From the NCBI GenBank assembly GCA_028284665.1, contig JANQRG010000047.1, forward strand, positions 1-64,000: a stretch of DNA of 64,000 nt, in the 5' to 3' direction. Positions 1-64,000 of this stretch are shown here, piece after piece; the first letter of the stretch is position 1, and each line of letters starts with the position of its first letter. Origin of the DNA: Croceivirga sp. GTDB lineage: Bacteria > Bacteroidota > Bacteroidia > Flavobacteriales > Flavobacteriaceae. The notes under the pieces were generated by a model, which saw nothing but the letters and a program-made list of their open reading frames with translations, did no database searches and was not told where the DNA came from. The translations under genes and the position numbers were made by a program.

Positions 1-1585
1 ACCGGACTTGAGGATGCCAAGGATGCCCACCAGAAGATGCTCGCTCCTCTCAAGCTTGATGCCCACAAGGTCGTCGGGTCCTATATCGTACCTGTCACGT
101 AGGTAGTGCGCCAGCTGGTTCGCCCTCGCATTGAGCTCATCATAGGTCAGCTCGACATCGCCGGACACCACCGCAACGTTGTCAGGCGTCATGCCCACCT
201 GCTCCTCGAAAAGGTCAACCACCGTCCTGTCCCTCGGATAGTCGGCAGCCGTGTCGTTGAACTCCGTCAAAACACGGTTCCTTTCTTTTGTGGTGAAAAA
301 ATTAAGATTGTTAATCGATTTATTGGGATTCTTCAAGATATCTTTCAACAAAGAATCAAAACCACTAACAATTTCATTGATGTTTGAATCATCAAAAAAA
401 CTTAAATTGTAATCAAAGTCAATTTTGACATCCTCCAAATTGTTGAATTCCCTTACATAGACTGCTAATGGCACCTGTTCAGAATGGTGACTCAGGGGAA
501 TAACTTTAGATTTTGTATTTACCAAATCATAGGAATAGTCTTGCTTTTCATAAGATAAAGTGATGCTAAACAAATTTTGTCGATTATCGAACAATTGGAG
601 TTCCTTGTTTATCATTCTCAAGGGCAATCGCTGATGGCGGTAGTCTTTTTTAATCTGTTTTTTTACGTCATCTATTAAACTTCGAAATGGTACGTCAAAT
701 TCCAATGAGATTCTTAGTGGCGATATACTAGCAAAAAGTCCTACTGTCTTTTTAAAAGTTGCTTTATTTCTATTTAGAACCGGAACACCAATTACTAAAT
801 CGTTGTTCAGATATTTCTTACCAAAATATGCGTATAGAATTCCCAGAACAATATGGAACGTCGAACACTTATAATCATTTGCCAAAGCAATTAATTGATT
901 ATATGTCTCCCTCCGAACGACTAATTCTTTTCGAAGACTTTTTTTAATTTCCTCTATATCATTTTTTCTACTAAATAAATTTGGTGGTATTGTTTTGAAC
1001 CTTTCGGCCCAATAGGCCAAGGCTTCCTGGAGGTAACTTGAATTTTGATAGTCAAAATCGTCATTCACAAAACTTTTATAACTGAATGGATATGTCGATT
1101 TAACCATTCCATACTCTACAATTTCATTATAATTTTTGACAAACCTCTGAAACAACAGGGAGTAGCCCCATCCATCGGTGATAATATGATGGCAAACTGT
1201 CAATAAATAGTGAAAATCGTTTCTTACCTTAATTAAGGTCGAATAATGTAAAAAACTTCCGCTTAGAACATCAAAAGTCTTTTCATATTCACTCTTTATG
1301 AAAATATTGGCTTCCTCTATGGGGTTTCGATGATTAGAAAAATCGACCAAATCCAACTTACAATCATGGCGGGTCAACATATTTACCTCTACATTTTCCC
1401 CATTCATAGCAAACACACTGCGGTATGCGTCACTTTGATTTATTACTTCAATATATGCTCTGTTAAGTGCGTCAAAGTCTATGGTCCCTTTGATTTCTAC
1501 TATAGCTCCAATATTATATAATGGACTATCCGAAAATAAAATATGCTCAAAAAATATGTCTTGCTGTGGAAGTGTAAGTTTCATT
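1..1585 (-). CDS. Nonribosomal peptide synthetase, N-terminal fragment (condensation + start of adenylation domain)
   Basis: This minus-strand frame is open from an ATG at 1583-1585 to the left edge, so the gene is partial. The first ~430 residues read as a condensation domain; the active-site motif C-H-H-I-I-T-D-G-W-G (HHxxxDG type) is encoded near 1170-1200. From about position 290 leftward the frame enters an adenylation domain with an A1/A2-like stretch (LTYDELNARANQLAHYLR). Such a protein condenses an upstream acyl or peptidyl donor with the amino acid activated by its adenylation domain on a carrier protein. Starting directly with a condensation domain suggests that it receives a substrate from another subunit, or that it is a starter C domain. 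The first ~1300 coding bases are AT-rich with relaxed codon use, whereas the adenylation part is GC-rich. That suggests recombination between modules. The product is unknown. Confidence 0.88.
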
Positions 1586-2189
1586 GAAAATCTGCTGGTG
1601 GTCGTAGATAAGGGAATTTTATAGTGGTTGATATCTATTTGTTCTAAATGACCTCAGTCTTTCCTACCAACGATAAAACACGGGGGAGGGGGGGGGAATT
1701 CTTTTGATTTCAAAAGGAAGAGTGGAAAAAAAAGAAGAATTCACCCAAATAAGTTCATCTTTAGTATAAAAAATATCCGTCCGTAGTACTTTCATATCGA
1801 TTTTCAATTTTTTCCCTAGATTGGACTCGGTTATCAAATAATTTCTATTTTCTAACATTTGGAAAATCCTTTTTCTAAAGCAATTATTGTATATGTCCCA
1901 ATCAGTATTTTTTTAATTGGGAACAAACAAATTAGAACTCTTCTGCCGTTACAAATGAAATGCGATTCTCCGAATGTAAATCGATATAAAAATATTTTTT
2001 TCTCACTAAATAAAAAAGTTTTTCGTACAAGAATTGTACAGATTTTAATATTGTAGCCCACAATAAAATTAATCAACTATTTAAGTGAAAAAAGACTGGA
2101 TAAGTAAGGCTTTTCGTCTAGACTAAAATGACTGAATACTGAATTAGAATTCTCAATGAGAATGCACTAAAACCGGGAATATGAATAAT
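1586..2189. other. Gene-free stretch with poly-G tract upstream of the NRPS gene
   Basis: No convincing gene lies here. Short open frames (1664-1858, 1852-2076) have no recognisable domain. A G5-A-G9 run occupies 1682-1696, about 100 bp upstream of the NRPS start codon, where it could affect promoter spacing. The remainder is very AT-rich. Confidence 0.5.
1682..1696. repeat. Homopolymeric G tract (G5-A-G9)
   Basis: Five G, one A and nine G are read directly on the plus strand in otherwise AT-rich DNA. It lies about 100 bp before the NRPS start on the minus strand. Long mononucleotide runs are prone to slippage, so a phase-variable promoter spacer is possible but unproven. Confidence 0.6.
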
Positions 2190-3011
2190 TTAGTCAACCC
2201 TTTCTTTGAATTCATTGCTTTTCCTTTTTAAATAATTCCAGATTTCAGCATTACTTGTTGATTGTGATAGTTTCGAGAAGTCATCTTGAAAAATACAAAA
2301 AGTAAGAAAAGCATTAACAGATTCGGGGTGTATATCAAAACCATCTGAGATAGCCTCTTTTGTAAATTTAGATAAGATTTCTTTTTCTAAATCTATGTCC
2401 TTCTGATTTGAAACAATTTGCTCTAAAGATTTTGTCCTACCAGAAAGCTTGTTCATTAATTTGTGAGTGTTTATAGTAAAGCCAAAACCCAAATAAAAAT
2501 ACTTTCCTTGATCCGCCTCAAATAACAGTCTTTCGCTATGAGTCATTTTTTCTAAATCCGCGTTCGGCAATTTTAATGTCGAAGAATTGACGTTCGATTC
2601 AATATTTAAACTTTCAATATCAATGTTTAGTTTTCCAGACAGATTATAGGGAGTTACTGTTACTTCGTCCAGATTTACCAATTTTTGAATCAAATTAACG
2701 ATAACGAATTTTTCATCAATTATGTGGTTGGTTATGACAATTTGTTTTGTTTGATATTGTACAGCGGTAAATTGAATGGAATCTTTTAAACTCACCTCAA
2801 TTTTAAAAACTCCTAAAGAATCCGTTATAGTTGATTCTTTCGAGTTTAAATTGACTATTAAAACATCCGAGATTTCATTATAAGGGTTACTAACTTTACC
2901 AGTCAATTGAATAGTATTCTTTTGACTATATCCAAAATTTGGTAGTACTGAAGTCACGATAAATACTAGAAATATTAATTTCCCTTTTGCGAGGTGCATC
3001 CTAAAATTCAT
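2190..3011 (-). CDS. Exported carboxypeptidase-like regulatory domain protein
   Basis: The 273-residue protein has an N-terminal signal peptide (hydrophobic residues ~12-28, ending near GYSQ). A CarboxypepD_reg-like / DUF4480-type beta domain follows at ~35-115 (LTGKVSNPYNEISDVLIVN ... DSLGVFKIEV). This arrangement is common in Flavobacteriia, where the domain occurs at the N terminus of TonB receptors and in free-standing envelope proteins. The C-terminal half has no recognised catalytic motif. Its function is unknown, probably structural or binding in the periplasm or outer membrane. The start at 3011 could also be the second Met at 2999. The gene stands alone between gene-poor stretches. 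Confidence 0.75.
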   Translation of the reverse strand: MNFRMHLAKGKLIFLVFIVTSVLPNFGYSQKNTIQLTGKVSNPYNEISDVLIVNLNSKESTITDSLGVFKIEVSLKDSIQFTAVQYQTKQIVITNHIIDEKFVIVNLIQKLVNLDEVTVTPYNLSGKLNIDIESLNIESNVNSSTLKLPNADLEKMTHSERLLFEADQGKYFYLGFGFTINTHKLMNKLSGRTKSLEQIVSNQKDIDLEKEILSKFTKEAISDGFDIHPESVNAFLTFCIFQDDFSKLSQSTSNAEIWNYLKRKSNEFKERVD

Positions 3012-3652
3012 TTATTATGCTAAAAGTGAGATTAAGTTTTGATTCCCTTAATTCATATTTGACTTATTTCCTTCTCTTGAAAAAGACTACAATCTAATGA
3101 AAAAAAGACTACAATCTAATGAAGACTCATGATAGCACTATGCTTCCGATTCTTCACCTATTCAAAGATAAAAACTATGTCTTTAAGAATTTGAGCGTCA
3201 GTAAAAGTTTAACTTTCCAGAGCTAAATCTGTGCATATGATAATGGGCTGACCTAACTAACTTCCAGTTATTATTATTTTTTTAGTTATTTGTACTACCA
3301 TTATGAGAATTCAGCAAATGTTTACAATAAATTTTCTTGATTAGCAAAAAACTTTCTGTCCCTTAAAGTTTCAAAGTTAAACAAGCTTTAAAGAGAAATG
3401 TTAAACACATTTTTGTTTATGTTATGGTTGCAATCAGATTCCGTTTTCCGGGCATGGATTAAATGCAAAAATTGCAATTCTACCTAGTTGAGATTTCTTG
3501 CTATATCGGACAATGTTTAAAATGGTTTTCTTTATAACTACTGAAGGCTTCCCTTATTTTTTTATTTTTAAAATGCTGGAGGTTTTTCGATCATTTATCA
3601 CTCATTTCCTTTGAGATATCAACAAATTAATTTGCTGAGTCAATATTTAAAT
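3012..3652. other. Intergenic AT-rich stretch with a 20-bp direct duplication
   Basis: No gene is visible. Positions 3079-3120 hold two adjacent copies of a ~20-bp unit (GAAAAAGACTACAATCTAAT). The rest is AT-rich without evident structure. Confidence 0.45.
3079..3120. repeat. Short tandem duplication, two copies of ~20 bp
   Basis: The unit at 3079-3098 is repeated at 3101-3120 after a two-base offset, with the repeat body identical. It lies between the exported protein gene and the small membrane ORF. It is most simply a replication-slippage duplication; no function can be assigned. Confidence 0.75.
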
Positions 3653-3787
3653 ATGAAAAAACTCAAGTTTTTAGATTATGTTTGGCTTGTTGTCCTTACA
3701 GTGTTGTGTTTAGTTGTATACTTGATACCTTTTTATCATCCCTTTTTTAATCTAGCCGAAAAGTTAAGAAACGCCGGTTATCCTTGA
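3653..3787 (+). CDS. Possible small single-span membrane protein (44 aa)
   Basis: An ATG at 3653 opens a 44-codon frame ending at TGA 3785-3787. After a basic start (MKKLKFLDY) there is one hydrophobic segment (~residues 10-28), then a short polar tail. The charge pattern fits a small inner-membrane protein with its N terminus in the cytosol. No homologue is recognised, and no strong ribosome-binding site is seen, as is usual in this phylum. It could be a chance frame. Confidence 0.3.
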   Translation: MKKLKFLDYVWLVVLTVLCLVVYLIPFYHPFFNLAEKLRNAGYP

Positions 3788-3879
3788 TAATCTAATTTTA
3801 CAATGTAGTTTCAAAACCACAATACACTTAATTTTAAATGTTAAGTGTTTACTTCATAAAATTTAAGTTGCTAAAAAGT

Positions 3880-3932
3880 TAGTCTGGCTAATACCCCGAA
3901 GGTTGCTGGTTCGAGTCTAGTTCTCGCTACTA
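3880..3932 (+). pseudogene. tRNA 3'-half remnant (tRNA-Met-like)
   Basis: The stretch carries a T-arm (GCTGG TTCGAGT CTAGT, pairing with two wobbles) preceded by a CCCCGAAGG variable region as in Bacteroidota tRNA-Met genes. The anticodon stem is mismatched, and no matching 5' acceptor strand is found upstream, so this is not an intact tRNA. tRNA 3' ends are classical attachment sites for integrating elements, and transposase debris follows immediately. An att remnant is therefore plausible. Confidence 0.45.
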
Positions 3933-3938
3933 GAAAAG

Positions 3939-3970
3939 AAAAGGCTTCCGAGAGATTGGAGGCCTTTTTT
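3939..3970 (+). terminator. Rho-independent terminator after the tRNA remnant
   Basis: A 10-bp stem (AAAGGCTTCC with GGAGGCCTTT, one G-T pair), an 8-base loop and a run of T at 3965-3970 form an intrinsic terminator reading on the plus strand. It probably belonged to the degraded tRNA gene upstream. Confidence 0.7.
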
Positions 3971-3991
3971 GATTCAAGAGGTAAAACATAG

Positions 3992-4276
3992 ATAAAACAA
4001 ATTAGAGTATTTGTCAACTACTGTGAGGTAGAGGACATCGAGATAAAGTACATCCAACCCGGGAAGCCCAGCCAAAACGGATATATCGAAAGGTTCAACC
4101 GCACATATAGGGAGGACGTACTGGACGCCCACCTGTTCAGGGACATTAAGGAGGTCAATTTGGAGACCGAAAGGTTCAGGGAGGAATACAACCGTTTCCA
4201 TCCGCATAAATCACTTGGAAGGAGCAGCCCAAGGGAGTATCTGGAAGAATTTTTAAAAGGGGCATGCCCCTTTTAG
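3992..4276 (+). pseudogene. IS3-family transposase, C-terminal fragment
   Basis: The frame from just after a stop at 3989 to TAG at 4274-4276 encodes the tail of an IS3/IS150-type DDE integrase. It includes the GKPSQNGYIERFNRTYRED block that precedes and contains the last catalytic Glu, and the terminal HKSLGRSSPREYLE motif. The N-terminal HTH part, the first two catalytic Asp residues and the left terminus are absent, so it cannot transpose. Its codons are GC-richer than the surroundings, consistent with foreign origin. It abuts the truncated hydrolase gene at 4262-4577. Confidence 0.85.
4255..4274. repeat. 20-bp perfect palindrome at transposase/hydrolase junction
   Basis: AAAAGGGGCA followed by TGCCCCTTTT is self-complementary over all 20 bases. 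It encodes the last codons of the transposase fragment and marks the breakpoint of the hydrolase pseudogene. It may act as a bidirectional terminator or derive from the IS end. Confidence 0.7.
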
Positions 4277-4577
4277 TCATTTCTGGGCCATATGTTGCTG
4301 GAATCTGTTCTTTAACCTGTGGAAATGGACTTGCACTTACTATTGCGTTATACTTCTTGTCTGGGTCAAAACCTTCAGGAAGGTATAAGTTACCAACTAA
4401 GTCCAATCCAAATGATTTAAATGTTCTTGTGTTTACTCCTGCTTTTAAATATTCCATTCTTGTAATTTTAAAATTGTTATCATTATTATATTGTGCTGAT
4501 AAATTCGTTGTAAAACCCACTGTCAGTGATAGGCCCAGTATTGATTTATTGTTGTTAGCATCGCCGTTAATTCTCAT
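4262..4577 (-). pseudogene. Alpha/beta-hydrolase, N-terminal fragment truncated at the IS remnant
   Basis: From an ATG at 4577 the frame reads MRINGDANNNKSI, an export-like hydrophobic stretch ending near LSAQ, then SFGLDLVGNLYLPEGFDPDK, KYNAIVSASPFPQVKEQ and ATYGPEMTKRG. This is the typical beginning of flavobacterial DLH/alpha-beta hydrolases (putative esterases). After MTKRG at about 4262 the family similarity stops at the palindrome, and the frame continues only into antisense transposase sequence before a stop at 4176. The nucleophile elbow and catalytic triad are missing. A longer upstream frame (to 4715) adds residues unlike any signal peptide and was not used. Confidence 0.75.
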
Positions 4578-5394
4578 TTTGTTATCTAATACAAAGGTCA
4601 GGAGAGAGCTGTGCTCTTGACTTAAACATTTTCGTTTAAGACTTACACATTTTGGAAAGCGTGAGGAGGGTTCTAATTCGTACATGGTGTTTCTATACAT
4701 GTAAAACGCATTCACATACCTTAAATCTAGTTCAAAGCCAATGAAAAGGATGGTTTATATATTGAGCTTTGAAATTTTCAAAATTCTCATATACGGACTA
4801 TGTCAGTACCATTTCTTTGTAAATGAACGGATGCCATACCCGTGCATAGTCTGAATTTGTAAGTGAGGCTTTTTTACTTTCAGCACGGAGTGCTGGAGGA
4901 CGCCGAGCGCAGCGAGGAATCCTTCCTAGCTTGGTACAAACTGTTATGGTTTAGGTGATTTTTCTGTTTTTGGGATGCTACAGACCTATATCGTGTTCTT
5001 CATCTGATCAAGAGGTGGAAGATTTCCGTTTTGCAGCGTGAGCATTTGAATCTCAATCCTTTGGTTTGCTGTCAAAACCACGGAGCGTATAAATAAACGA
5101 AAGGATACACCAGATCTTTTTTGTCCTTCCTTTCGAAGCATCTTTCTGCCGGGCAATATGTCAGTCTCTTTATGAATTGCTCGAAGGATGAATACACTTT
5201 CCATTTTAGTTTATACTCGTTCTAAATTAAACCAAAATCGAATTTGGCTATTTTCTAGTGTTAAGGAAATTTATAATTTAAAGAAAATTCATAAAAAAGT
5301 AGGGTTTTGTTTAATTTTTTGCATAAAAAGGTTAAAATAATTCAATTTTTGTCAAACATTATTAAACAAACGTTTAACAAGCAACTGAAAAATT
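4578..5394. other. Intergenic stretch upstream of the hydrogenase operon
   Basis: No secure gene is seen. A minus-strand frame at 4986-5204 (72 codons) lacks recognisable features. A small hairpin (CAGCAC-GGA-GTGCTG) lies at 4881-4895. The last ~150 bp before 5395 are very AT-rich and should hold the hydrogenase promoter, but no clean flavobacterial -33 TTG / -7 TAnnTTTG pair could be assigned. Confidence 0.4.
5362..5377 (+). promoter_or_regulatory. Candidate operator upstream of hydrogenase small subunit
   Basis: TTAAAC-AAAC-GTTTAA is an inverted repeat with perfect 6-bp arms and a 4-base spacer, ending 17 bp before the start codon at 5395. The position suits a regulator-binding site, but no cognate regulator lies nearby and chance occurrence in AT-rich DNA is possible. 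Confidence 0.3.
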
Positions 5395-6354
5395 ATGGCA
5401 AACGTTTTATGGTTACAAGGAGGTGCCTGTAGTGGTAATACCATGTCTTTTCTGAATGCAGAGGAGCCTACGGTGGTAGAACTCATAACAGATTTTGGCC
5501 TCAATATTCTTTGGCACCCCACAACGGGACTTCAAATAGGGGACCAGGTACAGGATTTATTGAAAGATATCATAAGTGGCAAGGAGACCATGGATATTTT
5601 GGTCTACGAGGGATCTTTGGTTCAAGGCCCAAATGGCACGGGAACCATGAATTACTTTGCAGATCGACCTATGATGGACTGGATCAAAGAGTTGTCTGAA
5701 GTGGCTGGATATGTGGTCGCTATAGGGGACTGCGCTACCTGGGGAGGTATCCCGGCAGTTCCACCTAACCCAAGCGAATCGACTGGCTTGCAATTTCATA
5801 AAAAGCAGAAAGGAGGATTCCTCGGAACTGACTATGTGTCCAAAGGAGGCCTTCCTGTAATCAATATTCCGGGTTGCCCGGCCCATCCGGACTGGATCAC
5901 CCAAATACTGGTTGCCATTGCCGTTGGACGTATTGGAGACGTTCAAATTGATGAGTATCACAGGCCAAAAACGTTTTTCACCAATTTTGTCCAGGATGGC
6001 TGTACCAATGTTACCAACTTTGCCCAGAAGGTGGATGGGAATTTTGGAGTACGTGGCGGGTGCTTGTTCTATGAAGTGGGCTGCCGTGGACCAATGACAA
6101 GGGCCAGTTGTAACAATATTCTATGGAATCGCCAAGCCAGTAAAACCCGAACCAACCATCCTTGTTTGGGCTGTACAGAACCGGGCTTTCCACATCACGA
6201 TCTAAAAAAAGGAAGTGTATTCAATACCATGAAGTATCTCGGATTTCTTCCCCGGGAAGTACCCACCGGGCGAACAAAACTTGCATACTACATAGAGGCC
6301 GGTTTCCAAAAAGTATTGCCCAAGAACCATAGAGTAATGGAAGCTTCCAAATAA
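5395..6354 (+). CDS. hupS: Group 2a [NiFe]-hydrogenase small subunit
   Basis: The 319-residue electron-transfer subunit of an uptake [NiFe] hydrogenase carries iron-sulfur clusters from the active site outward. It begins MANVLWLQGGACSGNT with no Tat signal, so the enzyme is cytosolic. This start, the single Cys12 where most small subunits have CxxC, and the GFLGTDYVSKGGLPVINIPG block are typical of the cyanobacterial HupS / mycobacterial HucS group 2a. Candidate cluster ligands are Cys12, Cys113 (GDCATWGG) and Cys161 (PGCPAHPDW) for the proximal cluster, and Cys203, 223, 230, 239, 257 and 260 for the outer ones. In this group the enzymes oxidise H2, often at very low concentrations, and pass electrons to quinone. 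hupL follows after 22 bp. The gene symbol reflects the family; huc nomenclature would fit equally. Confidence 0.95.
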   Translation: MANVLWLQGGACSGNTMSFLNAEEPTVVELITDFGLNILWHPTTGLQIGDQVQDLLKDIISGKETMDILVYEGSLVQGPNGTGTMNYFADRPMMDWIKELSEVAGYVVAIGDCATWGGIPAVPPNPSESTGLQFHKKQKGGFLGTDYVSKGGLPVINIPGCPAHPDWITQILVAIAVGRIGDVQIDEYHRPKTFFTNFVQDGCTNVTNFAQKVDGNFGVRGGCLFYEVGCRGPMTRASCNNILWNRQASKTRTNHPCLGCTEPGFPHHDLKKGSVFNTMKYLGFLPREVPTGRTKLAYYIEAGFQKVLPKNHRVMEASK

Positions 6355-6376
6355 ATCTCAATCAAAACATAAAAAA

Positions 6377-7969
6377 ATGTCAGTAAAAGAATTAAATATT
6401 TCACCGGTAGGGCGTGTAGAGGGTGATTTGGATGTAAAAGTGTATATCGACAACGGTAAAGTGACCCGTGCCCATACGCAAGCTGCGATGTTCCGGGGAT
6501 TTGAAAAGATCATGGAAGGTAAAGATCCGCAATCCGGTTTGATCGTTACCCCCCGTATTTGCGGTATTTGTGGGGGCTCTCACCTCTATTGTGCCTCATC
6601 TGCCCTGGATACTGCCTGGGGGACCAAATTGTCCCCTAATGCATTGCTGCTTCGTGCCATAGGGCAGGCGTCTGAAACCTTACAAAGTATCCCGCGCTGG
6701 TACTATGCCATTTTTGCTACGGATATGGCGAATAAGAAATTTGCGAATAAGCCTTTATATAAGGAAGTTGTTAAGCGCTGGTCGGCTTATGTAGGAGAGA
6801 CTTTCCAAATTGGATTGACCGCAAGTGGGTTGCCTGTTCAGATCTATGCACTTTTTGGTGGCCAATGGCCACATTCCAGCTATATGGTACCCGGAGGGGT
6901 AATGTGTGCTCCTACCTTGAAAGATATTACCCGTGCGCATGCCATATTGACCCAGTTTAAGAACGACTGGCTGGAGCCTGTCTGGCTGGGATGCTCCATT
7001 GAGCGGTACATGGAGATCAAAAGTTGGGATGACATGCTCGCCTGGGTTGAAGAAAATGAATCACAAAAAAATAGCGATTTAGGACTGTTAATTCGGGCAG
7101 GTCAGGAATTCGGACTGGATACCTTCGGCCAAGGCGTCGGAAAGTTTTTGGCTACAGGAACGTATCTTCATAAAGACCTGTATAACAATCCAACCATTGA
7201 GGGCAGAAATCATGCATTGATATGTCCAAGCGGCTTTTTTGATGGGGAGAATTATCACGAATTTGATCATTTAAAAGTTAGTGAGCATGTAAAACACTCT
7301 TGGTACAACGATCAAGAAGATGGCTTGCATCCCTGGGATCAGCCACTACCTGTTCCGGCAAAATCACAACCCCTTCATCATTCAGATTTTGATGGCCAAT
7401 ACAGCTGGTCAAAGGCACCTCGTTATGATGGACATTCCGTTGAGGCAGGTCCTTTAGCGCGTTGTGTAATGTATGCCAATCCCAAGAATAAAGATCATCA
7501 AATTCAAGACCCCTTATTTGGAGATATTATAAAGAAAATCGGACCCAGTGTCTTTACCCGGGTTTTAGCCAGAATGCATGAGGCGCCCCGGATTTACAAA
7601 TTTATAGAACAGTGGTTATCTGAAATTGACCTTGATGGTGAGTTCTATAGTAAACCTGTAGAAAAAGATGGGAAAGGATTCGGTGCAACAGAAGCAGCAC
7701 GCGGGGCGTTGGCCCACTGGATTGAGGTGAAAAACGGCGTGATTAAGAATTATCAGGTAATGGCACCAACTACCTGGAATGTAGGGCCGCAAGATGGTAA
7801 CGATACTCCAGGTCCTATTGAAAGGGCCTTGATGGGAACCACAATTGAAGATCCGCTTGACCCTGTCGAAGTGGGTATGGTAGCGCGTTCCTTCGATTCC
7901 TGTTTAGTGTGTACCGTACATGCTCACGATGAAAAAAGCGGGGTAGAACTGTCAAAATTCAAATTATAG
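6377..7969 (+). CDS. hupL: Group 2a [NiFe]-hydrogenase large (catalytic) subunit
   Basis: The 530-residue catalytic subunit binds the NiFe(CN)2CO centre that splits H2. The N-terminal ligand pair is in RICGICGGSH (Cys62, Cys65). The C-terminal pair is in DSCLVCTVH (Cys509, Cys512, His515). The 15 residues after His515 are the extension that the maturation protease removes after nickel insertion, so the protein is made as a precursor. The length and the LxCxxCxxH context match group 2a enzymes. It lies 22 bp after the small-subunit gene and is separated from the rest of the operon by a 103-bp gap with a strong hairpin. Confidence 0.95.
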   Translation: MSVKELNISPVGRVEGDLDVKVYIDNGKVTRAHTQAAMFRGFEKIMEGKDPQSGLIVTPRICGICGGSHLYCASSALDTAWGTKLSPNALLLRAIGQASETLQSIPRWYYAIFATDMANKKFANKPLYKEVVKRWSAYVGETFQIGLTASGLPVQIYALFGGQWPHSSYMVPGGVMCAPTLKDITRAHAILTQFKNDWLEPVWLGCSIERYMEIKSWDDMLAWVEENESQKNSDLGLLIRAGQEFGLDTFGQGVGKFLATGTYLHKDLYNNPTIEGRNHALICPSGFFDGENYHEFDHLKVSEHVKHSWYNDQEDGLHPWDQPLPVPAKSQPLHHSDFDGQYSWSKAPRYDGHSVEAGPLARCVMYANPKNKDHQIQDPLFGDIIKKIGPSVFTRVLARMHEAPRIYKFIEQWLSEIDLDGEFYSKPVEKDGKGFGATEAARGALAHWIEVKNGVIKNYQVMAPTTWNVGPQDGNDTPGPIERALMGTTIEDPLDPVEVGMVARSFDSCLVCTVHAHDEKSGVELSKFKL

Positions 7970-8005
7970 TTAGAGCAAAAGGTTAAACAAAATGTATACT
8001 TGGTA

Positions 8006-8040
8006 GAGGCCTGTTGTGCAAAAATTGCGCAGCAGGTCTC
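8006..8040 (+). terminator. Intra-operon hairpin between hupL and the protease gene
   Basis: GAGGCCTGTTGTGC and GCGCAGCAGGTCTC pair over 14 positions (three G-U) around a 7-base loop, followed by GCTTTT. The U run is short, so this may be a partial terminator or an mRNA 3'-end stabiliser. Either would let structural subunits be made in excess of maturation proteins. Confidence 0.55.
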
Positions 8041-8072
8041 GCTTTTAAATAACCAAATAGGATAAGGATATT

Positions 8073-8552
8073 ATGAAAACGGCTATAATGGGATTTGGAA
8101 ATCCGGTTCGGAGCGATGACGCTATTGGAATCTATGTCATAGAACAACTTAGGCAAACCCTTGTAGGTATTGAAGAAATCAGCATTTTTGATATGGGGAC
8201 TGCCGCCTTTGAAGTCTTGTTTAAACTGGAAGGACATGACCGGATCATTTTGATCGATGCCGTATTGAATACCAATGAGCCGGTGGGAACTTTGTTTAAG
8301 CTTCCTGCAGAGGAAGTCCTTCGTGCGCCACAAGACGATCCCATGGTGTTTTTACACGGTATGAAATGGGATCAGGCACTGTCCTATGCAAAAAAAATAT
8401 TGCGGGAAAACTATCCGGAAGATATTCAGGTATACCTTATTGCAATTGAAAACACCAAACTTGAAGTGGATTTGAGTGAAGGGGTTAAACAGGCCGGAGA
8501 TAAAGTGGTGACCCTTATTCTGGAAGAGTTGAATCAATTGGAAGCCTCATGA
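8073..8552 (+). CDS. hupW: Hydrogenase maturation endopeptidase (HupD/HybD/HupW family, M52)
   Basis: This 159-residue nickel-dependent protease clips the C-terminal extension of the large subunit once the NiFe centre is assembled. The N-terminal family signature GFGNPVRSDDAIG is present, with Asp16. Asp62 (LIDAV) and His95 (LHG) complete the expected nickel-binding triad. Length and fold pattern match the family. It is the first gene after the hairpin, and its stop overlaps the next gene by 4 bp, so translation is probably coupled. Its dedicated partner is the adjacent large subunit. The symbol is by analogy with the cyanobacterial enzyme. Confidence 0.93.
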   Translation: MKTAIMGFGNPVRSDDAIGIYVIEQLRQTLVGIEEISIFDMGTAAFEVLFKLEGHDRIILIDAVLNTNEPVGTLFKLPAEEVLRAPQDDPMVFLHGMKWDQALSYAKKILRENYPEDIQVYLIAIENTKLEVDLSEGVKQAGDKVVTLILEELNQLEAS

Positions 8553-8866
8553 AATCCGGAATTTCGCTTAGAGCGTCACATATTTATCTGAATGCGGATG
8601 TTGCAAAAAAGGTCTTTCAACGCATTCATTACGCTTATGTAACCTATTTGAAGGAACAACAACGCCTTTTGATAACGCCTGTAAGCAGCCAATGGTTTGT
8701 AAAAATGTACGAACCCACTCAGTTTCTGCTAAAGGAGCGGAACTTAAAAGGAGATAAAACCTTAGCCATTCGGGAAATATTAATTGATAATGATTTGAAT
8801 CCGGAAGACCGGGATTTGGAGTATGAATGGGTTGAAAAAACCAACTTACTGAAGGTCGTAATATGA
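8549..8866 (+). CDS. Small unknown protein of the hydrogenase operon (105 aa)
   Basis: The gene overlaps the protease gene (ATGA) and the next gene by 4 bp each, which places it firmly in the operon. The 105-residue protein is soluble and charged, with no signal peptide, membrane segment or cysteine cluster. A central part reads as helix (VAKKVFQRIHYAYVTYLKEQQRLL) followed by a beta-rich stretch. I do not recognise the family. Group 2a hydrogenase operons often carry short accessory proteins at this position, so a role in assembly, stability or electron hand-off is possible. Confidence 0.8.
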   Translation: MKSGISLRASHIYLNADVAKKVFQRIHYAYVTYLKEQQRLLITPVSSQWFVKMYEPTQFLLKERNLKGDKTLAIREILIDNDLNPEDRDLEYEWVEKTNLLKVVI

Positions 8867-9132
8867 GTGCCAAAAGATCAGATAGTGGAGATGATTGGCT
8901 ATTGAATGCAGAGGTACGCACCCGGATCGTTGAGGAAAAAGGAAGATGGGTGGTGTCTTTGGTTTTTGTGGATACTGAAAATCCCAAACGGTTTTTGATA
9001 AATGAAATCGGCGATTACAGATCCAAGCAACTTGCAGAGATATATGCCCGAAATATGAAGCAAACCGCCGAGAAAGACCCGAGAGGAACTCAAAAAGTGA
9101 AGAAGCGTGATTACGATAGTAACAACAATTGA
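8863..9132 (+). CDS. Small unknown protein of the hydrogenase operon (89 aa)
   Basis: This 89-residue soluble protein is translationally coupled to the preceding gene by ATGA and overlaps the TPR gene by 26 bp. It has a beta-strand-rich middle (RTRIVEEKGRWVVSLVFVD), a helix (RSKQLAEIYARNMKQTAEKD) and a basic, Asn-rich tail. No metal-binding motif or membrane segment is present. It is not recognised. Its fixed place between the protease and the TPR protein suggests a dedicated accessory function for this hydrogenase type. Confidence 0.78.
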   Translation: MSAKRSDSGDDWLLNAEVRTRIVEEKGRWVVSLVFVDTENPKRFLINEIGDYRSKQLAEIYARNMKQTAEKDPRGTQKVKKRDYDSNNN

Positions 9133-10585
9133 AGAACATTCTGCTGTAGCCAAAACTATTGCGTCGGTGCACCGTTTAGATGAACTGGTGACCGTTACCA
9201 CCGATCGTGCTGCCAGGGAAGGAGATAAAATAGTATACGTTACTCAAGGTATTATCAAAAGTCCAATCGACTGGTTTGACACTGAACCGCCCTACCGATA
9301 TCCTGATGTTCCGTTAACAGAAAGTAATCTGTTGGCGGTGATATTTGATAAACTCGGTAACCAACAGCAGGCCTTTCAATGGCTTTCCGAAACCGATAAA
9401 CTATACCCACATTTGTTGGCTGCGACCTATTTGCGGTTTGGTTACGAATTCACCGATGAGCTAATCGAAACGATCAGGATCTCATCCCACAACGAAGTCA
9501 TTGTACAGCATTACGGAAATGTGAACCCCAAAAAGAGTTTTAAAGTGCTTCGGGAGTCCTACACAAACGCTTTAGATGCTGCTACTGATAAAGAGATGAA
9601 ATCCTATACGGCCAAGCATTATCTGAATCTTTTGATCGATGGGGGGCTATATGAAGACGCAATTAAAGCTGCCCGGCTATTTTTAGACAAAGCCGGTACA
9701 AAGGAAGCTACCCTGGCACTAAAAATACAGTTGGCTACGGCTTTATTTAAAAACCTCAGTGTTCCCTATGACCAAGAAAAACTAAAGTACTTAGGGGAAT
9801 TACAGTCAGAATGTATCGCCGAACTAGAGCAGCGAGGGCTGCAATTGAATGTAGCGCTTCTGGCCATGGATGCATGTGACGTAGCGAACTTTCGGAACGA
9901 TTTTCCGCAGGCAAAAACGTATATCACCAAAGCCATCCAGTACTTTAAGGAAGAAAATATTGATGAGTTCCTGGGAGAGGCCGGACTTAAAAAAGCGCAC
10001 CTGTTGTACAACTGGTCCAAGAATGGTAGTCCGCAGTATTATAAAGCCGCCATTAATGCCTTTCAGGATACCTTGAAGGTATTTAAAAGGGACCGTTACC
10101 CTGAACATTTTGCAGATGTACAACACAATTTGGGGTTAATCTATTCCGAAATACCCGCAGCCGAGGAAGAAAAGCCCATATGGACTGCGTTTTCCGCTTC
10201 TGCTTTTAAAGAAGCCTTGAGGATTTACACAAAAGAAGGGTATCCCTATGAACATGCCATGGTATGTCATAATTATGCGACTGCCTTGATGCATTTTCCC
10301 CCGGCAAAGCTGCACGACAATTTCAAAAGATCCAATGGTTTGTTCGAAGAAGCACTAAAAATCCGTACAGCGGAGGAATATCCCATGGAAAGGGCACTTA
10401 CGCTGCTAAATCAGTTGGAGCTCGCATGGCTCATGCACAATGCGGACAACAGTGAGGAAGGAAAACGGTATGCCGAAATGAAGGCAAAAGCCCATGAAGT
10501 TAAGGCTTTGGTGCAATCGGAAAATCTTCTCGCAGTAGTGACGGAACATCTATCGAAATTAGAGCAACTAAAGGAAGTAATTTGA
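9107..10585 (+). CDS. Tetratricopeptide-repeat protein of the hydrogenase operon
   Basis: The start is GTG at 9107, inside the end of the previous gene; the frame then runs 492 codons. The N-terminal ~90 residues are not repeat-like. From ~160 onward, helical pairs of TPR character recur, for example AKHYLNLLIDGGLYEDAIKAARLFL, HFADVQHNLGLIYSEI and YEHAMVCHNYATALMHF. These are protein-interaction scaffolds. There is no signal peptide, in line with a cytosolic hydrogenase. Only 6 bp separate it from hypA. It probably helps assemble or anchor the hydrogenase; the partner is not known. Confidence 0.82.
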   Translation: MITIVTTIEEHSAVAKTIASVHRLDELVTVTTDRAAREGDKIVYVTQGIIKSPIDWFDTEPPYRYPDVPLTESNLLAVIFDKLGNQQQAFQWLSETDKLYPHLLAATYLRFGYEFTDELIETIRISSHNEVIVQHYGNVNPKKSFKVLRESYTNALDAATDKEMKSYTAKHYLNLLIDGGLYEDAIKAARLFLDKAGTKEATLALKIQLATALFKNLSVPYDQEKLKYLGELQSECIAELEQRGLQLNVALLAMDACDVANFRNDFPQAKTYITKAIQYFKEENIDEFLGEAGLKKAHLLYNWSKNGSPQYYKAAINAFQDTLKVFKRDRYPEHFADVQHNLGLIYSEIPAAEEEKPIWTAFSASAFKEALRIYTKEGYPYEHAMVCHNYATALMHFPPAKLHDNFKRSNGLFEEALKIRTAEEYPMERALTLLNQLELAWLMHNADNSEEGKRYAEMKAKAHEVKALVQSENLLAVVTEHLSKLEQLKEVI

Positions 10586-10591
10586 GATACT

Positions 10592-10939
10592 ATGCACGAA
10601 ACATCCATCGTAAATAGCATTATGAAAACCCTGGAACTTGAGTTTGAACAGGAAAAACTGAATAGAATGAAGGCAATTCATTTAAAGGTTGGAATTCTGT
10701 CAAATATTGAGCCTCGCTTGCTTCACAATGCCTATAGTGCATATCATTTGACCCATCCCCAATACCATCATGTGAAACTACATATTGAGTCCACCCAGCT
10801 TAAGATACAATGTGAGGTCTGCAACCATGTGACACAGGTCAAGAACTACAGGTTTATTTGTGATAACTGTGATCGACCCAGTAAAAATGTAATTCAGGGA
10901 GAAGAAATGTTAATTCATAAAGTAGAATTTGAAGACTAA
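10592..10939 (+). CDS. hypA: Hydrogenase nickel-incorporation protein HypA
   Basis: HypA is a 115-residue nickel metallochaperone that, with HypB, inserts Ni into the large subunit. It begins MHETSIV, so the nickel-binding His2 is present. The zinc site is formed by Cys74, Cys77, Cys90 and Cys93 (CEVC ... CDNC). Length is normal. It starts 6 bp after the TPR gene and is followed 4 bp later by hypB, completing a hypABFCDE block downstream of the structural genes. Confidence 0.95.
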   Translation: MHETSIVNSIMKTLELEFEQEKLNRMKAIHLKVGILSNIEPRLLHNAYSAYHLTHPQYHHVKLHIESTQLKIQCEVCNHVTQVKNYRFICDNCDRPSKNVIQGEEMLIHKVEFED

Positions 10940-10943
10940 AAAA

Positions 10944-11645
10944 ATGAGCGTAGAAAAGTCCACAAAAGCGGCACGGGGTACCGTGCAATGTGAAAATACA
11001 AACATCCATCTGCTAAAGGCCAATGATTTTGTGGCGGATAGCATCCGGAAAGAAATGCATCGCACCAAAACCCTTTTGATCAATATTACCTCTTCGGCAG
11101 GGAGCGGGAAGACGACATTAATGCAAAAGACAGCCGAAAAACTTAAAGACAAGATCACCATGGCGGTAATGGTGGGTGATCTGGAAACCGAACGGGACGC
11201 GGAACGTATCCGGGAGACCGGTATTCATGCACTACAAATTGTTACCGGAGGCATTTGCCATCTGGAAGCGCAAATGGTACATCAGGTGTTGGATCAATTT
11301 GATTTGGAAACGATAGACCTGTTATTTATTGAAAATGTGGGGAATTTGGTTTGCCCTGCCTCCTTTGACCTGGGTGAGGACTACAGGGTTACCTTAATGG
11401 CGACGACCGAAGGGGACGATAAGCCTAAAAAGTACCCCAAGATGTTTTTGACCAGTGATATGATGCTGGTATCAAAGGCCGACTTGTTACCTTTTCTTCC
11501 CTTTTCGGTGGAAGCGGTAACGAAAGACGCCAGAGAAGTCAATCATGAATTGGAAGTACTCCAGATCTCCGCAGTAAAGGATGAAGGTATTGATGAATGG
11601 TGCGATTGGCTTTTACAAAAAATTGCGGATAAAAAAGCACTGTGA
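10944..11645 (+). CDS. hypB: Hydrogenase maturation GTPase HypB
   Basis: HypB is a SIMIBI-class GTPase that delivers nickel with HypA. The Walker A motif is SSAGSGKTT. The Cys-His pair of the nucleotide-responsive metal site is seen in GGICHLE, and ENVGNLVCPA is the usual family block. It lacks the N-terminal His-rich nickel-storage stretch found in some HypB. A TTG at 10929 would extend the frame by five codons into hypA; the ATG at 10944, four bases after the hypA stop, is preferred (233 aa). Confidence 0.94.
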   Translation: MSVEKSTKAARGTVQCENTNIHLLKANDFVADSIRKEMHRTKTLLINITSSAGSGKTTLMQKTAEKLKDKITMAVMVGDLETERDAERIRETGIHALQIVTGGICHLEAQMVHQVLDQFDLETIDLLFIENVGNLVCPASFDLGEDYRVTLMATTEGDDKPKKYPKMFLTSDMMLVSKADLLPFLPFSVEAVTKDAREVNHELEVLQISAVKDEGIDEWCDWLLQKIADKKAL

Positions 11646-11652
11646 AACAGCG

Positions 11653-13908
11653 GTGCAAACGTTTCAGATCACCATAACCGGGCAGGTGCAGGGAGTGGGC
11701 TTCCGGCCATTTCTCTTCAATCTCGCTAAGCGGTATGGACTAAACGGTCAGGTATATAACAACGAAAAAGGGGTAATCGTAACTGTAAATGGCGAAAACA
11801 AGGAAGTAATGACGTTTGTGGAAGACATTGTTGGGCAGGCCCCTTCGGCTGCTATTATCCAATCCCATGAGACACGTGCTGTTGCTTTCAAGGGGTTTGA
11901 AGATTTCACAATTGGCGCTTCCCAAAAAGAAGCAAAAATTGCGTTGCCCTTAACGGCAGATTTTGCGATTTGTTCCACTTGCAAAGCAGAGATCAAAGAT
12001 CCCAAAAACAGGAGGTACCACTATGCGTTTACTACCTGTACCCAATGTGGCCCACGTTATGCCATTACACGACGATTTCCTTTTGAACGGGAGAACACTT
12101 CGCTAGCGGATTTTATAATGTGCTCGGATTGCGAAACCGAATACCATACGCCAGAAGACAGGCGCTTTCACTCCCAAACCAATAGTTGCGAAGAATGTGG
12201 GATACAAATGCGATTGTTGGATGCGGAAGGAAAATGGGTTGAGCGGGATCAGGACAAAATCATAAAACGAACGGCTACCTTACTTTCTGAGGGAGCCATA
12301 ATCGCTGTGAAGAATACCAACGGCTATTTGTTATGTGCTGATGCTACCGATGAAGGTACTATACGCCGTTTGCGGGAAAACAAAAGGCGCCCCGCTAAAC
12401 CTTTTGCCCTCTTATATCCTTCACTGGAAATGATACAGGAAAGGTTTATCGTTAGTGAAGCGGAAGCAAAGGCTTTGACAGCGCCAATAGCGCCCATTGT
12501 GATTCTCCAACCGCGAAAGGATACCAAGAACACTATTGCAATCAACGTGGCTCCAGATATGGGAGGTTTTGGGGTGATGTTACCTTCCTCAGGGATATTA
12601 GTACTCCTTATGGAAGTCCTTCAGCGACCGCTTGTTGCAACAAGCGGAAATATACATGGCTCACCAATTCTTGCTGATACTACGGAGGCACTGGAAAAAT
12701 TGGAAGCTGTTGTCGATTACTTTGTGGACCACAATATGGATATTTCATTTCCATTGGACGATTCAGTACTTAAATTCTCAGAAGAACATAGGATCATTCT
12801 ACGGCGATCCAGGGGGATGGCGCCTAATTTTATAGGGTATTCCTCGAAAGCTAATGAACCGATAATGGCTATGGGAGGACATTTAAAAAGTACGGTCGCT
12901 TTCGTACCCAATTACCATACGTATATAAGTCCTTACTTTGGGAACCTTGATAATTACAACGTTTTATGTAGAGTATCGGATACTATTGATAAATACACCC
13001 AACTTTTTGAGACGATCCCTTCTGTAGTGTTGGTAGACAAACATCCGAATTATCAAAGTACGCAATTAGGTCTCGAATTAGCGGATCAGTGGGAGGCGGC
13101 TACCTATCAAATTCAACATCATAAGGCACATTTTGCCAGTGTGCTTGCCGAGCACGATCTCTTTGATGCTAAGGAGAAAATCCTTGGTGTGATTTGGGAT
13201 GGAACAGGACTAGGAGAAGATGGTATGATTTGGGGAGGGGAGTTCTTTGCCTACGAAGGTCACGAAATGTATAGGGTAGGCCATTTAGAGTACTTTGACT
13301 GGTTAGCGGGCGATAAAATGGCCAAAGAACCGAAACTCTCCTTGCTCTCCTTGCTCACAAAGGAGCATTATGAAGATGTGCGGCCTAAATTTTCAGCACT
13401 GGAGTGGAAACTCTATCAAAAGCTAAAAGAAGGCAATACTTTAAAGACCTCTTCCGTAGGTCGCCTTTTTGACGCGGCTGCCTCGCTTTTAGATCTGCTG
13501 GACATTTCTACTTTTGAAGGGCAGGCTGCTATGCAATTGGAACGTTGTGCCGTTGAAAATAGAGAAACACCTTTAAGGGATCTAATGAAAGGGGAGGCGG
13601 AAATCACCATATCCCCCTATCAAATTATACAGCAGATTTTTAAATTAAAAAAAGAAGGAAAAGCAAGGAATTATCTGGCCGCAAGTTTCATCTATACCCT
13701 TGCATTAGGTATTGTTCGATTCGCGGTGAACGAAGGCTACAAAATTGTGGCCTGTAGCGGAGGTGTATTTCAAAATGCATTTCTAATAGCGCAATTGGTA
13801 CAGCTTTCCAAAGAATATGGAATAGCACTGAAGCGCAACAAGGATTTATCTCCTAACGACGAAAATATAGCATTAGGTCAGTTGGCCTATTTTGAAAACA
13901 TAAAATGA
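11653..13908 (+). CDS. hypF: Carbamoyltransferase HypF
   Basis: HypF makes the cyanide ligands of the active-site iron: it carbamoylates HypE from carbamoyl phosphate. Domains in order are an acylphosphatase-like domain (ITGQVQGVGFRPF near the N terminus), two Cys4 zinc-finger-like segments (CSTC/CTQC and CSDC/CEEC), a YrdC-like domain and a Kae1/TobZ-like C-terminal half with the HHKAH metal motif and GGVFQN. A longer frame starts at an ATG at 11581 inside hypB, but the family begins at the GTG at 11653, eight bases after the hypB stop, giving 751 aa. Confidence 0.93.
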   Translation: MQTFQITITGQVQGVGFRPFLFNLAKRYGLNGQVYNNEKGVIVTVNGENKEVMTFVEDIVGQAPSAAIIQSHETRAVAFKGFEDFTIGASQKEAKIALPLTADFAICSTCKAEIKDPKNRRYHYAFTTCTQCGPRYAITRRFPFERENTSLADFIMCSDCETEYHTPEDRRFHSQTNSCEECGIQMRLLDAEGKWVERDQDKIIKRTATLLSEGAIIAVKNTNGYLLCADATDEGTIRRLRENKRRPAKPFALLYPSLEMIQERFIVSEAEAKALTAPIAPIVILQPRKDTKNTIAINVAPDMGGFGVMLPSSGILVLLMEVLQRPLVATSGNIHGSPILADTTEALEKLEAVVDYFVDHNMDISFPLDDSVLKFSEEHRIILRRSRGMAPNFIGYSSKANEPIMAMGGHLKSTVAFVPNYHTYISPYFGNLDNYNVLCRVSDTIDKYTQLFETIPSVVLVDKHPNYQSTQLGLELADQWEAATYQIQHHKAHFASVLAEHDLFDAKEKILGVIWDGTGLGEDGMIWGGEFFAYEGHEMYRVGHLEYFDWLAGDKMAKEPKLSLLSLLTKEHYEDVRPKFSALEWKLYQKLKEGNTLKTSSVGRLFDAAASLLDLLDISTFEGQAAMQLERCAVENRETPLRDLMKGEAEITISPYQIIQQIFKLKKEGKARNYLAASFIYTLALGIVRFAVNEGYKIVACSGGVFQNAFLIAQLVQLSKEYGIALKRNKDLSPNDENIALGQLAYFENIK

Positions 13909-13914
13909 TACACT

Positions 13915-14190
13915 ATGTGTTTAGCGATACCAGGAAAAATTAAAAGTATTGAAACCAGGTTTGATGGCATGGTTCGGGTAGCAAAGGTTTCCTTTGGAGG
14001 AATTACCAAGGAGGCTAGTTTGGAGATGCTCCCCGATGCTAATGTAGACGATTATGTCTTAGTGCACGTGGGCGTTGCCATAAGCAAGGTAGATGAAGAG
14101 GAAGCACTAAAAACCTTTAGCTATTTAGAAGAAATAGGGGAGTTGGGAGAACTGGAGGATGTGGATGAGTACCTACCCAAAAAGAATTAA
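13915..14190 (+). CDS. hypC: Hydrogenase assembly chaperone HypC
   Basis: The small OB-fold chaperone (91 aa) begins with the diagnostic MCLAIPGKI. After Met removal, Cys2 holds the Fe(CN)2CO unit together with HypD and escorts it to the large subunit. The acidic C-terminal tail is somewhat longer than in E. coli HypC. It lies between hypF (6-bp gap) and hypD (11-bp gap). Confidence 0.95.
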   Translation: MCLAIPGKIKSIETRFDGMVRVAKVSFGGITKEASLEMLPDANVDDYVLVHVGVAISKVDEEEALKTFSYLEEIGELGELEDVDEYLPKKN

Positions 14191-14201
14191 AATAAGAGGT
14201 C

Positions 14202-15299
14202 ATGAAATATTTATCTGAATATCGCGATCCGGAATTAGCGAAAAAGTACCTGGAAGAGATAAAGAATACAGTCTCTCGGCCCTGGTCTATTATGGAAGTC
14301 TGTGGTGGACAGACACACAGTCTGGTTAAAAACGGTATTATCGAAATGCTGCCAAAGGAGATTACGATGATCCATGGTCCGGGATGCCCGGTATGTGTTA
14401 CACCCTTAAAACTCATTGACAAGGCCATTCACCTGGCCCTGGAAAAAGGCGTTATCCTCTGTTCCTTTGGGGATATGTTACGTGTTCCCGGTTCGGAAAA
14501 AAGTCTGTTGGAAGCTAAGGCGGAAGGAGCAGATGTGCGCGTGTTATATTCCCCGCTTGAAGCGGTAAAGATAGCGGAGGATCATCCGGACAAAGAAGTG
14601 GTATTCTTTGCTGTTGGCTTTGAAACTACAGCACCGGCAAATGCCCTTTCTGTGATCCATGCAAAACGAAAGGGATTGACCAACTATTCCATATTGGCCT
14701 CTCATGTTTTGGTGCCTCCCGCGATTCAGGCCGTTATTGACGATGAAGAAAGCCGAATTGATGGATTTTTAGCGGCAGGTCATGTTTGTACCATAATGGG
14801 AAATTCGGAGTATCATCCGTTATCAGCTACCTATAAGGTGCCAATCGTGGTGACCGGTTTTGAACCTCTGGATGTACTGCAAGGAATTTTAATGGTCATC
14901 CGCCAATTGGAACAGAGTAAGTCAGAAGTGGAGAACCAATATTCCCGTATTGTTCGGGAAGAAGGAAATTTGGAAGCGCAAAAAGTCATTCAAGAGGTTT
15001 TTGAAATACAAAACCAAACCTGGAGAGGCATCGGTGAGATCCCGCAAAGTGGTTATGGGGTGCGAAAGGAATACGAAGCGTTTGACGCTACGAAAAAATA
15101 CAATGTACAGATTACCGAAGCGCCTGAACACCCTGAATGTATTTCGGGATTGATCATGAAAGGGATCAAAAAACCCTTTGAATGCTCTCAATTTGGTAAA
15201 AAGTGCAAACCCACCAATCCGCTTGGGGCCCCCATGGTAAGCAGTGAAGGGGCGTGCGCAGCGTACTACCATTTTTCGGGATTGATTGAAGCTTCCTAA
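14202..15299 (+). CDS. hypD: Hydrogenase maturation protein HypD
   Basis: This 365-residue iron-sulfur scaffold, with HypC and HypE, is where the Fe(CN)2CO fragment is built. Conserved cysteines are Cys34 in EVCGGQTHS and Cys62/Cys65 in [10 protein letters not shown]. The C-terminal cluster-binding part contains [17 protein letters not shown] and GACAAYY. Length and motif order are normal for the family. It stands in the hypABFCDE order just before hypE (12-bp gap). Confidence 0.95.
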
Positions 15300-15311
15300 T
15301 TTCAATAAGCT

Positions 15312-16373
15312 ATGTCCCATAAACAGAATCTTAGCATGCAATTGCAATGCCCAATGCCCAAACTGGACTTTGATGTCATTACCCTTGGGCACGGTAGCGG
15401 GGGGATGCTCACGAACAAGTTATTAGACAGTGGGGTGTTCGAATTGTTTTCCAATCCTATTCTTGATCAGCGCCATGATGGTGCCCTTTTGGATCTTCAG
15501 GGAAAAACGGCCTTTTCAACAGATAGTTTTTTGGTTTCGCCCATTTTTTTTCCCGGGGGTAACATAGGAGAGCTTGCCGTTAACGGGACGGTTAATGATT
15601 TGGCAATGTGCGGTGCTCAACCGAAGTATCTGTCCTTGAGTTTCATTTTGGAAGAAGGTTTGAAGATGGATGAATTCTGGGAGATTTTGGTGTCCATCAA
15701 ATTTGCAGCAGAAAAAGCCGGGGTGCAAATCGTTACCGGGGATACTAAAGTGGTTGAGAAAGGAAAGGGCGATAAGATCTTTATTAATACTACAGGAATA
15801 GGGCAGTTGCACCCTGAGGCGGCTATACATTCAAAAAACATTAAGGTCGGTGATAAAATCATTTTAAGTGGAAGAATGGCTTCCCACGGTATGGCGATCA
15901 TGTCTGTACGAGAGGGCTTGGAATTTGAATCTGAGATAAAGAGTGATACGACCAATCTGAACCGTACCATATTTAATTTATTGGAGTCCTTCGGACAGAA
16001 AATTCACCTTTTGACCGACCCTACACGAGGCGGGGTAGCCACAGTGTTGAAGGAGACTGCTTTAGCCATCAACCTGGGCATTGATATTTTTCAGTCGACT
16101 CTACCCATAGAATCCCAGGTGGCTGATGCCTGTGAATTATTGGGATTGGATCCGTTATATGTTGCTAACGAAGGGTTATTCATTGCCTTTGTTGATGAAA
16201 GCGTGTCAGATGCATTTTTAACCCAATTGAAAGAAGATGAAAATGGTCTTTATGCCGGGGTTATTGGTACGGTCACCGAAAGTCACCCTGGTCAGGTAGT
16301 GCTCGAGAGTGGTATTGGAGGGAAACGCATAGTAAGCATGTTACCTGGCGAACAATTACCACGAATCTGCTAG
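15312..16373 (+). CDS. hypE: Hydrogenase maturation protein HypE
   Basis: HypE belongs to the PurM/AIR-synthase fold family (353 aa). It dehydrates the carbamoyl group placed on its C-terminal cysteine to thiocyanate, the source of the CN ligands. The C terminus is the canonical PRIC, so Cys353 is the carrier residue. An ATP-binding GHGSGGMLTN motif lies near the N terminus. The chain has ~15 extra residues before the usual start (MPKLDFDVITLGHG), so translation could also begin slightly later. The next gene begins one base after its stop. Confidence 0.95.
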   Translation: MSHKQNLSMQLQCPMPKLDFDVITLGHGSGGMLTNKLLDSGVFELFSNPILDQRHDGALLDLQGKTAFSTDSFLVSPIFFPGGNIGELAVNGTVNDLAMCGAQPKYLSLSFILEEGLKMDEFWEILVSIKFAAEKAGVQIVTGDTKVVEKGKGDKIFINTTGIGQLHPEAAIHSKNIKVGDKIILSGRMASHGMAIMSVREGLEFESEIKSDTTNLNRTIFNLLESFGQKIHLLTDPTRGGVATVLKETALAINLGIDIFQSTLPIESQVADACELLGLDPLYVANEGLFIAFVDESVSDAFLTQLKEDENGLYAGVIGTVTESHPGQVVLESGIGGKRIVSMLPGEQLPRIC

Positions 16374-16374
16374 T

Positions 16375-17469
16375 ATGGATGTCACAACACTGGGAGATCA
16401 TGTATCGGGAGCCTACACTTTTAAAGGATCAAAACAAAAACCTTTTTTAGCACCCAGGGGAGTGGCCGTTATGAAGGGGAAACTTTTTGTTTCCGATACG
16501 GGTCAAAACCGGGTTTTTATCTGGAATCAACTCCCAACGACGGAGTTTCAGGAGCCCGATGTTATTTTAGGACAATTAGATGTACAGGATGCAGAACGCA
16601 ATTCCGGTGGTACCGTTAGTGCTAGTACGCTACTTTATCCTTCCGGTTTGTGGAGTGATGGACAAAAATTGATTGTGGCCGACGCCTGGAACCATCGTGT
16701 CCTTATATGGCATAGTATTCCGGAAACGAATGGAACTCCTGCTGATGTAGTCCTGGGCCAACCCGATTTTGAATCAAATAAGGTTAATGTTAAGGGGATT
16801 TCCAGCGCTCCATCAGACAAAACCCTGCACTGGCCGTATGGGGTATATTCAGATGGAAAACAGCTTTGGGTAGCGGATACGGGGAATCGTAGAATCCTCT
16901 TTTTCGGAACAATTCCGGAAGACAGTTTCACATCAGCTGATGGCGTTATCGGGCAACCCGATTTTACTTCCAAAGACTATGAAAATGATCAGCCTGTCTG
17001 GCCCTATGCCGTAGCGGTTGGTAAAAATGGGACCATAGCAGTCCCGGACACCCAGTTTTACAGGATCTTGCTGTGGAACACCTATAAGAATGCCCCGAGT
17101 AGGCGGGCAGATGTCATTATTGGTCAGGAGCATTTTGATGCTTCGGGACAAAATCAATTTGGATTATTTCCATCTGCAACATCCCTGAATTGGACGTATG
17201 ATGTTTGCTTTTTTAAGAATGGCCTTTTGGTATGCGATACCGGGAACAGTCGGATACTCTACTATAAAAATCTCCCAAAAGTCAATAATGCCAAGGCAGA
17301 TGCTGTAATTGGGAAACGAGATTTTGTTACAGGAAGTGAAAATAAGGATACGCAACTGGGGACCCAAAGCTCGCTGTACTGGCCTTTTTCCATTGCTGCT
17401 GTAGAGCATCAACTGATTATTGCAGATACGGGGAATCATAGACTAGTGATCGCCGACCTCTTGCTCTAA
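16375..17469 (+). CDS. NHL-repeat beta-propeller protein of the hydrogenase operon
   Basis: The 364-residue protein consists of repeated NHL-type blades with the recurring pattern GLxxDGxxLxVADxxNHRVLIW (seen near residues 27-52, 80-105, 160-180, 280-300 and 335-360). There is no signal peptide. NHL propellers are typically binding platforms. It starts one base after the hypE stop, so it is the last gene of the operon, and its end overlaps the convergent nickel transporter gene by four bases. Similar proteins accompany group 2a hydrogenases in other phyla (from general knowledge), which supports a hydrogenase-linked role that is still undefined. Confidence 0.85.
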   Translation: MDVTTLGDHVSGAYTFKGSKQKPFLAPRGVAVMKGKLFVSDTGQNRVFIWNQLPTTEFQEPDVILGQLDVQDAERNSGGTVSASTLLYPSGLWSDGQKLIVADAWNHRVLIWHSIPETNGTPADVVLGQPDFESNKVNVKGISSAPSDKTLHWPYGVYSDGKQLWVADTGNRRILFFGTIPEDSFTSADGVIGQPDFTSKDYENDQPVWPYAVAVGKNGTIAVPDTQFYRILLWNTYKNAPSRRADVIIGQEHFDASGQNQFGLFPSATSLNWTYDVCFFKNGLLVCDTGNSRILYYKNLPKVNNAKADAVIGKRDFVTGSENKDTQLGTQSSLYWPFSIAAVEHQLIIADTGNHRLVIADLLL

Positions 17470-18173
17470 AGACCGATATACAACCAATAGATTCCTACAA
17501 AAATTGCGAATAGGCCTCCGGCCAACCGGATACCCTGGAAGAACCTGGGACTTTTTTCTTTTTTAGAAGCTATGGTAAGCAAACCTAATAAAAAGGCATA
17601 AGCACTCATTGCTAATACCGTACCCAAGGCAAATCCTACAACGTATTGAACACTTTGTCCTTGGTTTTCAAATCCCAGAACCGGAAGCAATAACAGAAAG
17701 TGGGCTATTCCGGCCAAACCATGGAGCACTCCAATGGAAAACGAGGACCAGAGATTTTGTTTGGGCCTTTTCGAATGGGGATGTGTATGTTCCAGGTCAT
17801 TGGAATCATGATCATGCTCATGAATATGAATGTAAGGCTGTTCTCCGCCATGCACATGAGGGTGTTTGTGAACTTTTCCGGGTTTAAAAATCCGCCATAG
17901 CGCCCAAAATCCAACACCTACTAAAACGACTCCCACCAACTGTTCACTCCGTTCGGAAATTAGCTCCAATGGTAGATATTCCTTGAACAGAAGGAACAAA
18001 ACACCGATCAGCAACATACCTGCTAAATGTCCCAGACCCCAAAACAACCCAATCCGCCATACACGCCTTTTGGTTTCTATAGCCAATGGAGTGATAGCGG
18101 CAAGATGATCTGGTCCGGAGATAACGTGTAGTACAGCAGCCAGGAGACCAGCAAAAAGGGGAAATGTTATCAT
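17466..18173 (-). CDS. NicO/UreH-type nickel (cobalt) transporter
   Basis: A 235-residue inner-membrane protein with about six transmembrane segments. The metal-binding signature of Ni/Co transporters is present in the first segment: His16-x5-Asp22-His23 (LHVISGPDHLAAI). A cytosolic His/Asp-rich loop (about residues 100-140, many HxH pairs) may buffer the metal, and a second motif GVLHGLAGIAHF follows. It lies tail-to-tail with the hydrogenase operon, overlapping by four bases. Its obvious role is nickel supply for the NiFe site. Cobalt cannot be excluded. Confidence 0.85.
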   Translation of the reverse strand: MITFPLFAGLLAAVLHVISGPDHLAAITPLAIETKRRVWRIGLFWGLGHLAGMLLIGVLFLLFKEYLPLELISERSEQLVGVVLVGVGFWALWRIFKPGKVHKHPHVHGGEQPYIHIHEHDHDSNDLEHTHPHSKRPKQNLWSSFSIGVLHGLAGIAHFLLLLPVLGFENQGQSVQYVVGFALGTVLAMSAYAFLLGLLTIASKKEKSPRFFQGIRLAGGLFAIFVGIYWLYIGL

Positions 18174-18264
18174 TACTTAAATATACTAAGTAATACGATG
18201 ATCTCATCAGAAAAGAAATCCTTGTTTGGAAAGTGAAGTATACTCTGATCGCTATTAATAGAGA

Positions 18265-19098
18265 TCAATCTTCAAGTATCGTAAACTCCCTGGAAACCGC
18301 TTCCGAAATCCTAAAATAGCCATAGGGAAAATTATCCGGGTTATCTGCGTTCACAATATTCCCTCTTACCGTAGCCGGAGGGCTGCTAAAAATAGCTCCG
18401 CCCTGTGTTTGTTCCAGTAAAAGCTCCATGTACTCAAAAAACTGTTGGTCGATACCGTCATTGGTCACGGTTATGACATCACCTGCTTGTAGGTCAACTT
18501 CATCATCTTCGGTATACAAAAAAGAGAATTCAAAGTTGTTGCCATCAAAGAACTCATCGTCGATAGGTTCATAGAGCGCAAATCCAAAGTCGAAAAGGTA
18601 AAAATCATCTCTGTTTGGCGTATCCGATATGGTTACAATGATTTCCAGGTCTTCTTCACTAAAGATTTCCAGGTCACCTTGTTGAACATCAATAATTGGC
18701 GCGGAAGGCATTAAGGCTGCAGTCGCCGTGTATTGCTGGTCCCCGACCTGGACGCTCAGCTCAAAGGTGGCCTCAAAATCGTTAAGGAAAATTAGGTCAC
18801 TATTTTGATAGATCCCCGAACCTGCCTGAACTTCTTGAAAAAAGTAAGTGCTCCCTGTTTCCCGTTCCGTTATGGTTACTAAGGCACCACTTACCGCCGG
18901 AATTGCTTCGTCGAAAAAATTGACGGTTTCGGTTAATACCACTTGCCCTTCAGTTCGTATGGGGTTTTCTCCGGTGAATACCCTAAAATGCGCGTCGATA
19001 TTCAAACGTGTTTCCCCGGTTGGGGTTTCCAATTCCACAACATCTTCACAACTGATGCATATAATGGCAATAGCGATTAGACAAAAGATCTTTTTCAT
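18265..19098 (-). CDS. DUF4249 outer-membrane lipoprotein partner of TonB receptor
   Basis: The 277-residue protein has a lipoprotein signal peptide with the acceptor Cys17 (ICISCEDVVE) and a beta-sandwich-like body with the typical DUF4249 flow: RLNIDAHF, GALVTITERE, TATAALMPSAPIID and RGNIVNADNPDNFPYGYF. DUF4249 proteins are regularly encoded directly after TonB-dependent receptors and probably sit on the surface as accessory binding lipoproteins. Here the receptor gene ends three bases upstream. The substrate is unknown. Confidence 0.83.
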   Translation of the reverse strand: MKKIFCLIAIAIICISCEDVVELETPTGETRLNIDAHFRVFTGENPIRTEGQVVLTETVNFFDEAIPAVSGALVTITERETGSTYFFQEVQAGSGIYQNSDLIFLNDFEATFELSVQVGDQQYTATAALMPSAPIIDVQQGDLEIFSEEDLEIIVTISDTPNRDDFYLFDFGFALYEPIDDEFFDGNNFEFSFLYTEDDEVDLQAGDVITVTNDGIDQQFFEYMELLLEQTQGGAIFSSPPATVRGNIVNADNPDNFPYGYFRISEAVSREFTILED

Positions 19099-19101
19099 AG
19101 C

Positions 19102-21498
19102 TTAAAACTTAAAATTGTAACTAATGGCGGGAACAATACCGAAAATGGAGGTACGAATGGCTTCGTTTTGACCCGTTTCCCGATTTTCCTCAAAGGAATA
19201 GGAAGCTGCATTTCTTCTGTTGTAAATATTATAAAACCCAAAGACCCATTCCGATTGCCATCTTCTGTTACGGTTTTTTCTTGGGGTCAGGGTGGCCGAA
19301 ATATCCAGTCGGTGATAATCCGTAAGCCGGCTTTCATTTCTACCACCATAGATGGGTATGGTGAGTCCAAGTTGCTCTACCTGTCCTATGGGAAGATTCG
19401 TTGGGATTCCTGTTTGATAAATAAAATTGGCATTAAAGGACCACTTTTCGTTGACTTCATAGGAGGCGTTTACAGCTACATCATGAGGTCGGTCGAATAG
19501 TGCTTTATACCACTCTCCGTTATTGATGCCGGGTTCATTGGGTGTTCTTCCGGGGGTGCGTTGTTCGGATCTGGATAGGGTATAGGCAATCCAACCGTTC
19601 AGCCGCCCTCTGTTTTTTCGCAACAGCACCTCTAAGCCGTAAGCACGGGCTTCGCCATTTAAAATAACCTGTTCAATATCCTCATTGGCAATAAGGTCTG
19701 CACCATCGATGTAATCAATACGGTTGTCAATGTCTTTGTAAAACACTTCCATCTCCAATGAATACTCCTGATTGGCAAAATCCTTATAAAATCCGAGTGC
19801 ATACTGATCTAAAATCTGCGGCTCAATGTACGGTCCGCTCGGGGTCCACACATCTAACGGAGTGGGGGAGTTGGTGTTTGACAGCAAATGGAGATACTGT
19901 GTCATTCGATTATAGCTTATCTTCAATGAGGTATCGTCGTTCAACAGATACGAAAGGGCTAGACGGGGCTCAAAATTATTGAACTCGGCCAGGCTTTCAC
20001 CCCTGTCAAAGCTGTCCACCCGGATGGGTTCGGCACCCTGGTAGATCTGGAACGCTTCGTTATAAAGCAAAGGGGTATCATCTTCGTAAACGTTAAATTC
20101 GTCCTGACCTAAACGATTGAAATAACTCCACCGCAATCCGTACCGTAAGGAAAGTCGATCTGAAATTTTTTGGTCTATATCCAAATAGGCCGCAAATTCA
20201 TTTCCATATTTATTCGTAAACTCTTCGGCATTAATACCGGAATTCTCGCTATTGGGTTGTATTTCCCCCGGCCTAAAACGGTAGTAGATATTATTGATAC
20301 CGTAATCCAGGGTTAGTTTATCGGATAGATAATGCTTTAGATCATACTTAAGATTGAAATTGATAATATGCGACTCCCATTCAAAACCCCTTACATCAAG
20401 TTCCAAACCATAGAAGTAATCGGAATAAATGAGGGATAGATTAGAAAAGAGCTTGTCGGAAAATAGATGGTTCCAACGTAGGTTGGCCACTGAATTACCA
20501 TAGGTGTTGACAAAGCTATCGCCTATTTCAAAGTTGTCTCGGCCAAAATAACCGGATAAGAACAGGCTGTTGTTATCGTTGAGTTTGTAACTCAATTTTG
20601 TGTTGAGATCGTAAAAAGAGGCGGTGTTTTCCTCACCGGCAGCTTGTAAGAAGAGGTGGGCATAGGAAGTTCGTCCTGCCACAAGGAACGACCCCCTGTC
20701 TTTTACAATAGGTCCTTCCAGGAGCAGCTTGCTGGATATAACCCCAATACCACCGTTCATTTTGAACTCCTTTTTATTACCCTCCCGTTGATAAATATCA
20801 AGTACTGAAGAAAGTCGCCCTCCGTAGCGCGCCGGAATACCTCCTTTGTAGAGTTTAAGGTCTTTTATCGCATCCGTATTAAAAACAGAGAAGAAGCCAA
20901 ATAAATGTGAAGTATTAAATACTATGGCTTCATCCAACAAAATAAGATTCTGGTCCGCGCCCCCACCTCTAACGTTAAAGCCGGAAGCCCCTTCTCCCGC
21001 ATTACTTACCCCCGGTAGTAGCAGTATGGATCGAATAACATCCGGTTCCCCTAAAACAGTAGGGATTTTCTTGATGGATTTGGAAGTAAGGGTGTTGACG
21101 CTCATTTGTGGTGTGCGAATGTTATTCTTCTCCACATTTTGGGCCACCACCACTTCATCCAACTGGTTGACTTCTTCCGCCATGGCGAAGTCTATTTTAC
21201 TATTTCGTGATAGATTTACCTCTTGTAGTATAGTTTGATACCCTAGATAGCTCAAGGCAATTTTATGTGTTCCGGCAGGTAAGGTCAAGGAATAAAAACC
21301 ATATTCATTGGTAATAACCCCGGTGTTCAATCCTTCCACAATAAGATTTGCCCCTAAAATAGTTTCACCGGTTTTTTCGTCGGTTACGCTACCGCTTATG
21401 GTATATCGTTCCTGGGAATGGATTACACCTACTTTTAAAAAAGCGGTCACCATAAGGCTTACACCCAATAGCCTAGTTCTCTTGTTTTTTGATCTCAT
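19102..21498 (-). CDS. TonB-dependent outer-membrane receptor with carboxypeptidase-like domain
   Basis: The 798-residue receptor has a signal peptide (to about SQERY), a CarboxypepD_reg-like domain (~residues 33-110: SGSVTDEKTGETILGANLIVEG ... LSYLGYQ), a plug domain (GVSNAGEGASGFNVRGGGADQNLILLDEA) and a long beta-barrel ending in an aromatic C terminus (SYNFKF). It imports a ligand across the outer membrane with TonB energy. It is paired with the DUF4249 lipoprotein. The nearby nickel transporter and hydrogenase make a metal chelate a possible substrate, but the gene pair is common elsewhere and nothing in the sequence proves this. Confidence 0.88.
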   Translation of the reverse strand: MRSKNKRTRLLGVSLMVTAFLKVGVIHSQERYTISGSVTDEKTGETILGANLIVEGLNTGVITNEYGFYSLTLPAGTHKIALSYLGYQTILQEVNLSRNSKIDFAMAEEVNQLDEVVVAQNVEKNNIRTPQMSVNTLTSKSIKKIPTVLGEPDVIRSILLLPGVSNAGEGASGFNVRGGGADQNLILLDEAIVFNTSHLFGFFSVFNTDAIKDLKLYKGGIPARYGGRLSSVLDIYQREGNKKEFKMNGGIGVISSKLLLEGPIVKDRGSFLVAGRTSYAHLFLQAAGEENTASFYDLNTKLSYKLNDNNSLFLSGYFGRDNFEIGDSFVNTYGNSVANLRWNHLFSDKLFSNLSLIYSDYFYGLELDVRGFEWESHIINFNLKYDLKHYLSDKLTLDYGINNIYYRFRPGEIQPNSENSGINAEEFTNKYGNEFAAYLDIDQKISDRLSLRYGLRWSYFNRLGQDEFNVYEDDTPLLYNEAFQIYQGAEPIRVDSFDRGESLAEFNNFEPRLALSYLLNDDTSLKISYNRMTQYLHLLSNTNSPTPLDVWTPSGPYIEPQILDQYALGFYKDFANQEYSLEMEVFYKDIDNRIDYIDGADLIANEDIEQVILNGEARAYGLEVLLRKNRGRLNGWIAYTLSRSEQRTPGRTPNEPGINNGEWYKALFDRPHDVAVNASYEVNEKWSFNANFIYQTGIPTNLPIGQVEQLGLTIPIYGGRNESRLTDYHRLDISATLTPRKNRNRRWQSEWVFGFYNIYNRRNAASYSFEENRETGQNEAIRTSIFGIVPAISYNFKF

Positions 21499-21771
21499 AG
21501 CAATACATTCTTGGACATAGTGTTGTAGCTTTTAAACTTCTTTGTAAGCGGTAACACTACAGACAGGTACAAGGAATAAAAACACAATTTCCCCGTTCCA
21601 TTTATGGATTTTTGACTAAAACTACTCTGGAGTTGACTCATGGTAAAAGGAAATCTACCAACCCGAGTTTTCCATCTATCGGTTACCCTATTTTATCGTT
21701 TTCGAATTACAATTCATGGCGATTTTAGCTAAGGTTTTAAGGATTTGAAGTCGGTGCTGTTTGGTTGGCGT

Positions 21772-22869
21772 TCAAGCATATTTTTTTACAGTATAGATGT
21801 TACTTTCATTGGCCTTACCTCTTAGCTGGAGTGTGGCGATATGCTCCGGTTCAAAAAACGGGGCCCTATCCAGGGATTTCAGATAAAAATGGGTGAACAG
21901 GATATCCCTTTTGTACTGTTTACATAGTCCTAATAGCCGGGCGGTGGTATTCAGGACATCCCCGTGATAGGCAATGTTCTTGGTTTTTCCGCCAACCAGG
22001 GTGGCGGTTACATTTCCGGTACTTACGGCGGCTTTAAATACAGGTTGCATGCCAAATTTTGTTTGGTAATGATTGGCAAACAACTTGAGTTGCGATTGTA
22101 TCGTTTGGAACATTGCTACCGCTTTTCCCTGGTCATTCTTTGATATGGGCCAGGTGAAGACCACTTCATCCCCAACAAATTGATAGATATCGCAGTCATA
22201 CTGGCTAACAGCATGGATGATATCATCAAAACATCTATTTAAAAAGCGGCTGTATTTTACGTGTCCCAGGGTCTCGGCAATTTTGGTAGAGTCATTTAGA
22301 TCCAAAAACATAAAACTCCGTTTTTCTTCCAACGGCTCGGCATACTTCCCCATCAGGTAATTGTAAAATACATGTTGCCCGAAGCTTTGGCGGAGGCGAC
22401 GCAAAAAACTCACCAGAATACTTAGCGTATAATAATAGATGAAAAAGGACAAAAAAAGGCCGGTCGTCAAAAACGAGAATGCGGTTTTCGCCGCAGCGGC
22501 AAATGTCATCTTATACTCAACGAGCTCAAATAGTATGAAAACAATGAAGATAGGGACTACAATGATTAGGGCAACATCAATTTGCCAGATCAGTCGTTTG
22601 ATAAGCAGGGAGAAATTTTTGGTGACCCTGGGATGGACCGAAGTTTCATAAAACAAAATAAGCGCTCCGATAATTCCTCCTCCAACGCTTACGCGTAAAT
22701 GGACCAGCATGGGTTGGGATAAACGGGAATCAATCACTTCTGACGGATTCTCTATTCCAACGATCTTAAGGAAAATGAAAAAATTAGCACCAAATACAAA
22801 GAATAGGATAATGATACCATTTTCCGCGATACTTTGAAAGTGTTGACTATATGACTTTTTCCTATCCAA
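21772..22869 (-). CDS. Membrane-bound class III adenylate/guanylate cyclase
   Basis: The 365-residue protein has an N-terminal membrane region with about four hydrophobic segments (residues ~17-35, 58-75, 95-117, 128-155). A class III cyclase domain follows from ~195: FLDLNDST with the first metal Asp, FVGDEVVFTW with the second metal Asp, and a later GNVTATLVGG stretch. It would make a cyclic nucleotide in response to a membrane signal. The architecture resembles flavobacterial cyclases of unknown input. It appears monocistronic. Confidence 0.82.
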   Translation of the reverse strand: MDRKKSYSQHFQSIAENGIIILFFVFGANFFIFLKIVGIENPSEVIDSRLSQPMLVHLRVSVGGGIIGALILFYETSVHPRVTKNFSLLIKRLIWQIDVALIIVVPIFIVFILFELVEYKMTFAAAAKTAFSFLTTGLFLSFFIYYYTLSILVSFLRRLRQSFGQHVFYNYLMGKYAEPLEEKRSFMFLDLNDSTKIAETLGHVKYSRFLNRCFDDIIHAVSQYDCDIYQFVGDEVVFTWPISKNDQGKAVAMFQTIQSQLKLFANHYQTKFGMQPVFKAAVSTGNVTATLVGGKTKNIAYHGDVLNTTARLLGLCKQYKRDILFTHFYLKSLDRAPFFEPEHIATLQLRGKANESNIYTVKKYA

Positions 22870-22927
22870 CGATTTGGAATATTCATGATTAGCTGGTAAA
22901 GGTTGTGGTTGGTTTCGTATACGTTAA

Positions 22928-24874
22928 TTAATAGGTTAATCCATATCCAAAAGGATACAAAGGATTTTTCGAATCATACGGAACATCCTCCAGTTGATCT
23001 TCTACCGCCTGACTGGACGACGGGATCTCAAGGGGTAGCCTGCCCGAAGGATTGAATTTCCCAAATACCATTTCCAAAATAATCTCATCCTGACACTCAA
23101 AGTCGGCAATAACTGCTGTACTGGCGGCATTAATTTCGGGGGCCACAGTAGGCCGTTGTATGGTAAAGACCGTAATTGTCGGTTTAATCCCTGTACGGTC
23201 TAAGATATCTTCTTTTTCATCTTCCGGATAGTTCAGACGCCCTTGCGGGATCAACCGTGCCAATAACCCACCTCCTTCAGGAGGGGAGGAAGGGGTTTGC
23301 AACTTTTGCACAATCACATCGGCATCATCAATATCATTGACGATCTGCGGAAACTTTTCCGGCAATCCGGATTGTGTCATCCCATGGATATAGATTTTCT
23401 GCTCCGGGGAGAGGGGTAGTATTTTATTGTCGTTCTTTAGCAACACCATGGACCTGCGCTGCGCTTCTTTGCCTTTTCTTACGAATTTGGGATTTCCCAC
23501 AATGACTGTATTTTCCAGGTCTACGAAGGGGTTGTCAAACAATCCCAATCGAAATTTATCACGTAAGATACGGCGCGCGGAAATATCTATTCTCGATTCT
23601 GAAAGCGCGCCACTTTCCACCAAATCAATGATATGTTGTGTAACGTACTCTCCGCCAAAAACATCGCATCCGGCGTCCAGCACCTTTTTGACACGTTCTT
23701 TTTCAGTAAGGTGCTCCACCCCCCAGGCGGAGGCTTCTTTGACGGCCATATCTGAGACAATCCCCCAGTCTGTGGCGACTACACCGTCAAACTTTAGCGA
23801 ATCCCGTAAGAGTTCCTGGATAATTTCCCGGCTAAAGGCAAAACCCACCTCTTCTTTTACCTGTCCTTTTGGGACACCATAATAGGGCATGATCTGAGCG
23901 GTTCCCGCAGAAAAGGCGCCTTCGGTAAATGGAATAAGATGATAACCAAATTTGTTGCCGGGATAGACCTGGCCTTTTCCATTTTTAAAATGTGCATCCC
24001 ATCCACCTTCCTGTGGGCCGCCTCCCGGAAAATGCTTGGTCTGGCAGGCAACGCTTGTTGGCCCCAGACTATCTCCCTGAAAACCTAAGACATAAGCCCT
24101 GGTAAGCGCGGCACTTAGATGGGCATCTTCTCCAAAAGTGCCATTTACACGAGCCCATCTCGGTTCCGTGGCGATATCCGCCATAGGATGCTGTGCCAGG
24201 CGAATACCAATGGCCAGGTATTCTTGTCGGGCAATGTCGGCAAATTCCCTTACCAATAGGGTATCCCGTGTGGCTGCCAGGCCTAACTGTGATGGCCAAA
24301 TAGAGGTCCATTTCCCCTCTGTACTAGCCCCTGCCATTCCTGTGGCCCCGTGCCTCGGATCCGAGATGACCGTAATCGGAATTCCCAACCGGGTGCGCTC
24401 CGCCAGTTTTTGGAGATTGTTATTCCATTTGGCATAGTTCAATGCGGAGCTACCGCCAACATTGAGTACATGGTTCATTTTGTGCTTGAGGAGGGTGCTG
24501 GAGGTGCTTTCCGTCATAAACGAAAAAGGGTCCGAAGTGGTAGGGATCTCGAGCAACGAACCGTCTTTGTTCATTGCTAAAAAATGGGCACACATTAGTC
24601 CGGCTTTTTCCTCTAATTGCATTTGAGACAGCAGGTCTTCCACACGTTGGTCCAGGGGCACTCTCCCATCTTCGTAGGGATCCAGTTTTCCATTTTTGTT
24701 GAGATCCCTAAAGGTATAACCGTTTAGTGTCGAGGTGGGCGTTACTTCTCCCGCCAATTTCATATTGGATGACGACTTTACCTTCCATTTGATCCAAAAG
24801 ATCAGATAGGTCAATAGCAATAGCACTAGTAGACCTCCCAGGATTTTGGCTGTGATTATTAGAAATTTTTTCAT
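22928..24874 (-). CDS. Glycoside hydrolase family 3 protein
   Basis: The 648-residue protein is anchored by one N-terminal transmembrane segment (~residues 9-30), so it faces the periplasm. A calcium-type DxNxNGxLDPYED loop follows at ~57-69. The GH3 catalytic domain contains KHFPGGG (~280) and the nucleophile Asp369 in VATDWG. A shortened C-terminal GH3 domain ends PFGYGLTY. It should remove beta-linked glucose or N-acetylglucosamine residues. Its start overlaps the GH20 gene by four bases, so the two glycosidases probably work on the same glycan, perhaps chitin or peptidoglycan oligosaccharides. Confidence 0.88.
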   Translation of the reverse strand: MKKFLIITAKILGGLLVLLLLTYLIFWIKWKVKSSSNMKLAGEVTPTSTLNGYTFRDLNKNGKLDPYEDGRVPLDQRVEDLLSQMQLEEKAGLMCAHFLAMNKDGSLLEIPTTSDPFSFMTESTSSTLLKHKMNHVLNVGGSSALNYAKWNNNLQKLAERTRLGIPITVISDPRHGATGMAGASTEGKWTSIWPSQLGLAATRDTLLVREFADIARQEYLAIGIRLAQHPMADIATEPRWARVNGTFGEDAHLSAALTRAYVLGFQGDSLGPTSVACQTKHFPGGGPQEGGWDAHFKNGKGQVYPGNKFGYHLIPFTEGAFSAGTAQIMPYYGVPKGQVKEEVGFAFSREIIQELLRDSLKFDGVVATDWGIVSDMAVKEASAWGVEHLTEKERVKKVLDAGCDVFGGEYVTQHIIDLVESGALSESRIDISARRILRDKFRLGLFDNPFVDLENTVIVGNPKFVRKGKEAQRRSMVLLKNDNKILPLSPEQKIYIHGMTQSGLPEKFPQIVNDIDDADVIVQKLQTPSSPPEGGGLLARLIPQGRLNYPEDEKEDILDRTGIKPTITVFTIQRPTVAPEINAASTAVIADFECQDEIILEMVFGKFNPSGRLPLEIPSSSQAVEDQLEDVPYDSKNPLYPFGYGLTY

Positions 24875-27300
24875 TTGGATTCGTTTGCAATGGTGTTATG
24901 TTGTATAAGTCTTTTGATAGGGGTGGCAACAGGCAGTAGTGTGCCACCATATGCTTTTTCCGATGCCTGGAACAGCGTTTCATGTTCTGAAATTGCATTT
25001 GCGCCGGAAGGATTTTCTAAGGCCTGAATCGCCAAGGTGGTCAGGTCATACAGGTGTTGCGAATGCTGTTCTACTTCTCGTATATGTTCCACCGCTTCAA
25101 AGGCGGGTTGTAATACCTGGTGATTTGTATTCCATTTTTTGAGCTGTTCCGCAAGCCTTGATTTAAGGGCTGTGTCCTGGGTCTCGAGCCAGGTATCTAC
25201 ATCTTTTTCAAATCGGTAGGCCTCATAGCTTTCCGGTCTGGACGCATCTACTATACGATTTAATGGGGTATTGACATTGGGCATCGTATCGTATATTGCC
25301 ATCCGGTTAAAAAGCTTATCCTCCTGGAGCACATTGACTAAAACCGTTAAGGCATCTCGGTACGCATTTGGAACGATACTATCAATGATTGCCTTACCGG
25401 AATTTTTATGGTGAGTTCCAAGCGTTTCTAAATAATCATCAAAGACCATAAGTCTTCGATACATGTCCTCAGTGTTATCCGTGAGTACCTGAGGGCTCCA
25501 AAGTTTTTCGGCTATTGCCCCTGCCCGTGGCCATATTCTTGATTCAATAGTATGTTCATCGACCATTTCCGACCACATACAGGCTTCACCTCCCAAAATA
25601 CTTTGGGATTCCTCTGCGTTCAACGGGACAATTTTTTCGAATTTTGGCAAAGACTGCCCTCCCTCCATTTGACTTCCCCCTGATTTTTTGCCGGTTACAT
25701 CCACGGTAAAGACCGATATTTTGGTAGTTCCCATGATTGAATCTCCCTTCATATCCAGCGCATAATTCAATTCTCCAAACTGGGCTTCATGGCTGAATTG
25801 TAATGTCTTCCCATCAAAAGAAGCATTTTCAAAATCATAGGAATTGCCCATCATCTGTACAATCCCCTTTTTGTTTTCTCCTGTCCCGAACAAATACAGG
25901 TCGCCTTCCATTTTGGTATCTCCCAATTCAAGGTTTAGTTGCCAACTCTCCCAATGGGTCGAGTCGATGTCTATGGTAATCCCCCCCTGGATAACTTCGG
26001 GATCAACGGCATAGTGGAAACCTGCCGTTTGTTTGTGATCTAAATAGTATCCGTAGGAAAGGACACCTTTACTTCCTTTCCGGATCCCATCCCAAAGGGA
26101 TTTATGGTTGCGCCAGGACTGTATGACAACCCCATCTCCCTGGAAATCCTCCTGTAAGATCTCATCCCAGCCCATCACTTTTTTTCCATGGCCTTCAATG
26201 AGCTTTCGAATACGGGTATTAAAATGGTTTTGTAAGGCGTGGTAATCCTCGATACCTTTTTCGGCCATGAAGTCTTGTACTGCTGTGCTATTTTCCCAAT
26301 CTTCCGAATCCACTTCATCCCCCCCAATGTGGACATACTGATCCGGGAATAGCGCGGCCATCTCTTTAAAAAAGGCATCCAAAAAGGTGTATACCTCTTC
26401 CCTGGAAGGATCCATAACGGCTCCCCCTACACCAAAATCCGTTTGGATTTGGTAGGGACCGGGCATCGTGGCCAACTCAGGATGGCCCACAAACCAGGCC
26501 GTAGAGTGCCCTGGAACATCAAACTCAGGGACTACTCGTATGCCACGGTCCGCTGCATAGGTGATGATTTCTTTAAGATCTTCCTGGGAAAAATAGTTGC
26601 CATTTGAACCCAACTGATGCAATTTGGGAAAGGTCTTTGACTCTACCCTAAACCCTTGATGTTCTGTTAAATGCAGGTGCAGTACATTCATTTTTACAGC
26701 CGCCATGGCATCCAGGTTCCGAAGAATAACCGCTTTGGGAATCCAATGCCTACACACGTCAATCATTAGCCCACGCCAGGAATAACGGGGAGTATCAACA
26801 ATATGAACTTCCGGAAAATACCAGCGATCACCTTCGTTATTGGCAAGTTGCAACAGCGTCTCTAATCCGTGAAGGATACCCCATTCGGTGGGTGCTGACA
26901 GGTTAATTTTGTTTTTTCGAATGGTTAGGGTATAGGATTCAATCTCGTTAGGGGAAGGGTATTCGTCGCTCTTGTTCTGGCAGTATATCGACAACGTCAT
27001 TCCATTTCCATTCCTAATCGGAATACCGGTACTATTTTTTAAGCGGGACGTAAAACGGTCAAAGGTTTTTTGCAGTCGTGGGGTCCATATTCCTTTTGGT
27101 TGCAGGTCAATTGCATTAGGGATCTCATAAGTGTTGCTCCCTAAATCCAGTTCTGAGGGTAATGGCAATACTGTGATGGCCGCTCTATCTTCATCAGCGA
27201 TAGGTGGGGGTTTTGGCTTTAAAAAGCCAAACCATGCGATAGCTCCACCGATAATTAGAAGGAGCAATAGTATTCCAATGATTTTGAGTGCTTTTTTCAT
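24871..27300 (-). CDS. Glycoside hydrolase family 20 beta-N-acetylhexosaminidase
   Basis: The 809-residue protein has an N-terminal membrane anchor (~residues 5-26), a GH20 N-terminal alpha/beta domain (~40-165) and the catalytic barrel. The signature HIGGDEV puts the catalytic pair at Asp328-Glu329. After the barrel segment GYYLD (~420), the usual continuation is interrupted by roughly 120 residues of beta-rich sequence (~434-558). The family then resumes with ILGGEACMWSE and SRIWPRAGAIAEKLW. It hydrolyses terminal GlcNAc or GalNAc. Its gene follows the ABC permease by 10 bp and overlaps the GH3 gene. Confidence 0.9.
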   Translation of the reverse strand: MKKALKIIGILLLLLIIGGAIAWFGFLKPKPPPIADEDRAAITVLPLPSELDLGSNTYEIPNAIDLQPKGIWTPRLQKTFDRFTSRLKNSTGIPIRNGNGMTLSIYCQNKSDEYPSPNEIESYTLTIRKNKINLSAPTEWGILHGLETLLQLANNEGDRWYFPEVHIVDTPRYSWRGLMIDVCRHWIPKAVILRNLDAMAAVKMNVLHLHLTEHQGFRVESKTFPKLHQLGSNGNYFSQEDLKEIITYAADRGIRVVPEFDVPGHSTAWFVGHPELATMPGPYQIQTDFGVGGAVMDPSREEVYTFLDAFFKEMAALFPDQYVHIGGDEVDSEDWENSTAVQDFMAEKGIEDYHALQNHFNTRIRKLIEGHGKKVMGWDEILQEDFQGDGVVIQSWRNHKSLWDGIRKGSKGVLSYGYYLDHKQTAGFHYAVDPEVIQGGITIDIDSTHWESWQLNLELGDTKMEGDLYLFGTGENKKGIVQMMGNSYDFENASFDGKTLQFSHEAQFGELNYALDMKGDSIMGTTKISVFTVDVTGKKSGGSQMEGGQSLPKFEKIVPLNAEESQSILGGEACMWSEMVDEHTIESRIWPRAGAIAEKLWSPQVLTDNTEDMYRRLMVFDDYLETLGTHHKNSGKAIIDSIVPNAYRDALTVLVNVLQEDKLFNRMAIYDTMPNVNTPLNRIVDASRPESYEAYRFEKDVDTWLETQDTALKSRLAEQLKKWNTNHQVLQPAFEAVEHIREVEQHSQHLYDLTTLAIQALENPSGANAISEHETLFQASEKAYGGTLLPVATPIKRLIQHNTIANESK

Positions 27301-27310
27301 GGTAATTTAT

Positions 27311-28423
27311 TTAGGTTTGCTTCTTATAACTCCATATGGCCAGTGTGTTAAAAACAACTGCTAAGAGGATGGTGTAGACAAATTCCCAACGGATATCCCA
27401 AAACCCACTGCCTTTCATCAATACCTTTCGGGATACCGAAATTATATGCGCCAGCGGATTGGGAATGGTGAGGTACTGTGCCCATTTCGGCATACTCTCG
27501 ATAGGAGTGAATAGCCCACACATCAGTACAAAGATCATAATGAAAAAGAAAGCTACAAAAATTGCTTGCTGCTGCGTGTCCGCAAAATTCGAAATGAGCA
27601 AGCCTAAGCCCAGCACCGCGATCAAATTGAAAACAGCATAGCCAAAGATCAAACCGATGTTACCGCGAATTGGAATGTCAAATAGTAATTTGCTTACAAT
27701 GATCCCAACGGTTAGTAATAGCATCCCCACACAGAGAAAAGGTACGAGTTTACCAACAATAAATTGCCATTTTTTTATCGGGGTAACGTTGATCTGTTCA
27801 ATGGTACCCAGCTCTCGCTCCCGGACAACATTCATGGCCGAGAGTACTATGGTAAGCAGCGCTGTTAGCTCTGCCAGAATTCCGGGCGCCATAAAGTGTT
27901 TGTAATTCAGTTCGGGGTTATACCAATTTCTGGAAGCTACGCTAAGCTGTGCGGTACTGGAAACTCCTGTTGCCGCAACAGGCATGATCTCCGCATTAAA
28001 AGCACCTATGATCGAAGTGAGGTAGCCGGAACCTACGGTAGCGTTTTGCCCATTAATAGCATTGACCAGCATTTGGAGCTTTGGATGTTCTCCCCTGAGG
28101 TAGTGTTTTTCAAAGTTATTGGGGATTTCCAACACAATATCGGCGGTGTTGGCTTGTAAATATCCCAAAGCCTTTTCACTGCTGAACGAAGTACTGATAC
28201 GTTTAAAACGCTCGTTGGCAATAATTTTGCGATGAAGCAAACGCGAACTTTCAGATTGATCTTGATCTACTACAACAATATTCACCTGCTTTACTTCATT
28301 GCTCGCAGCATTGGAGAGAAGGATGAGTTGTATAATGGGCATGATGGTCATCATAGGTAAGATGGCCTTATTTCGAAAGATCTGGATAAACTCCTTTTGT
28401 ATGAGGTGTCTCAGTATTTTCAT
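27311..28423 (-). CDS. ABC-2 type exporter permease (YbhR-like)
   Basis: The 370-residue membrane protein has the ABC2_membrane_3 layout: one N-terminal transmembrane helix, a large periplasmic domain (~45-170), then five helices. The coupling motif RERELGTIEQINVTPI is typical of YbhS/YbhR permeases. It forms half of the channel of the tripartite efflux system encoded upstream. It overlaps the other permease gene by four bases. Confidence 0.9.
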   Translation of the reverse strand: MKILRHLIQKEFIQIFRNKAILPMMTIMPIIQLILLSNAASNEVKQVNIVVVDQDQSESSRLLHRKIIANERFKRISTSFSSEKALGYLQANTADIVLEIPNNFEKHYLRGEHPKLQMLVNAINGQNATVGSGYLTSIIGAFNAEIMPVAATGVSSTAQLSVASRNWYNPELNYKHFMAPGILAELTALLTIVLSAMNVVRERELGTIEQINVTPIKKWQFIVGKLVPFLCVGMLLLTVGIIVSKLLFDIPIRGNIGLIFGYAVFNLIAVLGLGLLISNFADTQQQAIFVAFFFIMIFVLMCGLFTPIESMPKWAQYLTIPNPLAHIISVSRKVLMKGSGFWDIRWEFVYTILLAVVFNTLAIWSYKKQT

Positions 28424-29529
28424 TGTAAACGAACGTTGAAGTTTTTCCAGGTGAACGCCAACAAAACCATAACCATTCCTAGAAGCACCAGCACTTCAAC
28501 GTAGATAAATTGAAGCCCGACACCCCGGAGCATGATACCCTTTAGTATTTCTATAAAGTAGGTTGCCGGAATGATCTGCCCGATGAATTGCAGTATCTTG
28601 GGCATACTGCTCAGCGGGAACAGAAATCCCGATAAAATAAGAGAAGGCATCATTAATCCCATTAAGGATGACATCATGGCTTGTTGTTGGGAAGTAGAGC
28701 GTGTAGAGATGAGCGTACCCAGACTAAGACCTACCAGTACATAGAGCAAACAACAAAAAAGAAGCAGTAGCACACTTCCCAATACCGGAACTTTGAATAC
28801 AAAGTAGCCCAGTAACAAAATTAGTACGGCATCTAAAAAGGCAAGGACGGCATAGGGGGTCACCTTTCCCAGAATGATAAGCAACGGGGGTAGAGGCGAT
28901 ACCAGTAAGATCTCCATGGTACCTAATTCCTTTTCCCGCGCAATGGTTAACGAAGTCAACATAGCACATACAATCAGTAGTATGAGGGCTATGGTTCCGG
29001 GGATAAACGTATATGCACTTAGGAGTTGAGGATTATACAGCATACGACTCTCCACCTGGATTTGAAAGGGGGAACTTTCCTTTTGTAGTTGTTCGCGCCG
29101 AAAATCATTGAGCATTGAGGTAGCATATTGCAAAAGGGTATTGGCATTGTTGGGATCAGAACCGTCTGTGATGAGTTGTACGGTGATGTCCCGGCCATTG
29201 TAAAGATCGCTGTCGAAATCTTCGGGGATGACTACTACTAACTTGGTGGTACCTTCCTTAAACCCTTTTTCCATTTCTTGTTCCGAGGAAAGGACAGTAT
29301 TTAAGGTGAAGTGCCCTGAACTTTGTAGATGATGGATGAGTCGTGTGCTGCTTTTGTCTTGGGCATAGTCCAAGACATCTACCTGGGCACCTTTAAACTC
29401 GGTTGAAATAGCATAGCCAAAAAGGAGTACCTGGGCCACGGGCATACCAAAAAGGATGAGCAATGTACGCTTGTCACGAATAATGTGATACCATTCTTTT
29501 TTTACAAATGCCCAGAAAACCTTGATCAT
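28420..29529 (-). CDS. ABC-2 type exporter permease (YbhS-like)
   Basis: A 369-residue paralogue of the following permease with the same topology and the motif REKELGTMEILLVSPL. The pair is expected to form a heterodimeric channel driven by the two ATPases. It lies two bases after the DUF2141 gene. By analogy with E. coli YbhFSR the cargo may be a hydrophobic drug or lipid; nothing in the sequence fixes the substrate. Confidence 0.9.
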   Translation of the reverse strand: MIKVFWAFVKKEWYHIIRDKRTLLILFGMPVAQVLLFGYAISTEFKGAQVDVLDYAQDKSSTRLIHHLQSSGHFTLNTVLSSEQEMEKGFKEGTTKLVVVIPEDFDSDLYNGRDITVQLITDGSDPNNANTLLQYATSMLNDFRREQLQKESSPFQIQVESRMLYNPQLLSAYTFIPGTIALILLIVCAMLTSLTIAREKELGTMEILLVSPLPPLLIILGKVTPYAVLAFLDAVLILLLGYFVFKVPVLGSVLLLLFCCLLYVLVGLSLGTLISTRSTSQQQAMMSSLMGLMMPSLILSGFLFPLSSMPKILQFIGQIIPATYFIEILKGIMLRGVGLQFIYVEVLVLLGMVMVLLAFTWKNFNVRLQ

Positions 29530-29531
29530 GA

Positions 29532-29972
29532 TTAATTGGCGATGATAAATTTTATCTTGATCTCTTCCGAGGGATCATCCACTACAATTTTGCACTTTTC
29601 AAAATTCGGTTTTCCCATTTTGGTCAAATTGCTGGCACCAACAGGTTCTTTGGGCATTCCGATGAAGTTACTTTTCATTTCACCATCGGCATCTTTGTCT
29701 TGATGTACGGAAATCGCATATTCTCCATAGGGGACGTTCGTAAAAGTGTGGGTGGCTGAATTGCCAAAATCGGAAACAGCGTAGTATTTATACGCTTTGT
29801 TGCGTTCTTTGGGAAAGCCGTCGCTGTTGTTGAATAACATAAAGACCACTTCCCCTTTTCCGGCGCTTTTGATATCGGCGACTGAGACCTTAATGGTCGC
29901 TGTATTTTGGGTAAAGCCCAGTGGAGCAAAACACAGGCTAACCAATACGGTGAGAATACTTGTTTTTATCAT
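29532..29972 (-). CDS. DUF2141 exported protein
   Basis: The 146-residue protein has a signal peptide (to about GFTQ) and a single DUF2141 beta-sandwich domain: VMFMLFN-like start (VVFMLFNNSDGFPK), TFTNVPYGEYAISVHQDKDADGEMKSNFIGMPKEP. The family is periplasmic and of unknown function. Its position, overlapping the ATPase gene by four bases and two bases before a permease, is unusual inside an ABC exporter operon and implies co-expression with the pump. Confidence 0.88.
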   Translation of the reverse strand: MIKTSILTVLVSLCFAPLGFTQNTATIKVSVADIKSAGKGEVVFMLFNNSDGFPKERNKAYKYYAVSDFGNSATHTFTNVPYGEYAISVHQDKDADGEMKSNFIGMPKEPVGASNLTKMGKPNFEKCKIVVDDPSEEIKIKFIIAN

Positions 29973-30694
29973 CGTGCGAGTTTTAAGAACACCTCGTCCA
30001 TCGAGGTGGCGTTAAATTGATTTTTTAAATTATTAGGTGTATCCAGTGCTTCAATTTTCCCGTCTACCATAATGGATACCCGGTCACAATATTCGGCTTC
30101 GTCCATATAATGGGTAGTGACAAAAACAGTACGGCCTTTTGCTGCCGCCTGATAGATGTTTTCCCAGAATTGACGTCGTACACTGGGATCCACGCCTCCA
30201 GTGGGCTCGTCCATGAAAACAATTTCCGGTTCATGGACCATAGACACTGCAAAAGCCAGGCGCTGTTTCCATCCCAAAGGCAAAGCGGCTACTGGTTTTT
30301 TGGCTACCGATTGCAAGTCGAGTTCTGTAAGGATCACCCGGATCTTTTCCTTGATCTTTTTTGTACTTAAACCATAAATACCGCCAAAAAACCGGATGTT
30401 TTGTGCAACCGTGAGGTCATTATAGAGGCTGAACTTTTGGGACATATAGCCAATGTTCTTTTTGATCTGCTCTGCTTGTTTTCCGATATCAAAACCGGCT
30501 ACTTTGCCACTTCCTGTGGTGGGCCTGCTCAAGCCGATCAACATTTTGATTGCGGTTGTTTTTCCGGCCCCATTGGCGCCTAAAAACCCGAAAATTTCCC
30601 CTTTTTTTACTTCAAACGAAATCGCATCTACCGCAGTAAACTGCCCAAAGCGTTTGGTAAGGTTCTCCACTTGTATGATGGTTTCGGGTGTCAT
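29969..30694 (-). CDS. ABC exporter ATP-binding protein (second half of YbhF-like pair)
   Basis: A 241-residue ATPase with Walker A GANGAGKTT, Q-loop and Walker B IVFMDEP. The signature motif is the variant ALPLGWKQRL instead of LSGGQ, as in the C-terminal half of E. coli YbhF. It probably pairs with the adjacent ATPase as an asymmetric dimer. Its start codon is adjacent to the end of that gene. Confidence 0.9.
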   Translation of the reverse strand: MTPETIIQVENLTKRFGQFTAVDAISFEVKKGEIFGFLGANGAGKTTAIKMLIGLSRPTTGSGKVAGFDIGKQAEQIKKNIGYMSQKFSLYNDLTVAQNIRFFGGIYGLSTKKIKEKIRVILTELDLQSVAKKPVAALPLGWKQRLAFAVSMVHEPEIVFMDEPTGGVDPSVRRQFWENIYQAAAKGRTVFVTTHYMDEAEYCDRVSIMVDGKIEALDTPNNLKNQFNATSMDEVFLKLAR

Positions 30695-31614
30695 TAGCTT
30701 TGGGTCTCAAGGGTTTTTGAAAGATCAAGGAACACATCTTCCACAGTGGCTTTAACGGGAAGCACGTCTTCTACAGTAATGCCGTTATCGACTACGTACT
30801 CCTTGATTTTTGAAGCAACAAGGGGCTGAGTTGTGGTAAGGTGAATACACTCCCCAAAAGGCAGCGCGCTGTGGGTAAAGTCGGCACGGCGTAAAACGTT
30901 TAGCGTCTGGTAGATCTTCCGGGTTCTTATGGCAAATAACGGCTTATTAAAATTAGTGATCATCCGTTGCGGTGAGTCAATAGACAGAATTTTGCCTTTT
31001 TGGATCAACCCGATACGGTCGCAGCGTGTGGCTTCATCCATATAGGGCGTACTCACCAAAATGGCGATCCCTTTTTCCTTTAATTTTTTAAGCATATCCC
31101 AAAACTCTACCCGGCTTACGGCATCTACTCCGGTTGTGGGTTCGTCGAGGAACAACACTTCCGGTTTATGGATAAGTGCACAGCAAAGTGCTAGTTTTTG
31201 CTTCATTCCTCCGGAGAGTTTTCCTGCAGGACGGTCTTTAAAAGGCTCCAGTTGCACATAAATATCGCGGACCAGGTTGTAATTCTCCTTGATGGTCGTT
31301 CCAAAAATGGTAGCGAAAAAAGAGAGGTTTTCCTCTACACTTAAATCCTGATACAGTGAGAACCTTCCCGGCATATACCCCACCTTTTTACGAATTTCCT
31401 TGTACTCGTCTACGATATGGTGCCCCGCTACATATCCCTGGCCATTGTCTGCTAATAAAAGGGTAGTTAGAATTCTGAACAAGGTGGATTTGCCGGCACC
31501 ATCGGGACCGATAAGACCGAAGAGTTCCCCATTTTCAATGGCAAAGGAGATGTCCGTCAAGGCCGGGACATCATTGTAGGATTTACTGATATGTTCTGCA
31601 ACAATTACGGCCAT
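30694..31614 (-). CDS. ABC exporter ATP-binding protein (first half of YbhF-like pair)
   Basis: A 306-residue ATPase with Walker A GPDGAGKST, the canonical signature LSGGMKQK and Walker B VLFLDEPTTGVD, followed by a C-terminal extension of ~80 residues typical of drug-export ATPases. In E. coli the two ATPases are fused as YbhF; here they are separate genes sharing one base. It energises the efflux pump encoded by this operon. Confidence 0.9.
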   Translation of the reverse strand: MAVIVAEHISKSYNDVPALTDISFAIENGELFGLIGPDGAGKSTLFRILTTLLLADNGQGYVAGHHIVDEYKEIRKKVGYMPGRFSLYQDLSVEENLSFFATIFGTTIKENYNLVRDIYVQLEPFKDRPAGKLSGGMKQKLALCCALIHKPEVLFLDEPTTGVDAVSRVEFWDMLKKLKEKGIAILVSTPYMDEATRCDRIGLIQKGKILSIDSPQRMITNFNKPLFAIRTRKIYQTLNVLRRADFTHSALPFGECIHLTTTQPLVASKIKEYVVDNGITVEDVLPVKATVEDVFLDLSKTLETQS

Positions 31615-32516
31615 TATTCCGGGGTGTTGATAGCGAACAGTACTTCACCGGGCATTCCGATTTTCAACAAGCCATCGTTATTGACAGACACCTCAACAGC
31701 ATAGACAAGATTGATGCGTTCCTCCTTGGTTTCAATGGTCTTGGGTGTAAATTCCGCTTCACTGGCTATCCACGTAACAGTACCCTCCAGGATGGTGTAG
31801 GCTTCTTCTCCTTTATCCACCCGAACGGATACTTTATCGCCCAATTTTACCTTTTGGAGCAGTGTAGCACTGGTATAGGCCTTCAATTTTAACTGATCAA
31901 GGGCGGCAATTTTAAAAAGTGGCGTGCCTTGCCCCACCAACTCATGCTCTTCTGCAAATTTTGTGAGTACCGTGCCGGAGATTGGACTAATGATACTATG
32001 ATCGTTAAGTTGTTTGTTGAGCAACGCAATCTGTGCTTCTAAGGGTTTCCGCTCGGATAGGATTCCGCGGTTGGCTATGCTTATATTACGTCGGGTAGTG
32101 ATGATGCGTTGATCGACCAGATCGATCTTGCCGTTGTAATCATCAAGTTGTTGCTGAGTAGCTGCTTTCTGTTCGAATAGTCGCTGTGTTCTATCCCTTT
32201 CCCGAATAAGGTTACTGCGATCTTCCAATAAGACGGCAACCTCTGGTGCAGCTTCCTGAAGTTTGAGGTCAAGTGCTTCCAGTTGCGCTCTTAGTTTCAC
32301 CTTTTCCAGGTGTAATTGCAAGGTGTCGATTACCCCTACCACAGCGGATTCCTCCAAAATTTCGCCTTCCTCTACATTGAAACGAAGCAATTCTCCATTG
32401 CCTTTAGCACTTACCAAAACGCTTGTGGCCTCAAAATTCCCGTAAGCATCGGCCTTACCATTGTCGTTACAAGCTATGCATACAAAAAGCAGTACTACTA
32501 GAAAGGATGGTCTCAT
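31614..32516 (-). CDS. HlyD-family membrane-fusion protein (YbhG-like)
   Basis: The 300-residue periplasmic adaptor has a lipoprotein-like signal (Cys16 in FVCIACND), a split biotinyl-lipoyl domain, a long coiled-coil hairpin (~residues 70-165, KLRAQLEALDLKLQEAA onward) and a beta-barrel domain. It connects the inner-membrane ABC permeases to the TolC-like channel encoded just upstream. Genes in the operon are separated by one to ten bases or overlap. Confidence 0.9.
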   Translation of the reverse strand: MRPSFLVVLLFVCIACNDNGKADAYGNFEATSVLVSAKGNGELLRFNVEEGEILEESAVVGVIDTLQLHLEKVKLRAQLEALDLKLQEAAPEVAVLLEDRSNLIRERDRTQRLFEQKAATQQQLDDYNGKIDLVDQRIITTRRNISIANRGILSERKPLEAQIALLNKQLNDHSIISPISGTVLTKFAEEHELVGQGTPLFKIAALDQLKLKAYTSATLLQKVKLGDKVSVRVDKGEEAYTILEGTVTWIASEAEFTPKTIETKEERINLVYAVEVSVNNDGLLKIGMPGEVLFAINTPE

Positions 32517-32526
32517 AGGTGTGGTT

Positions 32527-33789
32527 TTACAATTGTCCTAAAAGGGTTAGATATTCAATTTGCAACTGTTGTAACTGTGTTTTATTAAATTCCAGCTCCT
32601 GCTCTGCGTTGAGGGTGGCATTGAGCTGGGTCACATAATCGGTAGCGTTGATCACGCCGTTGTCCAATTGCACTTTGGTTTGGGTTAGAATACTATTTTG
32701 AAGGGCTACAATGTCCGTTTTGTTAGCGATCTGGAGCTTTGTGGACTGTATTCGCTCCCGGTATTCCCGGGATTTACTTTCGATGTCAAATAGAAATAAT
32801 TCTTTGTCTACTTCAATTTGTTCTGTTTGGATCTGTAGCCGTTGTTTCTCTTTTTTTCCTTTCCCAAAATCTAAAAAGTTCCAGTTTAACCGAATCCCAC
32901 CCAAGGCAAAAGTGGTGGTGGAGAAATCGGAAAAATTTAAGGGATTAGGATCACCAACACCACCTTGGGCAAATACTGATATTTTGGGTAGCGTATTGGC
33001 GGCAATGGACGCTTCCTGGGCGGCAAATAACGACTTTTGACTTTCGAATAGCTCGTTTTCCGGTCGTTGAATCGTAGTATCATCAAGTACATTGGTATTG
33101 GGTACTTCAAATTGCGCATCCTTTGGAAGCGTCTTGCCAGTTAACTGTTCCAATAAGAGAAAATAAGTGTTAATATCTGCTGCCAGGGCCACGATGTCTG
33201 AAGTAAGTTCCAGTTCACGGACCTTTAGTGTAGCCACCTCACTTTCCAGGGCTACGCCATTGTCGAAGGCGGCTTGTAAGGTTTCGATGTTGGTAGCCAG
33301 GTCATTTCTGGAGTTTTGGAGTATCAGTTGCTGTTTTCGTGAAAGCGATACCGCAAACACCAAGGTGTTGACCTGATCTTTAAGGGTACGCAATTGCACT
33401 TCCAAAGCATTCCTGTCCACATTAGCCGAAGCCACCTCAATAGTCTTCTGTGCCCTGGTTAATCCCCCGTTATAAAGGGTGTAGTCTATGTTTAGAGAGG
33501 TGCTCCAGGTTTCTAGCGGAGCCTCGAGAACGGTACCACCTAGCGCAAGATTGATATTTTCACTTTGTACTTGCCCCTGGCCTTGTAAACTTATTTTGGG
33601 AAGCGCCCCTCTCTTAATTACAGCCAGATTTACAGCTTCTATATTATCGATCAATCCAACGTCTTTGATCAATGGATAGTGGGTATTTGCAGCCTGGTAC
33701 AGTTCTTCTAATGGGATGTTCTTAGTAGTTGTTTGAGTATATCCATAGAAAACAAGGAAAGTGGCAATGAAAAAGTGTAATTGCTTCAT
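32527..33789 (-). CDS. TolC-family outer-membrane efflux protein
   Basis: A 420-residue outer-membrane channel of the TolC/OEP family with a signal peptide (MKQLHFFIATFLVFYGYTQ) and two repeated long alpha-helical hairpin regions rich in Gln, Asn and Leu. The upstream in-frame Met at 33855 was rejected: the added residues lie across the two operator palindromes and before the signal peptide, so the start is taken at 33789. It is the first gene of the exporter operon. Confidence 0.88.
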   Translation of the reverse strand: MKQLHFFIATFLVFYGYTQTTTKNIPLEELYQAANTHYPLIKDVGLIDNIEAVNLAVIKRGALPKISLQGQGQVQSENINLALGGTVLEAPLETWSTSLNIDYTLYNGGLTRAQKTIEVASANVDRNALEVQLRTLKDQVNTLVFAVSLSRKQQLILQNSRNDLATNIETLQAAFDNGVALESEVATLKVRELELTSDIVALAADINTYFLLLEQLTGKTLPKDAQFEVPNTNVLDDTTIQRPENELFESQKSLFAAQEASIAANTLPKISVFAQGGVGDPNPLNFSDFSTTTFALGGIRLNWNFLDFGKGKKEKQRLQIQTEQIEVDKELFLFDIESKSREYRERIQSTKLQIANKTDIVALQNSILTQTKVQLDNGVINATDYVTQLNATLNAEQELEFNKTQLQQLQIEYLTLLGQL

Positions 33790-33805
33790 GAGGATTGTAC
33801 AGTAA

Positions 33806-33820
33806 TTAACCATTTGGTTA
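33806..33820 (-). promoter_or_regulatory. TetR operator 1 (efflux operon)
   Basis: TTAACCATTTGGTTA contains the half-sites TAACCA and TGGTTA separated by two bases. It lies 17 bp upstream of the TolC gene start. The same half-sites recur at 33861-33876 and, with one change, at 34558-34573. Confidence 0.8.
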
Positions 33821-33860
33821 GTGCAAGTGTACAAACTATTTTTAGGATTAACCATATATT

Positions 33861-33876
33861 TTAACCAAATGGTTAA
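33861..33876 (-). promoter_or_regulatory. TetR operator 2 (efflux operon)
   Basis: TTAACCAAATGGTTAA has the same half-sites (TAACCA, two-base spacer, TGGTTA). Its centre is 55 bp from operator 1, between the tetR stop and the TolC start, so the two sites bracket the probable operon promoter. Confidence 0.82.
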
Positions 33877-33890
33877 ATATTAACAAAAAA

Positions 33891-34502
33891 TTATAGGGCC
33901 AATGCGTTTTCAAGGACATTGTAGATATGTTCCTTCCGATCTTGCATCATTTGCGCGTAGACGTCGGCCTCAAGTGTGAATATCTTTAAAAAAACAGGTT
34001 TTGCGATATGTGGAAATATGATCAGGGACATGACGGTAAGCATGAATTGGGGTACGGGAATAGGTCGTAAAATGCCTTGCTCCTGCTCTTCTGCGATCTG
34101 GAGTAGGAAATTCTGGAATACATTGTTTTGCTCAAGTCGCTGTTGCATTTTATCTTGAAAATAGAGCTGGTTTCGTGCCATTTCATTCAGAATGAATATA
34201 GGGATATGAGGGTTTTGATTTATTGTATCCGTGTAACTATTAATGAGGATCTTTAGTTTGTCCATTACCGGAGCGGTACCAGACAGTGCATTGATGAATT
34301 GTTTGGACATCATCTCTACCGCCCCTTCCATGATCTTTTCAAAGAGCATTTCTTTGTTGCGGTAATAATAGTGCAACATTGCTTTATTGATCTTCGCCTC
34401 ATCGGCAATGGCCTGCATCCGCGCGCCGGCAAAGCCATGTTCAATAAAGATCTTTTTAGCGGCTTTCAGGATTTCTGCTTCAGTATTCTTTTTCTTATCC
34501 AT
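33891..34502 (-). CDS. TetR-family repressor of the efflux operon
   Basis: A 203-residue TetR/AcrR regulator with an N-terminal HTH (ILKAAKKIFIEHGFAGARMQAIADEAKINKAMLHYYYRNKE type) and a ligand-binding C-terminal domain. It lies immediately upstream of, and in the same direction as, the exporter operon. Palindromes with shared half-sites lie both upstream of its own start (34558-34573) and upstream of the pump genes (33806-33876). This predicts autoregulation plus repression of the pump, relieved by an effector that is probably a pump substrate. E. coli CecR-ybhGFSR is an analogous arrangement. Confidence 0.88.
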   Translation of the reverse strand: MDKKKNTEAEILKAAKKIFIEHGFAGARMQAIADEAKINKAMLHYYYRNKEMLFEKIMEGAVEMMSKQFINALSGTAPVMDKLKILINSYTDTINQNPHIPIFILNEMARNQLYFQDKMQQRLEQNNVFQNFLLQIAEEQEQGILRPIPVPQFMLTVMSLIIFPHIAKPVFLKIFTLEADVYAQMMQDRKEHIYNVLENALAL

Positions 34503-34557
34503 AGTACTCTTTTAGAAATGCAAAAATGGAAAATAATATTGAAGGTTTACCAAAAGT

Positions 34558-34573
34558 TTAACCGAATGGTTAA
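34558..34573 (-). promoter_or_regulatory. TetR operator 3 (autoregulatory)
   Basis: TTAACCGAATGGTTAA differs from operator 2 at one position and lies ~55 bp upstream of the tetR start codon. The position is right for self-repression. Confidence 0.8.
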
Positions 34574-34653
34574 TTTTTATTTTTGTCAACTGCGTTGATG
34601 TTGGTCATAACATGCACAACCTAGCAGTCCGTTGGAATCATGGTTGTATCGCT

Positions 34654-35226
34654 TTATAGTTCACGCACTACCTTACACGGATTGCCAAGGGCAAGCACAT
34701 TGTCCGGGATATTCTGGGTTACCACACTACCTGCTCCAATAGTTACATTATCCCCAATAGTTATCCCGGGAAAAAGGATGGCATTTCCGCCTATCCAAAC
34801 ATTATCGCCTATGGTTACAGGTTTGGAGAAGGTGAGATAATGGGAAGAATGCTCCGTTTCAACGATGCGTTCAGATGCTTTTAAGGGATGGCTTGCCGTG
34901 TATATTTGGACATAGGGTGCAATAAGCCCATTTTTCCCAATGGTAATCCTGTTGTTGTCCAAAAACATACAATTGGTATTAACGAAGGTGTTTTCCCCTA
35001 TAGAAATGTTTTCCCCATAATCACAGTAAAAAGGTGCCTCAATCCAAACACCTTTACCCAGGCCTCCGAATAGGTCTTTCAAGATGTTTTGTCTTTCGGT
35101 CGTTAATTCCGAGCTAAGGGTGTTGTACGCTTTTATAAGCTTTCGGGCTTTGTGATACAGTGCAATCAATTCCGGGTCCCGGGAATTGTAGTACTCCCCT
35201 TTGAGCATCTTTTCCTTTTCTGTCAT
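34654..35226 (-). CDS. Maltose/galactoside O-acetyltransferase family protein
   Basis: A 190-residue left-handed beta-helix acetyltransferase of the Maa/LacA group. The N-terminal mac domain (MTEKEKMLKGEYYNSRDPEL) is followed by hexapeptide repeats and the catalytic His in YTASHPL, ending in NIPDNVLALGNPCKVVREL. It transfers acetyl from acetyl-CoA to a sugar hydroxyl. It appears monocistronic downstream of the TetR regulator region. Confidence 0.88.
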   Translation of the reverse strand: MTEKEKMLKGEYYNSRDPELIALYHKARKLIKAYNTLSSELTTERQNILKDLFGGLGKGVWIEAPFYCDYGENISIGENTFVNTNCMFLDNNRITIGKNGLIAPYVQIYTASHPLKASERIVETEHSSHYLTFSKPVTIGDNVWIGGNAILFPGITIGDNVTIGAGSVVTQNIPDNVLALGNPCKVVREL

Positions 35227-35367
35227 AGTATTGCTGTTAGTAGACTTTCATTGTTTTTTGTCCTGGTTTTCCATGAGGACTACGAAACTAAAGATATCCT
35301 AAATGCTTTATTTCGTATAGCTGATACGTGAGGTACGAATTAGCCCGGGAACAGGTCTTGCCTCAGC

Positions 35368-35865
35368 TCAATTTTTCTCATTTTCAATCGGAACCGCACT
35401 TTCAAACTCCTTTTGCGTTGCTGAAGCATTAGTGTCCACCGCAAATTTCCATACGCCGGATTCCATTTGTAAAACGATGGAAAACTTACCAAACCTTTGA
35501 CTTGTTCCTGTTTGGGGATCGGATACCTTCAAAAGATAGAATCCGTTATCCAGATACCCCTCATCAACTTTTTGTCTTGAGGATATTTTAAAAGTAATTT
35601 CCAGTGTTTTTGCCTCCTTTTTGGCCGATTCGAAGCGTTCCTCAAAAAACTGTTGTATGGTTGCTTTTCCCCGAAACGATATCGGTTCATGTCCGTTATA
35701 TACATTGATCAAGGTGGCATTTTGGGTATAGGTATTCGCTAACAATTCTGCGTCCAGGATCTTATAGGCCGAAGAAAACTGAAGGTAAGGTTGCTCAGGG
35801 CGCTGTGCAGTCAGGCCAACGGAAACCACAAAAAAATAGAAACAAAAAAAAGGTATTTGCTGCAT
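35368..35865 (-). CDS. Exported SnoaL/NTF2-like (DUF4440-type) protein
   Basis: The start at 35865 gives a clean signal peptide (MQQIPFFCFYFFVVSVGLTAQ) and a 165-residue protein. The longer frame back to 36075 overlaps the neighbouring DUF1905 gene and was rejected. The mature part has an NTF2-like cone fold pattern: helix with ILDAELLANTYTQNATL, then ISFRGKATIQQFFEERF and two long strands ending GKFSIVLQMESGVWKF. Such proteins are often small-molecule binding or enzymatic domains of unknown substrate. Confidence 0.7.
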   Translation of the reverse strand: MQQIPFFCFYFFVVSVGLTAQRPEQPYLQFSSAYKILDAELLANTYTQNATLINVYNGHEPISFRGKATIQQFFEERFESAKKEAKTLEITFKISSRQKVDEGYLDNGFYLLKVSDPQTGTSQRFGKFSIVLQMESGVWKFAVDTNASATQKEFESAVPIENEKN

Positions 35866-35938
35866 GGTGTTGGTTAAAGGTAGAAAAATAAAGGGCAGGC
35901 CAAGATCGAAGGGTACTCTTTGCTCCCCCAACTTGCAT

Positions 35939-36238
35939 TCAGATCCAAATATCCATTTCAAAGTCCTCGTTGACCCTAATCCCCAGTTTTGATCTGATGG
36001 TAGCTTTGATGGGGAGAAGGTAGGTTTCTTTTTTGGTATCGTACCATATCGCCGTCTGCCATTGCACCTCATCAATTTGTGCCTTTGCTTTCATTCTTCC
36101 CCATCCTTCTTCCTGCCACTTAAGGTGCTCACGGATCTCTTTGGCAATGGGTTTGGGTAAGGAAACAAAGTGCCAACCTCCCGGGGCATTATGTTTCCAC
36201 ATTTTGGTGGAAAATGTATAGTTGATCTTGCCTTCCAT
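35939..36238 (-). CDS. DUF1905 domain protein
   Basis: A 99-residue protein with the DUF1905 pattern: MWKHNAPGGWHFVSLPKP, EEGWGRMKAKAQID and WYDTKKETYLLPIKATIRSKLGI. The family forms small beta-barrels of unknown function, often fused to YdeI-like domains. It stands between an exported protein and a metallo-hydrolase gene. Confidence 0.83.
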   Translation of the reverse strand: MEGKINYTFSTKMWKHNAPGGWHFVSLPKPIAKEIREHLKWQEEGWGRMKAKAQIDEVQWQTAIWYDTKKETYLLPIKATIRSKLGIRVNEDFEMDIWI

Positions 36239-36273
36239 AGCGTTGAGTAATCCGATTCGTAGCTATACTGTTA

Positions 36274-37101
36274 TCAAGACAGCGCCCTGTTTTCGATATC
36301 TCTAATGATTGATCTTACCATATTTAGTTTGGATAATTGCCCTCCGGATAGGGTTTTAACAAAATGGTTTTCTTTCCATTGCAATTCCTTAAATATCTGG
36401 GTTGCCGTCAACCCGTTTTTGTGGAGTTCCGCTACGGTATCAAAGGATACTTCCAAAAAGTCGAGCTTCTTACGCAATTGTTGCCTGGGATTTTTTAGTT
36501 GTGGATTATGACTGCAAAACATGACCTTAAAATCGAGTAGTAAGATAGTCTTGATGGATGCAATTTGTTCCGCAATACTTTCAGTTTTCAGGAAATATCC
36601 GATATAGGGGTTAATATACAGGTCGGCCGAGAACAACCATTGTTTATCCGGTTCATATAAGGCGATCATATCCGGCGCATGGCCCGGTATGGGTATAAGC
36701 TGAAAGTTATGTTTTGGGGTCGCTATGCTATCCTTTACAGGGCGTATTTCCGCGAAGGACTCCCGGTTTCCCCAGGTAAATTGTTGTGCGAAACTTAAGG
36801 ACGGTGGATTTTTCATGATGCTACTGCACTCTTCCGATCCAAATACATTGCATTTATGTTGCTCTTGGATCGGTTTGATATTTCCGGTATGGTCTTCATG
36901 ATGATGGGTGATAAAGATCTGTGTTATAGGTAATTCATTGGTTACGGGAAGGACCTGTTTTCGTACCAATCGCTGCCCTGTATCTATCAAAAGGCCATCA
37001 ATAAAATAGAGGTAAGAGTACATTTTTGGTCGGCCTAACAGTTTACGACCAAATTTGAATCCAGTTACCGCTTCATGCCTAAGCTTTTCGGAAATGACCA
37101 T
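36274..37101 (-). CDS. MBL-fold metallo-hydrolase
   Basis: A 275-residue metallo-beta-lactamase-fold hydrolase. The dinuclear zinc motif HxHxDH is present as His66-x-His68-x-Asp70-His71 (THHHEDHTGN). Further ligands lie in PIPGHAPD and FSADLYI. A C-terminal helical domain resembles the LACTB2-like winged-helix end (LTATQIFKELQWKENHF). The substrate is unknown: an RNA, thioester or lactone hydrolase are all possible. Confidence 0.85.
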   Translation of the reverse strand: MVISEKLRHEAVTGFKFGRKLLGRPKMYSYLYFIDGLLIDTGQRLVRKQVLPVTNELPITQIFITHHHEDHTGNIKPIQEQHKCNVFGSEECSSIMKNPPSLSFAQQFTWGNRESFAEIRPVKDSIATPKHNFQLIPIPGHAPDMIALYEPDKQWLFSADLYINPYIGYFLKTESIAEQIASIKTILLLDFKVMFCSHNPQLKNPRQQLRKKLDFLEVSFDTVAELHKNGLTATQIFKELQWKENHFVKTLSGGQLSKLNMVRSIIRDIENRALS

Positions 37102-37141
37102 TTAGGGCTCAATTCAATACGTTACCAGGAAGACCATGTCC

Positions 37142-37912
37142 TCATTTTGGACTCCCCAACAAATATAGTACTACACCCGGCCCTGATTTTACTTTATTGA
37201 TTTCCCAATGGAATTTTTCCTTTTCGTTCAGTTCTTGCACCAGGTCTTCCATCTCCTTTACGGAATAGGTGCGCAAGGAAGATACGACACCATCCCACAA
37301 CACAAATAGGGGAACAACAGGGATGATATACGTGAACAGGATCCTCCCGAATTTGAAGGGTCGGATAAAGGGCGTGGAGAACAACACGCTTAATGGGGAG
37401 AACAGCATCGCCAAAATGCTGGGTACACTGCGTTCCTGTGCTTCAAAAATGGCAATCGAATTGCGGGTGTCAATGGCATTTTGAAGGATTTGTTTGGCCT
37501 CGGCCGGCTTGAAGTGATGAAAAGACAGGAAAAGCGTTCGCAACCCTTTTAGTGCTGCGGGAACATTTTTTGCATCTACGGGAGTTTCCACATACTCAAA
37601 ATTCTCTGCTTGCCTTTGGGTATATTGAAAGGCCGGAAGGTTGGGATAGAAGTCTGTTAAAACGATCTTTAGATCCGGAATTTCCTTTTTTAATTCAGAG
37701 TTCAGCCAAATCAGTCCGCCGCCACCGCCCGAACCAAGGTCTACAATTTGACGTGTTCCGCTCTTTTCCAGGTGTTCTTTTAGTAAGGAAACAATAGGTT
37801 GGTACATTTTTGTTTTATTGGACAAAAACTGTAAAAAGTCGGTCCCATAGTTTCGTAAAAAAGCGGGAAACCATTTTTGGTCTTCAAATTCGAAAAGGTG
37901 TCGTCTTCCCAT
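37142..37912 (-). CDS. Class I SAM-dependent methyltransferase
   Basis: A 256-residue protein with a Rossmann-type SAM motif I (IVDLGSGGGGGLIWL) near residues 56-70, motif II acidic residue in IVLTDFYPN, and LFLSFHHFKPAEA. A hydrophobic stretch (~170-215, PLSVLFSTPFIRPF and YIIPVVPLFVLWDGVV) may attach it to the membrane. The substrate is unknown. Confidence 0.8.
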   Translation of the reverse strand: MGRRHLFEFEDQKWFPAFLRNYGTDFLQFLSNKTKMYQPIVSLLKEHLEKSGTRQIVDLGSGGGGGLIWLNSELKKEIPDLKIVLTDFYPNLPAFQYTQRQAENFEYVETPVDAKNVPAALKGLRTLFLSFHHFKPAEAKQILQNAIDTRNSIAIFEAQERSVPSILAMLFSPLSVLFSTPFIRPFKFGRILFTYIIPVVPLFVLWDGVVSSLRTYSVKEMEDLVQELNEKEKFHWEINKVKSGPGVVLYLLGSPK

Positions 37913-37929
37913 TTTGTTTAGCTATATCA

Positions 37930-38078
37930 GGTATAACGGTACTGAACAAATAACCGGGGTTTAGAACTTAACTCCTAAAGGAGGAAATAATCTTCTGCCT
38001 TTAAAGATAATGGATTACAGGAAATTTAGCCCCTGTCCGCCGCCAGCCAGGGGCAATTCGTTATACACCGTGTTAGGG
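37930..38078 (-). repeat. Degenerate attC-like site downstream of the alpha/beta-hydrolase gene
   Basis: GTATAACG at 37931-37938 is matched by CGTTATAC at 38059-38067, followed by GTTAGGG at 38072-38078. This fits the inner arm and terminal core of the attC-like sites seen at 41964-60521. No matching outer core is found on the left, so the site looks half decayed or marks the array's far end. Confidence 0.5.
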
Positions 38079-38095
38079 TATTGTGGCCTTTTGGG

Positions 38096-38947
38096 TTATT
38101 TTTTGTGGTTAAGGTTAATGATAAAAGTTTCAATTATTGACGCTAAGTATACTGGTGTTTCTTCATTGGGATAATGCCCTGCGTTTTTAATATCTATAAA
38201 TTCTAAGTCTTTATACTTTAATTTTTCAAATTGTGGTTTCACAGCTGCTTGCCGTAACGATGGATAATCAAATTCACTAGATATTACCAAAACGGGTGTT
38301 TTATGCCCTTTCAAACCTTTTGAATAGTCTTTATTGGCAAACGAGTTTAAGTACGATTTGGAAACTGCTTCATCTGCAGTTTCAAGGTAATTTTGCGCTT
38401 TTTTTTCATTCCATCTTTTAGTATATCGATTGTTGGTTAACGCACCCATTGCTTGTTCAGTAACTTCACGATTTCCGACCACGGCATTGAAAAAGTTTAG
38501 TTCATCTTGACTAAATTTACTACCGGATGCAGGGAAACCGCAAATTAGTATAGTGCTCTTAATTCTGTTATTTAAGTCCAAATGATTTGCGATTTGGGCA
38601 GAAAGGGTGGTAAATGAATGTCCTACAACGCTGAATGACTCCCATTTAAGGTAATCGGCCAATTTTAATATATCATTGGCTATTTCGGTTACGGTAAATT
38701 CACCTTCAATTCCTAATGAGAGTCCTTGGCCTCTTACGTCCATAAATGCATACGTAAATTCTTTCGGGTTTAAATAAGGTATTACCGGGTTCCAGTTCTT
38801 ATGATCACCATTCCAATCGTGCAAGACTATTACTTTTTCTTCTCCTTGTCCATAAACCCACATTCCTATTTCTACCGTATTGTTTTGGGCCAAAGTTGAT
38901 GTAAATGCCATAACGATAAATAATTTTGTAATTGTAAGTGTTTTCAT
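38096..38947 (-). CDS. Exported alpha/beta-hydrolase
   Basis: The 283-residue protein has a signal peptide (MKTLTITKLFIVMAFTSTLAQ) and an alpha/beta-hydrolase fold: oxyanion HDWNGD loop, nucleophile Ser in VVGHSFTTLS, an acid in SSEFDYPS and the His in KNAGHYPNEE. It is an esterase or lyase-type hydrolase of unknown substrate. It is followed by an attC-like site and may be cassette cargo, although the cassette's right boundary is not recognisable. Confidence 0.85.
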   Translation of the reverse strand: MKTLTITKLFIVMAFTSTLAQNNTVEIGMWVYGQGEEKVIVLHDWNGDHKNWNPVIPYLNPKEFTYAFMDVRGQGLSLGIEGEFTVTEIANDILKLADYLKWESFSVVGHSFTTLSAQIANHLDLNNRIKSTILICGFPASGSKFSQDELNFFNAVVGNREVTEQAMGALTNNRYTKRWNEKKAQNYLETADEAVSKSYLNSFANKDYSKGLKGHKTPVLVISSEFDYPSLRQAAVKPQFEKLKYKDLEFIDIKNAGHYPNEETPVYLASIIETFIINLNHKK

Positions 38948-39025
38948 TTTTCATGACTTTAATAACTACAAAATTAGCAGGGGATACAGATAGTTGTGTT
39001 ACCAAAACAGCTCACAAAATGTCCA

Positions 39026-39892
39026 TTACGTATTGGATTTTCTGAATTGTTCTGGTGTAGTACCAAACTCTTTTTTAAAAGCCCTTATGTAGTGTGATCC
39101 GCTCTCGTATCCTACTTGGTTGGCAATATCTTCGATGGTCTTATCACTGGTTTTTAAAAGGGATTTTGAAGCAAAAAGCTTCAGTTTGCGAAAATATCCA
39201 CCCGCACTCTCTCCAAATTGTTCTTTGAATTTTCGTTTGAAAGTTGACAAGCTGGTCGCAGTAAGGTGGGCATAATCTTCAAGTTGATAACTATGATTTA
39301 TGTTGTTCAATATGATCGATCTAAATGAAATTTGTCGCTCTCCTATGGATTGATGAAGTAGTGTTTTGAAACGTTGGGAATGTTTTGATTTTATTAAGTA
39401 AAGTAACATTTCCTCCAACTTTAAGTTCAGTATGTTTCGGATATGCAACTGCTTATTGCTTATTATCATTAAGGCCGAAATCAATAGATTGCGAATGAAA
39501 GGATCCACCTGTGTTTTTGCTAATCTGTGATTTTCTTTTACTCCCTTTCCAGTTTCAATTAGCTCTTGATGTTTGTGATAAAATCTTTGAATAAAGCCAT
39601 CAGATAAGAAAAAAAGGAGGTTTTGATAAGGTTCTCCTTTTTTCGGGATGCGCTCGCTCATAATTGAATTTCCCTTGCCTATCAATATACACTCATCCTT
39701 ATTAGCTATGATTTCACCTTCATTTGTTGCAATAATTTTTGTTCCATTTATCACAAACGATAGAACACACTGAGTCGATACAACATGCCTTTTGTTCACA
39801 TTGTTTTCGCTGAAGTATTCAAGAAATTTTGTGTCCAAAATTTCTATTAGATTGTAGTTTCCTAGTTGTTCTATATCATTTGGGAAAACCAT
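39026..39892 (-). CDS. AraC-family transcriptional regulator
   Basis: A 288-residue regulator with an N-terminal cupin-like sensing part and a C-terminal double HTH: TATSLSTFKRKFKEQFGESAGGYF and IEDIANQVGYESGSHYIRAFKKEFGTTPEQFR. It is divergent from no gene and lies upstream of the exported hydrolase in the same direction, so it could control that gene. Confidence 0.88.
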   Translation of the reverse strand: MVFPNDIEQLGNYNLIEILDTKFLEYFSENNVNKRHVVSTQCVLSFVINGTKIIATNEGEIIANKDECILIGKGNSIMSERIPKKGEPYQNLLFFLSDGFIQRFYHKHQELIETGKGVKENHRLAKTQVDPFIRNLLISALMIISNKQLHIRNILNLKLEEMLLYLIKSKHSQRFKTLLHQSIGERQISFRSIILNNINHSYQLEDYAHLTATSLSTFKRKFKEQFGESAGGYFRKLKLFASKSLLKTSDKTIEDIANQVGYESGSHYIRAFKKEFGTTPEQFRKSNT

Positions 39893-39930
39893 TTTGCCTT
39901 TGTTGTGTTGAAATTAGTCCTGGTTTGTGC

Positions 39931-40085
39931 TTACCGGTCGTGTGTATGATTAGTTCTTGCCTCCTACGGACAACTACAGGTTACGAGCAGAAGGCATAAA
40001 AATGGAAAATATCATCTGCGAATAAACCTGCCCGTACACCGAAGGTATATAAACTGGCGGATAGGTATAATGCCTTAGTAGCCAA
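39931..40085 (-). repeat. Degenerate attC-like site
   Basis: The left part (ACCGGTCGTGTGTATGATTAG) closely resembles the left end of the intact site at 55939 (AACGGTCTCGTGTATGATTC). The right core is not preserved (CCTTAGTAG where GTTxxxx is expected). It is probably a decayed recombination site. Confidence 0.4.
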
Positions 40086-40111
40086 AATAATGTGGCCAAA
40101 GCCAGAAAATG

Positions 40112-41941
40112 CTATTTAATTGCCTTGTTAAATGCTTCAATCCCCCCCACGACGGGCAGGTTAAGTTGCGTCTTATCAAGATCAACGGTTAAGGCTGTTC
40201 CGGGAGAAGGCCAAAGCGTGAATTCCTGATCACTTGAAAATAGCATTAGGCCAATTTGCTGGCCTTTTGGAATTATTTGATCATCTGGCATTAAATCAAA
40301 AACTACCTTATAAAACTTTCCGGGTTCCATAGGTTCGCCATCGGTTATCGACTTATGGTTTTGGGGATCCGCCCAACCCCGTGTTATGATATTATCTGTG
40401 ATCTTGGATTGAGTTCCATCGGACCAGGGTAGTGAAACTAACCAAACGGAGAGGTTAGCTGCAGGTTTACTGGAGGATAGCGAGATACTGACCTTTGGCA
40501 CGCCAGAAATATGAAGGTCTTCAGATAAAGGGGACGTCACATAGAGTAACCTGTGATTTGTAGATGCTGCTTGTGCTAATGCAGCACCTGTTAAAGAATA
40601 GTCGTCCACCAGTTTTTCAATGCCCTGATCCCTGGATTTGGTAGTACTTAGTTTTCCGGACTCTGGGGCTCCTGACGTCAAATACAATGTGACATCAGAG
40701 GATTGAGGATTAGGGTATTCCTTATACGGGGTAGGATTTTCTTTAGTATCATTTTCACGGACGATCCAGGCTTTTGGATCCGATTCAACGCCGTTGTTTA
40801 TCCCGTGTAAATAACGCGTAAACCACCGGTTCATTAGTTGCATTGGAGGAGGGCCGCCATGTCCGTTTTGATGATAGTAGATCTGGCTGGGCACCCCTTT
40901 GGCGTTCACCGCCTTATAGATCCTGTAGCTATGTTCTGTCATGACATTCCAGTCATTAAAACCGTGGGCCATCAGTAAAGCGGCCTTCAACGGTTGAAGA
41001 TCATTTAAGTAGTCACGTCCGGCCCAGAAATCATTGTAGTCGCCGGTAATACGGTCCATGCCATTTTTCATTTCCTGGTCTCTTACGGTTGCATTGTTGT
41101 AAGCACGTTTTGCTTCATCACCACTATGAATAAAATCATATAGTACATCGATATCTTCACCTAAATAACCTCCGGGAGACCGTACCAGTCCATTGGAGCG
41201 ATAATAGTGGTAATACGAGGTGTTTGGAGCAACGGGTATAATTGCTTCAAGCCCGTCGACTCCGGTAGTTGCAGCTGCCAGGGAGAGCGTCCCGTTATAA
41301 GAGGTGCCGGTCATACCTACCTTAGCGGTGGACCAATACGCTGCCACCGTTTCATTACCCTCTATAGTGGTATAACCCGGGATACGACCGCACAACCAAT
41401 CAATTACGGCCTTGGGGGCCAGGGATTCGTTATCCCCTCCTACGGTAGGGGCGCCCTGAGAAAGTCCGGTGCCCGGTGATGAGGAATGCACGACAATATA
41501 TCCTCTGGGGATCCAGGTTTTGAGATGGCTGTTTGAAATAATAGGCCTTTTGCCGGTTCGCACAACATTTGGATGCACACGTTCTTTTGCCTTTGCACCG
41601 AGTTCATGTTTTACATCCCAAAACAGACCGTCTTCAAAGGGTGCTACCCCTGCAAAATAGGGACTGGAAATGTACACGACAGGTAATTTAAGTCCCTCTG
41701 TTTCAGTTTGAAAAGGCCGGGTTACCGCCACATGCATTCTATCTAATTTTCCATCACCATCCGTATCAAACTCCGTTTCAACCCAAAGGTCATGTCGTAT
41801 CCACTTTTCCGGATCTTCAAAAGCAGGAACAATTTGAGCCTCTCCATTTTCGAAAACAGGCACGGCTTTGGCTGTTGTTTGTGCCTGTATTGCCCCTAGA
41901 TAGGATACTATGATTACGAATAAAAGAATTGCTTTTTTCAT
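40112..41941 (-). CDS. X-Pro dipeptidyl-peptidase (S15/CocE family)
   Basis: A 609-residue exported hydrolase with a signal peptide (to about AIQAQ), a catalytic alpha/beta domain with the nucleophile Ser in GMTGTSYNGTLSL and the His in HQNGHGGPP, and a C-terminal jelly-roll domain (from ~430, VTLYLTSGAPESGKL onward). The family releases X-Pro dipeptides or cleaves related acyl bonds. Its start lies just left of an attC-like site (41964-42121), so it may be the cargo next to the array edge. Confidence 0.85.
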   Translation of the reverse strand: MKKAILLFVIIVSYLGAIQAQTTAKAVPVFENGEAQIVPAFEDPEKWIRHDLWVETEFDTDGDGKLDRMHVAVTRPFQTETEGLKLPVVYISSPYFAGVAPFEDGLFWDVKHELGAKAKERVHPNVVRTGKRPIISNSHLKTWIPRGYIVVHSSSPGTGLSQGAPTVGGDNESLAPKAVIDWLCGRIPGYTTIEGNETVAAYWSTAKVGMTGTSYNGTLSLAAATTGVDGLEAIIPVAPNTSYYHYYRSNGLVRSPGGYLGEDIDVLYDFIHSGDEAKRAYNNATVRDQEMKNGMDRITGDYNDFWAGRDYLNDLQPLKAALLMAHGFNDWNVMTEHSYRIYKAVNAKGVPSQIYYHQNGHGGPPPMQLMNRWFTRYLHGINNGVESDPKAWIVRENDTKENPTPYKEYPNPQSSDVTLYLTSGAPESGKLSTTKSRDQGIEKLVDDYSLTGAALAQAASTNHRLLYVTSPLSEDLHISGVPKVSISLSSSKPAANLSVWLVSLPWSDGTQSKITDNIITRGWADPQNHKSITDGEPMEPGKFYKVVFDLMPDDQIIPKGQQIGLMLFSSDQEFTLWPSPGTALTVDLDKTQLNLPVVGGIEAFNKAIK

Positions 41942-41963
41942 GTCTTCTTAGAATGTTTGTTTT

Positions 41964-42121
41964 TGCTAACGGTCTCGGCTATGATTTTGCTGCGACCATT
42001 TCCCATGGAAATTGTCGGACTGAAATCCAGCCGTTTTATTGGTTATTATGCTTAAATTTAGTGAGAATGTAGCAACCCGCCAGAACGGTGCAGTCGGGCA
42101 GGTTATAGCCCTTGTTGTGTG
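41964..42121 (-). repeat. attC-like recombination site a
   Basis: It begins with GCTAAC (41965-41970) and GGTCTC-GGCTAT, and ends with ATAGCC-CTT-GTTGTGTG (42114-42121). The inner arms GGCTAT and ATAGCC are complementary. The terminal GTTGTGTG pairs with CACACAAC at 42748-42755 on the other side of the PfpI gene. The body closely resembles sites c and l. Confidence 0.8.
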
Positions 42122-42132
42122 TTCGGCTTTTA

Positions 42133-42708
42133 TTAATCCCATATTCCATTTTTGAACATTTGAAACCACTTCTCAATCCCATTATTGTCAAATAAACCAA
42201 TTGTCATGAAAATTTCTCTGGCAAATTCAATAGGGGCAATGCCACTAGCAGTAATTATATTTCCATCCGTAACTGCGAACGATTTTATATAATTCTTTTC
42301 ACCACGATATTCTTGAGCAACTTTTTTTAAATAAATTAAGTCATTGCTAGTATGTTTTAAATCATCTAATAGCCCCTGCTGTCCGAGAAAGTAAGTGGCA
42401 GCACAAATTGCCGCAATTGGTTTGCCTTTTCTAAAAATTTCTTTTGTAAGTTCTATGATTTCTGGATTTCCTCTTTCCTCCCAAGTTGTGCCCCCGGGAA
42501 GGACTAGCATATCCAATTCGTCAATTTTCAGCTCATAAAGTGTCGCATTTGGTTTAATTTCCAATCCTCCCATGGAACTGACTGTATTCTCATCTTTTGA
42601 GAAATAGATCAAATCAAATAATTGGTGCTTATGTATTTCTGGGGTTAGGTATGCTATTTCCCAATCAGAAAATCCGTCAAATAGAAATACAAATATTTTT
42701 TTCTTCAT
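42133..42708 (-). CDS. DJ-1/PfpI family protein (cassette gene)
   Basis: The 191-residue protein is of the DJ-1/PfpI glutamine-amidotransferase-like fold, with the nucleophile elbow Cys in AAICAATYFLG and the acid-box stretch MLVLPGGTTWEE. Members act as glyoxalases, chaperones or peptidases; the activity here is not defined. It is flanked by GTTGTGTG (42114) and CACACAAC (42748), making it a clear single-gene cassette with the start codon close to the boundary. Confidence 0.85.
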   Translation of the reverse strand: MKKKIFVFLFDGFSDWEIAYLTPEIHKHQLFDLIYFSKDENTVSSMGGLEIKPNATLYELKIDELDMLVLPGGTTWEERGNPEIIELTKEIFRKGKPIAAICAATYFLGQQGLLDDLKHTSNDLIYLKKVAQEYRGEKNYIKSFAVTDGNIITASGIAPIEFAREIFMTIGLFDNNGIEKWFQMFKNGIWD

Positions 42709-42745
42709 ATTTAACCCCTTCGAGTTAATGCATGATTTTTAAGCT

Positions 42746-42840
42746 GACACACAACCGAAGAATAAAAACCATAGTCTTTATTCTTTTTATAAGGTGTACT
42801 AAAGATAAGACATCTGTGATCTGCTTAAAAGGGGTTGTAT
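42746..42840 (-). repeat. Leader-like repeat, copy 1 (attI-like candidate)
   Basis: Starting at the cassette core ACACAAC, the ~90-bp sequence includes ATAGTCTTTATTC, a TATA-like run, TACTAAAGATAAGA and CTGCTTAAAAGGGG. It is shared with 44894-44984 and 61334-61428. In the direction of the cassette gene it contains TATCTTTA (42807-42800), one mismatch from the Bacteroidota -7 element TAnnTTTG. Confidence 0.7.
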
Positions 42841-42895
42841 ACCTATACCATAGTATCGACACCGGAGCCTTTTAGAAGCCCGCTAGTAGGTTTTC

Positions 42896-43354
42896 CTAGT
42901 GCATTGTGGTGGTGTCTTCAATGTTTTTTTTAAGATCAATCAATCGTTGTCTGACATTCGATCTCAAATTCCTCTGTATCATTTTTTTGATCATACTGAA
43001 TGGGAAACGGAGGGTAAATGAATACAAAAAGGTCACTTCGGTCAAGTTAATCTGCGTCTCTTTAAAAGTCCAGGAACCCAGGAACGACCTAAACATAAAA
43101 GGGCCTTTGGTCATTTTAATGGCTGTTGCCTTGGGTCTGTTAAACGATACATATTCGGTTTCCATTCCAAGTCCATTTTTTGCAACGCAATATGCTTTAA
43201 CGCCTTTAGCTGCTTTTGTTGCCCCTTCGATCAGATCCGCTTTTTTAAGAAAAGTATCCCAATTTAAGCGCCGGTCGTAATCTTGGGTAAAATCAAATGC
43301 AACTCCTGGAGCACAATTGATTTCAATCTTTTCTGAAAACTTTATACTCTCCAT
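42896..43354 (-). CDS. SRPBCC (START-like) family protein
   Basis: A 152-residue protein with the polyketide-cyclase/SRPBCC pattern: FSEKIEINCAPGVAFDFTQDYDRRLNWDTF at the start, MTKGPFMFRSFLGSWTF in the middle and a long C-terminal helix. The fold binds hydrophobic ligands. It lies between two cassette blocks, and its own boundaries are not clear cassette cores. Confidence 0.8.
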   Translation of the reverse strand: MESIKFSEKIEINCAPGVAFDFTQDYDRRLNWDTFLKKADLIEGATKAAKGVKAYCVAKNGLGMETEYVSFNRPKATAIKMTKGPFMFRSFLGSWTFKETQINLTEVTFLYSFTLRFPFSMIKKMIQRNLRSNVRQRLIDLKKNIEDTTTMH

Positions 43355-43426
43355 TTATTCGCTGTACCTTTTTATATAAGCGCAAGCGCTATTGCTGAAA
43401 AGCTTTCAAAATAGAGCTCATAACCT

Positions 43427-43900
43427 TTAATCATTTAGCCCAATTTCAAAGTATTTCGCCCCTTTGATAGGATTAAATCTGTAGGGCTTTATTTCGTAAA
43501 ACCCCGTTTTCTTATAAAGTTCAATCGCCGAATACATTGTCGACAAGGTATCTAACCTCATTTTTTGATAGCCAAGTTCCTTTCCTATCGCAATCGATTT
43601 TTCCAACATTAGTTTTCCAATACCAAATCCTCGTGCTTCGGTTTTCAGGTACATTCTTTTCAATTCACAAATTAGCCCTTCCAAAGCCCTAATTCCAAAA
43701 CAACCTGATACCGAACTTGTATTGTGACGAACAATAAAAATCGCTCCTTTGGGTCGTGAATATTGATCCTTAAGATTTTCAAGCTCTTTGCTGAAATTCT
43801 GAAACTCCAGATCAATGCCAATTTCGGAAGCATATTCCTTAAATAGCTGAACGGCAATTTGAAAGTCGCTATCGGATTTTGCCTCGGTTAATGTGGTCAT
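43427..43900 (-). CDS. GNAT family N-acetyltransferase
   Basis: A 157-residue GNAT acetyltransferase with the acetyl-CoA-binding motif KTEARGFGIGKLMLEKSI and the C-terminal LYKKTGFYEIKPY pattern. The substrate is unknown. It is bounded on the right by attC-like site c, whose left core is degenerate, and on the left by a short spacer without an obvious core. Confidence 0.87.
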   Translation of the reverse strand: MTTLTEAKSDSDFQIAVQLFKEYASEIGIDLEFQNFSKELENLKDQYSRPKGAIFIVRHNTSSVSGCFGIRALEGLICELKRMYLKTEARGFGIGKLMLEKSIAIGKELGYQKMRLDTLSTMYSAIELYKKTGFYEIKPYRFNPIKGAKYFEIGLND

Positions 43901-43921
43901 ATTATAGAATTTACAGCTTGT

Positions 43922-44059
43922 GCTTTACGGTTCGGCTATGATTTCATTGTGGCCAGAATTTGCTTTAGTCAATTCAGGCTAAGAAATTGAGCCGATTAAT
44001 GGTTAATAGATTTAAAGTTAGTTAGATTCTAGCAATGAAATATAGCCTTTGTTGTGTAC
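43922..44059 (-). repeat. attC-like recombination site c
   Basis: The left core is degenerate (GCTTTAC), then GGTTC-GGCTATG; the right end reads ATAGCC-TTT-GTTGTGTAC (44051-44059). The inner GGCTAT and ATAGCC pair. The terminal GTTGTGTAC is exactly complementary to GTACACAAC at 44894-44902 beyond the TPR gene. Confidence 0.78.
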
Positions 44060-44064
44060 AGTTT

Positions 44065-44862
44065 TTATTCGTTAAATTCTCTGCTTAAATTGTCATTTAT
44101 AAGTGAAAGGTCATTTACTTTTTCTTTGAGCTTTTTCGCTTTTTTGATCATTCTATTGTCATTCCTTTTTTTTCCGATCTTTATGAGACTGTATGAATAA
44201 TAAACTTTGTACATATCATCTTTTATAATATCCCTACTTTTTATTTTATCGAACAAACTTATGCTTTGTTCGAATCTTCCGAGTAGTGTTAGCAAGACCG
44301 CCTTATTACAATAAACTTCATCCCCAATAGTTTTGTTGAGCTTTTCATAAATATGAATTGCATCATTGATATGATTCAAGCCATTTTCATAATCACCTAA
44401 GAAAAGGCTGGAAGCACCAACCCCATAATATCCCTCGGGACTGTATGGGAAATATTCTATCATTTCCTGGTATTTTTTACGCGAAAGATTTGTGTATCCA
44501 ATCCGACCTGCTGTTACTGCTAAGTTCTGTTTGAATTCTATAGATTTATTGTTTGCAAGACTATCCGCGATGTAATACATTTTCACGGCGTCTTCTTCTC
44601 TGTCCAGTAGTCGCAGACTGTAGCCAAGAAAGAAATAAGCGTCGCAAAAGGTACTATCTTTCTTTGCAAGGTCCATAAATATATCAACAGCAGTTCCGCC
44701 ATATCTCTCCCACATCGAGATGCACATTATACCAAGCTCATATTTCTTTTTTGAATCATCATCGATGAACTCGCAATACGTTCTTTTCCCATTAAAATAA
44801 TCGGATTGTGACGTTCCAAATTGAGTAGTAATAATGAATAAAAGGAAGAATAAGACTCTCAT
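44065..44862 (-). CDS. Exported TPR protein (cassette gene)
   Basis: The 265-residue protein has a signal peptide (to about GTSQS) and TPR-like helical pairs (CDAYFFLGYSLRLLDREEDAVKMYY, SPEGYYGVGASSLFLGDYENGLNHIN, VYCNKAVLLTLLGRFEQSISLF). Its function is unknown. It is enclosed by a perfect 9-bp terminal pair (GTTGTGTAC / GTACACAAC), so it is a strong cassette candidate. The second leader-like repeat follows. Confidence 0.8.
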   Translation of the reverse strand: MRVLFFLLFIITTQFGTSQSDYFNGKRTYCEFIDDDSKKKYELGIMCISMWERYGGTAVDIFMDLAKKDSTFCDAYFFLGYSLRLLDREEDAVKMYYIADSLANNKSIEFKQNLAVTAGRIGYTNLSRKKYQEMIEYFPYSPEGYYGVGASSLFLGDYENGLNHINDAIHIYEKLNKTIGDEVYCNKAVLLTLLGRFEQSISLFDKIKSRDIIKDDMYKVYYSYSLIKIGKKRNDNRMIKKAKKLKEKVNDLSLINDNLSREFNE

Positions 44863-44893
44863 CGTTTAGGTTAAGTTTAAGTATACATAAATT

Positions 44894-44984
44894 GTACACA
44901 ACGTAGGAATAAACATTATTGTGTTTATTTGTTTTATATGGCATACTAAAGATAAGATATCTGTTATCTGCTGAAAAGGGGTTT
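44894..44984 (-). repeat. Leader-like repeat, copy 2 (attI-like candidate)
   Basis: It begins at GTACACAAC, the right boundary of the TPR cassette, and shares with the copies at 42746 and 61334 the blocks TAGGAATA, a TATA-like run, ATACTAAAGATAAGA and CTGCTGAAAAGGGG. The possible -7 element TATCTTTA lies at 44954-44947. Confidence 0.7.
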
Positions 44985-45128
44985 TGCGCCATATTTCTGG
45001 ACTCGGAAGCCCATTGGAAGCCTTTTAATAGGGGTAAGCCCATTCCAATAGTATACTACAGTGGAAAAAGATCGTTCGGTACACCGGCCCTGGTAACAAA
45101 GCGCTAATCAGCACTAGTATTGTACCTC

Positions 45129-45515
45129 TTATGTTTTATCCGGTATCCGCCAGGGAGGATGCAACCTGTTCTCCCCTGCATGAAATAAGATCAATTGATT
45201 CCCATCAACATCCTTCAATCGGGCTTCCCGCCATAACCAGGGTTGGTCCGTAGGTTCCAGGTCAAAGGAAATGCCTTTTTCTTTTAACTTTTCGACGTGC
45301 GCATCAAGATGTTCACATTCAAAATACACATATATGCCATCCCCCAAGGGCAACGCATTGGTCTGATGAATGGAAAATGTAGATGCACTATCAGGACATT
45401 CAAATCGGGCATAGTGGGGTAAGGCTTTTACGATCAATTTGAGGCCCAATTTTTCATAAAAAGGAACGGATTTGGTCAAATCCAAGGAGGGGACGGTTAC
45501 CTGGTTTAAATTCAT
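45129..45515 (-). CDS. VOC (glyoxalase/bleomycin-resistance) family protein
   Basis: The start at 45515 (MNLNQVTVPSLDLTKSVPFYEKLGL) matches the family start; an upstream Met at 45557 lies within the HupE gene and was rejected. The 128-residue single-domain protein carries metal-ligand candidates typical of VOC proteins, such as IHQTNALPLGDGIYVYFEC and a closing DVDGNQLILFH. The substrate is unknown. Confidence 0.87.
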   Translation of the reverse strand: MNLNQVTVPSLDLTKSVPFYEKLGLKLIVKALPHYARFECPDSASTFSIHQTNALPLGDGIYVYFECEHLDAHVEKLKEKGISFDLEPTDQPWLWREARLKDVDGNQLILFHAGENRLHPPWRIPDKT

Positions 45516-45519
45516 AGTA

Positions 45520-46197
45520 TCAATGTCCTGTGAAATAGTAGTATAATTGATAGGCAAACAAGCCTATTCCTGCTATTACGAGGTACCAGTTCACAGCTTT
45601 ATAAAATGCCGGAAACTGCTTGTGCTTTCGCGCAAGTGTAATGATAAAAACTATAGGGATCAATGCCAGCACCTGTCCTACTTCTACCCCTAGATTGAAG
45701 CACAGAATTTTGGCTAGCAATTGCTCCGTTCCCATGTCAAAGGATTGTAATCGGGTGGAAAGGCCAAACCCATGGATCAACCCAAAAAGGCCAACCATGA
45801 GCAGTAAATTGGGGGATTTTACTTTCAGTTTTTCGAAACCGGCCAAATTCTCGAACCCCTTGTACAAAACGCTCAAGGCGATAACCGCATCTACTAAGTG
45901 CTCATTGGCAGTAATCCCGGCATAGGTCGCTCCTATCAGGGTAATACAATGTCCTATAGTGAATACGGTGATAAACTTCAAAATGTCCTTAAAGCTGTTC
46001 AGGTAGAAGATGACACCCGCCAGAAAAAGCAAGTGATCGTAACCGGTGAGCATGTGGGTTGCCCCTACCTGTATATAGGCCCATAACCCCCCGTTGCGTA
46101 AGAGCTCCTGATCCGCACTTGAGACATCATGTGCAAATCCAAACAACGGAACGCATAAGAACAACAGCGGAAGGGCGCGCTTCAAATGTATCTGCAT
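45520..46197 (-). CDS. HupE/UreJ-type nickel/cobalt transporter
   Basis: The 225-residue membrane protein has a cleavable signal (to about FGFA), leaving an N-terminal His-Asp as in HupE proteins. The metal motif His48-x5-Asp54-His55 (THMLTGYDHLLFL) is followed by six or so transmembrane segments and LIHGFGLSTRL. The family admits Ni or Co. The DUF4198 His-rich protein gene is two bases upstream, forming a metal-uptake module. It is the second nickel-type transporter in the window. Confidence 0.87.
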   Translation of the reverse strand: MQIHLKRALPLLFLCVPLFGFAHDVSSADQELLRNGGLWAYIQVGATHMLTGYDHLLFLAGVIFYLNSFKDILKFITVFTIGHCITLIGATYAGITANEHLVDAVIALSVLYKGFENLAGFEKLKVKSPNLLLMVGLFGLIHGFGLSTRLQSFDMGTEQLLAKILCFNLGVEVGQVLALIPIVFIITLARKHKQFPAFYKAVNWYLVIAGIGLFAYQLYYYFTGH

Positions 46198-46199
46198 CT

Positions 46200-47243
46200 C
46201 TAGTGCTTCTTTCTAAAAACGAAAAACAATACCCCTACAAGGACCAAGCTCCCCAGCACAAAGATCCAGACAGGAAAGCTATGCTCATGATCATGATCAT
46301 GGGTATGTGTGCTGGCATCGTGCTTGTGGGTCACCCCAAAGGTCAGTGTCGCCCATTTCGATCTATGGGTTAATTTATCACTGTCCGTAACCTTAACCAT
46401 GTGAATGGTACGTAGATAGTAGATACCGTCTTCCGGTAGATTTACCTGGACCATACCCTGGTCATTTGTACGTAATTGTTGACCGCCGGTATGTGTATGT
46501 GCAGCCTCGCCTTCCGAACTATGCGAGTGGTGGTGATCATCGTCACCGTGTGCGTGATCGTGTGAGTGCTTATCTCCATCGTGGGAGTGCCCATGACTGT
46601 GATCGTTGTGCGTGTGCGCGTGAGCGATATAGTTGGCATAGACGAGTTGGTTGGATAGCGGTTGACCATCCAGTAACAACTGAATTTCTAGTTGTTCCCC
46701 ACTGTATTTTTCATAAGGATTGGCTTGTGGCACAAACTCAATAGGATACCCTAATACCGTGCTCCAGTCGTTTGTTTTACGATCCCCTACCTGATAGATG
46801 GCTTTTACATGTTTTTCATAACTCTCTACAGCATCTTGATCTAACAGGCTGTCCTTGGTACGTTGTTCTAGCATATCCAAAACACCATCGTGTTCCAGGT
46901 AGCTGTTAAATTTTTCGGCGGTGAGTTCCAAATTTCTTGCTTTGGTAGCGACCCCTACCACATAAGTTCCTGCTTCCCCCGTAGTAAATGCTAATTGTGT
47001 AAGTGTACTGTCCTGGTCTTCCCATTGGTCCGGATCAATGCTTGTTCTTTCGCCATGAGCAACAATAGAAGCATCCAGCATTCGATCCCTGGTGATAATA
47101 TTTTCACTCTTTTCAAACGTCCCATTGTACAGGCTCAAGGTCGCTTCTACATTAGGATACAGGAAGTAAGTGTCCATTTTTACATACAGATCGTGACTGC
47201 ATAGTAGTAGAATGACCAACAGTAGGTAAAGGGGTTTACGCAT
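46200..47243 (-). CDS. DUF4198 His-rich membrane-anchored protein
   Basis: A 347-residue exported protein with a signal segment, a DUF4198-type beta-sandwich (HDLYVKMDTYFLYPN onward), a strongly His/Asp-rich insertion (~residues 207-255, many HxH and HSH units), and a C-terminal His cluster followed by one transmembrane helix (~325-342) and a basic tail. DUF4198 proteins are linked to Ni/Co uptake. The His stretches likely capture the metal for the adjacent HupE transporter. Confidence 0.85.
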   Translation of the reverse strand: MRKPLYLLLVILLLCSHDLYVKMDTYFLYPNVEATLSLYNGTFEKSENIITRDRMLDASIVAHGERTSIDPDQWEDQDSTLTQLAFTTGEAGTYVVGVATKARNLELTAEKFNSYLEHDGVLDMLEQRTKDSLLDQDAVESYEKHVKAIYQVGDRKTNDWSTVLGYPIEFVPQANPYEKYSGEQLEIQLLLDGQPLSNQLVYANYIAHAHTHNDHSHGHSHDGDKHSHDHAHGDDDHHHSHSSEGEAAHTHTGGQQLRTNDQGMVQVNLPEDGIYYLRTIHMVKVTDSDKLTHRSKWATLTFGVTHKHDASTHTHDHDHEHSFPVWIFVLGSLVLVGVLFFVFRKKH

Positions 47244-47407
47244 GGGCTACAACTTTAGTGGTAAAGATACGAGCAAAAAAGGCTTTTGTTCATGCAATAG
47301 CACATAAAATCTATTCACCAGGGGCATGCCAGCATCTAAGGTTTTTGAAGACAATGCCTTATTTTTCAGAACCTTACCAGTTGTTCCGCTGGCACTTTCG
47401 TTTTTTG

Positions 47408-48178
47408 TTATTTCGATTTCTCGATGACTTTATCAAATCGACTATCCATACAAACACTTAAATCGGTTGTCATAAACTTTCCATCTAAAAATAGACTGAA
47501 AATTGTTGCAGGACTTGGCGCATTTTGAGCTTCTTCCATGGTCTTGAGCTTGATCACTTTCAAGGGTAGATTTCTCTTTTCTGCCGCCTCTACCAACGAT
47601 TTTTTAGCGTGGAATTCGGCAAAAGGACATCTGTTGGAGTAGTACACAACTATTCCCTTTTTATCAGGACATTCACCACTTTTTACCGAGGCATTGAATT
47701 TTGGGTCCTCTGCGCTGTTATCAAATTTCATTGCCAATAAACTAAAGCCGCTTGAAATTCTTTCAATTTCTTCAAACCCCTGTTTTAACAGCCACTTTGT
47801 GTCACTCATAAAATGGAATTTTTTTGTTCCCACTACGGTCACAAGTCCATTTTTACCTTGCCCTTTCGCATCTTCAATTGCAGAATTTAAAAGCGCTTTG
47901 CCATGACCCTTTTTTTTGTACTTACCGGATACCCAAAAACAATTGATGTTTACATAGTTTGTTGCCGTAATTGGCACCCAGGCATTCTCAGCGGGTCCAT
48001 ATTCAATGAAGACTTTGGCTCTTTCATCAAGTCGCCTAAAGACGTATCCATTGTTAAATTCCTTTTTTAGCCAATCCTTTTTTGCTTGATAGCTGTCAGC
48101 ACTTTTTTTATCAGATATGGCACAACAAATGTGTTCCGAAGCAATGTTTTCAGTGTTTAAGTCAATGAAATTTTCCAT
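47408..48178 (-). CDS. YoaP-like GNAT acetyltransferase
   Basis: A 256-residue protein with a GNAT domain in the first ~150 residues (acetyl-CoA motif KYKKKGHGKALLNSA) and a C-terminal thioredoxin-like YoaP domain (GIVVYYSNRCPFAEFHAKKSLVEAA, with Cys). This two-domain arrangement matches YoaP-type acetyltransferases of unknown substrate. Confidence 0.86.
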   Translation of the reverse strand: MENFIDLNTENIASEHICCAISDKKSADSYQAKKDWLKKEFNNGYVFRRLDERAKVFIEYGPAENAWVPITATNYVNINCFWVSGKYKKKGHGKALLNSAIEDAKGQGKNGLVTVVGTKKFHFMSDTKWLLKQGFEEIERISSGFSLLAMKFDNSAEDPKFNASVKSGECPDKKGIVVYYSNRCPFAEFHAKKSLVEAAEKRNLPLKVIKLKTMEEAQNAPSPATIFSLFLDGKFMTTDLSVCMDSRFDKVIEKSK

Positions 48179-48198
48179 GTAATGTTGTCTTTACTAAA

Positions 48199-48391
48199 AG
48201 GTAACGTTCCTGGCCAGAATTTCCTGCCTCTGGCCAACTACCATTAGGTGCTGAGGGCAAGGCATATAAGGTGAAATCGGGCTGATCCTGCTTTGTAACT
48301 CTAATTTAGAAAAACTCGCTCGTATTTGCTTCAATCAAAATGGGGTTTGGAAAAAGGTTTTAGGGTAGGGGTATACCCGATCAGCCTATAG
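48199..48391. repeat. Degenerate attC-like repeat in a ~305-bp gap
   Basis: The gap 48179-48483 has no gene. Its middle (CTCTAATTTAGAAAAACTCG ... TATTTGCTTCAATC ... GGGGTATACCCG) matches the body of site k at 58227-58430 and of the site at 52633. No good terminal cores remain, so it is a decayed copy. Confidence 0.5.
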
Positions 48392-48483
48392 AAGCTTAGC
48401 AAAGATCGCGTTTGACGGTTTCTAAGTTTCAAATTGATGAATTACAATCATAAAACTATAGTTTTTTTTTGCATTCTTTATGA

Positions 48484-49197
48484 TTATTGGTTATACGGGG
48501 CTATCGCAGTGATCCAACCGTAAAAACCTAAAGAGATCTTGGTATCAGAAATTTTTTCACCAGAATTGATATCAAAACGTCGGATTTTGTTATTTGCTAT
48601 TACTATGAAATTATCTGCTGTTACAGCAAGCGTATAAAGCGCAGTAACTTCTGTTTCCAGAATTTGTTCTTCTATTGCATTTATTTTAAAGATAGGGTCC
48701 GTTTCTCCATTGGAAACATAATACAGGTTTGCATTGTTAATAGCTATATCTTGTATTACACTTGCTTGAGTGGGTATGGTCTCAATAGGAACACCTTGTT
48801 TGGATATTCGGAAGATGCTTCTGGAACCAGAGTAGTACAGGTCGTCGTTTACACAGGCAATGCCTTGTGTGCGTATATTGTTGATTTCAGACAAAACACT
48901 TCCATCTTCAGGACTTATCTCAAATATTGATGCAGAACTTTCTGCTCCTCCAATCCATAGTGATTCCCCATCAAAATCCAGGGCGTGTGGTGAGGTTAAT
49001 TTTTCAGGTAATTCAAGTTTTAATTCTACAATTGAATCCGTTTCATTGTAGAGATAAATTCCTTCGTTTCCGTGGGTAGGGTGAACTAACAGCCACCATT
49101 TAGTATCTTCTGCCGCTCCAGCCGTTAAATCATCTTCCTGCTCACAGGAAGAAAGAACCACCGAGAATACTATGCATAGTATAACGAGCTTTTTCAT
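48484..49197 (-). CDS. Beta-propeller lipoprotein
   Basis: The start at 49197 gives MKKLVILCIVFSVVLSSCEQE, a lipoprotein signal with Cys18; the upstream Met at 49227 was rejected. The mature part has repeated propeller-like strands: LDFDGESLWIGGAE, IACVNDDLYYSGSRSIFRIS and IAINNANLYYVSNGE. It is a surface or periplasmic binding protein of unknown ligand. Confidence 0.78.
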   Translation of the reverse strand: MKKLVILCIVFSVVLSSCEQEDDLTAGAAEDTKWWLLVHPTHGNEGIYLYNETDSIVELKLELPEKLTSPHALDFDGESLWIGGAESSASIFEISPEDGSVLSEINNIRTQGIACVNDDLYYSGSRSIFRISKQGVPIETIPTQASVIQDIAINNANLYYVSNGETDPIFKINAIEEQILETEVTALYTLAVTADNFIVIANNKIRRFDINSGEKISDTKISLGFYGWITAIAPYNQ

Positions 49198-49497
49198 GAT
49201 AGGATGGTTTAAAGATCTACAGTTCAATAATCAATTATTGTTCCAGTTTTGTGTTCCTATTTTATGTCTATGTTAAGTCTTCTGGAATGGCCTCATCTGT
49301 GTTCATTCCCATGCCGAACACTGCCTATGGATGGTCGGTTTTACCTTCAACAAGTGCCGATAGCAATTGGAATGAGAGGAAGGCACTTTTGAAGATTTCG
49401 ACAAAACCCATTAATTTCAATACCAATTTAGAAAAGGACTAATTTGGAAAACGAGGTAAGCAAAGGATCATATTCGTTGTAATGGTAGGTTGGTAAG

Positions 49498-49938
49498 CTA
49501 TTTCCTTCCAAGAACATAGGTTTTGAAAACGTATTTCCAAGGGGTGAACATAATTGGAATAACGATCAATAGAAATATAGGCACCCAACCTTCGGCCTCA
49601 CTTCCCGCCAGTTTTCCGTTTTTCCACAACGGATAGGCCACAAAAAATAACCAAAGCCCTTTATAGAAGAACATAAAAAGCATAATCGGCAACATTTTCA
49701 ACGTATGGAATACCCCTAATCCCGATAAGGTGGTATAGGCTGCCAGCGCACACCAGGCAATTGCGATCTCCGGGTGCCATTCGCCCCGATGCGTCAGTAA
49801 CTCAGTCCAGGCATCTTTAGCGGCAAATACAAACATAAGCAGGAAGAAAAGTTTCAATACGTAGACTTGAATGGGCCAAATGCCATGATACTTATCCGAT
49901 GGTTTGATGAGCGACTTTATAAAATCCAGTACTTTCAT
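49498..49938 (-). CDS. Four-span membrane protein, unknown
   Basis: The start at 49938 (MKVLDFIKSLIKPSDKYHG) is preferred over an upstream Met at 49962. The 146-residue protein has about four transmembrane segments (~residues 25-42, 60-80, 85-105 and 118-138). No family is recognised with confidence; it resembles small DoxX-unrelated flavobacterial inner-membrane proteins. Confidence 0.68.
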   Translation of the reverse strand: MKVLDFIKSLIKPSDKYHGIWPIQVYVLKLFFLLMFVFAAKDAWTELLTHRGEWHPEIAIAWCALAAYTTLSGLGVFHTLKMLPIMLFMFFYKGLWLFFVAYPLWKNGKLAGSEAEGWVPIFLLIVIPIMFTPWKYVFKTYVLGRK

Positions 49939-50137
49939 AATGGTTTCCTTAAAAGGGTTCAATTCAAATTTTTAAACAACACCCACTTCACATTTTTGAA
50001 GAATTTTTGATTAGTGCAATTCTTGCCGAATTCTACTCAAACTTCCTGCATTGCGTCCCGGAATATGACGCAATGTAGGTCAGCGGGATATTTGGCATTA
50101 CTAAAGGATGCGTTTTCAATGCTATTTGTTGTAACGC

Positions 50138-50818
50138 TTAAGTATCGAAGACCTTCACCCTCCAACCCTTAATTAATAGCCAAAGCATGAATAGCAGTTC
50201 TCCAAAATAGGTGATCATTAAATAGTCCATTGCAATAGTTGGAAAAAAGAAGACCCTTAGCGTATTGATGAGATACCCTGACCCGGCAATGAGTAAGAGG
50301 ATTCCGAAAATTTTAGGCACATAATTGGCTTTATAGACCAAAACGCCTAACAAAATCAAATAAATACTGAAAAACGCAAACGCAAAATTCCATTGAAGAT
50401 TAAAGTTTTTTATGAAAAGTAAAACTTTGGAATGAAAGGAACCATCAAACGCGGTTAGGTACTCCGAATTTTGGGTGAGGTTAAGCACACTGAGCAGATT
50501 TAACAAAGCGGCCAGGGTGATCCCGGCAAATACAATCCGAAAGAGGGCAACGAGTAGCGAAAAATCTTTATGTACCGGCCTTAGAAACAGGTATAGCGAC
50601 CATGCCACGATTACATCGCAGATCAAGGTAATCAGGTGTAGAAATATCCCGGTAGTGAATAATCCCCGATTTTCGGTGATGCTATTGAATGTGCTTTCGG
50701 CATTGTTATAATCAATTAACTCAGGGAAAATCACAAATTCTGCCACGGGCACGGTCAGCACCATAACTAAAATTCCAATTCCAGAGATTAAAGCCGCTTG
50801 TTGAACTTTATTTTGCAT
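50138..50818 (-). CDS. DUF4386 family membrane protein
   Basis: The 226-residue protein has about six transmembrane helices with the DUF4386 pattern: AALISGIGILVMVLTVPVAEF, FLHLITLICDVIVAWSLYLFL and ALFRIVFAGITLAALL. The function of the family is unknown. It is followed on the left by GTTGTAACGC (50128-50137), a possible cassette core whose partner is not conserved at the right. Confidence 0.8.
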   Translation of the reverse strand: MQNKVQQAALISGIGILVMVLTVPVAEFVIFPELIDYNNAESTFNSITENRGLFTTGIFLHLITLICDVIVAWSLYLFLRPVHKDFSLLVALFRIVFAGITLAALLNLLSVLNLTQNSEYLTAFDGSFHSKVLLFIKNFNLQWNFAFAFFSIYLILLGVLVYKANYVPKIFGILLLIAGSGYLINTLRVFFFPTIAMDYLMITYFGELLFMLWLLIKGWRVKVFDT

Positions 50819-50825
50819 ACAATTG

Positions 50826-51071
50826 TAATAACGCTTCCCTACTATAAAGACGAAAAAAGGGTGAAAAACGTTGCTTTGGCCTCAAGCCACCTGGCGATTC
50901 ATCACCGACCCCTCCTGATACCTATCGGGATTGGGTTAGAGGAAGACACTTTTTACATTTGGCTACGCCTTTTTGTTAGGTGTGGAATATAATCAAAAAT
51001 GCCATAAAAAGTAGGGGAGTCGAACCTCCTTGAACGATTCAATCGCGTAGCGTATAGCCAATGTTGTAAAA
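50826..51071 (-). repeat. Partly decayed attC-like site e with embedded tRNA-like T-arm
   Basis: The right end GTATAGCC-AAT-GTTGTAAA (core at 51063) is well preserved, but the left core is missing. A stretch at ~50930-50995 is nearly repeated at ~51840-51908. At 51011-51031 the minus strand reads like a tRNA T-arm (GGAGGTTCGACTCC). Confidence 0.5.
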
Positions 51072-51073
51072 CG

Positions 51074-51757
51074 TTATTTAAGCTTAAAGAGCTCAAATTG
51101 ATGAGTTCTTTCCCTCCAAAAGACATTTAAGAAAAAAGACTTTTCTCCATTTGTCAAAACTTCATATTCATAGATATCTCCGGGGGAACTAACTTCTTTT
51201 TTGATGGGATCATTACTCTCTTTAAACTCTAAACTAAACTTGCAGTCCTCTTCCCATTTTATATTCAACAAGGAATAAGTCCGACCGTTTTTCATTCTTT
51301 CAAGAAACATGTTGTTTGAGATGGTCACAAAGGTTGTATCAATAATCCCTGTCTCAGGTCTATTATTTAAATAATAGAAATCTCCATTCTTCAAGTCATC
51401 ACAGTTTAAATTTTGTTGTTTGGTTACTCGCTCCTGGCTGCCAACTATCCCACTTGGAAAGTTGTCAATAACATAGTCACATTCCTTTATCATTTTAGCC
51501 CCAATTTTGTTCCCGATTTCCTCCATATTAAGGTCGGACATCGTTTGAGCATTGTAATAATCTTTTAGTTCTTCTAGATTATTCACAAGTAACTTTTCAA
51601 AACAATAACCCATTCCTGATGGGTCTTTTACTTGTTCTTTTTCAACACATTTACATAATTTTCTAGACATTCTATCGTAAATGTCCTGAGCATAAATTTG
51701 TCCAACTGCACCTACAAGAAAGAGAGGTAGAAGAAAGTATTTTTGAGTTTTTTTCAT
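51074..51757 (-). CDS. Exported protein of unknown function (cassette-like)
   Basis: The 227-residue protein has a clean signal peptide (to about QIYAQ) and then a cysteine-containing helical part (LCKCVEKEQ ... GMGYCFEKLLVNN ... IKECDYVIDN) and a beta-rich C-terminal half. The spaced cysteines could form disulfides. No family is recognised. It starts next to the core GTTGTAAAACG, consistent with a cassette whose far core has decayed. Confidence 0.68.
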   Translation of the reverse strand: MKKTQKYFLLPLFLVGAVGQIYAQDIYDRMSRKLCKCVEKEQVKDPSGMGYCFEKLLVNNLEELKDYYNAQTMSDLNMEEIGNKIGAKMIKECDYVIDNFPSGIVGSQERVTKQQNLNCDDLKNGDFYYLNNRPETGIIDTTFVTISNNMFLERMKNGRTYSLLNIKWEEDCKFSLEFKESNDPIKKEVSSPGDIYEYEVLTNGEKSFFLNVFWRERTHQFELFKLK

Positions 51758-51760
51758 AAT

Positions 51761-51956
51761 GCTTTACTATGGTATTGGACCTGCATGTCGACAGGCAGGT
51801 ATGCTTCCTTCCCCTGACGAACAACCCGAGGTTATAAGCGGATGGTGTTTTTCTATCATTTGGCTGCGCCTTTTTGTTTGGTGTTGAAAATAATCAAAAA
51901 TGCCATGAGAAAGGAGGGAAGTAATGAGTTAAAGCTTCCGTTACTTATAGTCAATG
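51761..51956 (-). repeat. Degenerate attC-like site
   Basis: The left end GCTTTACTATGG and the right end CTTATAGTC-AATGTCAA preserve the general pattern but not the AAC/GTT triplets. A CTGCATGTCGACAGGCAG hairpin lies inside, and the segment 51840-51908 duplicates part of site e. Confidence 0.4.
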
Positions 51957-52607
51957 TCAAAAAAGCGACCGATCCACTTCGGAGAAGGATTGAATGATTT
52001 CGTGATCCCATTCGTTATAGTCCTCGTCCGTTGATTTTACGATGATAATTTTGCCCGCATTTGAGTTTTCAGCAGCCTGTATCCCGGAGGTTGAATCTTC
52101 AAAAATCAGGGTTTCTTCCGGAGTACTATCTAAAATGTCCATTGCCTTTAGAAAGATCTCCGGATGGGGCTTACTTTTTATTGTGCCATTGCTATACACA
52201 ATTCTTGAAAGCTGAAAATAGCGTCCTAAGTCCAAATACTTAAAGTAGAACTCCAGGTTATACAAGTCCGAGGCCGTAGCTATGGTGAACGGAATTTTTT
52301 TAGCTAGTAAGAAATCCATGAAATCTTCGGCTCCCGGGGCCAATTTCATTTCGTGTTGCAGGCAAAGTGCCTGGTAAATATCTTCTTTTTCGATACTGCG
52401 TTTTGTTATTTCAGCTGAGGAGAGCGTATCCGAGAATAGATTTTTTAGAATTTCCGCATTATTTTTCCCATGGATCTTTTGATTCTTTTCTTCATTTCCA
52501 AGACGCAAAGCATGTTTTTCTAAAAAAGTGTCCCAGGCTTGATTATGCAAATGGGTGTCATAAAATAAGGTCCCGTTGAAGTCGAATACTACTCCTTTTA
52601 TTTTCAT
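51957..52607 (-). CDS. HAD-superfamily hydrolase (beta-phosphoglucomutase-like)
   Basis: The 216-residue protein has the HAD motif I VVFDFNGTLF, in which the second Asp is replaced by Asn (DxN instead of DxD), motif II TIATAS, Lys in TIKSKPHPE and motif IV LIFEDSTSGIQAA. The family contains beta-phosphoglucomutases and sugar phosphatases. The Asn in motif I removes the usual general acid/base Asp and may alter or weaken activity. Confidence 0.87.
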   Translation of the reverse strand: MKIKGVVFDFNGTLFYDTHLHNQAWDTFLEKHALRLGNEEKNQKIHGKNNAEILKNLFSDTLSSAEITKRSIEKEDIYQALCLQHEMKLAPGAEDFMDFLLAKKIPFTIATASDLYNLEFYFKYLDLGRYFQLSRIVYSNGTIKSKPHPEIFLKAMDILDSTPEETLIFEDSTSGIQAAENSNAGKIIIVKSTDEDYNEWDHEIIQSFSEVDRSLF

Positions 52608-52632
52608 TTTGAATGGTTTGTCTTTTAATTAT

Positions 52633-52845
52633 GACTAACTGTTCGGCCCTGCCTGTATACATCGGCAAGAAGGCATGATTTCTGCCCAATAGAGATAAAA
52701 ATCACGCCATTTGTTTTGGTTATTCTAATTTAAGAAACTTGCCCGTACTTGCTGTAAACAAGGTGGGTTTAGAAAAGACCGAAAGGGAGGGATGAACCCG
52801 CCTGAAAGCCGCAGTCGGGTAGGTGATACCCAAGGTCGTGAACAG
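52633..52845 (-). repeat. attC-like site, partly decayed
   Basis: Left core GACTAAC (52633-52639) then TGTTC-GGCCCTG; the right part CAGTCGGGTAGGTGATACCC-AAGGTCGTG resembles the right arm of site k, but the terminal GTT is changed (GTC). The body (TTCTAATTTAAGAAACTTGC) matches site k. Confidence 0.55.
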
Positions 52846-52857
52846 TTTTTAGCAGCC

Positions 52858-53598
52858 TTAGTAGCCCGCTAGTTTTATGATTTCCTCTGGCTTGAGCTTA
52901 CTTAATTCTAAAATGTTTTTACCAGATGTAGTCATGGCTTTTCTAACCAAAAAATTTCCGGTTCGATACCCAATGTAGGTCCTGCCATCGGGATGTTCTC
53001 CCATTACCCAATCCGAGTAGCTTGCATCCAGCGGTAAATCTAGAATTTCTTCTACCCAACGGTCCGCCTCTTCGGGGTAGGCATTTGCTTCAAATACAGT
53101 TTCGGCATAGATCTCTGCAAACACAACAGCCAATCCTTCATTTACCATGGCATTGGGGATTCCCGGGCCAAATGCATTATCCTGAATGGCCCAGCCACGT
53201 GACAAGTGATGCAATTCGTGAAATAGGGTCGCTTTTAAACCAGAATAAATGGAATCAATCACCCCTTCCCGGTACGTATTCGATATTTGGACCATTATAA
53301 GCGGGGGAGTATTTGATTCTGCCCTTCCTGTTACACCACCAACAGCATCCAGATCCCAATCCACATGTTCTACAATCACCGTTATGCTATCCGGTAGTGT
53401 CGGCAATAGTTCCCGAACTTCCTTTTCGGAATTAATTATTACTTCTAGAATAAAATCTTTTTGTGTTTCGGTAAAGTTGAAAGCATCTTCTTGAAAAACA
53501 ATAACTGAATTCGCTAATGAAGATTTCTTCGAATAGGATTCACAGGCGGATAGGCATAGTACGGATAGTAATAAAGTAAGACTTCGTAGTGTATTCAT
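52858..53598 (-). CDS. DUF2268-like putative zinc-dependent protease, lipoprotein
   Basis: A 246-residue lipoprotein (signal LSVLCLSACES, Cys19) with the zinc motif HELHH (LFHELHHLSRGW) and an acidic residue further on in NEGLAVVFAE, as in gluzincin-like DUF2268 proteins. It probably is a membrane-anchored peptidase. It is enclosed by attC-like sites, one of them with degraded cores. Confidence 0.8.
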   Translation of the reverse strand: MNTLRSLTLLLSVLCLSACESYSKKSSLANSVIVFQEDAFNFTETQKDFILEVIINSEKEVRELLPTLPDSITVIVEHVDWDLDAVGGVTGRAESNTPPLIMVQISNTYREGVIDSIYSGLKATLFHELHHLSRGWAIQDNAFGPGIPNAMVNEGLAVVFAEIYAETVFEANAYPEEADRWVEEILDLPLDASYSDWVMGEHPDGRTYIGYRTGNFLVRKAMTTSGKNILELSKLKPEEIIKLAGY

Positions 53599-53665
53599 TT
53601 CATAATTTTGAACTGAAGACTACAAATCGGGTCAAACGTTACATGAGACCGGAGATTTTAAATGG

Positions 53666-53800
53666 GATACAACAGTCCAGACTCTACCTGTATGCCAAAG
53701 ATATATACACCGGCAGGCAGGTATGATTTCAGCTTGGAATTTACTTGGGTGAATTAAGGTAGAAAAGCGTTGTTTTCTAGCTCAGTTCTTTATTGGCGAC
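53666..53800 (-). repeat. attC-like site, partly decayed
   Basis: It starts with GATACAAC (53666-53673) and ends TTCTTT-ATTGGCGAC (53792-53800). The inner body (TATGATTTCAGCTTGGAATT ... AGAAAAGCGTTGTTTTCTAG) is nearly identical to that of site j, but the right GTT has become ATT. Confidence 0.6.
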
Positions 53801-53804
53801 AGTT

Positions 53805-54554
53805 TTAATTCTTTCGCGCTATGTAAAATCCATAGCTGTAATACTCCTTAAACTTCAAATACAAGGCTATTTCAGCTTTATAATCATTAACCACTTTTTG
53901 TGCGAGTTCTGAATTGTCGTGTCGTGTGAGAAAAGCCTCAAATCTATCTTCCATGGGTTTATAATAGCTATTTGTCCAGCTGTCGGTGCTTAAATAAAAA
54001 TAACCAACAAGTGTGTAACCATTACTTTCCAGTTGTTTGATCTTGTTTGAGGCGGTGTCAACATCCGGGGATTCCGTTTTCCAAAAGTCATCCAGTTCCT
54101 TGGGCCGGGATGGAGTAATCCAGGTAAGGTCACTAACGGCCAGGTAGCCACCAACCTTCAAATAGTCCTTCCATTTTTTAAGGCCCGTTTCAAATCCAAT
54201 ACTATAAATGGCGCCTTCTGACCAGATCAGGTCAAATTCGCCCTTTTTAAAAGGCAATTCGTCCATTGACGTTTCAAGCGTCACGATCTTATTCTCCAAT
54301 CCCAATTTTTGAGCCTTTTCATCGAGTTCGGTTAAAAACTCCGGAGCCAGGTCAACCGCTATTATTTTTCCGTTTACGTTTTTGGCAAGTGAAAGGGTCT
54401 GCCCCCCTGAACCACATCCAATGTCAGCTACTTTCAGTTCCTGGTTCGTTGGCATGTTTATAAATTCAAGGGCTTTCAGCGTATCGTTTTCACTTCCTGG
54501 CCCTTGTCTTTCGGAGTTTTTGTGGAAGTTAATTATGAGTTCTAATTCTGTCAC
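53805..54554 (-). CDS. Class I SAM-dependent methyltransferase (cassette-like)
   Basis: A 249-residue methyltransferase with SAM motif I VADIGCGSGGQTLSLA, motif II IAVDLAPEFL, acidic loop LIWSEGAIYSIG and a motif such as LAVSDLTW. The substrate is unknown. It lies between two attC-like sites (53666-53800 and 54576-54618), but its two boundary cores (ATTGGCG / CACCAC) match only in part. Confidence 0.87.
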   Translation of the reverse strand: MTELELIINFHKNSERQGPGSENDTLKALEFINMPTNQELKVADIGCGSGGQTLSLAKNVNGKIIAVDLAPEFLTELDEKAQKLGLENKIVTLETSMDELPFKKGEFDLIWSEGAIYSIGFETGLKKWKDYLKVGGYLAVSDLTWITPSRPKELDDFWKTESPDVDTASNKIKQLESNGYTLVGYFYLSTDSWTNSYYKPMEDRFEAFLTRHDNSELAQKVVNDYKAEIALYLKFKEYYSYGFYIARKN

Positions 54555-54575
54555 TCGTTCGTTTCTTTAGGTTGT

Positions 54576-54618
54576 ACACCACGGTCTCGGACCGACAGGT
54601 TATAGTCTTTGTTGGGTG
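54576..54618 (-). repeat. attC-like site f, very short
   Basis: Only about 43 bp: ACACCAC-GGTCTCGG-ACCGACAGG-TTATAGTC-TTT-GTTGGGTG. The right core GTTGGGTG (54611-54618) pairs with the left core of site g across the next gene. The central part has lost most of the body seen in the longer sites. Confidence 0.6.
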
Positions 54619-54626
54619 CTGTGCAT

Positions 54627-55088
54627 TCATTCTTCCATTGAGTATTCAGCATTTTTAACTTGCTCAGTTATAAAATCAATTTCCTTCCGCACAGATTCAA
54701 TACCAAGGCGATTGGTCAAGACTGTATAAGAGAAGTTGCCTAATCGCAGGCGATTTGGCTGAAGAAATTGAATGAGAGACCAATAATAGATGGTTATTTC
54801 ATGTCCAGAATCAACCGTTTGCTCAAAAAACATTTTGAGGGCATTGTCATTGGGTAATAGTATTGACGCTGATCCTTTTGTAATGATATCGTCCAAAATT
54901 GATGAAGCGTCTTTAAAAAAAGCACCTTTCGGTGTATTTAATGCCATTAATTTCAATCGCAAAGTACCCGAAAGGGGAGAATCCTCATAAAAAGTTCCGC
55001 CATACTCATCATCGTATTCTTCAACCCAATCAGAAGGAATGTGGAATTTTAATATTCCGCGATAATCAATTTCTTTGGTAGTATTCAA
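54627..55088 (-). CDS. Unknown protein (cassette gene, 153 aa)
   Basis: A 153-residue soluble protein with no signal peptide; its pattern (GILKFHIPSDWVEEYDDEYGGTFYE ... TLRLKLMALNTP) suggests a small beta-rich domain. No family is recognised. Its ends carry complementary cores GTTGGGTGC (54611) and GCGCCCAAC (55103), differing by one G-T pairing, which makes it a good cassette candidate. Confidence 0.72.
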   Translation of the reverse strand: MNTTKEIDYRGILKFHIPSDWVEEYDDEYGGTFYEDSPLSGTLRLKLMALNTPKGAFFKDASSILDDIITKGSASILLPNDNALKMFFEQTVDSGHEITIYYWSLIQFLQPNRLRLGNFSYTVLTNRLGIESVRKEIDFITEQVKNAEYSMEE

Positions 55089-55102
55089 TTTGATTCAGCA
55101 TT

Positions 55103-55151
55103 GCGCCCAACCTGTCCGCCTCTGGCGGATTACGTATAGCTAATGTTGTGC
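55103..55151 (-). repeat. attC-like site g, compact
   Basis: A 49-bp site: GCGCCCAAC, then the hairpin TCCGCC-TCT-GGCGGA, then TATAGC-TAAT-GTTGTGC (55145-55151). Both cores are intact and pair with partners across their own genes (54611 and 55939). Confidence 0.78.
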
Positions 55152-55156
55152 TTTTG

Positions 55157-55912
55157 TTATTCTTTTCTTTTGATTTCGTTTTCCAAATCAGCAATCAAAA
55201 TCCGATATTCCGACGCCAAACTCTGGCCTTTTGTTATAACTTCACCCATTTTATTAAGAAGTAAAATATACATATTCTTAAGCTTTTTTGAATTGAAAGT
55301 CTTGATATAAAGCGCTTTATCTTTTTGTTTTTCTTCTTCTGTCCGTGCTCTAAGTTTGGCTAAAACTTTTGGATCAATATTTAGATTATTAATGAAATTT
55401 TCCTCTAAGTGCACTTTAGTGTACTCCGTTATTTCGTCTTCACTTTCCTGGTAATCCGATACGCTATCGTAAAGCTTGGAAATTCTATTCTTTAAAGAAT
55501 CATTTGTAATGATTTCAATTTTACCTGAATGTATTATGGAATTATAAATTCCTGTTGAGGGGTCAAATGTGTAATTTTCAACATTTTCTGTTATCAGTGA
55601 ATCCAGGTGAACAAGCTGTTGGTTAGATAAATCAACAAAAAGAACTTCTTGCGGGCTTCTATTTCTATGGATTTGAGCATTAAGGATCTGGTTTAGCTCG
55701 TTAAGATTAATTTTAATTGCCTCATTTAGACTTTTGAGTGTTTTTAACTCCGTATTTCTCAACTGTTCCCTTTCATTCCAGTTGTTTATCTCAAGAGCGA
55801 TTAAAATTCCAATAACAACAAGAATAATTTCTCCAATAGCATAAACCAAGTACTTTGTAAACTTGTTTTCTGAAAGTAAGTTTTGTCTAATTTTTCTAAA
55901 GAATTTTAACAT
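55157..55912 (-). CDS. DUF6090 family membrane protein (cassette gene)
   Basis: A 251-residue protein with the standard flavobacterial DUF6090 beginning: MLKFFRKIRQNLLSENKFTKYLVYAIGEI, a transmembrane segment ending GILIALEINNWNE, then a long periplasmic helical part. The function is unknown. The cassette boundaries are exact: GTTGTGCTTT (55145-55154) and AAAGCACAAC (55936-55945), ten of ten complementary. Confidence 0.87.
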   Translation of the reverse strand: MLKFFRKIRQNLLSENKFTKYLVYAIGEIILVVIGILIALEINNWNEREQLRNTELKTLKSLNEAIKINLNELNQILNAQIHRNRSPQEVLFVDLSNQQLVHLDSLITENVENYTFDPSTGIYNSIIHSGKIEIITNDSLKNRISKLYDSVSDYQESEDEITEYTKVHLEENFINNLNIDPKVLAKLRARTEEEKQKDKALYIKTFNSKKLKNMYILLLNKMGEVITKGQSLASEYRILIADLENEIKRKE

Positions 55913-55938
55913 TGGTTATTTTGGTTTAGCGAAATAAA

Positions 55939-56027
55939 GCACAACGGTCTCGTGTATGATTCATTGCGGACATTTCCACCCCTATCTGCCGACAGGCAGG
56001 CGTAATTAATGATACACCGTGTTGTAG
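55939..56027 (-). repeat. attC-like recombination site h
   Basis: GCACAAC-GGTCTC-GTGTATGATTCATT at the left, AATGATACAC-CGT-GTTGTAG at the right; the inner arms (GTGTAT/ATACAC, extending to ATGATTCATT/AATGAT) are complementary. A CTGCCGACAGGCAG hairpin lies in the middle. Both cores match partners across their genes. Confidence 0.83.
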
Positions 56028-56035
56028 TTTGTTTA

Positions 56036-56890
56036 TTATTGAATTGTAAAGGTAAAAGGTACTCTTCCACGTGAAGTTTCATAATTTCCATTTACTTTTT
56101 TCGGTAACCAGGTAGGCCCCGTTTTAACAAGCCGAATAACTTCTTTTCCAATACCATATCCCGGATTCCCTTGGACGAAAAAGTTTTTCATTTCAAAGTT
56201 TTCATCAACATCAAAAAGAACGTAAACACTCGCTGAAATTCCATTCCATTGCGCTTCTTGTGGATATTCCCATTCAAGCTTCAAATGCTCTTTAAGGTTT
56301 TGATTTCCTCCGAGAATCATAGGATTTTGATTGTCAGGGTCACTATCCAGTTCATTTGGTTGTTTGGTTAATGCATCTTCATCGTTGGTATAGTAGATCA
56401 ACTTTTTTGTTGAATGGTCAAATTTGTGAATTAAAACACCGTGCTTATTATAATACTCCCAAACTCCAACTTTATTTCCAATCTCGTAATTTCCGACACT
56501 TCTTTGGTTCTTAGTGTCCGAATAATAGAATTCCCATTTTCCGTTCTTTTTACCGTCCATAAAACCTATTTGTCCAATAGTTTGTCCATCAAAGGCATAT
56601 CTTGTCCAAATACTGTCTTTAACTCCGTTTTTAAATCTACCTGTTTCTGAAAGCTTACCGTTCCCATGATAATATTTCCAAACACCTGTTTTTTCGTCAT
56701 TTTCATATTGTCCGGAGATATGGATTTCATTTCTGAAAAAGTATTTCGTGTAAGGTCCATGCTTAATTTTCTTATTGGATTTTAAAACATGAAATTCCTC
56801 ACTTGTTTTTCTATTTTTCTTTTTAACTGTTTCTTGAGAATAAGAAAAAGATATAAACAAGACGAGAATAATATAATAGGTTTTTTTCAT
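56036..56890 (-). CDS. MORN-variant repeat protein with C-terminal TonB-like domain (cassette gene)
   Basis: The start at 56890 gives a signal peptide (MKKTYYIILVLFISFSYSQ); the upstream Met at 56935 was rejected. About five MORN_2-type repeats follow (GQYENDEKTGVWKYYHGNGKL, GRFKNGVKDSIWTRY, GNYEIGNKVGVWEYY), then a C-terminal TonB-like domain (SASVYVLFDVDENFEMKNF). The function is unknown. It is bounded by GTTGTAGTTT and AAACTACAAC (56021, 56895), a ten-of-ten complementary pair. Confidence 0.82.
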   Translation of the reverse strand: MKKTYYIILVLFISFSYSQETVKKKNRKTSEEFHVLKSNKKIKHGPYTKYFFRNEIHISGQYENDEKTGVWKYYHGNGKLSETGRFKNGVKDSIWTRYAFDGQTIGQIGFMDGKKNGKWEFYYSDTKNQRSVGNYEIGNKVGVWEYYNKHGVLIHKFDHSTKKLIYYTNDEDALTKQPNELDSDPDNQNPMILGGNQNLKEHLKLEWEYPQEAQWNGISASVYVLFDVDENFEMKNFFVQGNPGYGIGKEVIRLVKTGPTWLPKKVNGNYETSRGRVPFTFTIQ

Positions 56891-56897
56891 AAATAAA

Positions 56898-56999
56898 CTA
56901 CAACGCTCTCGGCCCTGCCTGCATGCCAAAGGCATGTAAACCGGAAGGCAGGTATGATTCTGTTCCGAGTTCTTGGGATGAATATAGCCAATGTTGGCA
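56898..56999 (-). repeat. attC-like recombination site i
   Basis: CTACAAC-GCTCTC-GGCCCTGCC at the left; ATAGCC-AAT-GTTGGCA at the right (56993-56999). The middle holds CCTGCC...GGCAGG inverted arms around a GCATGCC/GGCATG hairpin. The left core pairs with 56021-56027, and the right core with 57467-57473. Confidence 0.8.
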
Positions 57000-57009
57000 A
57001 ATGTTTTTA

Positions 57010-57447
57010 TCAGAAATAGTTGAAGAACAGCTCAACAAAAACACCAAGGACAAGACTTAAGATGGCTACCAAACGAGATAAACGTTTTAATTTAAATGGG
57101 TTTGCAAATGCTAGCCAGATACATAACAGCCCACAAATCGATAAAATTATTGTTCCGTATATAGGTACTATGCTGTCGAAAAGACCTAATTGGTCAAAGA
57201 GAGGGTCTAGCAAGGCGGTAAATCCAAAAAGAGCTAAAGCGAAATTCGTTTTTTTATGCCCTATAAAAAAGTAGTAAGCTGCTATTAAAAGTTCAACACT
57301 TATGGCCAAAGGGCCAAATTGGTTGTAGTATTCCCTTTTAAAATAGGCCTCAAATCCTTGAGGAAATTCAATCCTTACTATAAAGGCAACACTTAAAACA
57401 ACGCCAACAAGCAAAAGTAATACTGAAATAATTTTTCTTTTTTTCAT
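57010..57447 (-). CDS. Four-span membrane protein (cassette gene)
   Basis: A 145-residue protein with about four transmembrane helices (~residues 5-25, 45-63, 70-90 and 92-112, with a further hydrophobic end). No family is recognised with confidence. Its ends carry GTTGGCA (56993) and CGCCAAC (57467), complementary with one wobble. Confidence 0.72.
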   Translation of the reverse strand: MKKRKIISVLLLLVGVVLSVAFIVRIEFPQGFEAYFKREYYNQFGPLAISVELLIAAYYFFIGHKKTNFALALFGFTALLDPLFDQLGLFDSIVPIYGTIILSICGLLCIWLAFANPFKLKRLSRLVAILSLVLGVFVELFFNYF

Positions 57448-57466
57448 AATTCATTCCTCTAATGTT

Positions 57467-57579
57467 CGCCAACGGTCTCGGCCCTGCCTGCGGGCAGGCA
57501 GTTATGATTTCAGCTTGGGATTTACTTGAGTAAATTAACGTAGAAAAGCGTTGTTTTTTAGCTCAGTTCTTTGTTGTGT
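57467..57579 (-). repeat. attC-like recombination site j
   Basis: CGCCAAC-GGTCTC-GGCCCTGCC with CTGCCTGCGGGCAGGCAG hairpin at the left; TAGCTCAGTTCTTT-GTTGTGT at the right (57573-57579). The right half is nearly identical to that of the decayed site at 53666. Cores pair across the neighbouring genes. Confidence 0.8.
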
Positions 57580-57583
57580 GCGG

Positions 57584-57961
57584 TTATTCTATTTTAACAA
57601 ATTCCAAAGCTAGTTCTCGAACTTCTTCTAATATTTCCCCCTGAGTTGGATTTGTCGCAATTCTTTTAAACTCCGTCATTAATTTAGGGTCGATTGGTTT
57701 GGTAGCGTTTAATCCGAAAACGGAAACGCACCAATATTTCCATACGTTATCATCTCCTTTCAAAATTTTTATAATATCATCTGTCAAATATTCGGCTATT
57801 GATTCCAAATAATTAGCCACAGGTCCGGCGACAGGCCAGTTCATGTCTTTAATCCAATTTAATAACTCGGGGGCTATATTTTTTACTTCTTCGAACGAAT
57901 AGTTTTTCAAATTTTCCGCTGTTTTTATATCTCCTTTGTCTTTTGGAATTAAGGCTTTCAA
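57584..57961 (-). CDS. DUF5071 protein (cassette gene)
   Basis: A 125-residue protein with the DUF5071 pattern: LIPKDKGDIKTAENLKNYSFEEVK, NWPVAGPVANYL and a HEAT-like WKYWCVSVFGLNA stretch. The family is of unknown function and often occurs with immunity-like proteins. It shares a cassette with the DUF2007 gene four bases upstream; the outer cores are GTTGTGTG (57573) and ACACAAC (58227). Confidence 0.85.
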   Translation of the reverse strand: MKALIPKDKGDIKTAENLKNYSFEEVKNIAPELLNWIKDMNWPVAGPVANYLESIAEYLTDDIIKILKGDDNVWKYWCVSVFGLNATKPIDPKLMTEFKRIATNPTQGEILEEVRELALEFVKIE

Positions 57962-57965
57962 TTTT

Positions 57966-58196
57966 TTATTGTTTAGAATCCATAAAATCCTTTAGTATCT
58001 CATTGGCTTTTTGAATGTCTTCTTCCCTTACTTTTAATCGTACAGTATCCAAAGTTCCGCCAACAAATCCTGCCATATTTCCCGAATTATAATCATTCTG
58101 CACAATTCCATAAATCCCGACCTTTTCGAGCAAACCCTTGATAAGAATTATATCCACTTCAGGTCCTGAGTGAAAGTCTATGAAATTATTCTTCAT
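57966..58196 (-). CDS. DUF2007 putative signal-transducing protein (cassette gene)
   Basis: A 76-residue protein of the DUF2007 type (VDIILIKGLLEKVGIYGIVQNDY ... LRVREEDIQKANEILKDF). The family is a small ferredoxin-like fold of unknown function. It is the first gene in a two-gene cassette with DUF5071, separated by four bases and probably translated together with it. Confidence 0.83.
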   Translation of the reverse strand: MKNNFIDFHSGPEVDIILIKGLLEKVGIYGIVQNDYNSGNMAGFVGGTLDTVRLKVREEDIQKANEILKDFMDSKQ

Positions 58197-58226
58197 CTCA
58201 AATTATTCTATTTTAATTTAAATGAC

Positions 58227-58430
58227 ACACAACGGTTTGGCTATGATTTGCGGCGGGTTGAAATTCGGAGAATTTCGAACCGTAAAATCGAGCCGTTTGT
58301 TTTTTCTTACCCTAATTTAGAAAAACTTGCCCGTATTTGCTGTAAACAATGTGGATTTGGAAAGGGACTTAAGGGCAGGGGTGAACCCGCCTGAGCGACA
58401 CAGTCGGGCAGGTTATAGCCAATGTTGGCA
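58227..58430 (-). repeat. attC-like recombination site k
   Basis: ACACAAC-GGTTT-GGCTATGATTT at the left; GGTTATAGCC-AAT-GTTGGCA at the right (58424-58430). Inner arms GGCTAT/ATAGCC pair. The long body includes GAAATTC...GAATTTC arms and the CTAATTTAGAAAAACTTGCC stretch shared with 48290 and 52730. Confidence 0.82.
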
Positions 58431-58438
58431 ACTACCTT

Positions 58439-59593
58439 TTAGTAATTGCAATGTTTTTCCAACGCTTCTAAAACCATCCAATTATCATCTCCAAGTGAAA
58501 CTGCTTTTTTCAAATCCGAACAGATTTTGGTCAGCTCAGATTCTGGAATCTCAGATTCTTTTGAAGCGATTATTTGAACGTCTTTTGATTTTGATAAAGT
58601 TCTTCCATTTCCCAGTTCATACTTTCTCAAAATTGCAAAAGCTCGATTAGAATAGGCATTAGTAAAGTATGGTTCTATTTCAAGTGTTTTATTAAAATCC
58701 GTAACTGCTTCATCAAATTGGAAATCATTCAATTTCATTGTGGCTCTGGCAAAATAGGCGTCAGCCCAATTTGGTTCTAGTTCCAATGCTTTGTCCAGTT
58801 TCTTTATTGCTCCTTTATAATTTACTTGTTTGTACAAATCTTGGGATTCGTTGTATAATTTGAACAGTTTGTCGTTTATTTTATCCTTTTGGTAAACCCC
58901 ATTTTTGTAGACGTTTTTTCCTTTTACTTCTCCTGTTGAATAGTAGGAAATGGATTCTCCGTCCATTTTTCCGTTTACAAAGTTTGTCCGTTGTTTTAAT
59001 TGTCCGTTTGGATGATACATTTCCCAAATCCCAATTTCTTTGCCGTTTTTGAACTCTCCTTTTTGGATTAAAGTTCCGGCTTTGTTAAATCGTTTTTCAG
59101 TTCCGTTTGAAAGTCCATTGTCGTATTCTATTTCGTCTGATACATTTCCGTTCATATGATACATCAGACGTTTACCTTTTAGTTTTCCGTTGAGTAACGT
59201 TCCTTCTCCTTGTTTTTTTCCAGTGAGGTAATAGTCAATGAATATTCCTGAATATGGTTTTGAACTATTGTTCAAATACCAAGTGCCATTTTTTTTAGTC
59301 ATTAATTTGGTGGTCGGAATCGCTTTTATGCTATCTGGTCTTTTGACATATTCTTTTGTGAAAACATAAATTATTCCGTCCAAGTCTTTGTATCCCGTTT
59401 TTTCAATTGCTTCTCTGTTCTTTAGAACTTCAACTCTGTCAATTTCATTTTCTGTCAGTGTTCCAAATCCTTCTTCTGGTTCTTCAATGATTGGGATTGA
59501 ATCAACGATGTACAGGACATTCTCATTTTGATTCTGACTAAAGCAAATTATAGATGATAAAGTCAGAAGTGTAATCAGTATTTTGTTCTTCAT
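58439..59593 (-). CDS. MORN-variant and TPR repeat protein (cassette gene)
   Basis: A 384-residue exported protein (signal to about CFSQ) with a stretch resembling the start of a TonB-receptor-like domain (TLTENEIDRVEVLKNREAIEKTG), then about six MORN_2 repeats (GEFKNGKEIGIWEMYHPNGQL) and C-terminal TPRs (NWADAYFARATMKLNDFQFDEAV). It is paralogous to the 56036 gene. Boundaries: GTTGGCAAC (58424) and GTTGTCAAC (59610), eight of nine complementary. Confidence 0.82.
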   Translation of the reverse strand: MKNKILITLLTLSSIICFSQNQNENVLYIVDSIPIIEEPEEGFGTLTENEIDRVEVLKNREAIEKTGYKDLDGIIYVFTKEYVKRPDSIKAIPTTKLMTKKNGTWYLNNSSKPYSGIFIDYYLTGKKQGEGTLLNGKLKGKRLMYHMNGNVSDEIEYDNGLSNGTEKRFNKAGTLIQKGEFKNGKEIGIWEMYHPNGQLKQRTNFVNGKMDGESISYYSTGEVKGKNVYKNGVYQKDKINDKLFKLYNESQDLYKQVNYKGAIKKLDKALELEPNWADAYFARATMKLNDFQFDEAVTDFNKTLEIEPYFTNAYSNRAFAILRKYELGNGRTLSKSKDVQIIASKESEIPESELTKICSDLKKAVSLGDDNWMVLEALEKHCNY

Positions 59594-59611
59594 TATTGAT
59601 TTTCAGATTGT

Positions 59612-59766
59612 TGTCAACGGTCTCGGCTATGATTTCGTTACGACGATTTCCTGTTAGCTGAGCTTATCCAAGCAAGGCAATTGTCGGACTGAAATCCAGC
59701 CGTGTTAATGGTTAATAAGATCAAAGTTAGCAAGAACGCAGCAATGAATTATTGCCATTGTTGTGC
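59612..59766 (-). repeat. attC-like recombination site l
   Basis: TGTCAAC-GGTCTC-GGCTATGATTTCG at the left; TTATTGCC-ATT-GTTGTGC at the right (59760-59766). The body (AATTGTCGGACTGAAATCC, TTAATGGTTAATA) is close to sites a and c. The right core pairs with 60289-60295. Confidence 0.8.
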
Positions 59767-59774
59767 GCTCGTTT

Positions 59775-60266
59775 TTATTTCACTTTCATTATATAAACTC
59801 CATTAATCCTTTCACTTGTCAATTCGATATGTTTATTAAATGTCGGTTTAACAATTTTGAAGTAAGAGTCAGAATCAATGGTCCCACGTTTAATATGTAA
59901 GTGGTCAGCTTTCCAATGTTTTCCATCAATATCTGGTTGTCTGACCTCAATTATTGTCCTTTCCTTATTCCATTTGTCGAAGATATACTCCCCTGAATAA
60001 TGATCTGGATGTTCAACTTTTGAATACATCGCAGATTCGATTTCTGTGTTTGTCCACCAAAACTGCTCCAAGGTGCACAGGTCAAGTAGGTCAACTTTTT
60101 TTGCGTCATTGGAAAAGAACAAACCGACTATTTCTAAAATATTTTTTCCTTTTAGATGGTTGAACATAATGTTGTAAGGAAAAGCAGTCACAACTCCCAG
60201 ATTATCGATTATTCCTTTTTCCCATTTTAGAATTTCCCTTTGTCTAGGGTTCTTTTTCCTACTCAC
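59775..60266 (-). CDS. Unknown protein (cassette gene, 163 aa)
   Basis: A 163-residue soluble protein without signal peptide or recognised domain. It begins with a basic stretch (MSRKKNPRQREILKWEKG) and has a possibly DUF4279-like beta-rich end. It is bounded by GTTGTGC (59760) and GCACAAC (60289), seven of seven complementary. An orphan cassette gene. Confidence 0.7.
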   Translation of the reverse strand: MSRKKNPRQREILKWEKGIIDNLGVVTAFPYNIMFNHLKGKNILEIVGLFFSNDAKKVDLLDLCTLEQFWWTNTEIESAMYSKVEHPDHYSGEYIFDKWNKERTIIEVRQPDIDGKHWKADHLHIKRGTIDSDSYFKIVKPTFNKHIELTSERINGVYIMKVK

Positions 60267-60288
60267 TAAATGTTATTTGTTAAATGAA

Positions 60289-60521
60289 GCACAACGGTCA
60301 CGTATAACCGTCAGTTATGGGTTTTAAGTTGGTGTTTTTCGGTTAAGCACTGCCTTTAGCAATTCCGACCAGCCCAACTACGTCGTTCTGACGGGTGGTT
60401 TCTAACCTGTGCTGAGTTTGTCGAAGCATAGTCGAATTCGCCGACCAGAGCGCAGCTACCGATGAACACCATAAACCAACTACTATGCGTGAATAAATTG
60501 CGGTTATACATTGTTGTACGC
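60289..60521 (-). repeat. attC-like recombination site m
   Basis: GCACAAC-GGTCAC-GTATAACCG at the left; CGGTTATAC-ATT-GTTGTACGC at the right (60513-60521). The inner arms GTATAACCG/CGGTTATAC are perfectly complementary. A CTGAGTTTGTCGAAGCATAG-type segment resembling a Bacteroidota REP sequence lies inside. Confidence 0.83.
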
Positions 60522-60527
60522 AGTATT

Positions 60528-61316
60528 TTATTCAACGAATTTTGGTCTTATTAGATTCATATAGTCAATTGTCGATTCAATTACTTTTTCAAGTTCGATG
60601 TCTAATAATTTTCCAATGCTCTTAAAGTACATTCCCATTTCGTTTTCAGAATTTGTCTTCAAGTGAATTACTTCTCTTCTTAAATCGTAAAGCTCGATAA
60701 TTAGTCCGATTATTTTTGGGTTGCTTTCTGAAAAATTTGGCTGATCTAAAAGCTGACTAATTAAATCGGTCAATTTTTCTTTAAAAGTAACTTGGGGACT
60801 CTCAATTTTTTTCTTGTTCAGCTTTTTTGTCTTTCCATATTTGGTCTGCTCATAAATAAAATTGTTCGGAATAACTTGATTCAAAAAGGCTTCTAATGAA
60901 GTAACTAATGATATAACAGACACCATTTTAAACTTAATCAAGTCGTTAAAATTCTTGTTAGTATTATCATTTCCGATGTTCAATATGTGAATTCCATTAT
61001 CCTCATTATCTAACTGACAATCATGTTTTAGTAATTCCAAAGTTTTAATCGAATAGTTGTAATTTTCAATTCCGCTATTTAACAGTATATGTACTGGATT
61101 TGGAAGAGGTGCAATAAATATTTTGTCTAAATACTTTACAGTTCTGCTCGTGAAAGTTATTTTTTCGCCATCGTCTTTTTGTACAATAACAACTAGTTCG
61201 TCCTTTAAAACTGACCTGTTTTCCAAATTTTTGTGTTCAACGGGTTTTCCATCCGAGTAAGCTACATTCGGTGCATATTCTAAAAAATAAAGTGGACTGT
61301 TTTTAATTTTATTCAC
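60528..61316 (-). CDS. HEPN-like unknown protein (cassette gene)
   Basis: A 262-residue soluble protein. The C-terminal half is helical with LRREVIHLKT, an Rx4H motif of the kind that is catalytic in HEPN RNases, and it resembles RiboL-PSP-HEPN or MAE_28990-type proteins. The N-terminal part is mixed alpha/beta. A role in RNA cleavage or defence is possible, but the motif is short. The boundaries GTTGTACGCA (60513) and TGCGTACAAC (61333) are complementary over ten bases and, past one mismatch, four more. Confidence 0.72.
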   Translation of the reverse strand: MNKIKNSPLYFLEYAPNVAYSDGKPVEHKNLENRSVLKDELVVIVQKDDGEKITFTSRTVKYLDKIFIAPLPNPVHILLNSGIENYNYSIKTLELLKHDCQLDNEDNGIHILNIGNDNTNKNFNDLIKFKMVSVISLVTSLEAFLNQVIPNNFIYEQTKYGKTKKLNKKKIESPQVTFKEKLTDLISQLLDQPNFSESNPKIIGLIIELYDLRREVIHLKTNSENEMGMYFKSIGKLLDIELEKVIESTIDYMNLIRPKFVE

Positions 61317-61333
61317 AGCTTTTGGTCAATATT

Positions 61334-61428
61334 GCGTACAACATAGGAATATAAACAATAGTCTTTATTCCCTTTATACGGAATATTAAAGATAAGACTT
61401 CTGAGGAGCGTTTAAAAGCGGCTTTCCG
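61334..61428 (-). repeat. Leader-like repeat, copy 3 (attI-like candidate)
   Basis: It begins at GCGTACAAC, the right boundary of the last cassette, and shares with 42746-42840 and 44894-44984 the blocks TAGGAATA, ATAGTCTTTATTC, a TATA-like run and AATATTAAAGATAAGA. The possible -7 element TATCTTTA lies at 61394-61387. It is at the 5' end of the whole array. Confidence 0.7.
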
Positions 61429-61454
61429 TAGTTGCTATCTCAACCTTTACCACA

Positions 61455-62354
61455 CTATTTTTTCACATTCCCTCTACGAAAATGCAGCACCAGGGTGGCA
61501 TTAAACCCAAAGAACAAATTCCCGTCCCGGGTATTAAAATTGTTACGGGTTTGGGTAATAAAGGCATCCTCAGCCATGTTATGGGCATTCGTCAGTATGA
61601 ATTGCAGCATTAGGTCCGTGAGTTCCCAATTCACCCCAATAGCAAAGGCATCAAAATTGGAGATCGACGTAATAGGATTGGCCTGGTAGTAATACTCCGT
61701 AGCTATGGAGACATGCCCTCCCACGCGATAGCGTCCGCCGATCCCCACCGCAAAATGTTCGGTAGGATCGTCTTCAAACAAGGCAGAATTCCGGTAGACA
61801 AAGGTTGGGGAAAGTTGTAGCGAAAAGTTGCGGGTAAATTTTCGGGCAATCAACGCCTGGGTGGTAAACGACAGTTTATCCGAAAACCCATCGCTGGCAT
61901 TGATACTCCGGTTGGGATTGGTACGCAGACTGGCGTTTTGCAAGAGGGTAAGCGTAAAGGGTGATCCTTTCCCGTTGTCTACTTGCCGCAACAGCTTGTA
62001 TTTGAAATAGGCATCGCCAATACCATCATAGGTGGTTACCCCGCCACCCAGCGTGAATCGGTCCGAAAAGGCATAGGAGACCCCAAAGCGGGTACTCATC
62101 CGATCCGCCAAAAAGCCCTGTGTACGATACGGAACGTTCCAAAAACGGGAATTCACAGAGATCTCCATAGTCCCTTGTTTTCGGGTCTGTGCGGAATGCC
62201 CCAGCGCAAGGCGGGTGGTCTTAAAGGTCGCTTCGGTGTATACCGTACTGTCGCCCAGTTCCTGCTCCACCGCTTCCAATAGCCCCTGTCCGGAAAGGAA
62301 TTGACTTCCGAGTAGCATCAAAAGGGCCCAAATTGTTACAATCTTATTGCTCAT
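61455..62354 (-). CDS. DUF5777 outer-membrane beta-barrel protein
   Basis: A 299-residue protein with a signal peptide (to about FLSGQ) and a barrel-like run of alternating strands (FGVSYAFSDRFTLGGGVTTYDGIGDAYFKYKLL). DUF5777 barrels are common in Flavobacteriia. It is the last gene of an operon with YceI and an OB-fold protein and overlaps the YceI gene by 11 bp. The substrate or ligand is unknown. Confidence 0.85.
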   Translation of the reverse strand: MSNKIVTIWALLMLLGSQFLSGQGLLEAVEQELGDSTVYTEATFKTTRLALGHSAQTRKQGTMEISVNSRFWNVPYRTQGFLADRMSTRFGVSYAFSDRFTLGGGVTTYDGIGDAYFKYKLLRQVDNGKGSPFTLTLLQNASLRTNPNRSINASDGFSDKLSFTTQALIARKFTRNFSLQLSPTFVYRNSALFEDDPTEHFAVGIGGRYRVGGHVSIATEYYYQANPITSISNFDAFAIGVNWELTDLMLQFILTNAHNMAEDAFITQTRNNFNTRDGNLFFGFNATLVLHFRRGNVKK

Positions 62355-62892
62355 AGGGTTGGTATTGGAACCTAAAATTTACTTCAATCGTTTTTGCAAT
62401 ATTTCCGGCTACTACAGGCGGAATTTTGATCTTAAAATCGGCCACATTCAGTGTGAAATCTCCTGAAAGCACTAAAGCGTCCCCTGAATTTTCAATATCG
62501 GTCTTTATTTGAATTGCCTGCGTTATCCCGCGTATGGTTATCTTTCCATCGATAATCTTGGTTTGCTGATCGGGTAAGGAAGCGTCAAAATCCAGGATAT
62601 TCCCTTCAAAGCTGGCTTTCGGGTAAATATCCGATTCCATATAACTCTCGTTGAAATGCTCCTGCATCAATGCTTTTTTAAACACAAAGGCCCGCATTAA
62701 CATACTCACGGCAAGCGCTTCTTTCTCGATATCTACTATGCTGAAGACCTGGTTGTTGGTGGCTTCAATATTTTCTACAGAAGTGTAGGAGAAAAAGGTG
62801 ACCTGTCCTTGCCGGGCAATATACTTCCCCTGGGCATGTACCTGCCCGAGTTGCACCATGCTAAAAAGAAGGATAAGTACTGTCTTATTCAT
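62344..62892 (-). CDS. YceI-family periplasmic protein
   Basis: A 182-residue lipocalin-like YceI protein with a signal peptide (to about VHAQG), the VTFFSYTSVENIEATNNQ start and the LPDQQTKIIDGKITIRGITQ segment, ending in a typical strand (IPPVVAGNIAKTIEVNFRFQYQP). YceI proteins bind isoprenoid quinones or similar hydrophobic molecules. It overlaps the OB-fold gene by 8 bp and DUF5777 by 11 bp. Confidence 0.88.
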   Translation of the reverse strand: MNKTVLILLFSMVQLGQVHAQGKYIARQGQVTFFSYTSVENIEATNNQVFSIVDIEKEALAVSMLMRAFVFKKALMQEHFNESYMESDIYPKASFEGNILDFDASLPDQQTKIIDGKITIRGITQAIQIKTDIENSGDALVLSGDFTLNVADFKIKIPPVVAGNIAKTIEVNFRFQYQPYEQ

Positions 62893-63328
62893 TGGGTTGG
62901 TTGATCAAGATACAATTTAACAAGATGGCATCCATTAAAAATCCTTTACAGATCCCGCGAAGGGTGATCACATCTCCCTTTTTTATGGATTGGATTTGCG
63001 CCATTTGTTCAGGATCCATATCGCACATCAGGCAGGAGTATTCCCCTTTGCCCTGCAATATCACGGTGTAGCGGTTGTTTAAAAAGCTGATCTCTTTAAC
63101 ACGGCCTTCTACTTCTATGGTCTTTTCGACATAGGTTTCACTTGCCGCAGCTTCATCCGAAATAAAGGAAGCCAGCAGCTCCTCGGAACTTATGCTGATC
63201 TCGATTTCTTCACGGGTATCCACTATATTGGGCGCTCTGTTCCATTCCCTGACGAAAAGCAACAGCCCTATACTGCCCAGAAGGGCAATACACAAAAGCA
63301 GTATTTTTATTTTCTTTTGATACGGCAT
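62885..63328 (-). CDS. Membrane-anchored OB-fold (tRNA_anti-like) protein
   Basis: The start at 63328 (MPYQKKIKILLLCIALLGSIGLLLFV) gives an N-terminal membrane anchor; the upstream Met at 63379 lies within the terminator and was rejected. The 147-residue protein ends in a tRNA_anti-like OB fold (VEGRVKEISFLNNRYTVILQG ... KGDVITLRGICKGFLMDAIL) with a CLMC pair. Such proteins are periplasmic and of unknown function. It is the first gene of the operon with YceI and DUF5777. Confidence 0.85.
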   Translation of the reverse strand: MPYQKKIKILLLCIALLGSIGLLLFVREWNRAPNIVDTREEIEISISSEELLASFISDEAAASETYVEKTIEVEGRVKEISFLNNRYTVILQGKGEYSCLMCDMDPEQMAQIQSIKKGDVITLRGICKGFLMDAILLNCILINQPNE

Positions 63329-63361
63329 ACACTGAGCTTTCCGTTGTCTAAGGTAAAAAGA

Positions 63362-63403
63362 ACCCGCAGGATGCGTCAATTTTTTTGACGAATTCCTGCG
63401 GGT
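63362..63403. terminator. Bidirectional terminator hairpin
   Basis: ACCCGCAGGA (63362-63371) and TCCTGCGGGT (63394-63403) form a perfect 10-bp stem, with GCGTCAA and TTGACGA arms and a T run in the middle. It separates the OB-fold operon from the small lipoprotein gene, whose stop lies at 63422. Confidence 0.78.
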
Positions 63404-63421
63404 AAGGGACCTGGAAAAAGG

Positions 63422-63601
63422 TTATACAAGATTCATAGCAATTTGATTCCCGTCGATTTGAACTATTTCCAGGTGCTTTTGAGATTCGTAATTGGAGGCG
63501 TACGCACCCTCGTCATCATCATCGCAACTCCAAAGCGTAACCAGCAATACGATCCCAGTCACAGCTTTTAACCAGTGCTGTTTTAAATGTGTTGTTTTCA
63601 T
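63422..63601 (-). CDS. Small lipoprotein (59 aa)
   Basis: A 59-residue protein from ATG at 63601 to TAA at 63422. The signal peptide (MKTTHLKQHWLKAVTGIVLLVTLWS) is followed by the lipidation Cys26 and a run of Asp (CDDDDEGAY), typical of Bacteroidota surface-exported lipoproteins. No domain is recognised. Its gene follows the exported protein gene to the right and precedes the terminator. Confidence 0.68.
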   Translation of the reverse strand: MKTTHLKQHWLKAVTGIVLLVTLWSCDDDDEGAYASNYESQKHLEIVQIDGNQIAMNLV

Positions 63602-63693
63602 GTTGGTAAAGTATTAGTTACTATTCGTTTCGGATATCCGAACCATTGTTGTATCTACTGTCGCTGTTGTTACCACCTTCGCGACCGATAGCA

Positions 63694-64000
63694 TTAATTA
63701 GCGGCGGCGTTACCACTGCCTAAAGTGGGTGTGGCGTCTTCGACCCAGTCATTTGACGTAAAGCCCTCACCATCCCAGGCAATACTGCTTCCGGAGGCTA
63801 CATTGGGAACGAATCCGCCGTCATCCCAGATACCTGCTTCTACGGCAACGGACTCTCTGGCATTGCCAGAAGCGCCCCACTGTACAAAACTTCGGATGTT
63901 GGCAGCATCTCCAAAATTGTCGTTGTTGGCGTATAAACCTAATCCACCGGCATCATCCGGGGCGGTTAGCGTAACCGGAGAGATGACCAGGAATTCACCC
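63694..64000 (-). CDS. Exported protein, C-terminal fragment (runs off the right edge)
   Basis: The frame is open from the right edge to TAA at 63694-63696 and encodes at least 101 residues rich in Gly, Asn, Asp and Ala: LVISPVTLTAPDDAGGLGLYAN, ANIRSFVQWGASG, SIAWDGEGFTSNDWVED. This pattern is typical of secreted, repeat-like envelope proteins of Bacteroidota, for example spondin- or lamin-tail-type proteins. The N terminus is outside the window, so the family cannot be fixed. It precedes the small lipoprotein. Confidence 0.6.
   Translation of the reverse strand, partial: GEFLVISPVTLTAPDDAGGLGLYANNDNFGDAANIRSFVQWGASGNARESVAVEAGIWDDGGFVPNVASGSSIAWDGEGFTSNDWVEDATPTLGSGNAAAN

Follow-up and report, generated by a model that had tools for sequence, protein, structure and literature searches.

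Integron-like gene cassettes of Bacteroidota and a tyrosine recombinase without the IntI additional domain

Integrons and related systems

In chromosomal integrons and superintegrons, small genes, each with an attC site in the form of an imperfect inverted repeat, stand in long one-way arrays beside an attI site that adjoins the gene of the recombinase IntI. Crossover takes place in GTT/AAC, folding favours the bottom strand of attC, and in each site the R'' box is complementary to the beginning of the cassette that carries it. Inverted integrons, of which Treponema is an example, carry an IntI with the additional domain, and XerA, XerC/D and XerH act on dif-type sites. According to the cited passages, the additional domain is called defining and necessary for integron integrases (PMC9668308), canonical attC has an unpaired extra base in L'' (PMC2727003), and inverted IntIs are on record (PMC8352920), in which, as in most loci described below, the recombinase gene is codirectional with the array. 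In an integron-like subgroup of tyrosine recombinases the insertion is called essential for integron function, and the passages cited here do not link its domain-less members to cassette arrays (PMC8138268); this comparison is by description only. Salinibacter ruber M1, of the same phylum as our genome, has a complete integron according to IntegronFinder 2.0 (part of PMC9024848), presumably with the IntI domain, and is set apart by description only. Moreover, Delta-attI-type cassettes of mobile integrons also have an attI-like sequence apart from the recombinase, but they come from resistance integrons (as described in part of PMC12901181), whereas the leaders reported here are three array starts. 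Among the matches listed in a search of open PMC papers, none described such arrays or the movement of cassettes by a domain-less recombinase. The system described here works like an integron, yet by the usual definition it is not an integron.

Cassette arrays and their boundaries

The sequence-only reading of the window (the whole 64-kb stretch analysed) had claimed at least ten small minus-strand genes split by AAC...GTT sites with inner complementary arms, which is borne out. It had described one long array, but the arrangement is discontinuous: covariance model R1 recognises no site from 44.06 to 55.94 kb, and the stretch at 45.1-52.6 kb looks ordinary or worn. Three attI-like leaders, absent from that reading, each lie immediately 5' of a first cassette; they are an 88-bp repeat (D1) ending in GTT and mark three separate array starts. 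The features are listed below, with AAC/GTT core coordinates fixed by the end-matching test and by reading of the sequence.

61336..61423, minus: attI-like leader A, D1 repeat; GTT core 61342-61340; starts array A
60528..61316, minus: cassette 1 gene, 262 aa, no Pfam match
60289..60519, minus: attC-like site 1, long form, GTATAACC/GGTTATAC arms; cores 60515/60295; from the looser scan
59775..60266, minus: cassette 2 gene, 163 aa, no Pfam match
59612..59766, minus: attC-like site 2, R1 2e-16 (training member); cores 59762/59618; ends 4/7
58439..59593, minus: cassette 3 gene, MORN_2 and TPR repeats (Pfam)
58227..58430, minus: attC-like site 3, R1 E 0.001 (independent); cores 58426/58233; ends 5/7
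57584..58196, minus: cassette 4, two genes, DUF2007 and DUF5071 (Pfam)
57464..57582, minus: attC-like site 4, CCTGCC palindrome interrupts L' arm; cores 57575/57473; ends 5/7
57010..57447, minus: cassette 5 gene, 145 aa, no Pfam match
56898..57002, minus: attC-like site 5, CCTGCC palindrome interrupts L' arm; cores 56995/56904; ends 5/7
56036..56890, minus: cassette 6 gene, TonB_C, MORN_2 (Pfam)
55939..56027, minus: attC-like site 6, GTGTAT/ATACAC arms; R1 2.2e-9 (training member); cores 56023/55945; ends 7/7
55157..55912, minus: cassette 7 gene, DUF6090 (Pfam)
55089..55154, minus: attC-like site 7, 3' part missing; core 55147; R'' against own cassette start 7/7
54627..55088, minus: gene 8, 153 aa; at about 54576-54620 a short, deleted attC-like site, cores 54613/54582 (GTG for GTT)
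53805..54554, minus: gene 9, methyltransferase (Pfam); worn site, approximately 53667-53800, cores about 53794 (AAT)/53673
52858..53598, minus: gene 10, DUF2268 (Pfam); worn site, approximately 52633-52845, cores about 52837/52639
44896..44983, minus: attI-like leader B, D1 repeat and inverted-repeat counter; GTT core at 44902
44065..44862, minus: cassette 11 gene, TPR (Pfam)
43927..44057, minus: attC-like site 11, R1 2.2e-7 (independent); cores 44053/43928 (GTA)
42749..42836, minus: attI-like leader C, D1 repeat and inverted-repeat counter; GTT core at 42755
42133..42708, minus: cassette 12 gene, DJ-1/PfpI (Pfam)
41964..42120, minus: attC-like site 12, R1 3.8e-14 (training member); cores 42116/41970; ends 6/7

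R1 gave five matches in the 64-kb window at E<=0.1, all on the minus strand. Three of them (sites 2, 6 and 12) had been in its training set, leaving only sites 11 and 3 as independent matches; the remaining sites lie outside the R1 matches at this threshold, and an Rfam search of the window returned nothing at gathering score. The ATG of cassette 6 at 56890 lies after site 5, into which a longer ORF would extend. With regard to the cargo, Pfam (E<=0.01) recovered PfpI, TPR, MORN, DUF6090 and DUF5071 as claimed earlier, together with DUF2007, TonB_C, methyltransferase and DUF2268; the HEPN-like label was left unconfirmed, and four of the ten proteins in one searched cargo set had no match at that threshold.

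The last bases of a cassette (R'') are complementary to the first bases of the same cassette and not to the sequence 3' of the site. In the window 53 of 63 positions match, while 20000 permutations gave a mean of 29 and a maximum of 49; because this test draws on bases unused by the site search, the window sites are beyond chance. The R'' boxes of sites 1 and 11 match the starts after leaders A and B, respectively, at 7/7. In four of the nine window cassettes the ends agree at no more than 4-5 of 7 positions, and the window arrays may therefore be old. Over 390 neighbouring pairs the ends match at 6.28 of 7 positions, against 2.68 within sites and 2.54 at random; this count supersedes a first one on an incomplete site list, in which 112/190 pairs agreed at six or seven of the 7 positions. 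Sites lacking an AAC/GTT core were dropped (10/110 in one set, 31/485 in a fuller one).

Where homologous cassettes stand beside different neighbours, their sequences agree as far as G|TT and only at chance level past it; this is the boundary found in integrons of the IntI type. The 430 homologous pairs are mostly copies within a single genome, and a one-per-family count was therefore added. Unit boundaries and matching ends are thus read directly from the sequence, and together with the sharp G|TT edges they indicate cassette recombination at one fixed point, the exchange itself being read from homologous cassettes that stand in different places.

The sites have the R''-L''-L'-R' layout of attC, an imperfect inverted repeat with AAC/GTT, with pairs counted on a structure-fitted alignment, and their bottom strand folds better than the top strand by folding energy. 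A perfect 6-nt stem is present in 375/454 sites, compared with 156/454 when arms are swapped between sites. Unlike canonical attC, the L box is paired throughout its columns with no bulge (99.2% of cells; the alignment leans to the model), no unpaired extra base occurs in L'', and the spacers are uneven, 3 and 6 nt in 292/375 sites. A strict first scanner missed most sites because it demanded R''/R' pairing inside one site, unlike cassette arrays. A looser scan gave 20 matches against 16 in the reversed sequence, which proves nothing alone, and true sites were chosen by eye from the scan results on account of arms of the GGCTAT/GTATAA kind; the A2 covariation is therefore partly due to selection.

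The recombinase and its attI-like sites

None of the genome's listed recombinase genes lies on contig C51, that of the window, which bears out the earlier statement that the window has no tyrosine recombinase. The genome does encode an intact 272-aa tyrosine recombinase on contig C11 (2096-2914), which adjoins an attI-like site and one cassette. This supports the earlier suggestion of integron-like arrays in Bacteroidota with the recombinase elsewhere, the phylum being judged from R1 matches among named loci, all of which have Bacteroidota titles. The C11 enzyme is likely the driver of the window's cassettes. It contains a Phage_integrase domain, and the residues that we take to be catalytic are invariant in 21 proteins, as in tyrosine recombinases. 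The sequence-only reading had proposed a search for an IntI with the family-specific extra domain, but what we found was an array-linked recombinase without it: the corresponding position holds 22 residues, compared with 65 in IntI4 (2a3v), no long insertion is seen there in any of 21 aligned proteins, and the structure model has no helix between residues 180 and 197. The protein scores 207.7 bits against the integron-integrase model TIGR02249 (cut-off 265) and falls outside the IntI clade in a quick tree. XerA, XerC/D and XerH, which are among the closest solved structures listed, likewise have a two-domain fold without the IntI insertion, but the recombinases here go together with cassette arrays and with an attI-like site.

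The position of the attI-like sites and of arrays next to such genes, like the missing domain, is read directly from the sequence. Among 21 recombinase loci examined, 16 have attC-like sites (including L073, whose first site is weak, E 0.013, at a contig end), and in 15 of these 16 a putative attI, defined by position and core, lies within 150 bp of the recombinase gene, as attI does in IntI integrons. It differs from the attI of those integrons in that it is usually an inverted repeat followed by GTT, and the recombinase is oriented with the array in 12/16 loci. A counter for inverted repeats before GTT was unspecific (60 matches in the window versus 88 in the reversed sequence, of 977 GTT); the inverted repeat of leader A is visible by reading only and was missed by it. 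The window leaders resemble the attI of a long recombinase class, which was not found in the window's genome (one match at E<=1e-45, equal to the short gene). Members of the long class, with relatives in Winogradskyella and Algibacter for example, have an N-terminal extension of roughly 105 aa.

Proposed explanation and its rivals

We consider it very probable that the window contains gene cassettes of a Bacteroidota integron-type system run by a domain-less recombinase. A tyrosine recombinase of the 'simple' kind, lacking the IntI additional domain, would join circular cassettes, via the attC-like hairpin, to an attI-like site adjoining its own gene, with crossover between G and TT. Repeated insertion would give arrays read in one direction, and attC x attC recombination would remove or move cassettes. 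The folded attC bottom strand is the probable substrate, as in integrons. The three window arrays, with no recombinase adjoining, would be served in trans if still active, and part of array A is worn. We infer that this recombinase performs the chemistry, that its substrate is single-stranded and that it may be active at present. Several observations count against this explanation: the single cassette beside the recombinase of the window's genome, the resemblance of the window leaders to the attI of a recombinase class not found in that genome, the low end matching of four window cassettes, and the zero R1 sites at the G419 and G079 loci described below.

The overall layout, with AAC...GTT, stem arms and one-way small genes, would also suit a CALIN, or a far-off portion of an ordinary chromosomal integron, with a canonical, domain-bearing IntI as its driver. 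We regard this as highly unlikely, since domain-less recombinases occupy the array heads and TIGR02249 exceeded its cut-off in 0/120 genomes of the window's family, a run in which the control genomes were also silent; in a positive control it did so in 6/18 named genomes (6/11 non-Bacteroidota, 0/7 Bacteroidota). R1, moreover, gave no match next to any of six canonical IntI genes and none in 24 genomes from outside the Bacteroidota; its matches in genomes of the window's family and in congener G419 show that it can detect sites. The earlier suggestion of a CALIN or distant chromosomal integron thus holds as to a recombinase off the window, but the arrays are not simply a CALIN of a known integron: the sites constitute a family apart, and the window's arrays begin at three attI-like leaders.

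The housekeeping XerC/XerD could instead move the cassettes like dif modules, with the array-linked recombinase as a bystander; in favour of this, the recombinase gives good scores with Xer models, and further Xer-like genes are present in the genome. The closeness of attI-like sites to the array-linked genes and the long attC-like hairpins make this very unlikely. An origin of the sites as mobile hairpins, REP-like repeats or terminators, spread by copying without cassette recombination, is extremely unlikely, although similar hairpins are abundant 3' of stop codons and some contain a nested palindrome: site ends match the far end of the gene unit to which they belong and vary between units, sites travel with one gene up to sharp G|TT edges, and arrays begin at a fixed site adjoining the recombinase. 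This weighing presumes no bias common to the end-matching, boundary and attI counts.

Under the cassette explanation, Bacteroidota appear to collect and shuffle small genes by an integron-like system without the IntI extra domain. AttC-like sites were present in 106/120 genomes of the family, and per-genome counts from the whole-genome searches (over 40 genomes) are lower bounds, as filters were stricter and few candidates (28 or 11) were scored per genome. More tentatively, these arrays may represent a second origin of folded-attC cassette capture, in Bacteroidota, from an XerA-like recombinase that never had the IntI domain; this would be the main integron system of the phylum, present in the majority of genera in the window's family; its cassettes, so far unseen, would number in the thousands, and its attC and attI rules would be unlike those of IntI integrons. 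As the IntI-specific domain is the basis of an integron finder or profile (cited passages of PMC9668308, PMC8352920), standard searches may overlook the system. If capture works without the additional domain, surveys may miss an integron type common to most sampled genera of a large family; the purpose of the domain and the choice of attC strand without the unpaired L'' base would become directly testable, and a large pool of mobile small genes would be opened.

Congener G419 keeps leader A in place, with GAT instead of GTT, at a 13.4-kb locus (L214) with zero R1 sites, and has 16 R1 matches elsewhere in its genome. Genome G079 has the recombinase, with zero R1 sites in the 15.9-kb locus L074. 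Further, weaker recombinase matches are also present in congeners.

Three array starts in the window

The sequence-only reading had described one long cassette array at 41964..61428. On the minus strand, from 61.4 down to 41.9 kb, reading of the sequence indeed finds small genes and, behind every one of them, a site N7-AAC...GTT-N7 with inner complementary arms (e.g. GGCTATAA/TCATAGCC, GTATAACC/GGTTATAC and GTGTAT/ATACAC); eight sites are clear and four are worn or cut. The single array has to be given up, because three leaders, each placed before a first cassette, mark three starts.

Leaders in the window (D1 repeats, 88 bp), unseen in the sequence-only reading
61336-61423, minus strand: leader A, ends GTT, directly 5' of first cassette 1
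44896-44983, minus strand: leader B, ends GTT, directly 5' of first cassette 11
42749-42836, minus strand: leader C, ends GTT, directly 5' of first cassette 12

Searching the window with R1, a covariance model of the attC-like sites, gave no site between arrays in ~7.5 kb (45.1-52.6 kb). Several attC-like sites carry a CCTGCC...GGCAGG palindrome nested in the L' arm, between CATA and GCC (window ~57500, ~56940, ~53720, ~52650 and ~51780), which resembles a small REP element preferring such sites. A second hairpin-like repeat, AAAAAGGCGYAGCCAAATG, occurs at 50956-51010 and 51857-51911 in copies 89% alike and does not follow the GTT rule.

Cassette ends and site structure

In integrons, the TT of the core and the bases beyond it are part of the next cassette. 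R'' is therefore expected to match the first bases of its own cassette rather than the R' now found behind it, and this matching is the deciding test for cassette organization. In nine window cassettes, 53 of 63 positions were paired, while 20000 permutations gave a mean of 29 and a maximum of 49, none reaching 53. Within one site, R'' and R' matched at only 3, 2, 1, 1, 2, 5 and 0 of 7 positions in the seven window sites with both ends. Similarly, 31 loci from the window's own and related genomes gave 5.70/6 over 69 neighbouring pairs (2.16 within sites, 2.21 at random), and a larger set of 390 neighbouring pairs gave 6.28/7 (2.68 and 2.54, respectively). The matching does not reflect a shared consensus, since the R'' bases vary widely (111 distinct 7-mers among 228 sites); of these seven bases, R1 covers just the four adjoining the core.

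Among 391 cassettes, 25 families of homologues were identified, and comparison within them indicates that cassettes move as whole units. Non-homologous next cassettes allowed a test of the 3' end in 18 families; for the 5' end the number was also 18. Taking one pair per family, identity was 0.93 over the last 40 bases to the G and 0.42 past TT, and 0.53 before the cassette start and 0.91 after it. Some gene bodies are 100% identical within one genome despite different neighbours, and three between-genome cases show 93.4%, 92.9% and 88.4% identity, the last sharing the gene but differing in site type and ends. In the 3'-end profile of all pairs, positions 3, 4 and 7 before G|TT diverged in otherwise like copies (identity 0.67, 0.47 and 0.66), as if the spacer adjoining the core mutates or is swapped. 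The dip was weaker with one pair per family (0.89, 0.83 and 0.83), and thus one family drives it.

Of the 375 sites with a perfect 6-nt stem (454 sites in all), 292 have 3 nt between AAC and L'' and 6 nt between L' and GTT. In 265 sites the top strand carries A/C as its seventh L base, giving a T/G wobble on the bottom strand, and the bottom-strand hairpin is the stabler in 187 of 200 sampled sites. Extra bases of the R''-L'' arm steer strand choice in IntI integrons (PMC2727003), whereas no unpaired extra base was seen in the L box here. Strand choice in the present sites, if any, would have to rest on something else, perhaps on the wobbles and the uneven spacer.

A candidate simple tyrosine recombinase and its attI-like sites

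The window's genome has one close candidate recombinase (contig C11:2096-2914, 272 aa), the top match of the integron-integrase model in that genome, yet under its cut-off. Beside it, divergent from the gene, lie an attI-like site (...ATATCCAGTA directly followed by GTTGTGCTC), a single cassette and a single attC-like site. In the window's family, 83/120 genomes have relatives (E<=1e-45); this family is taken to be Flavobacteriaceae, because the tree places named Flavobacteriaceae members among these proteins.

The 21 recombinase loci that we examined were not sampled at random but chosen for belonging to the short class or for scoring highest. R1 sites were present in the examined flank of 16/21, up to 13 per 10 kb; five of these 16 had supplied training sites, which leaves 11/16 as the independent count. 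Of the five loci lacking sites, four have a contig end less than 700 bp away, on the side that bears the array in their tree neighbours; the fifth, in genome G079, has no R1 site in 15.9 kb. The gene points along the array at 12 of 16 loci and away from it at 4. Draft contigs of L067, L070, L071, L073 and L075 end ~900 bp or less from the recombinase, which would fit assembly being halted by repeated attC sites. A long class (L077-L084) carries an N-terminal extension of ~105 aa, in which four scanned proteins (L078, L080, L082 and L083) gave no Pfam match above cut-off. This class is present at full length in three congeners and was not found in the window's own genome.

The first cassette's R'' predicts which bases should come after the attI GTT. 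A GTT followed by them lies <=150 bp from the recombinase gene with 6/6 bases at 13/16 loci and with >=5/6 at 15/16; shuffling R'' between loci gave means of 1.0 and 1.9 and maxima of 5 and 8, respectively. By eye, ~11/15 of these attI-like sites have an inverted repeat a few bases 5' of GTT (e.g. aaataaacgcaccggtgcgtttatccatat before GTT), and this arrangement recurs at sites next to the recombinase gene in certain congeners (e.g. L294, L295 and L296). Leaders B and C share this layout, and in leader A the repeat was seen on reading only (gaataaagactattgtttatattcctat before GTT). The window leaders look like the attI-like sites of the long class. Leader A is kept at the equivalent place in the congener G419, with GAT replacing GTT. 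In the same congener, two leader copies (L214:1645-1741 and ~2590-2700) flank a gene labelled by eye as DUF6090-like; leaders may thus be carried along, or copied, together with cassettes.

Classification and distribution

On every point tested by sequence the system behaves like an integron, with two exceptions: the recombinase lacks the IntI domain, and L'' has no unpaired base. An IntI with the family-specific extra domain had been proposed as the driver; that domain was tested for and is absent, and the C11 recombinase scores below the integron-integrase cut-off. Because of that missing domain, the system is not filed as an IntI integron. A C11-type recombinase is the likely cutting enzyme, the bottom strand its probable substrate, and the window arrays may still be active.

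In the window's family, sampled with one genome per genus, R1 matched 106 of 120 (E<=0.01; five had supplied training sites). It also matched all 11 genomes of the genus and, at E<=0.001, 66/296 of the phylum, but none of 24 genomes outside Bacteroidota. Among the 80 named recombinase loci listed, 11 had R1 matches, all titled Bacteroidota (Flavobacterium, Winogradskyella, Rufibacter, Seonamhaeicola, Algibacter, Algoriphagus, unnamed Flavobacteriaceae and MAGs). By nhmmer matches, arrays attain the size of integron islands in G113 (74 sites in 60 kb) and G068 (86 in 79 kb). The attC 3' motif CATAGCCGAGACCGTTGT also occurs exactly in five viral contigs of IMG/VR (L307-L311), and therefore phages may carry such cassettes.
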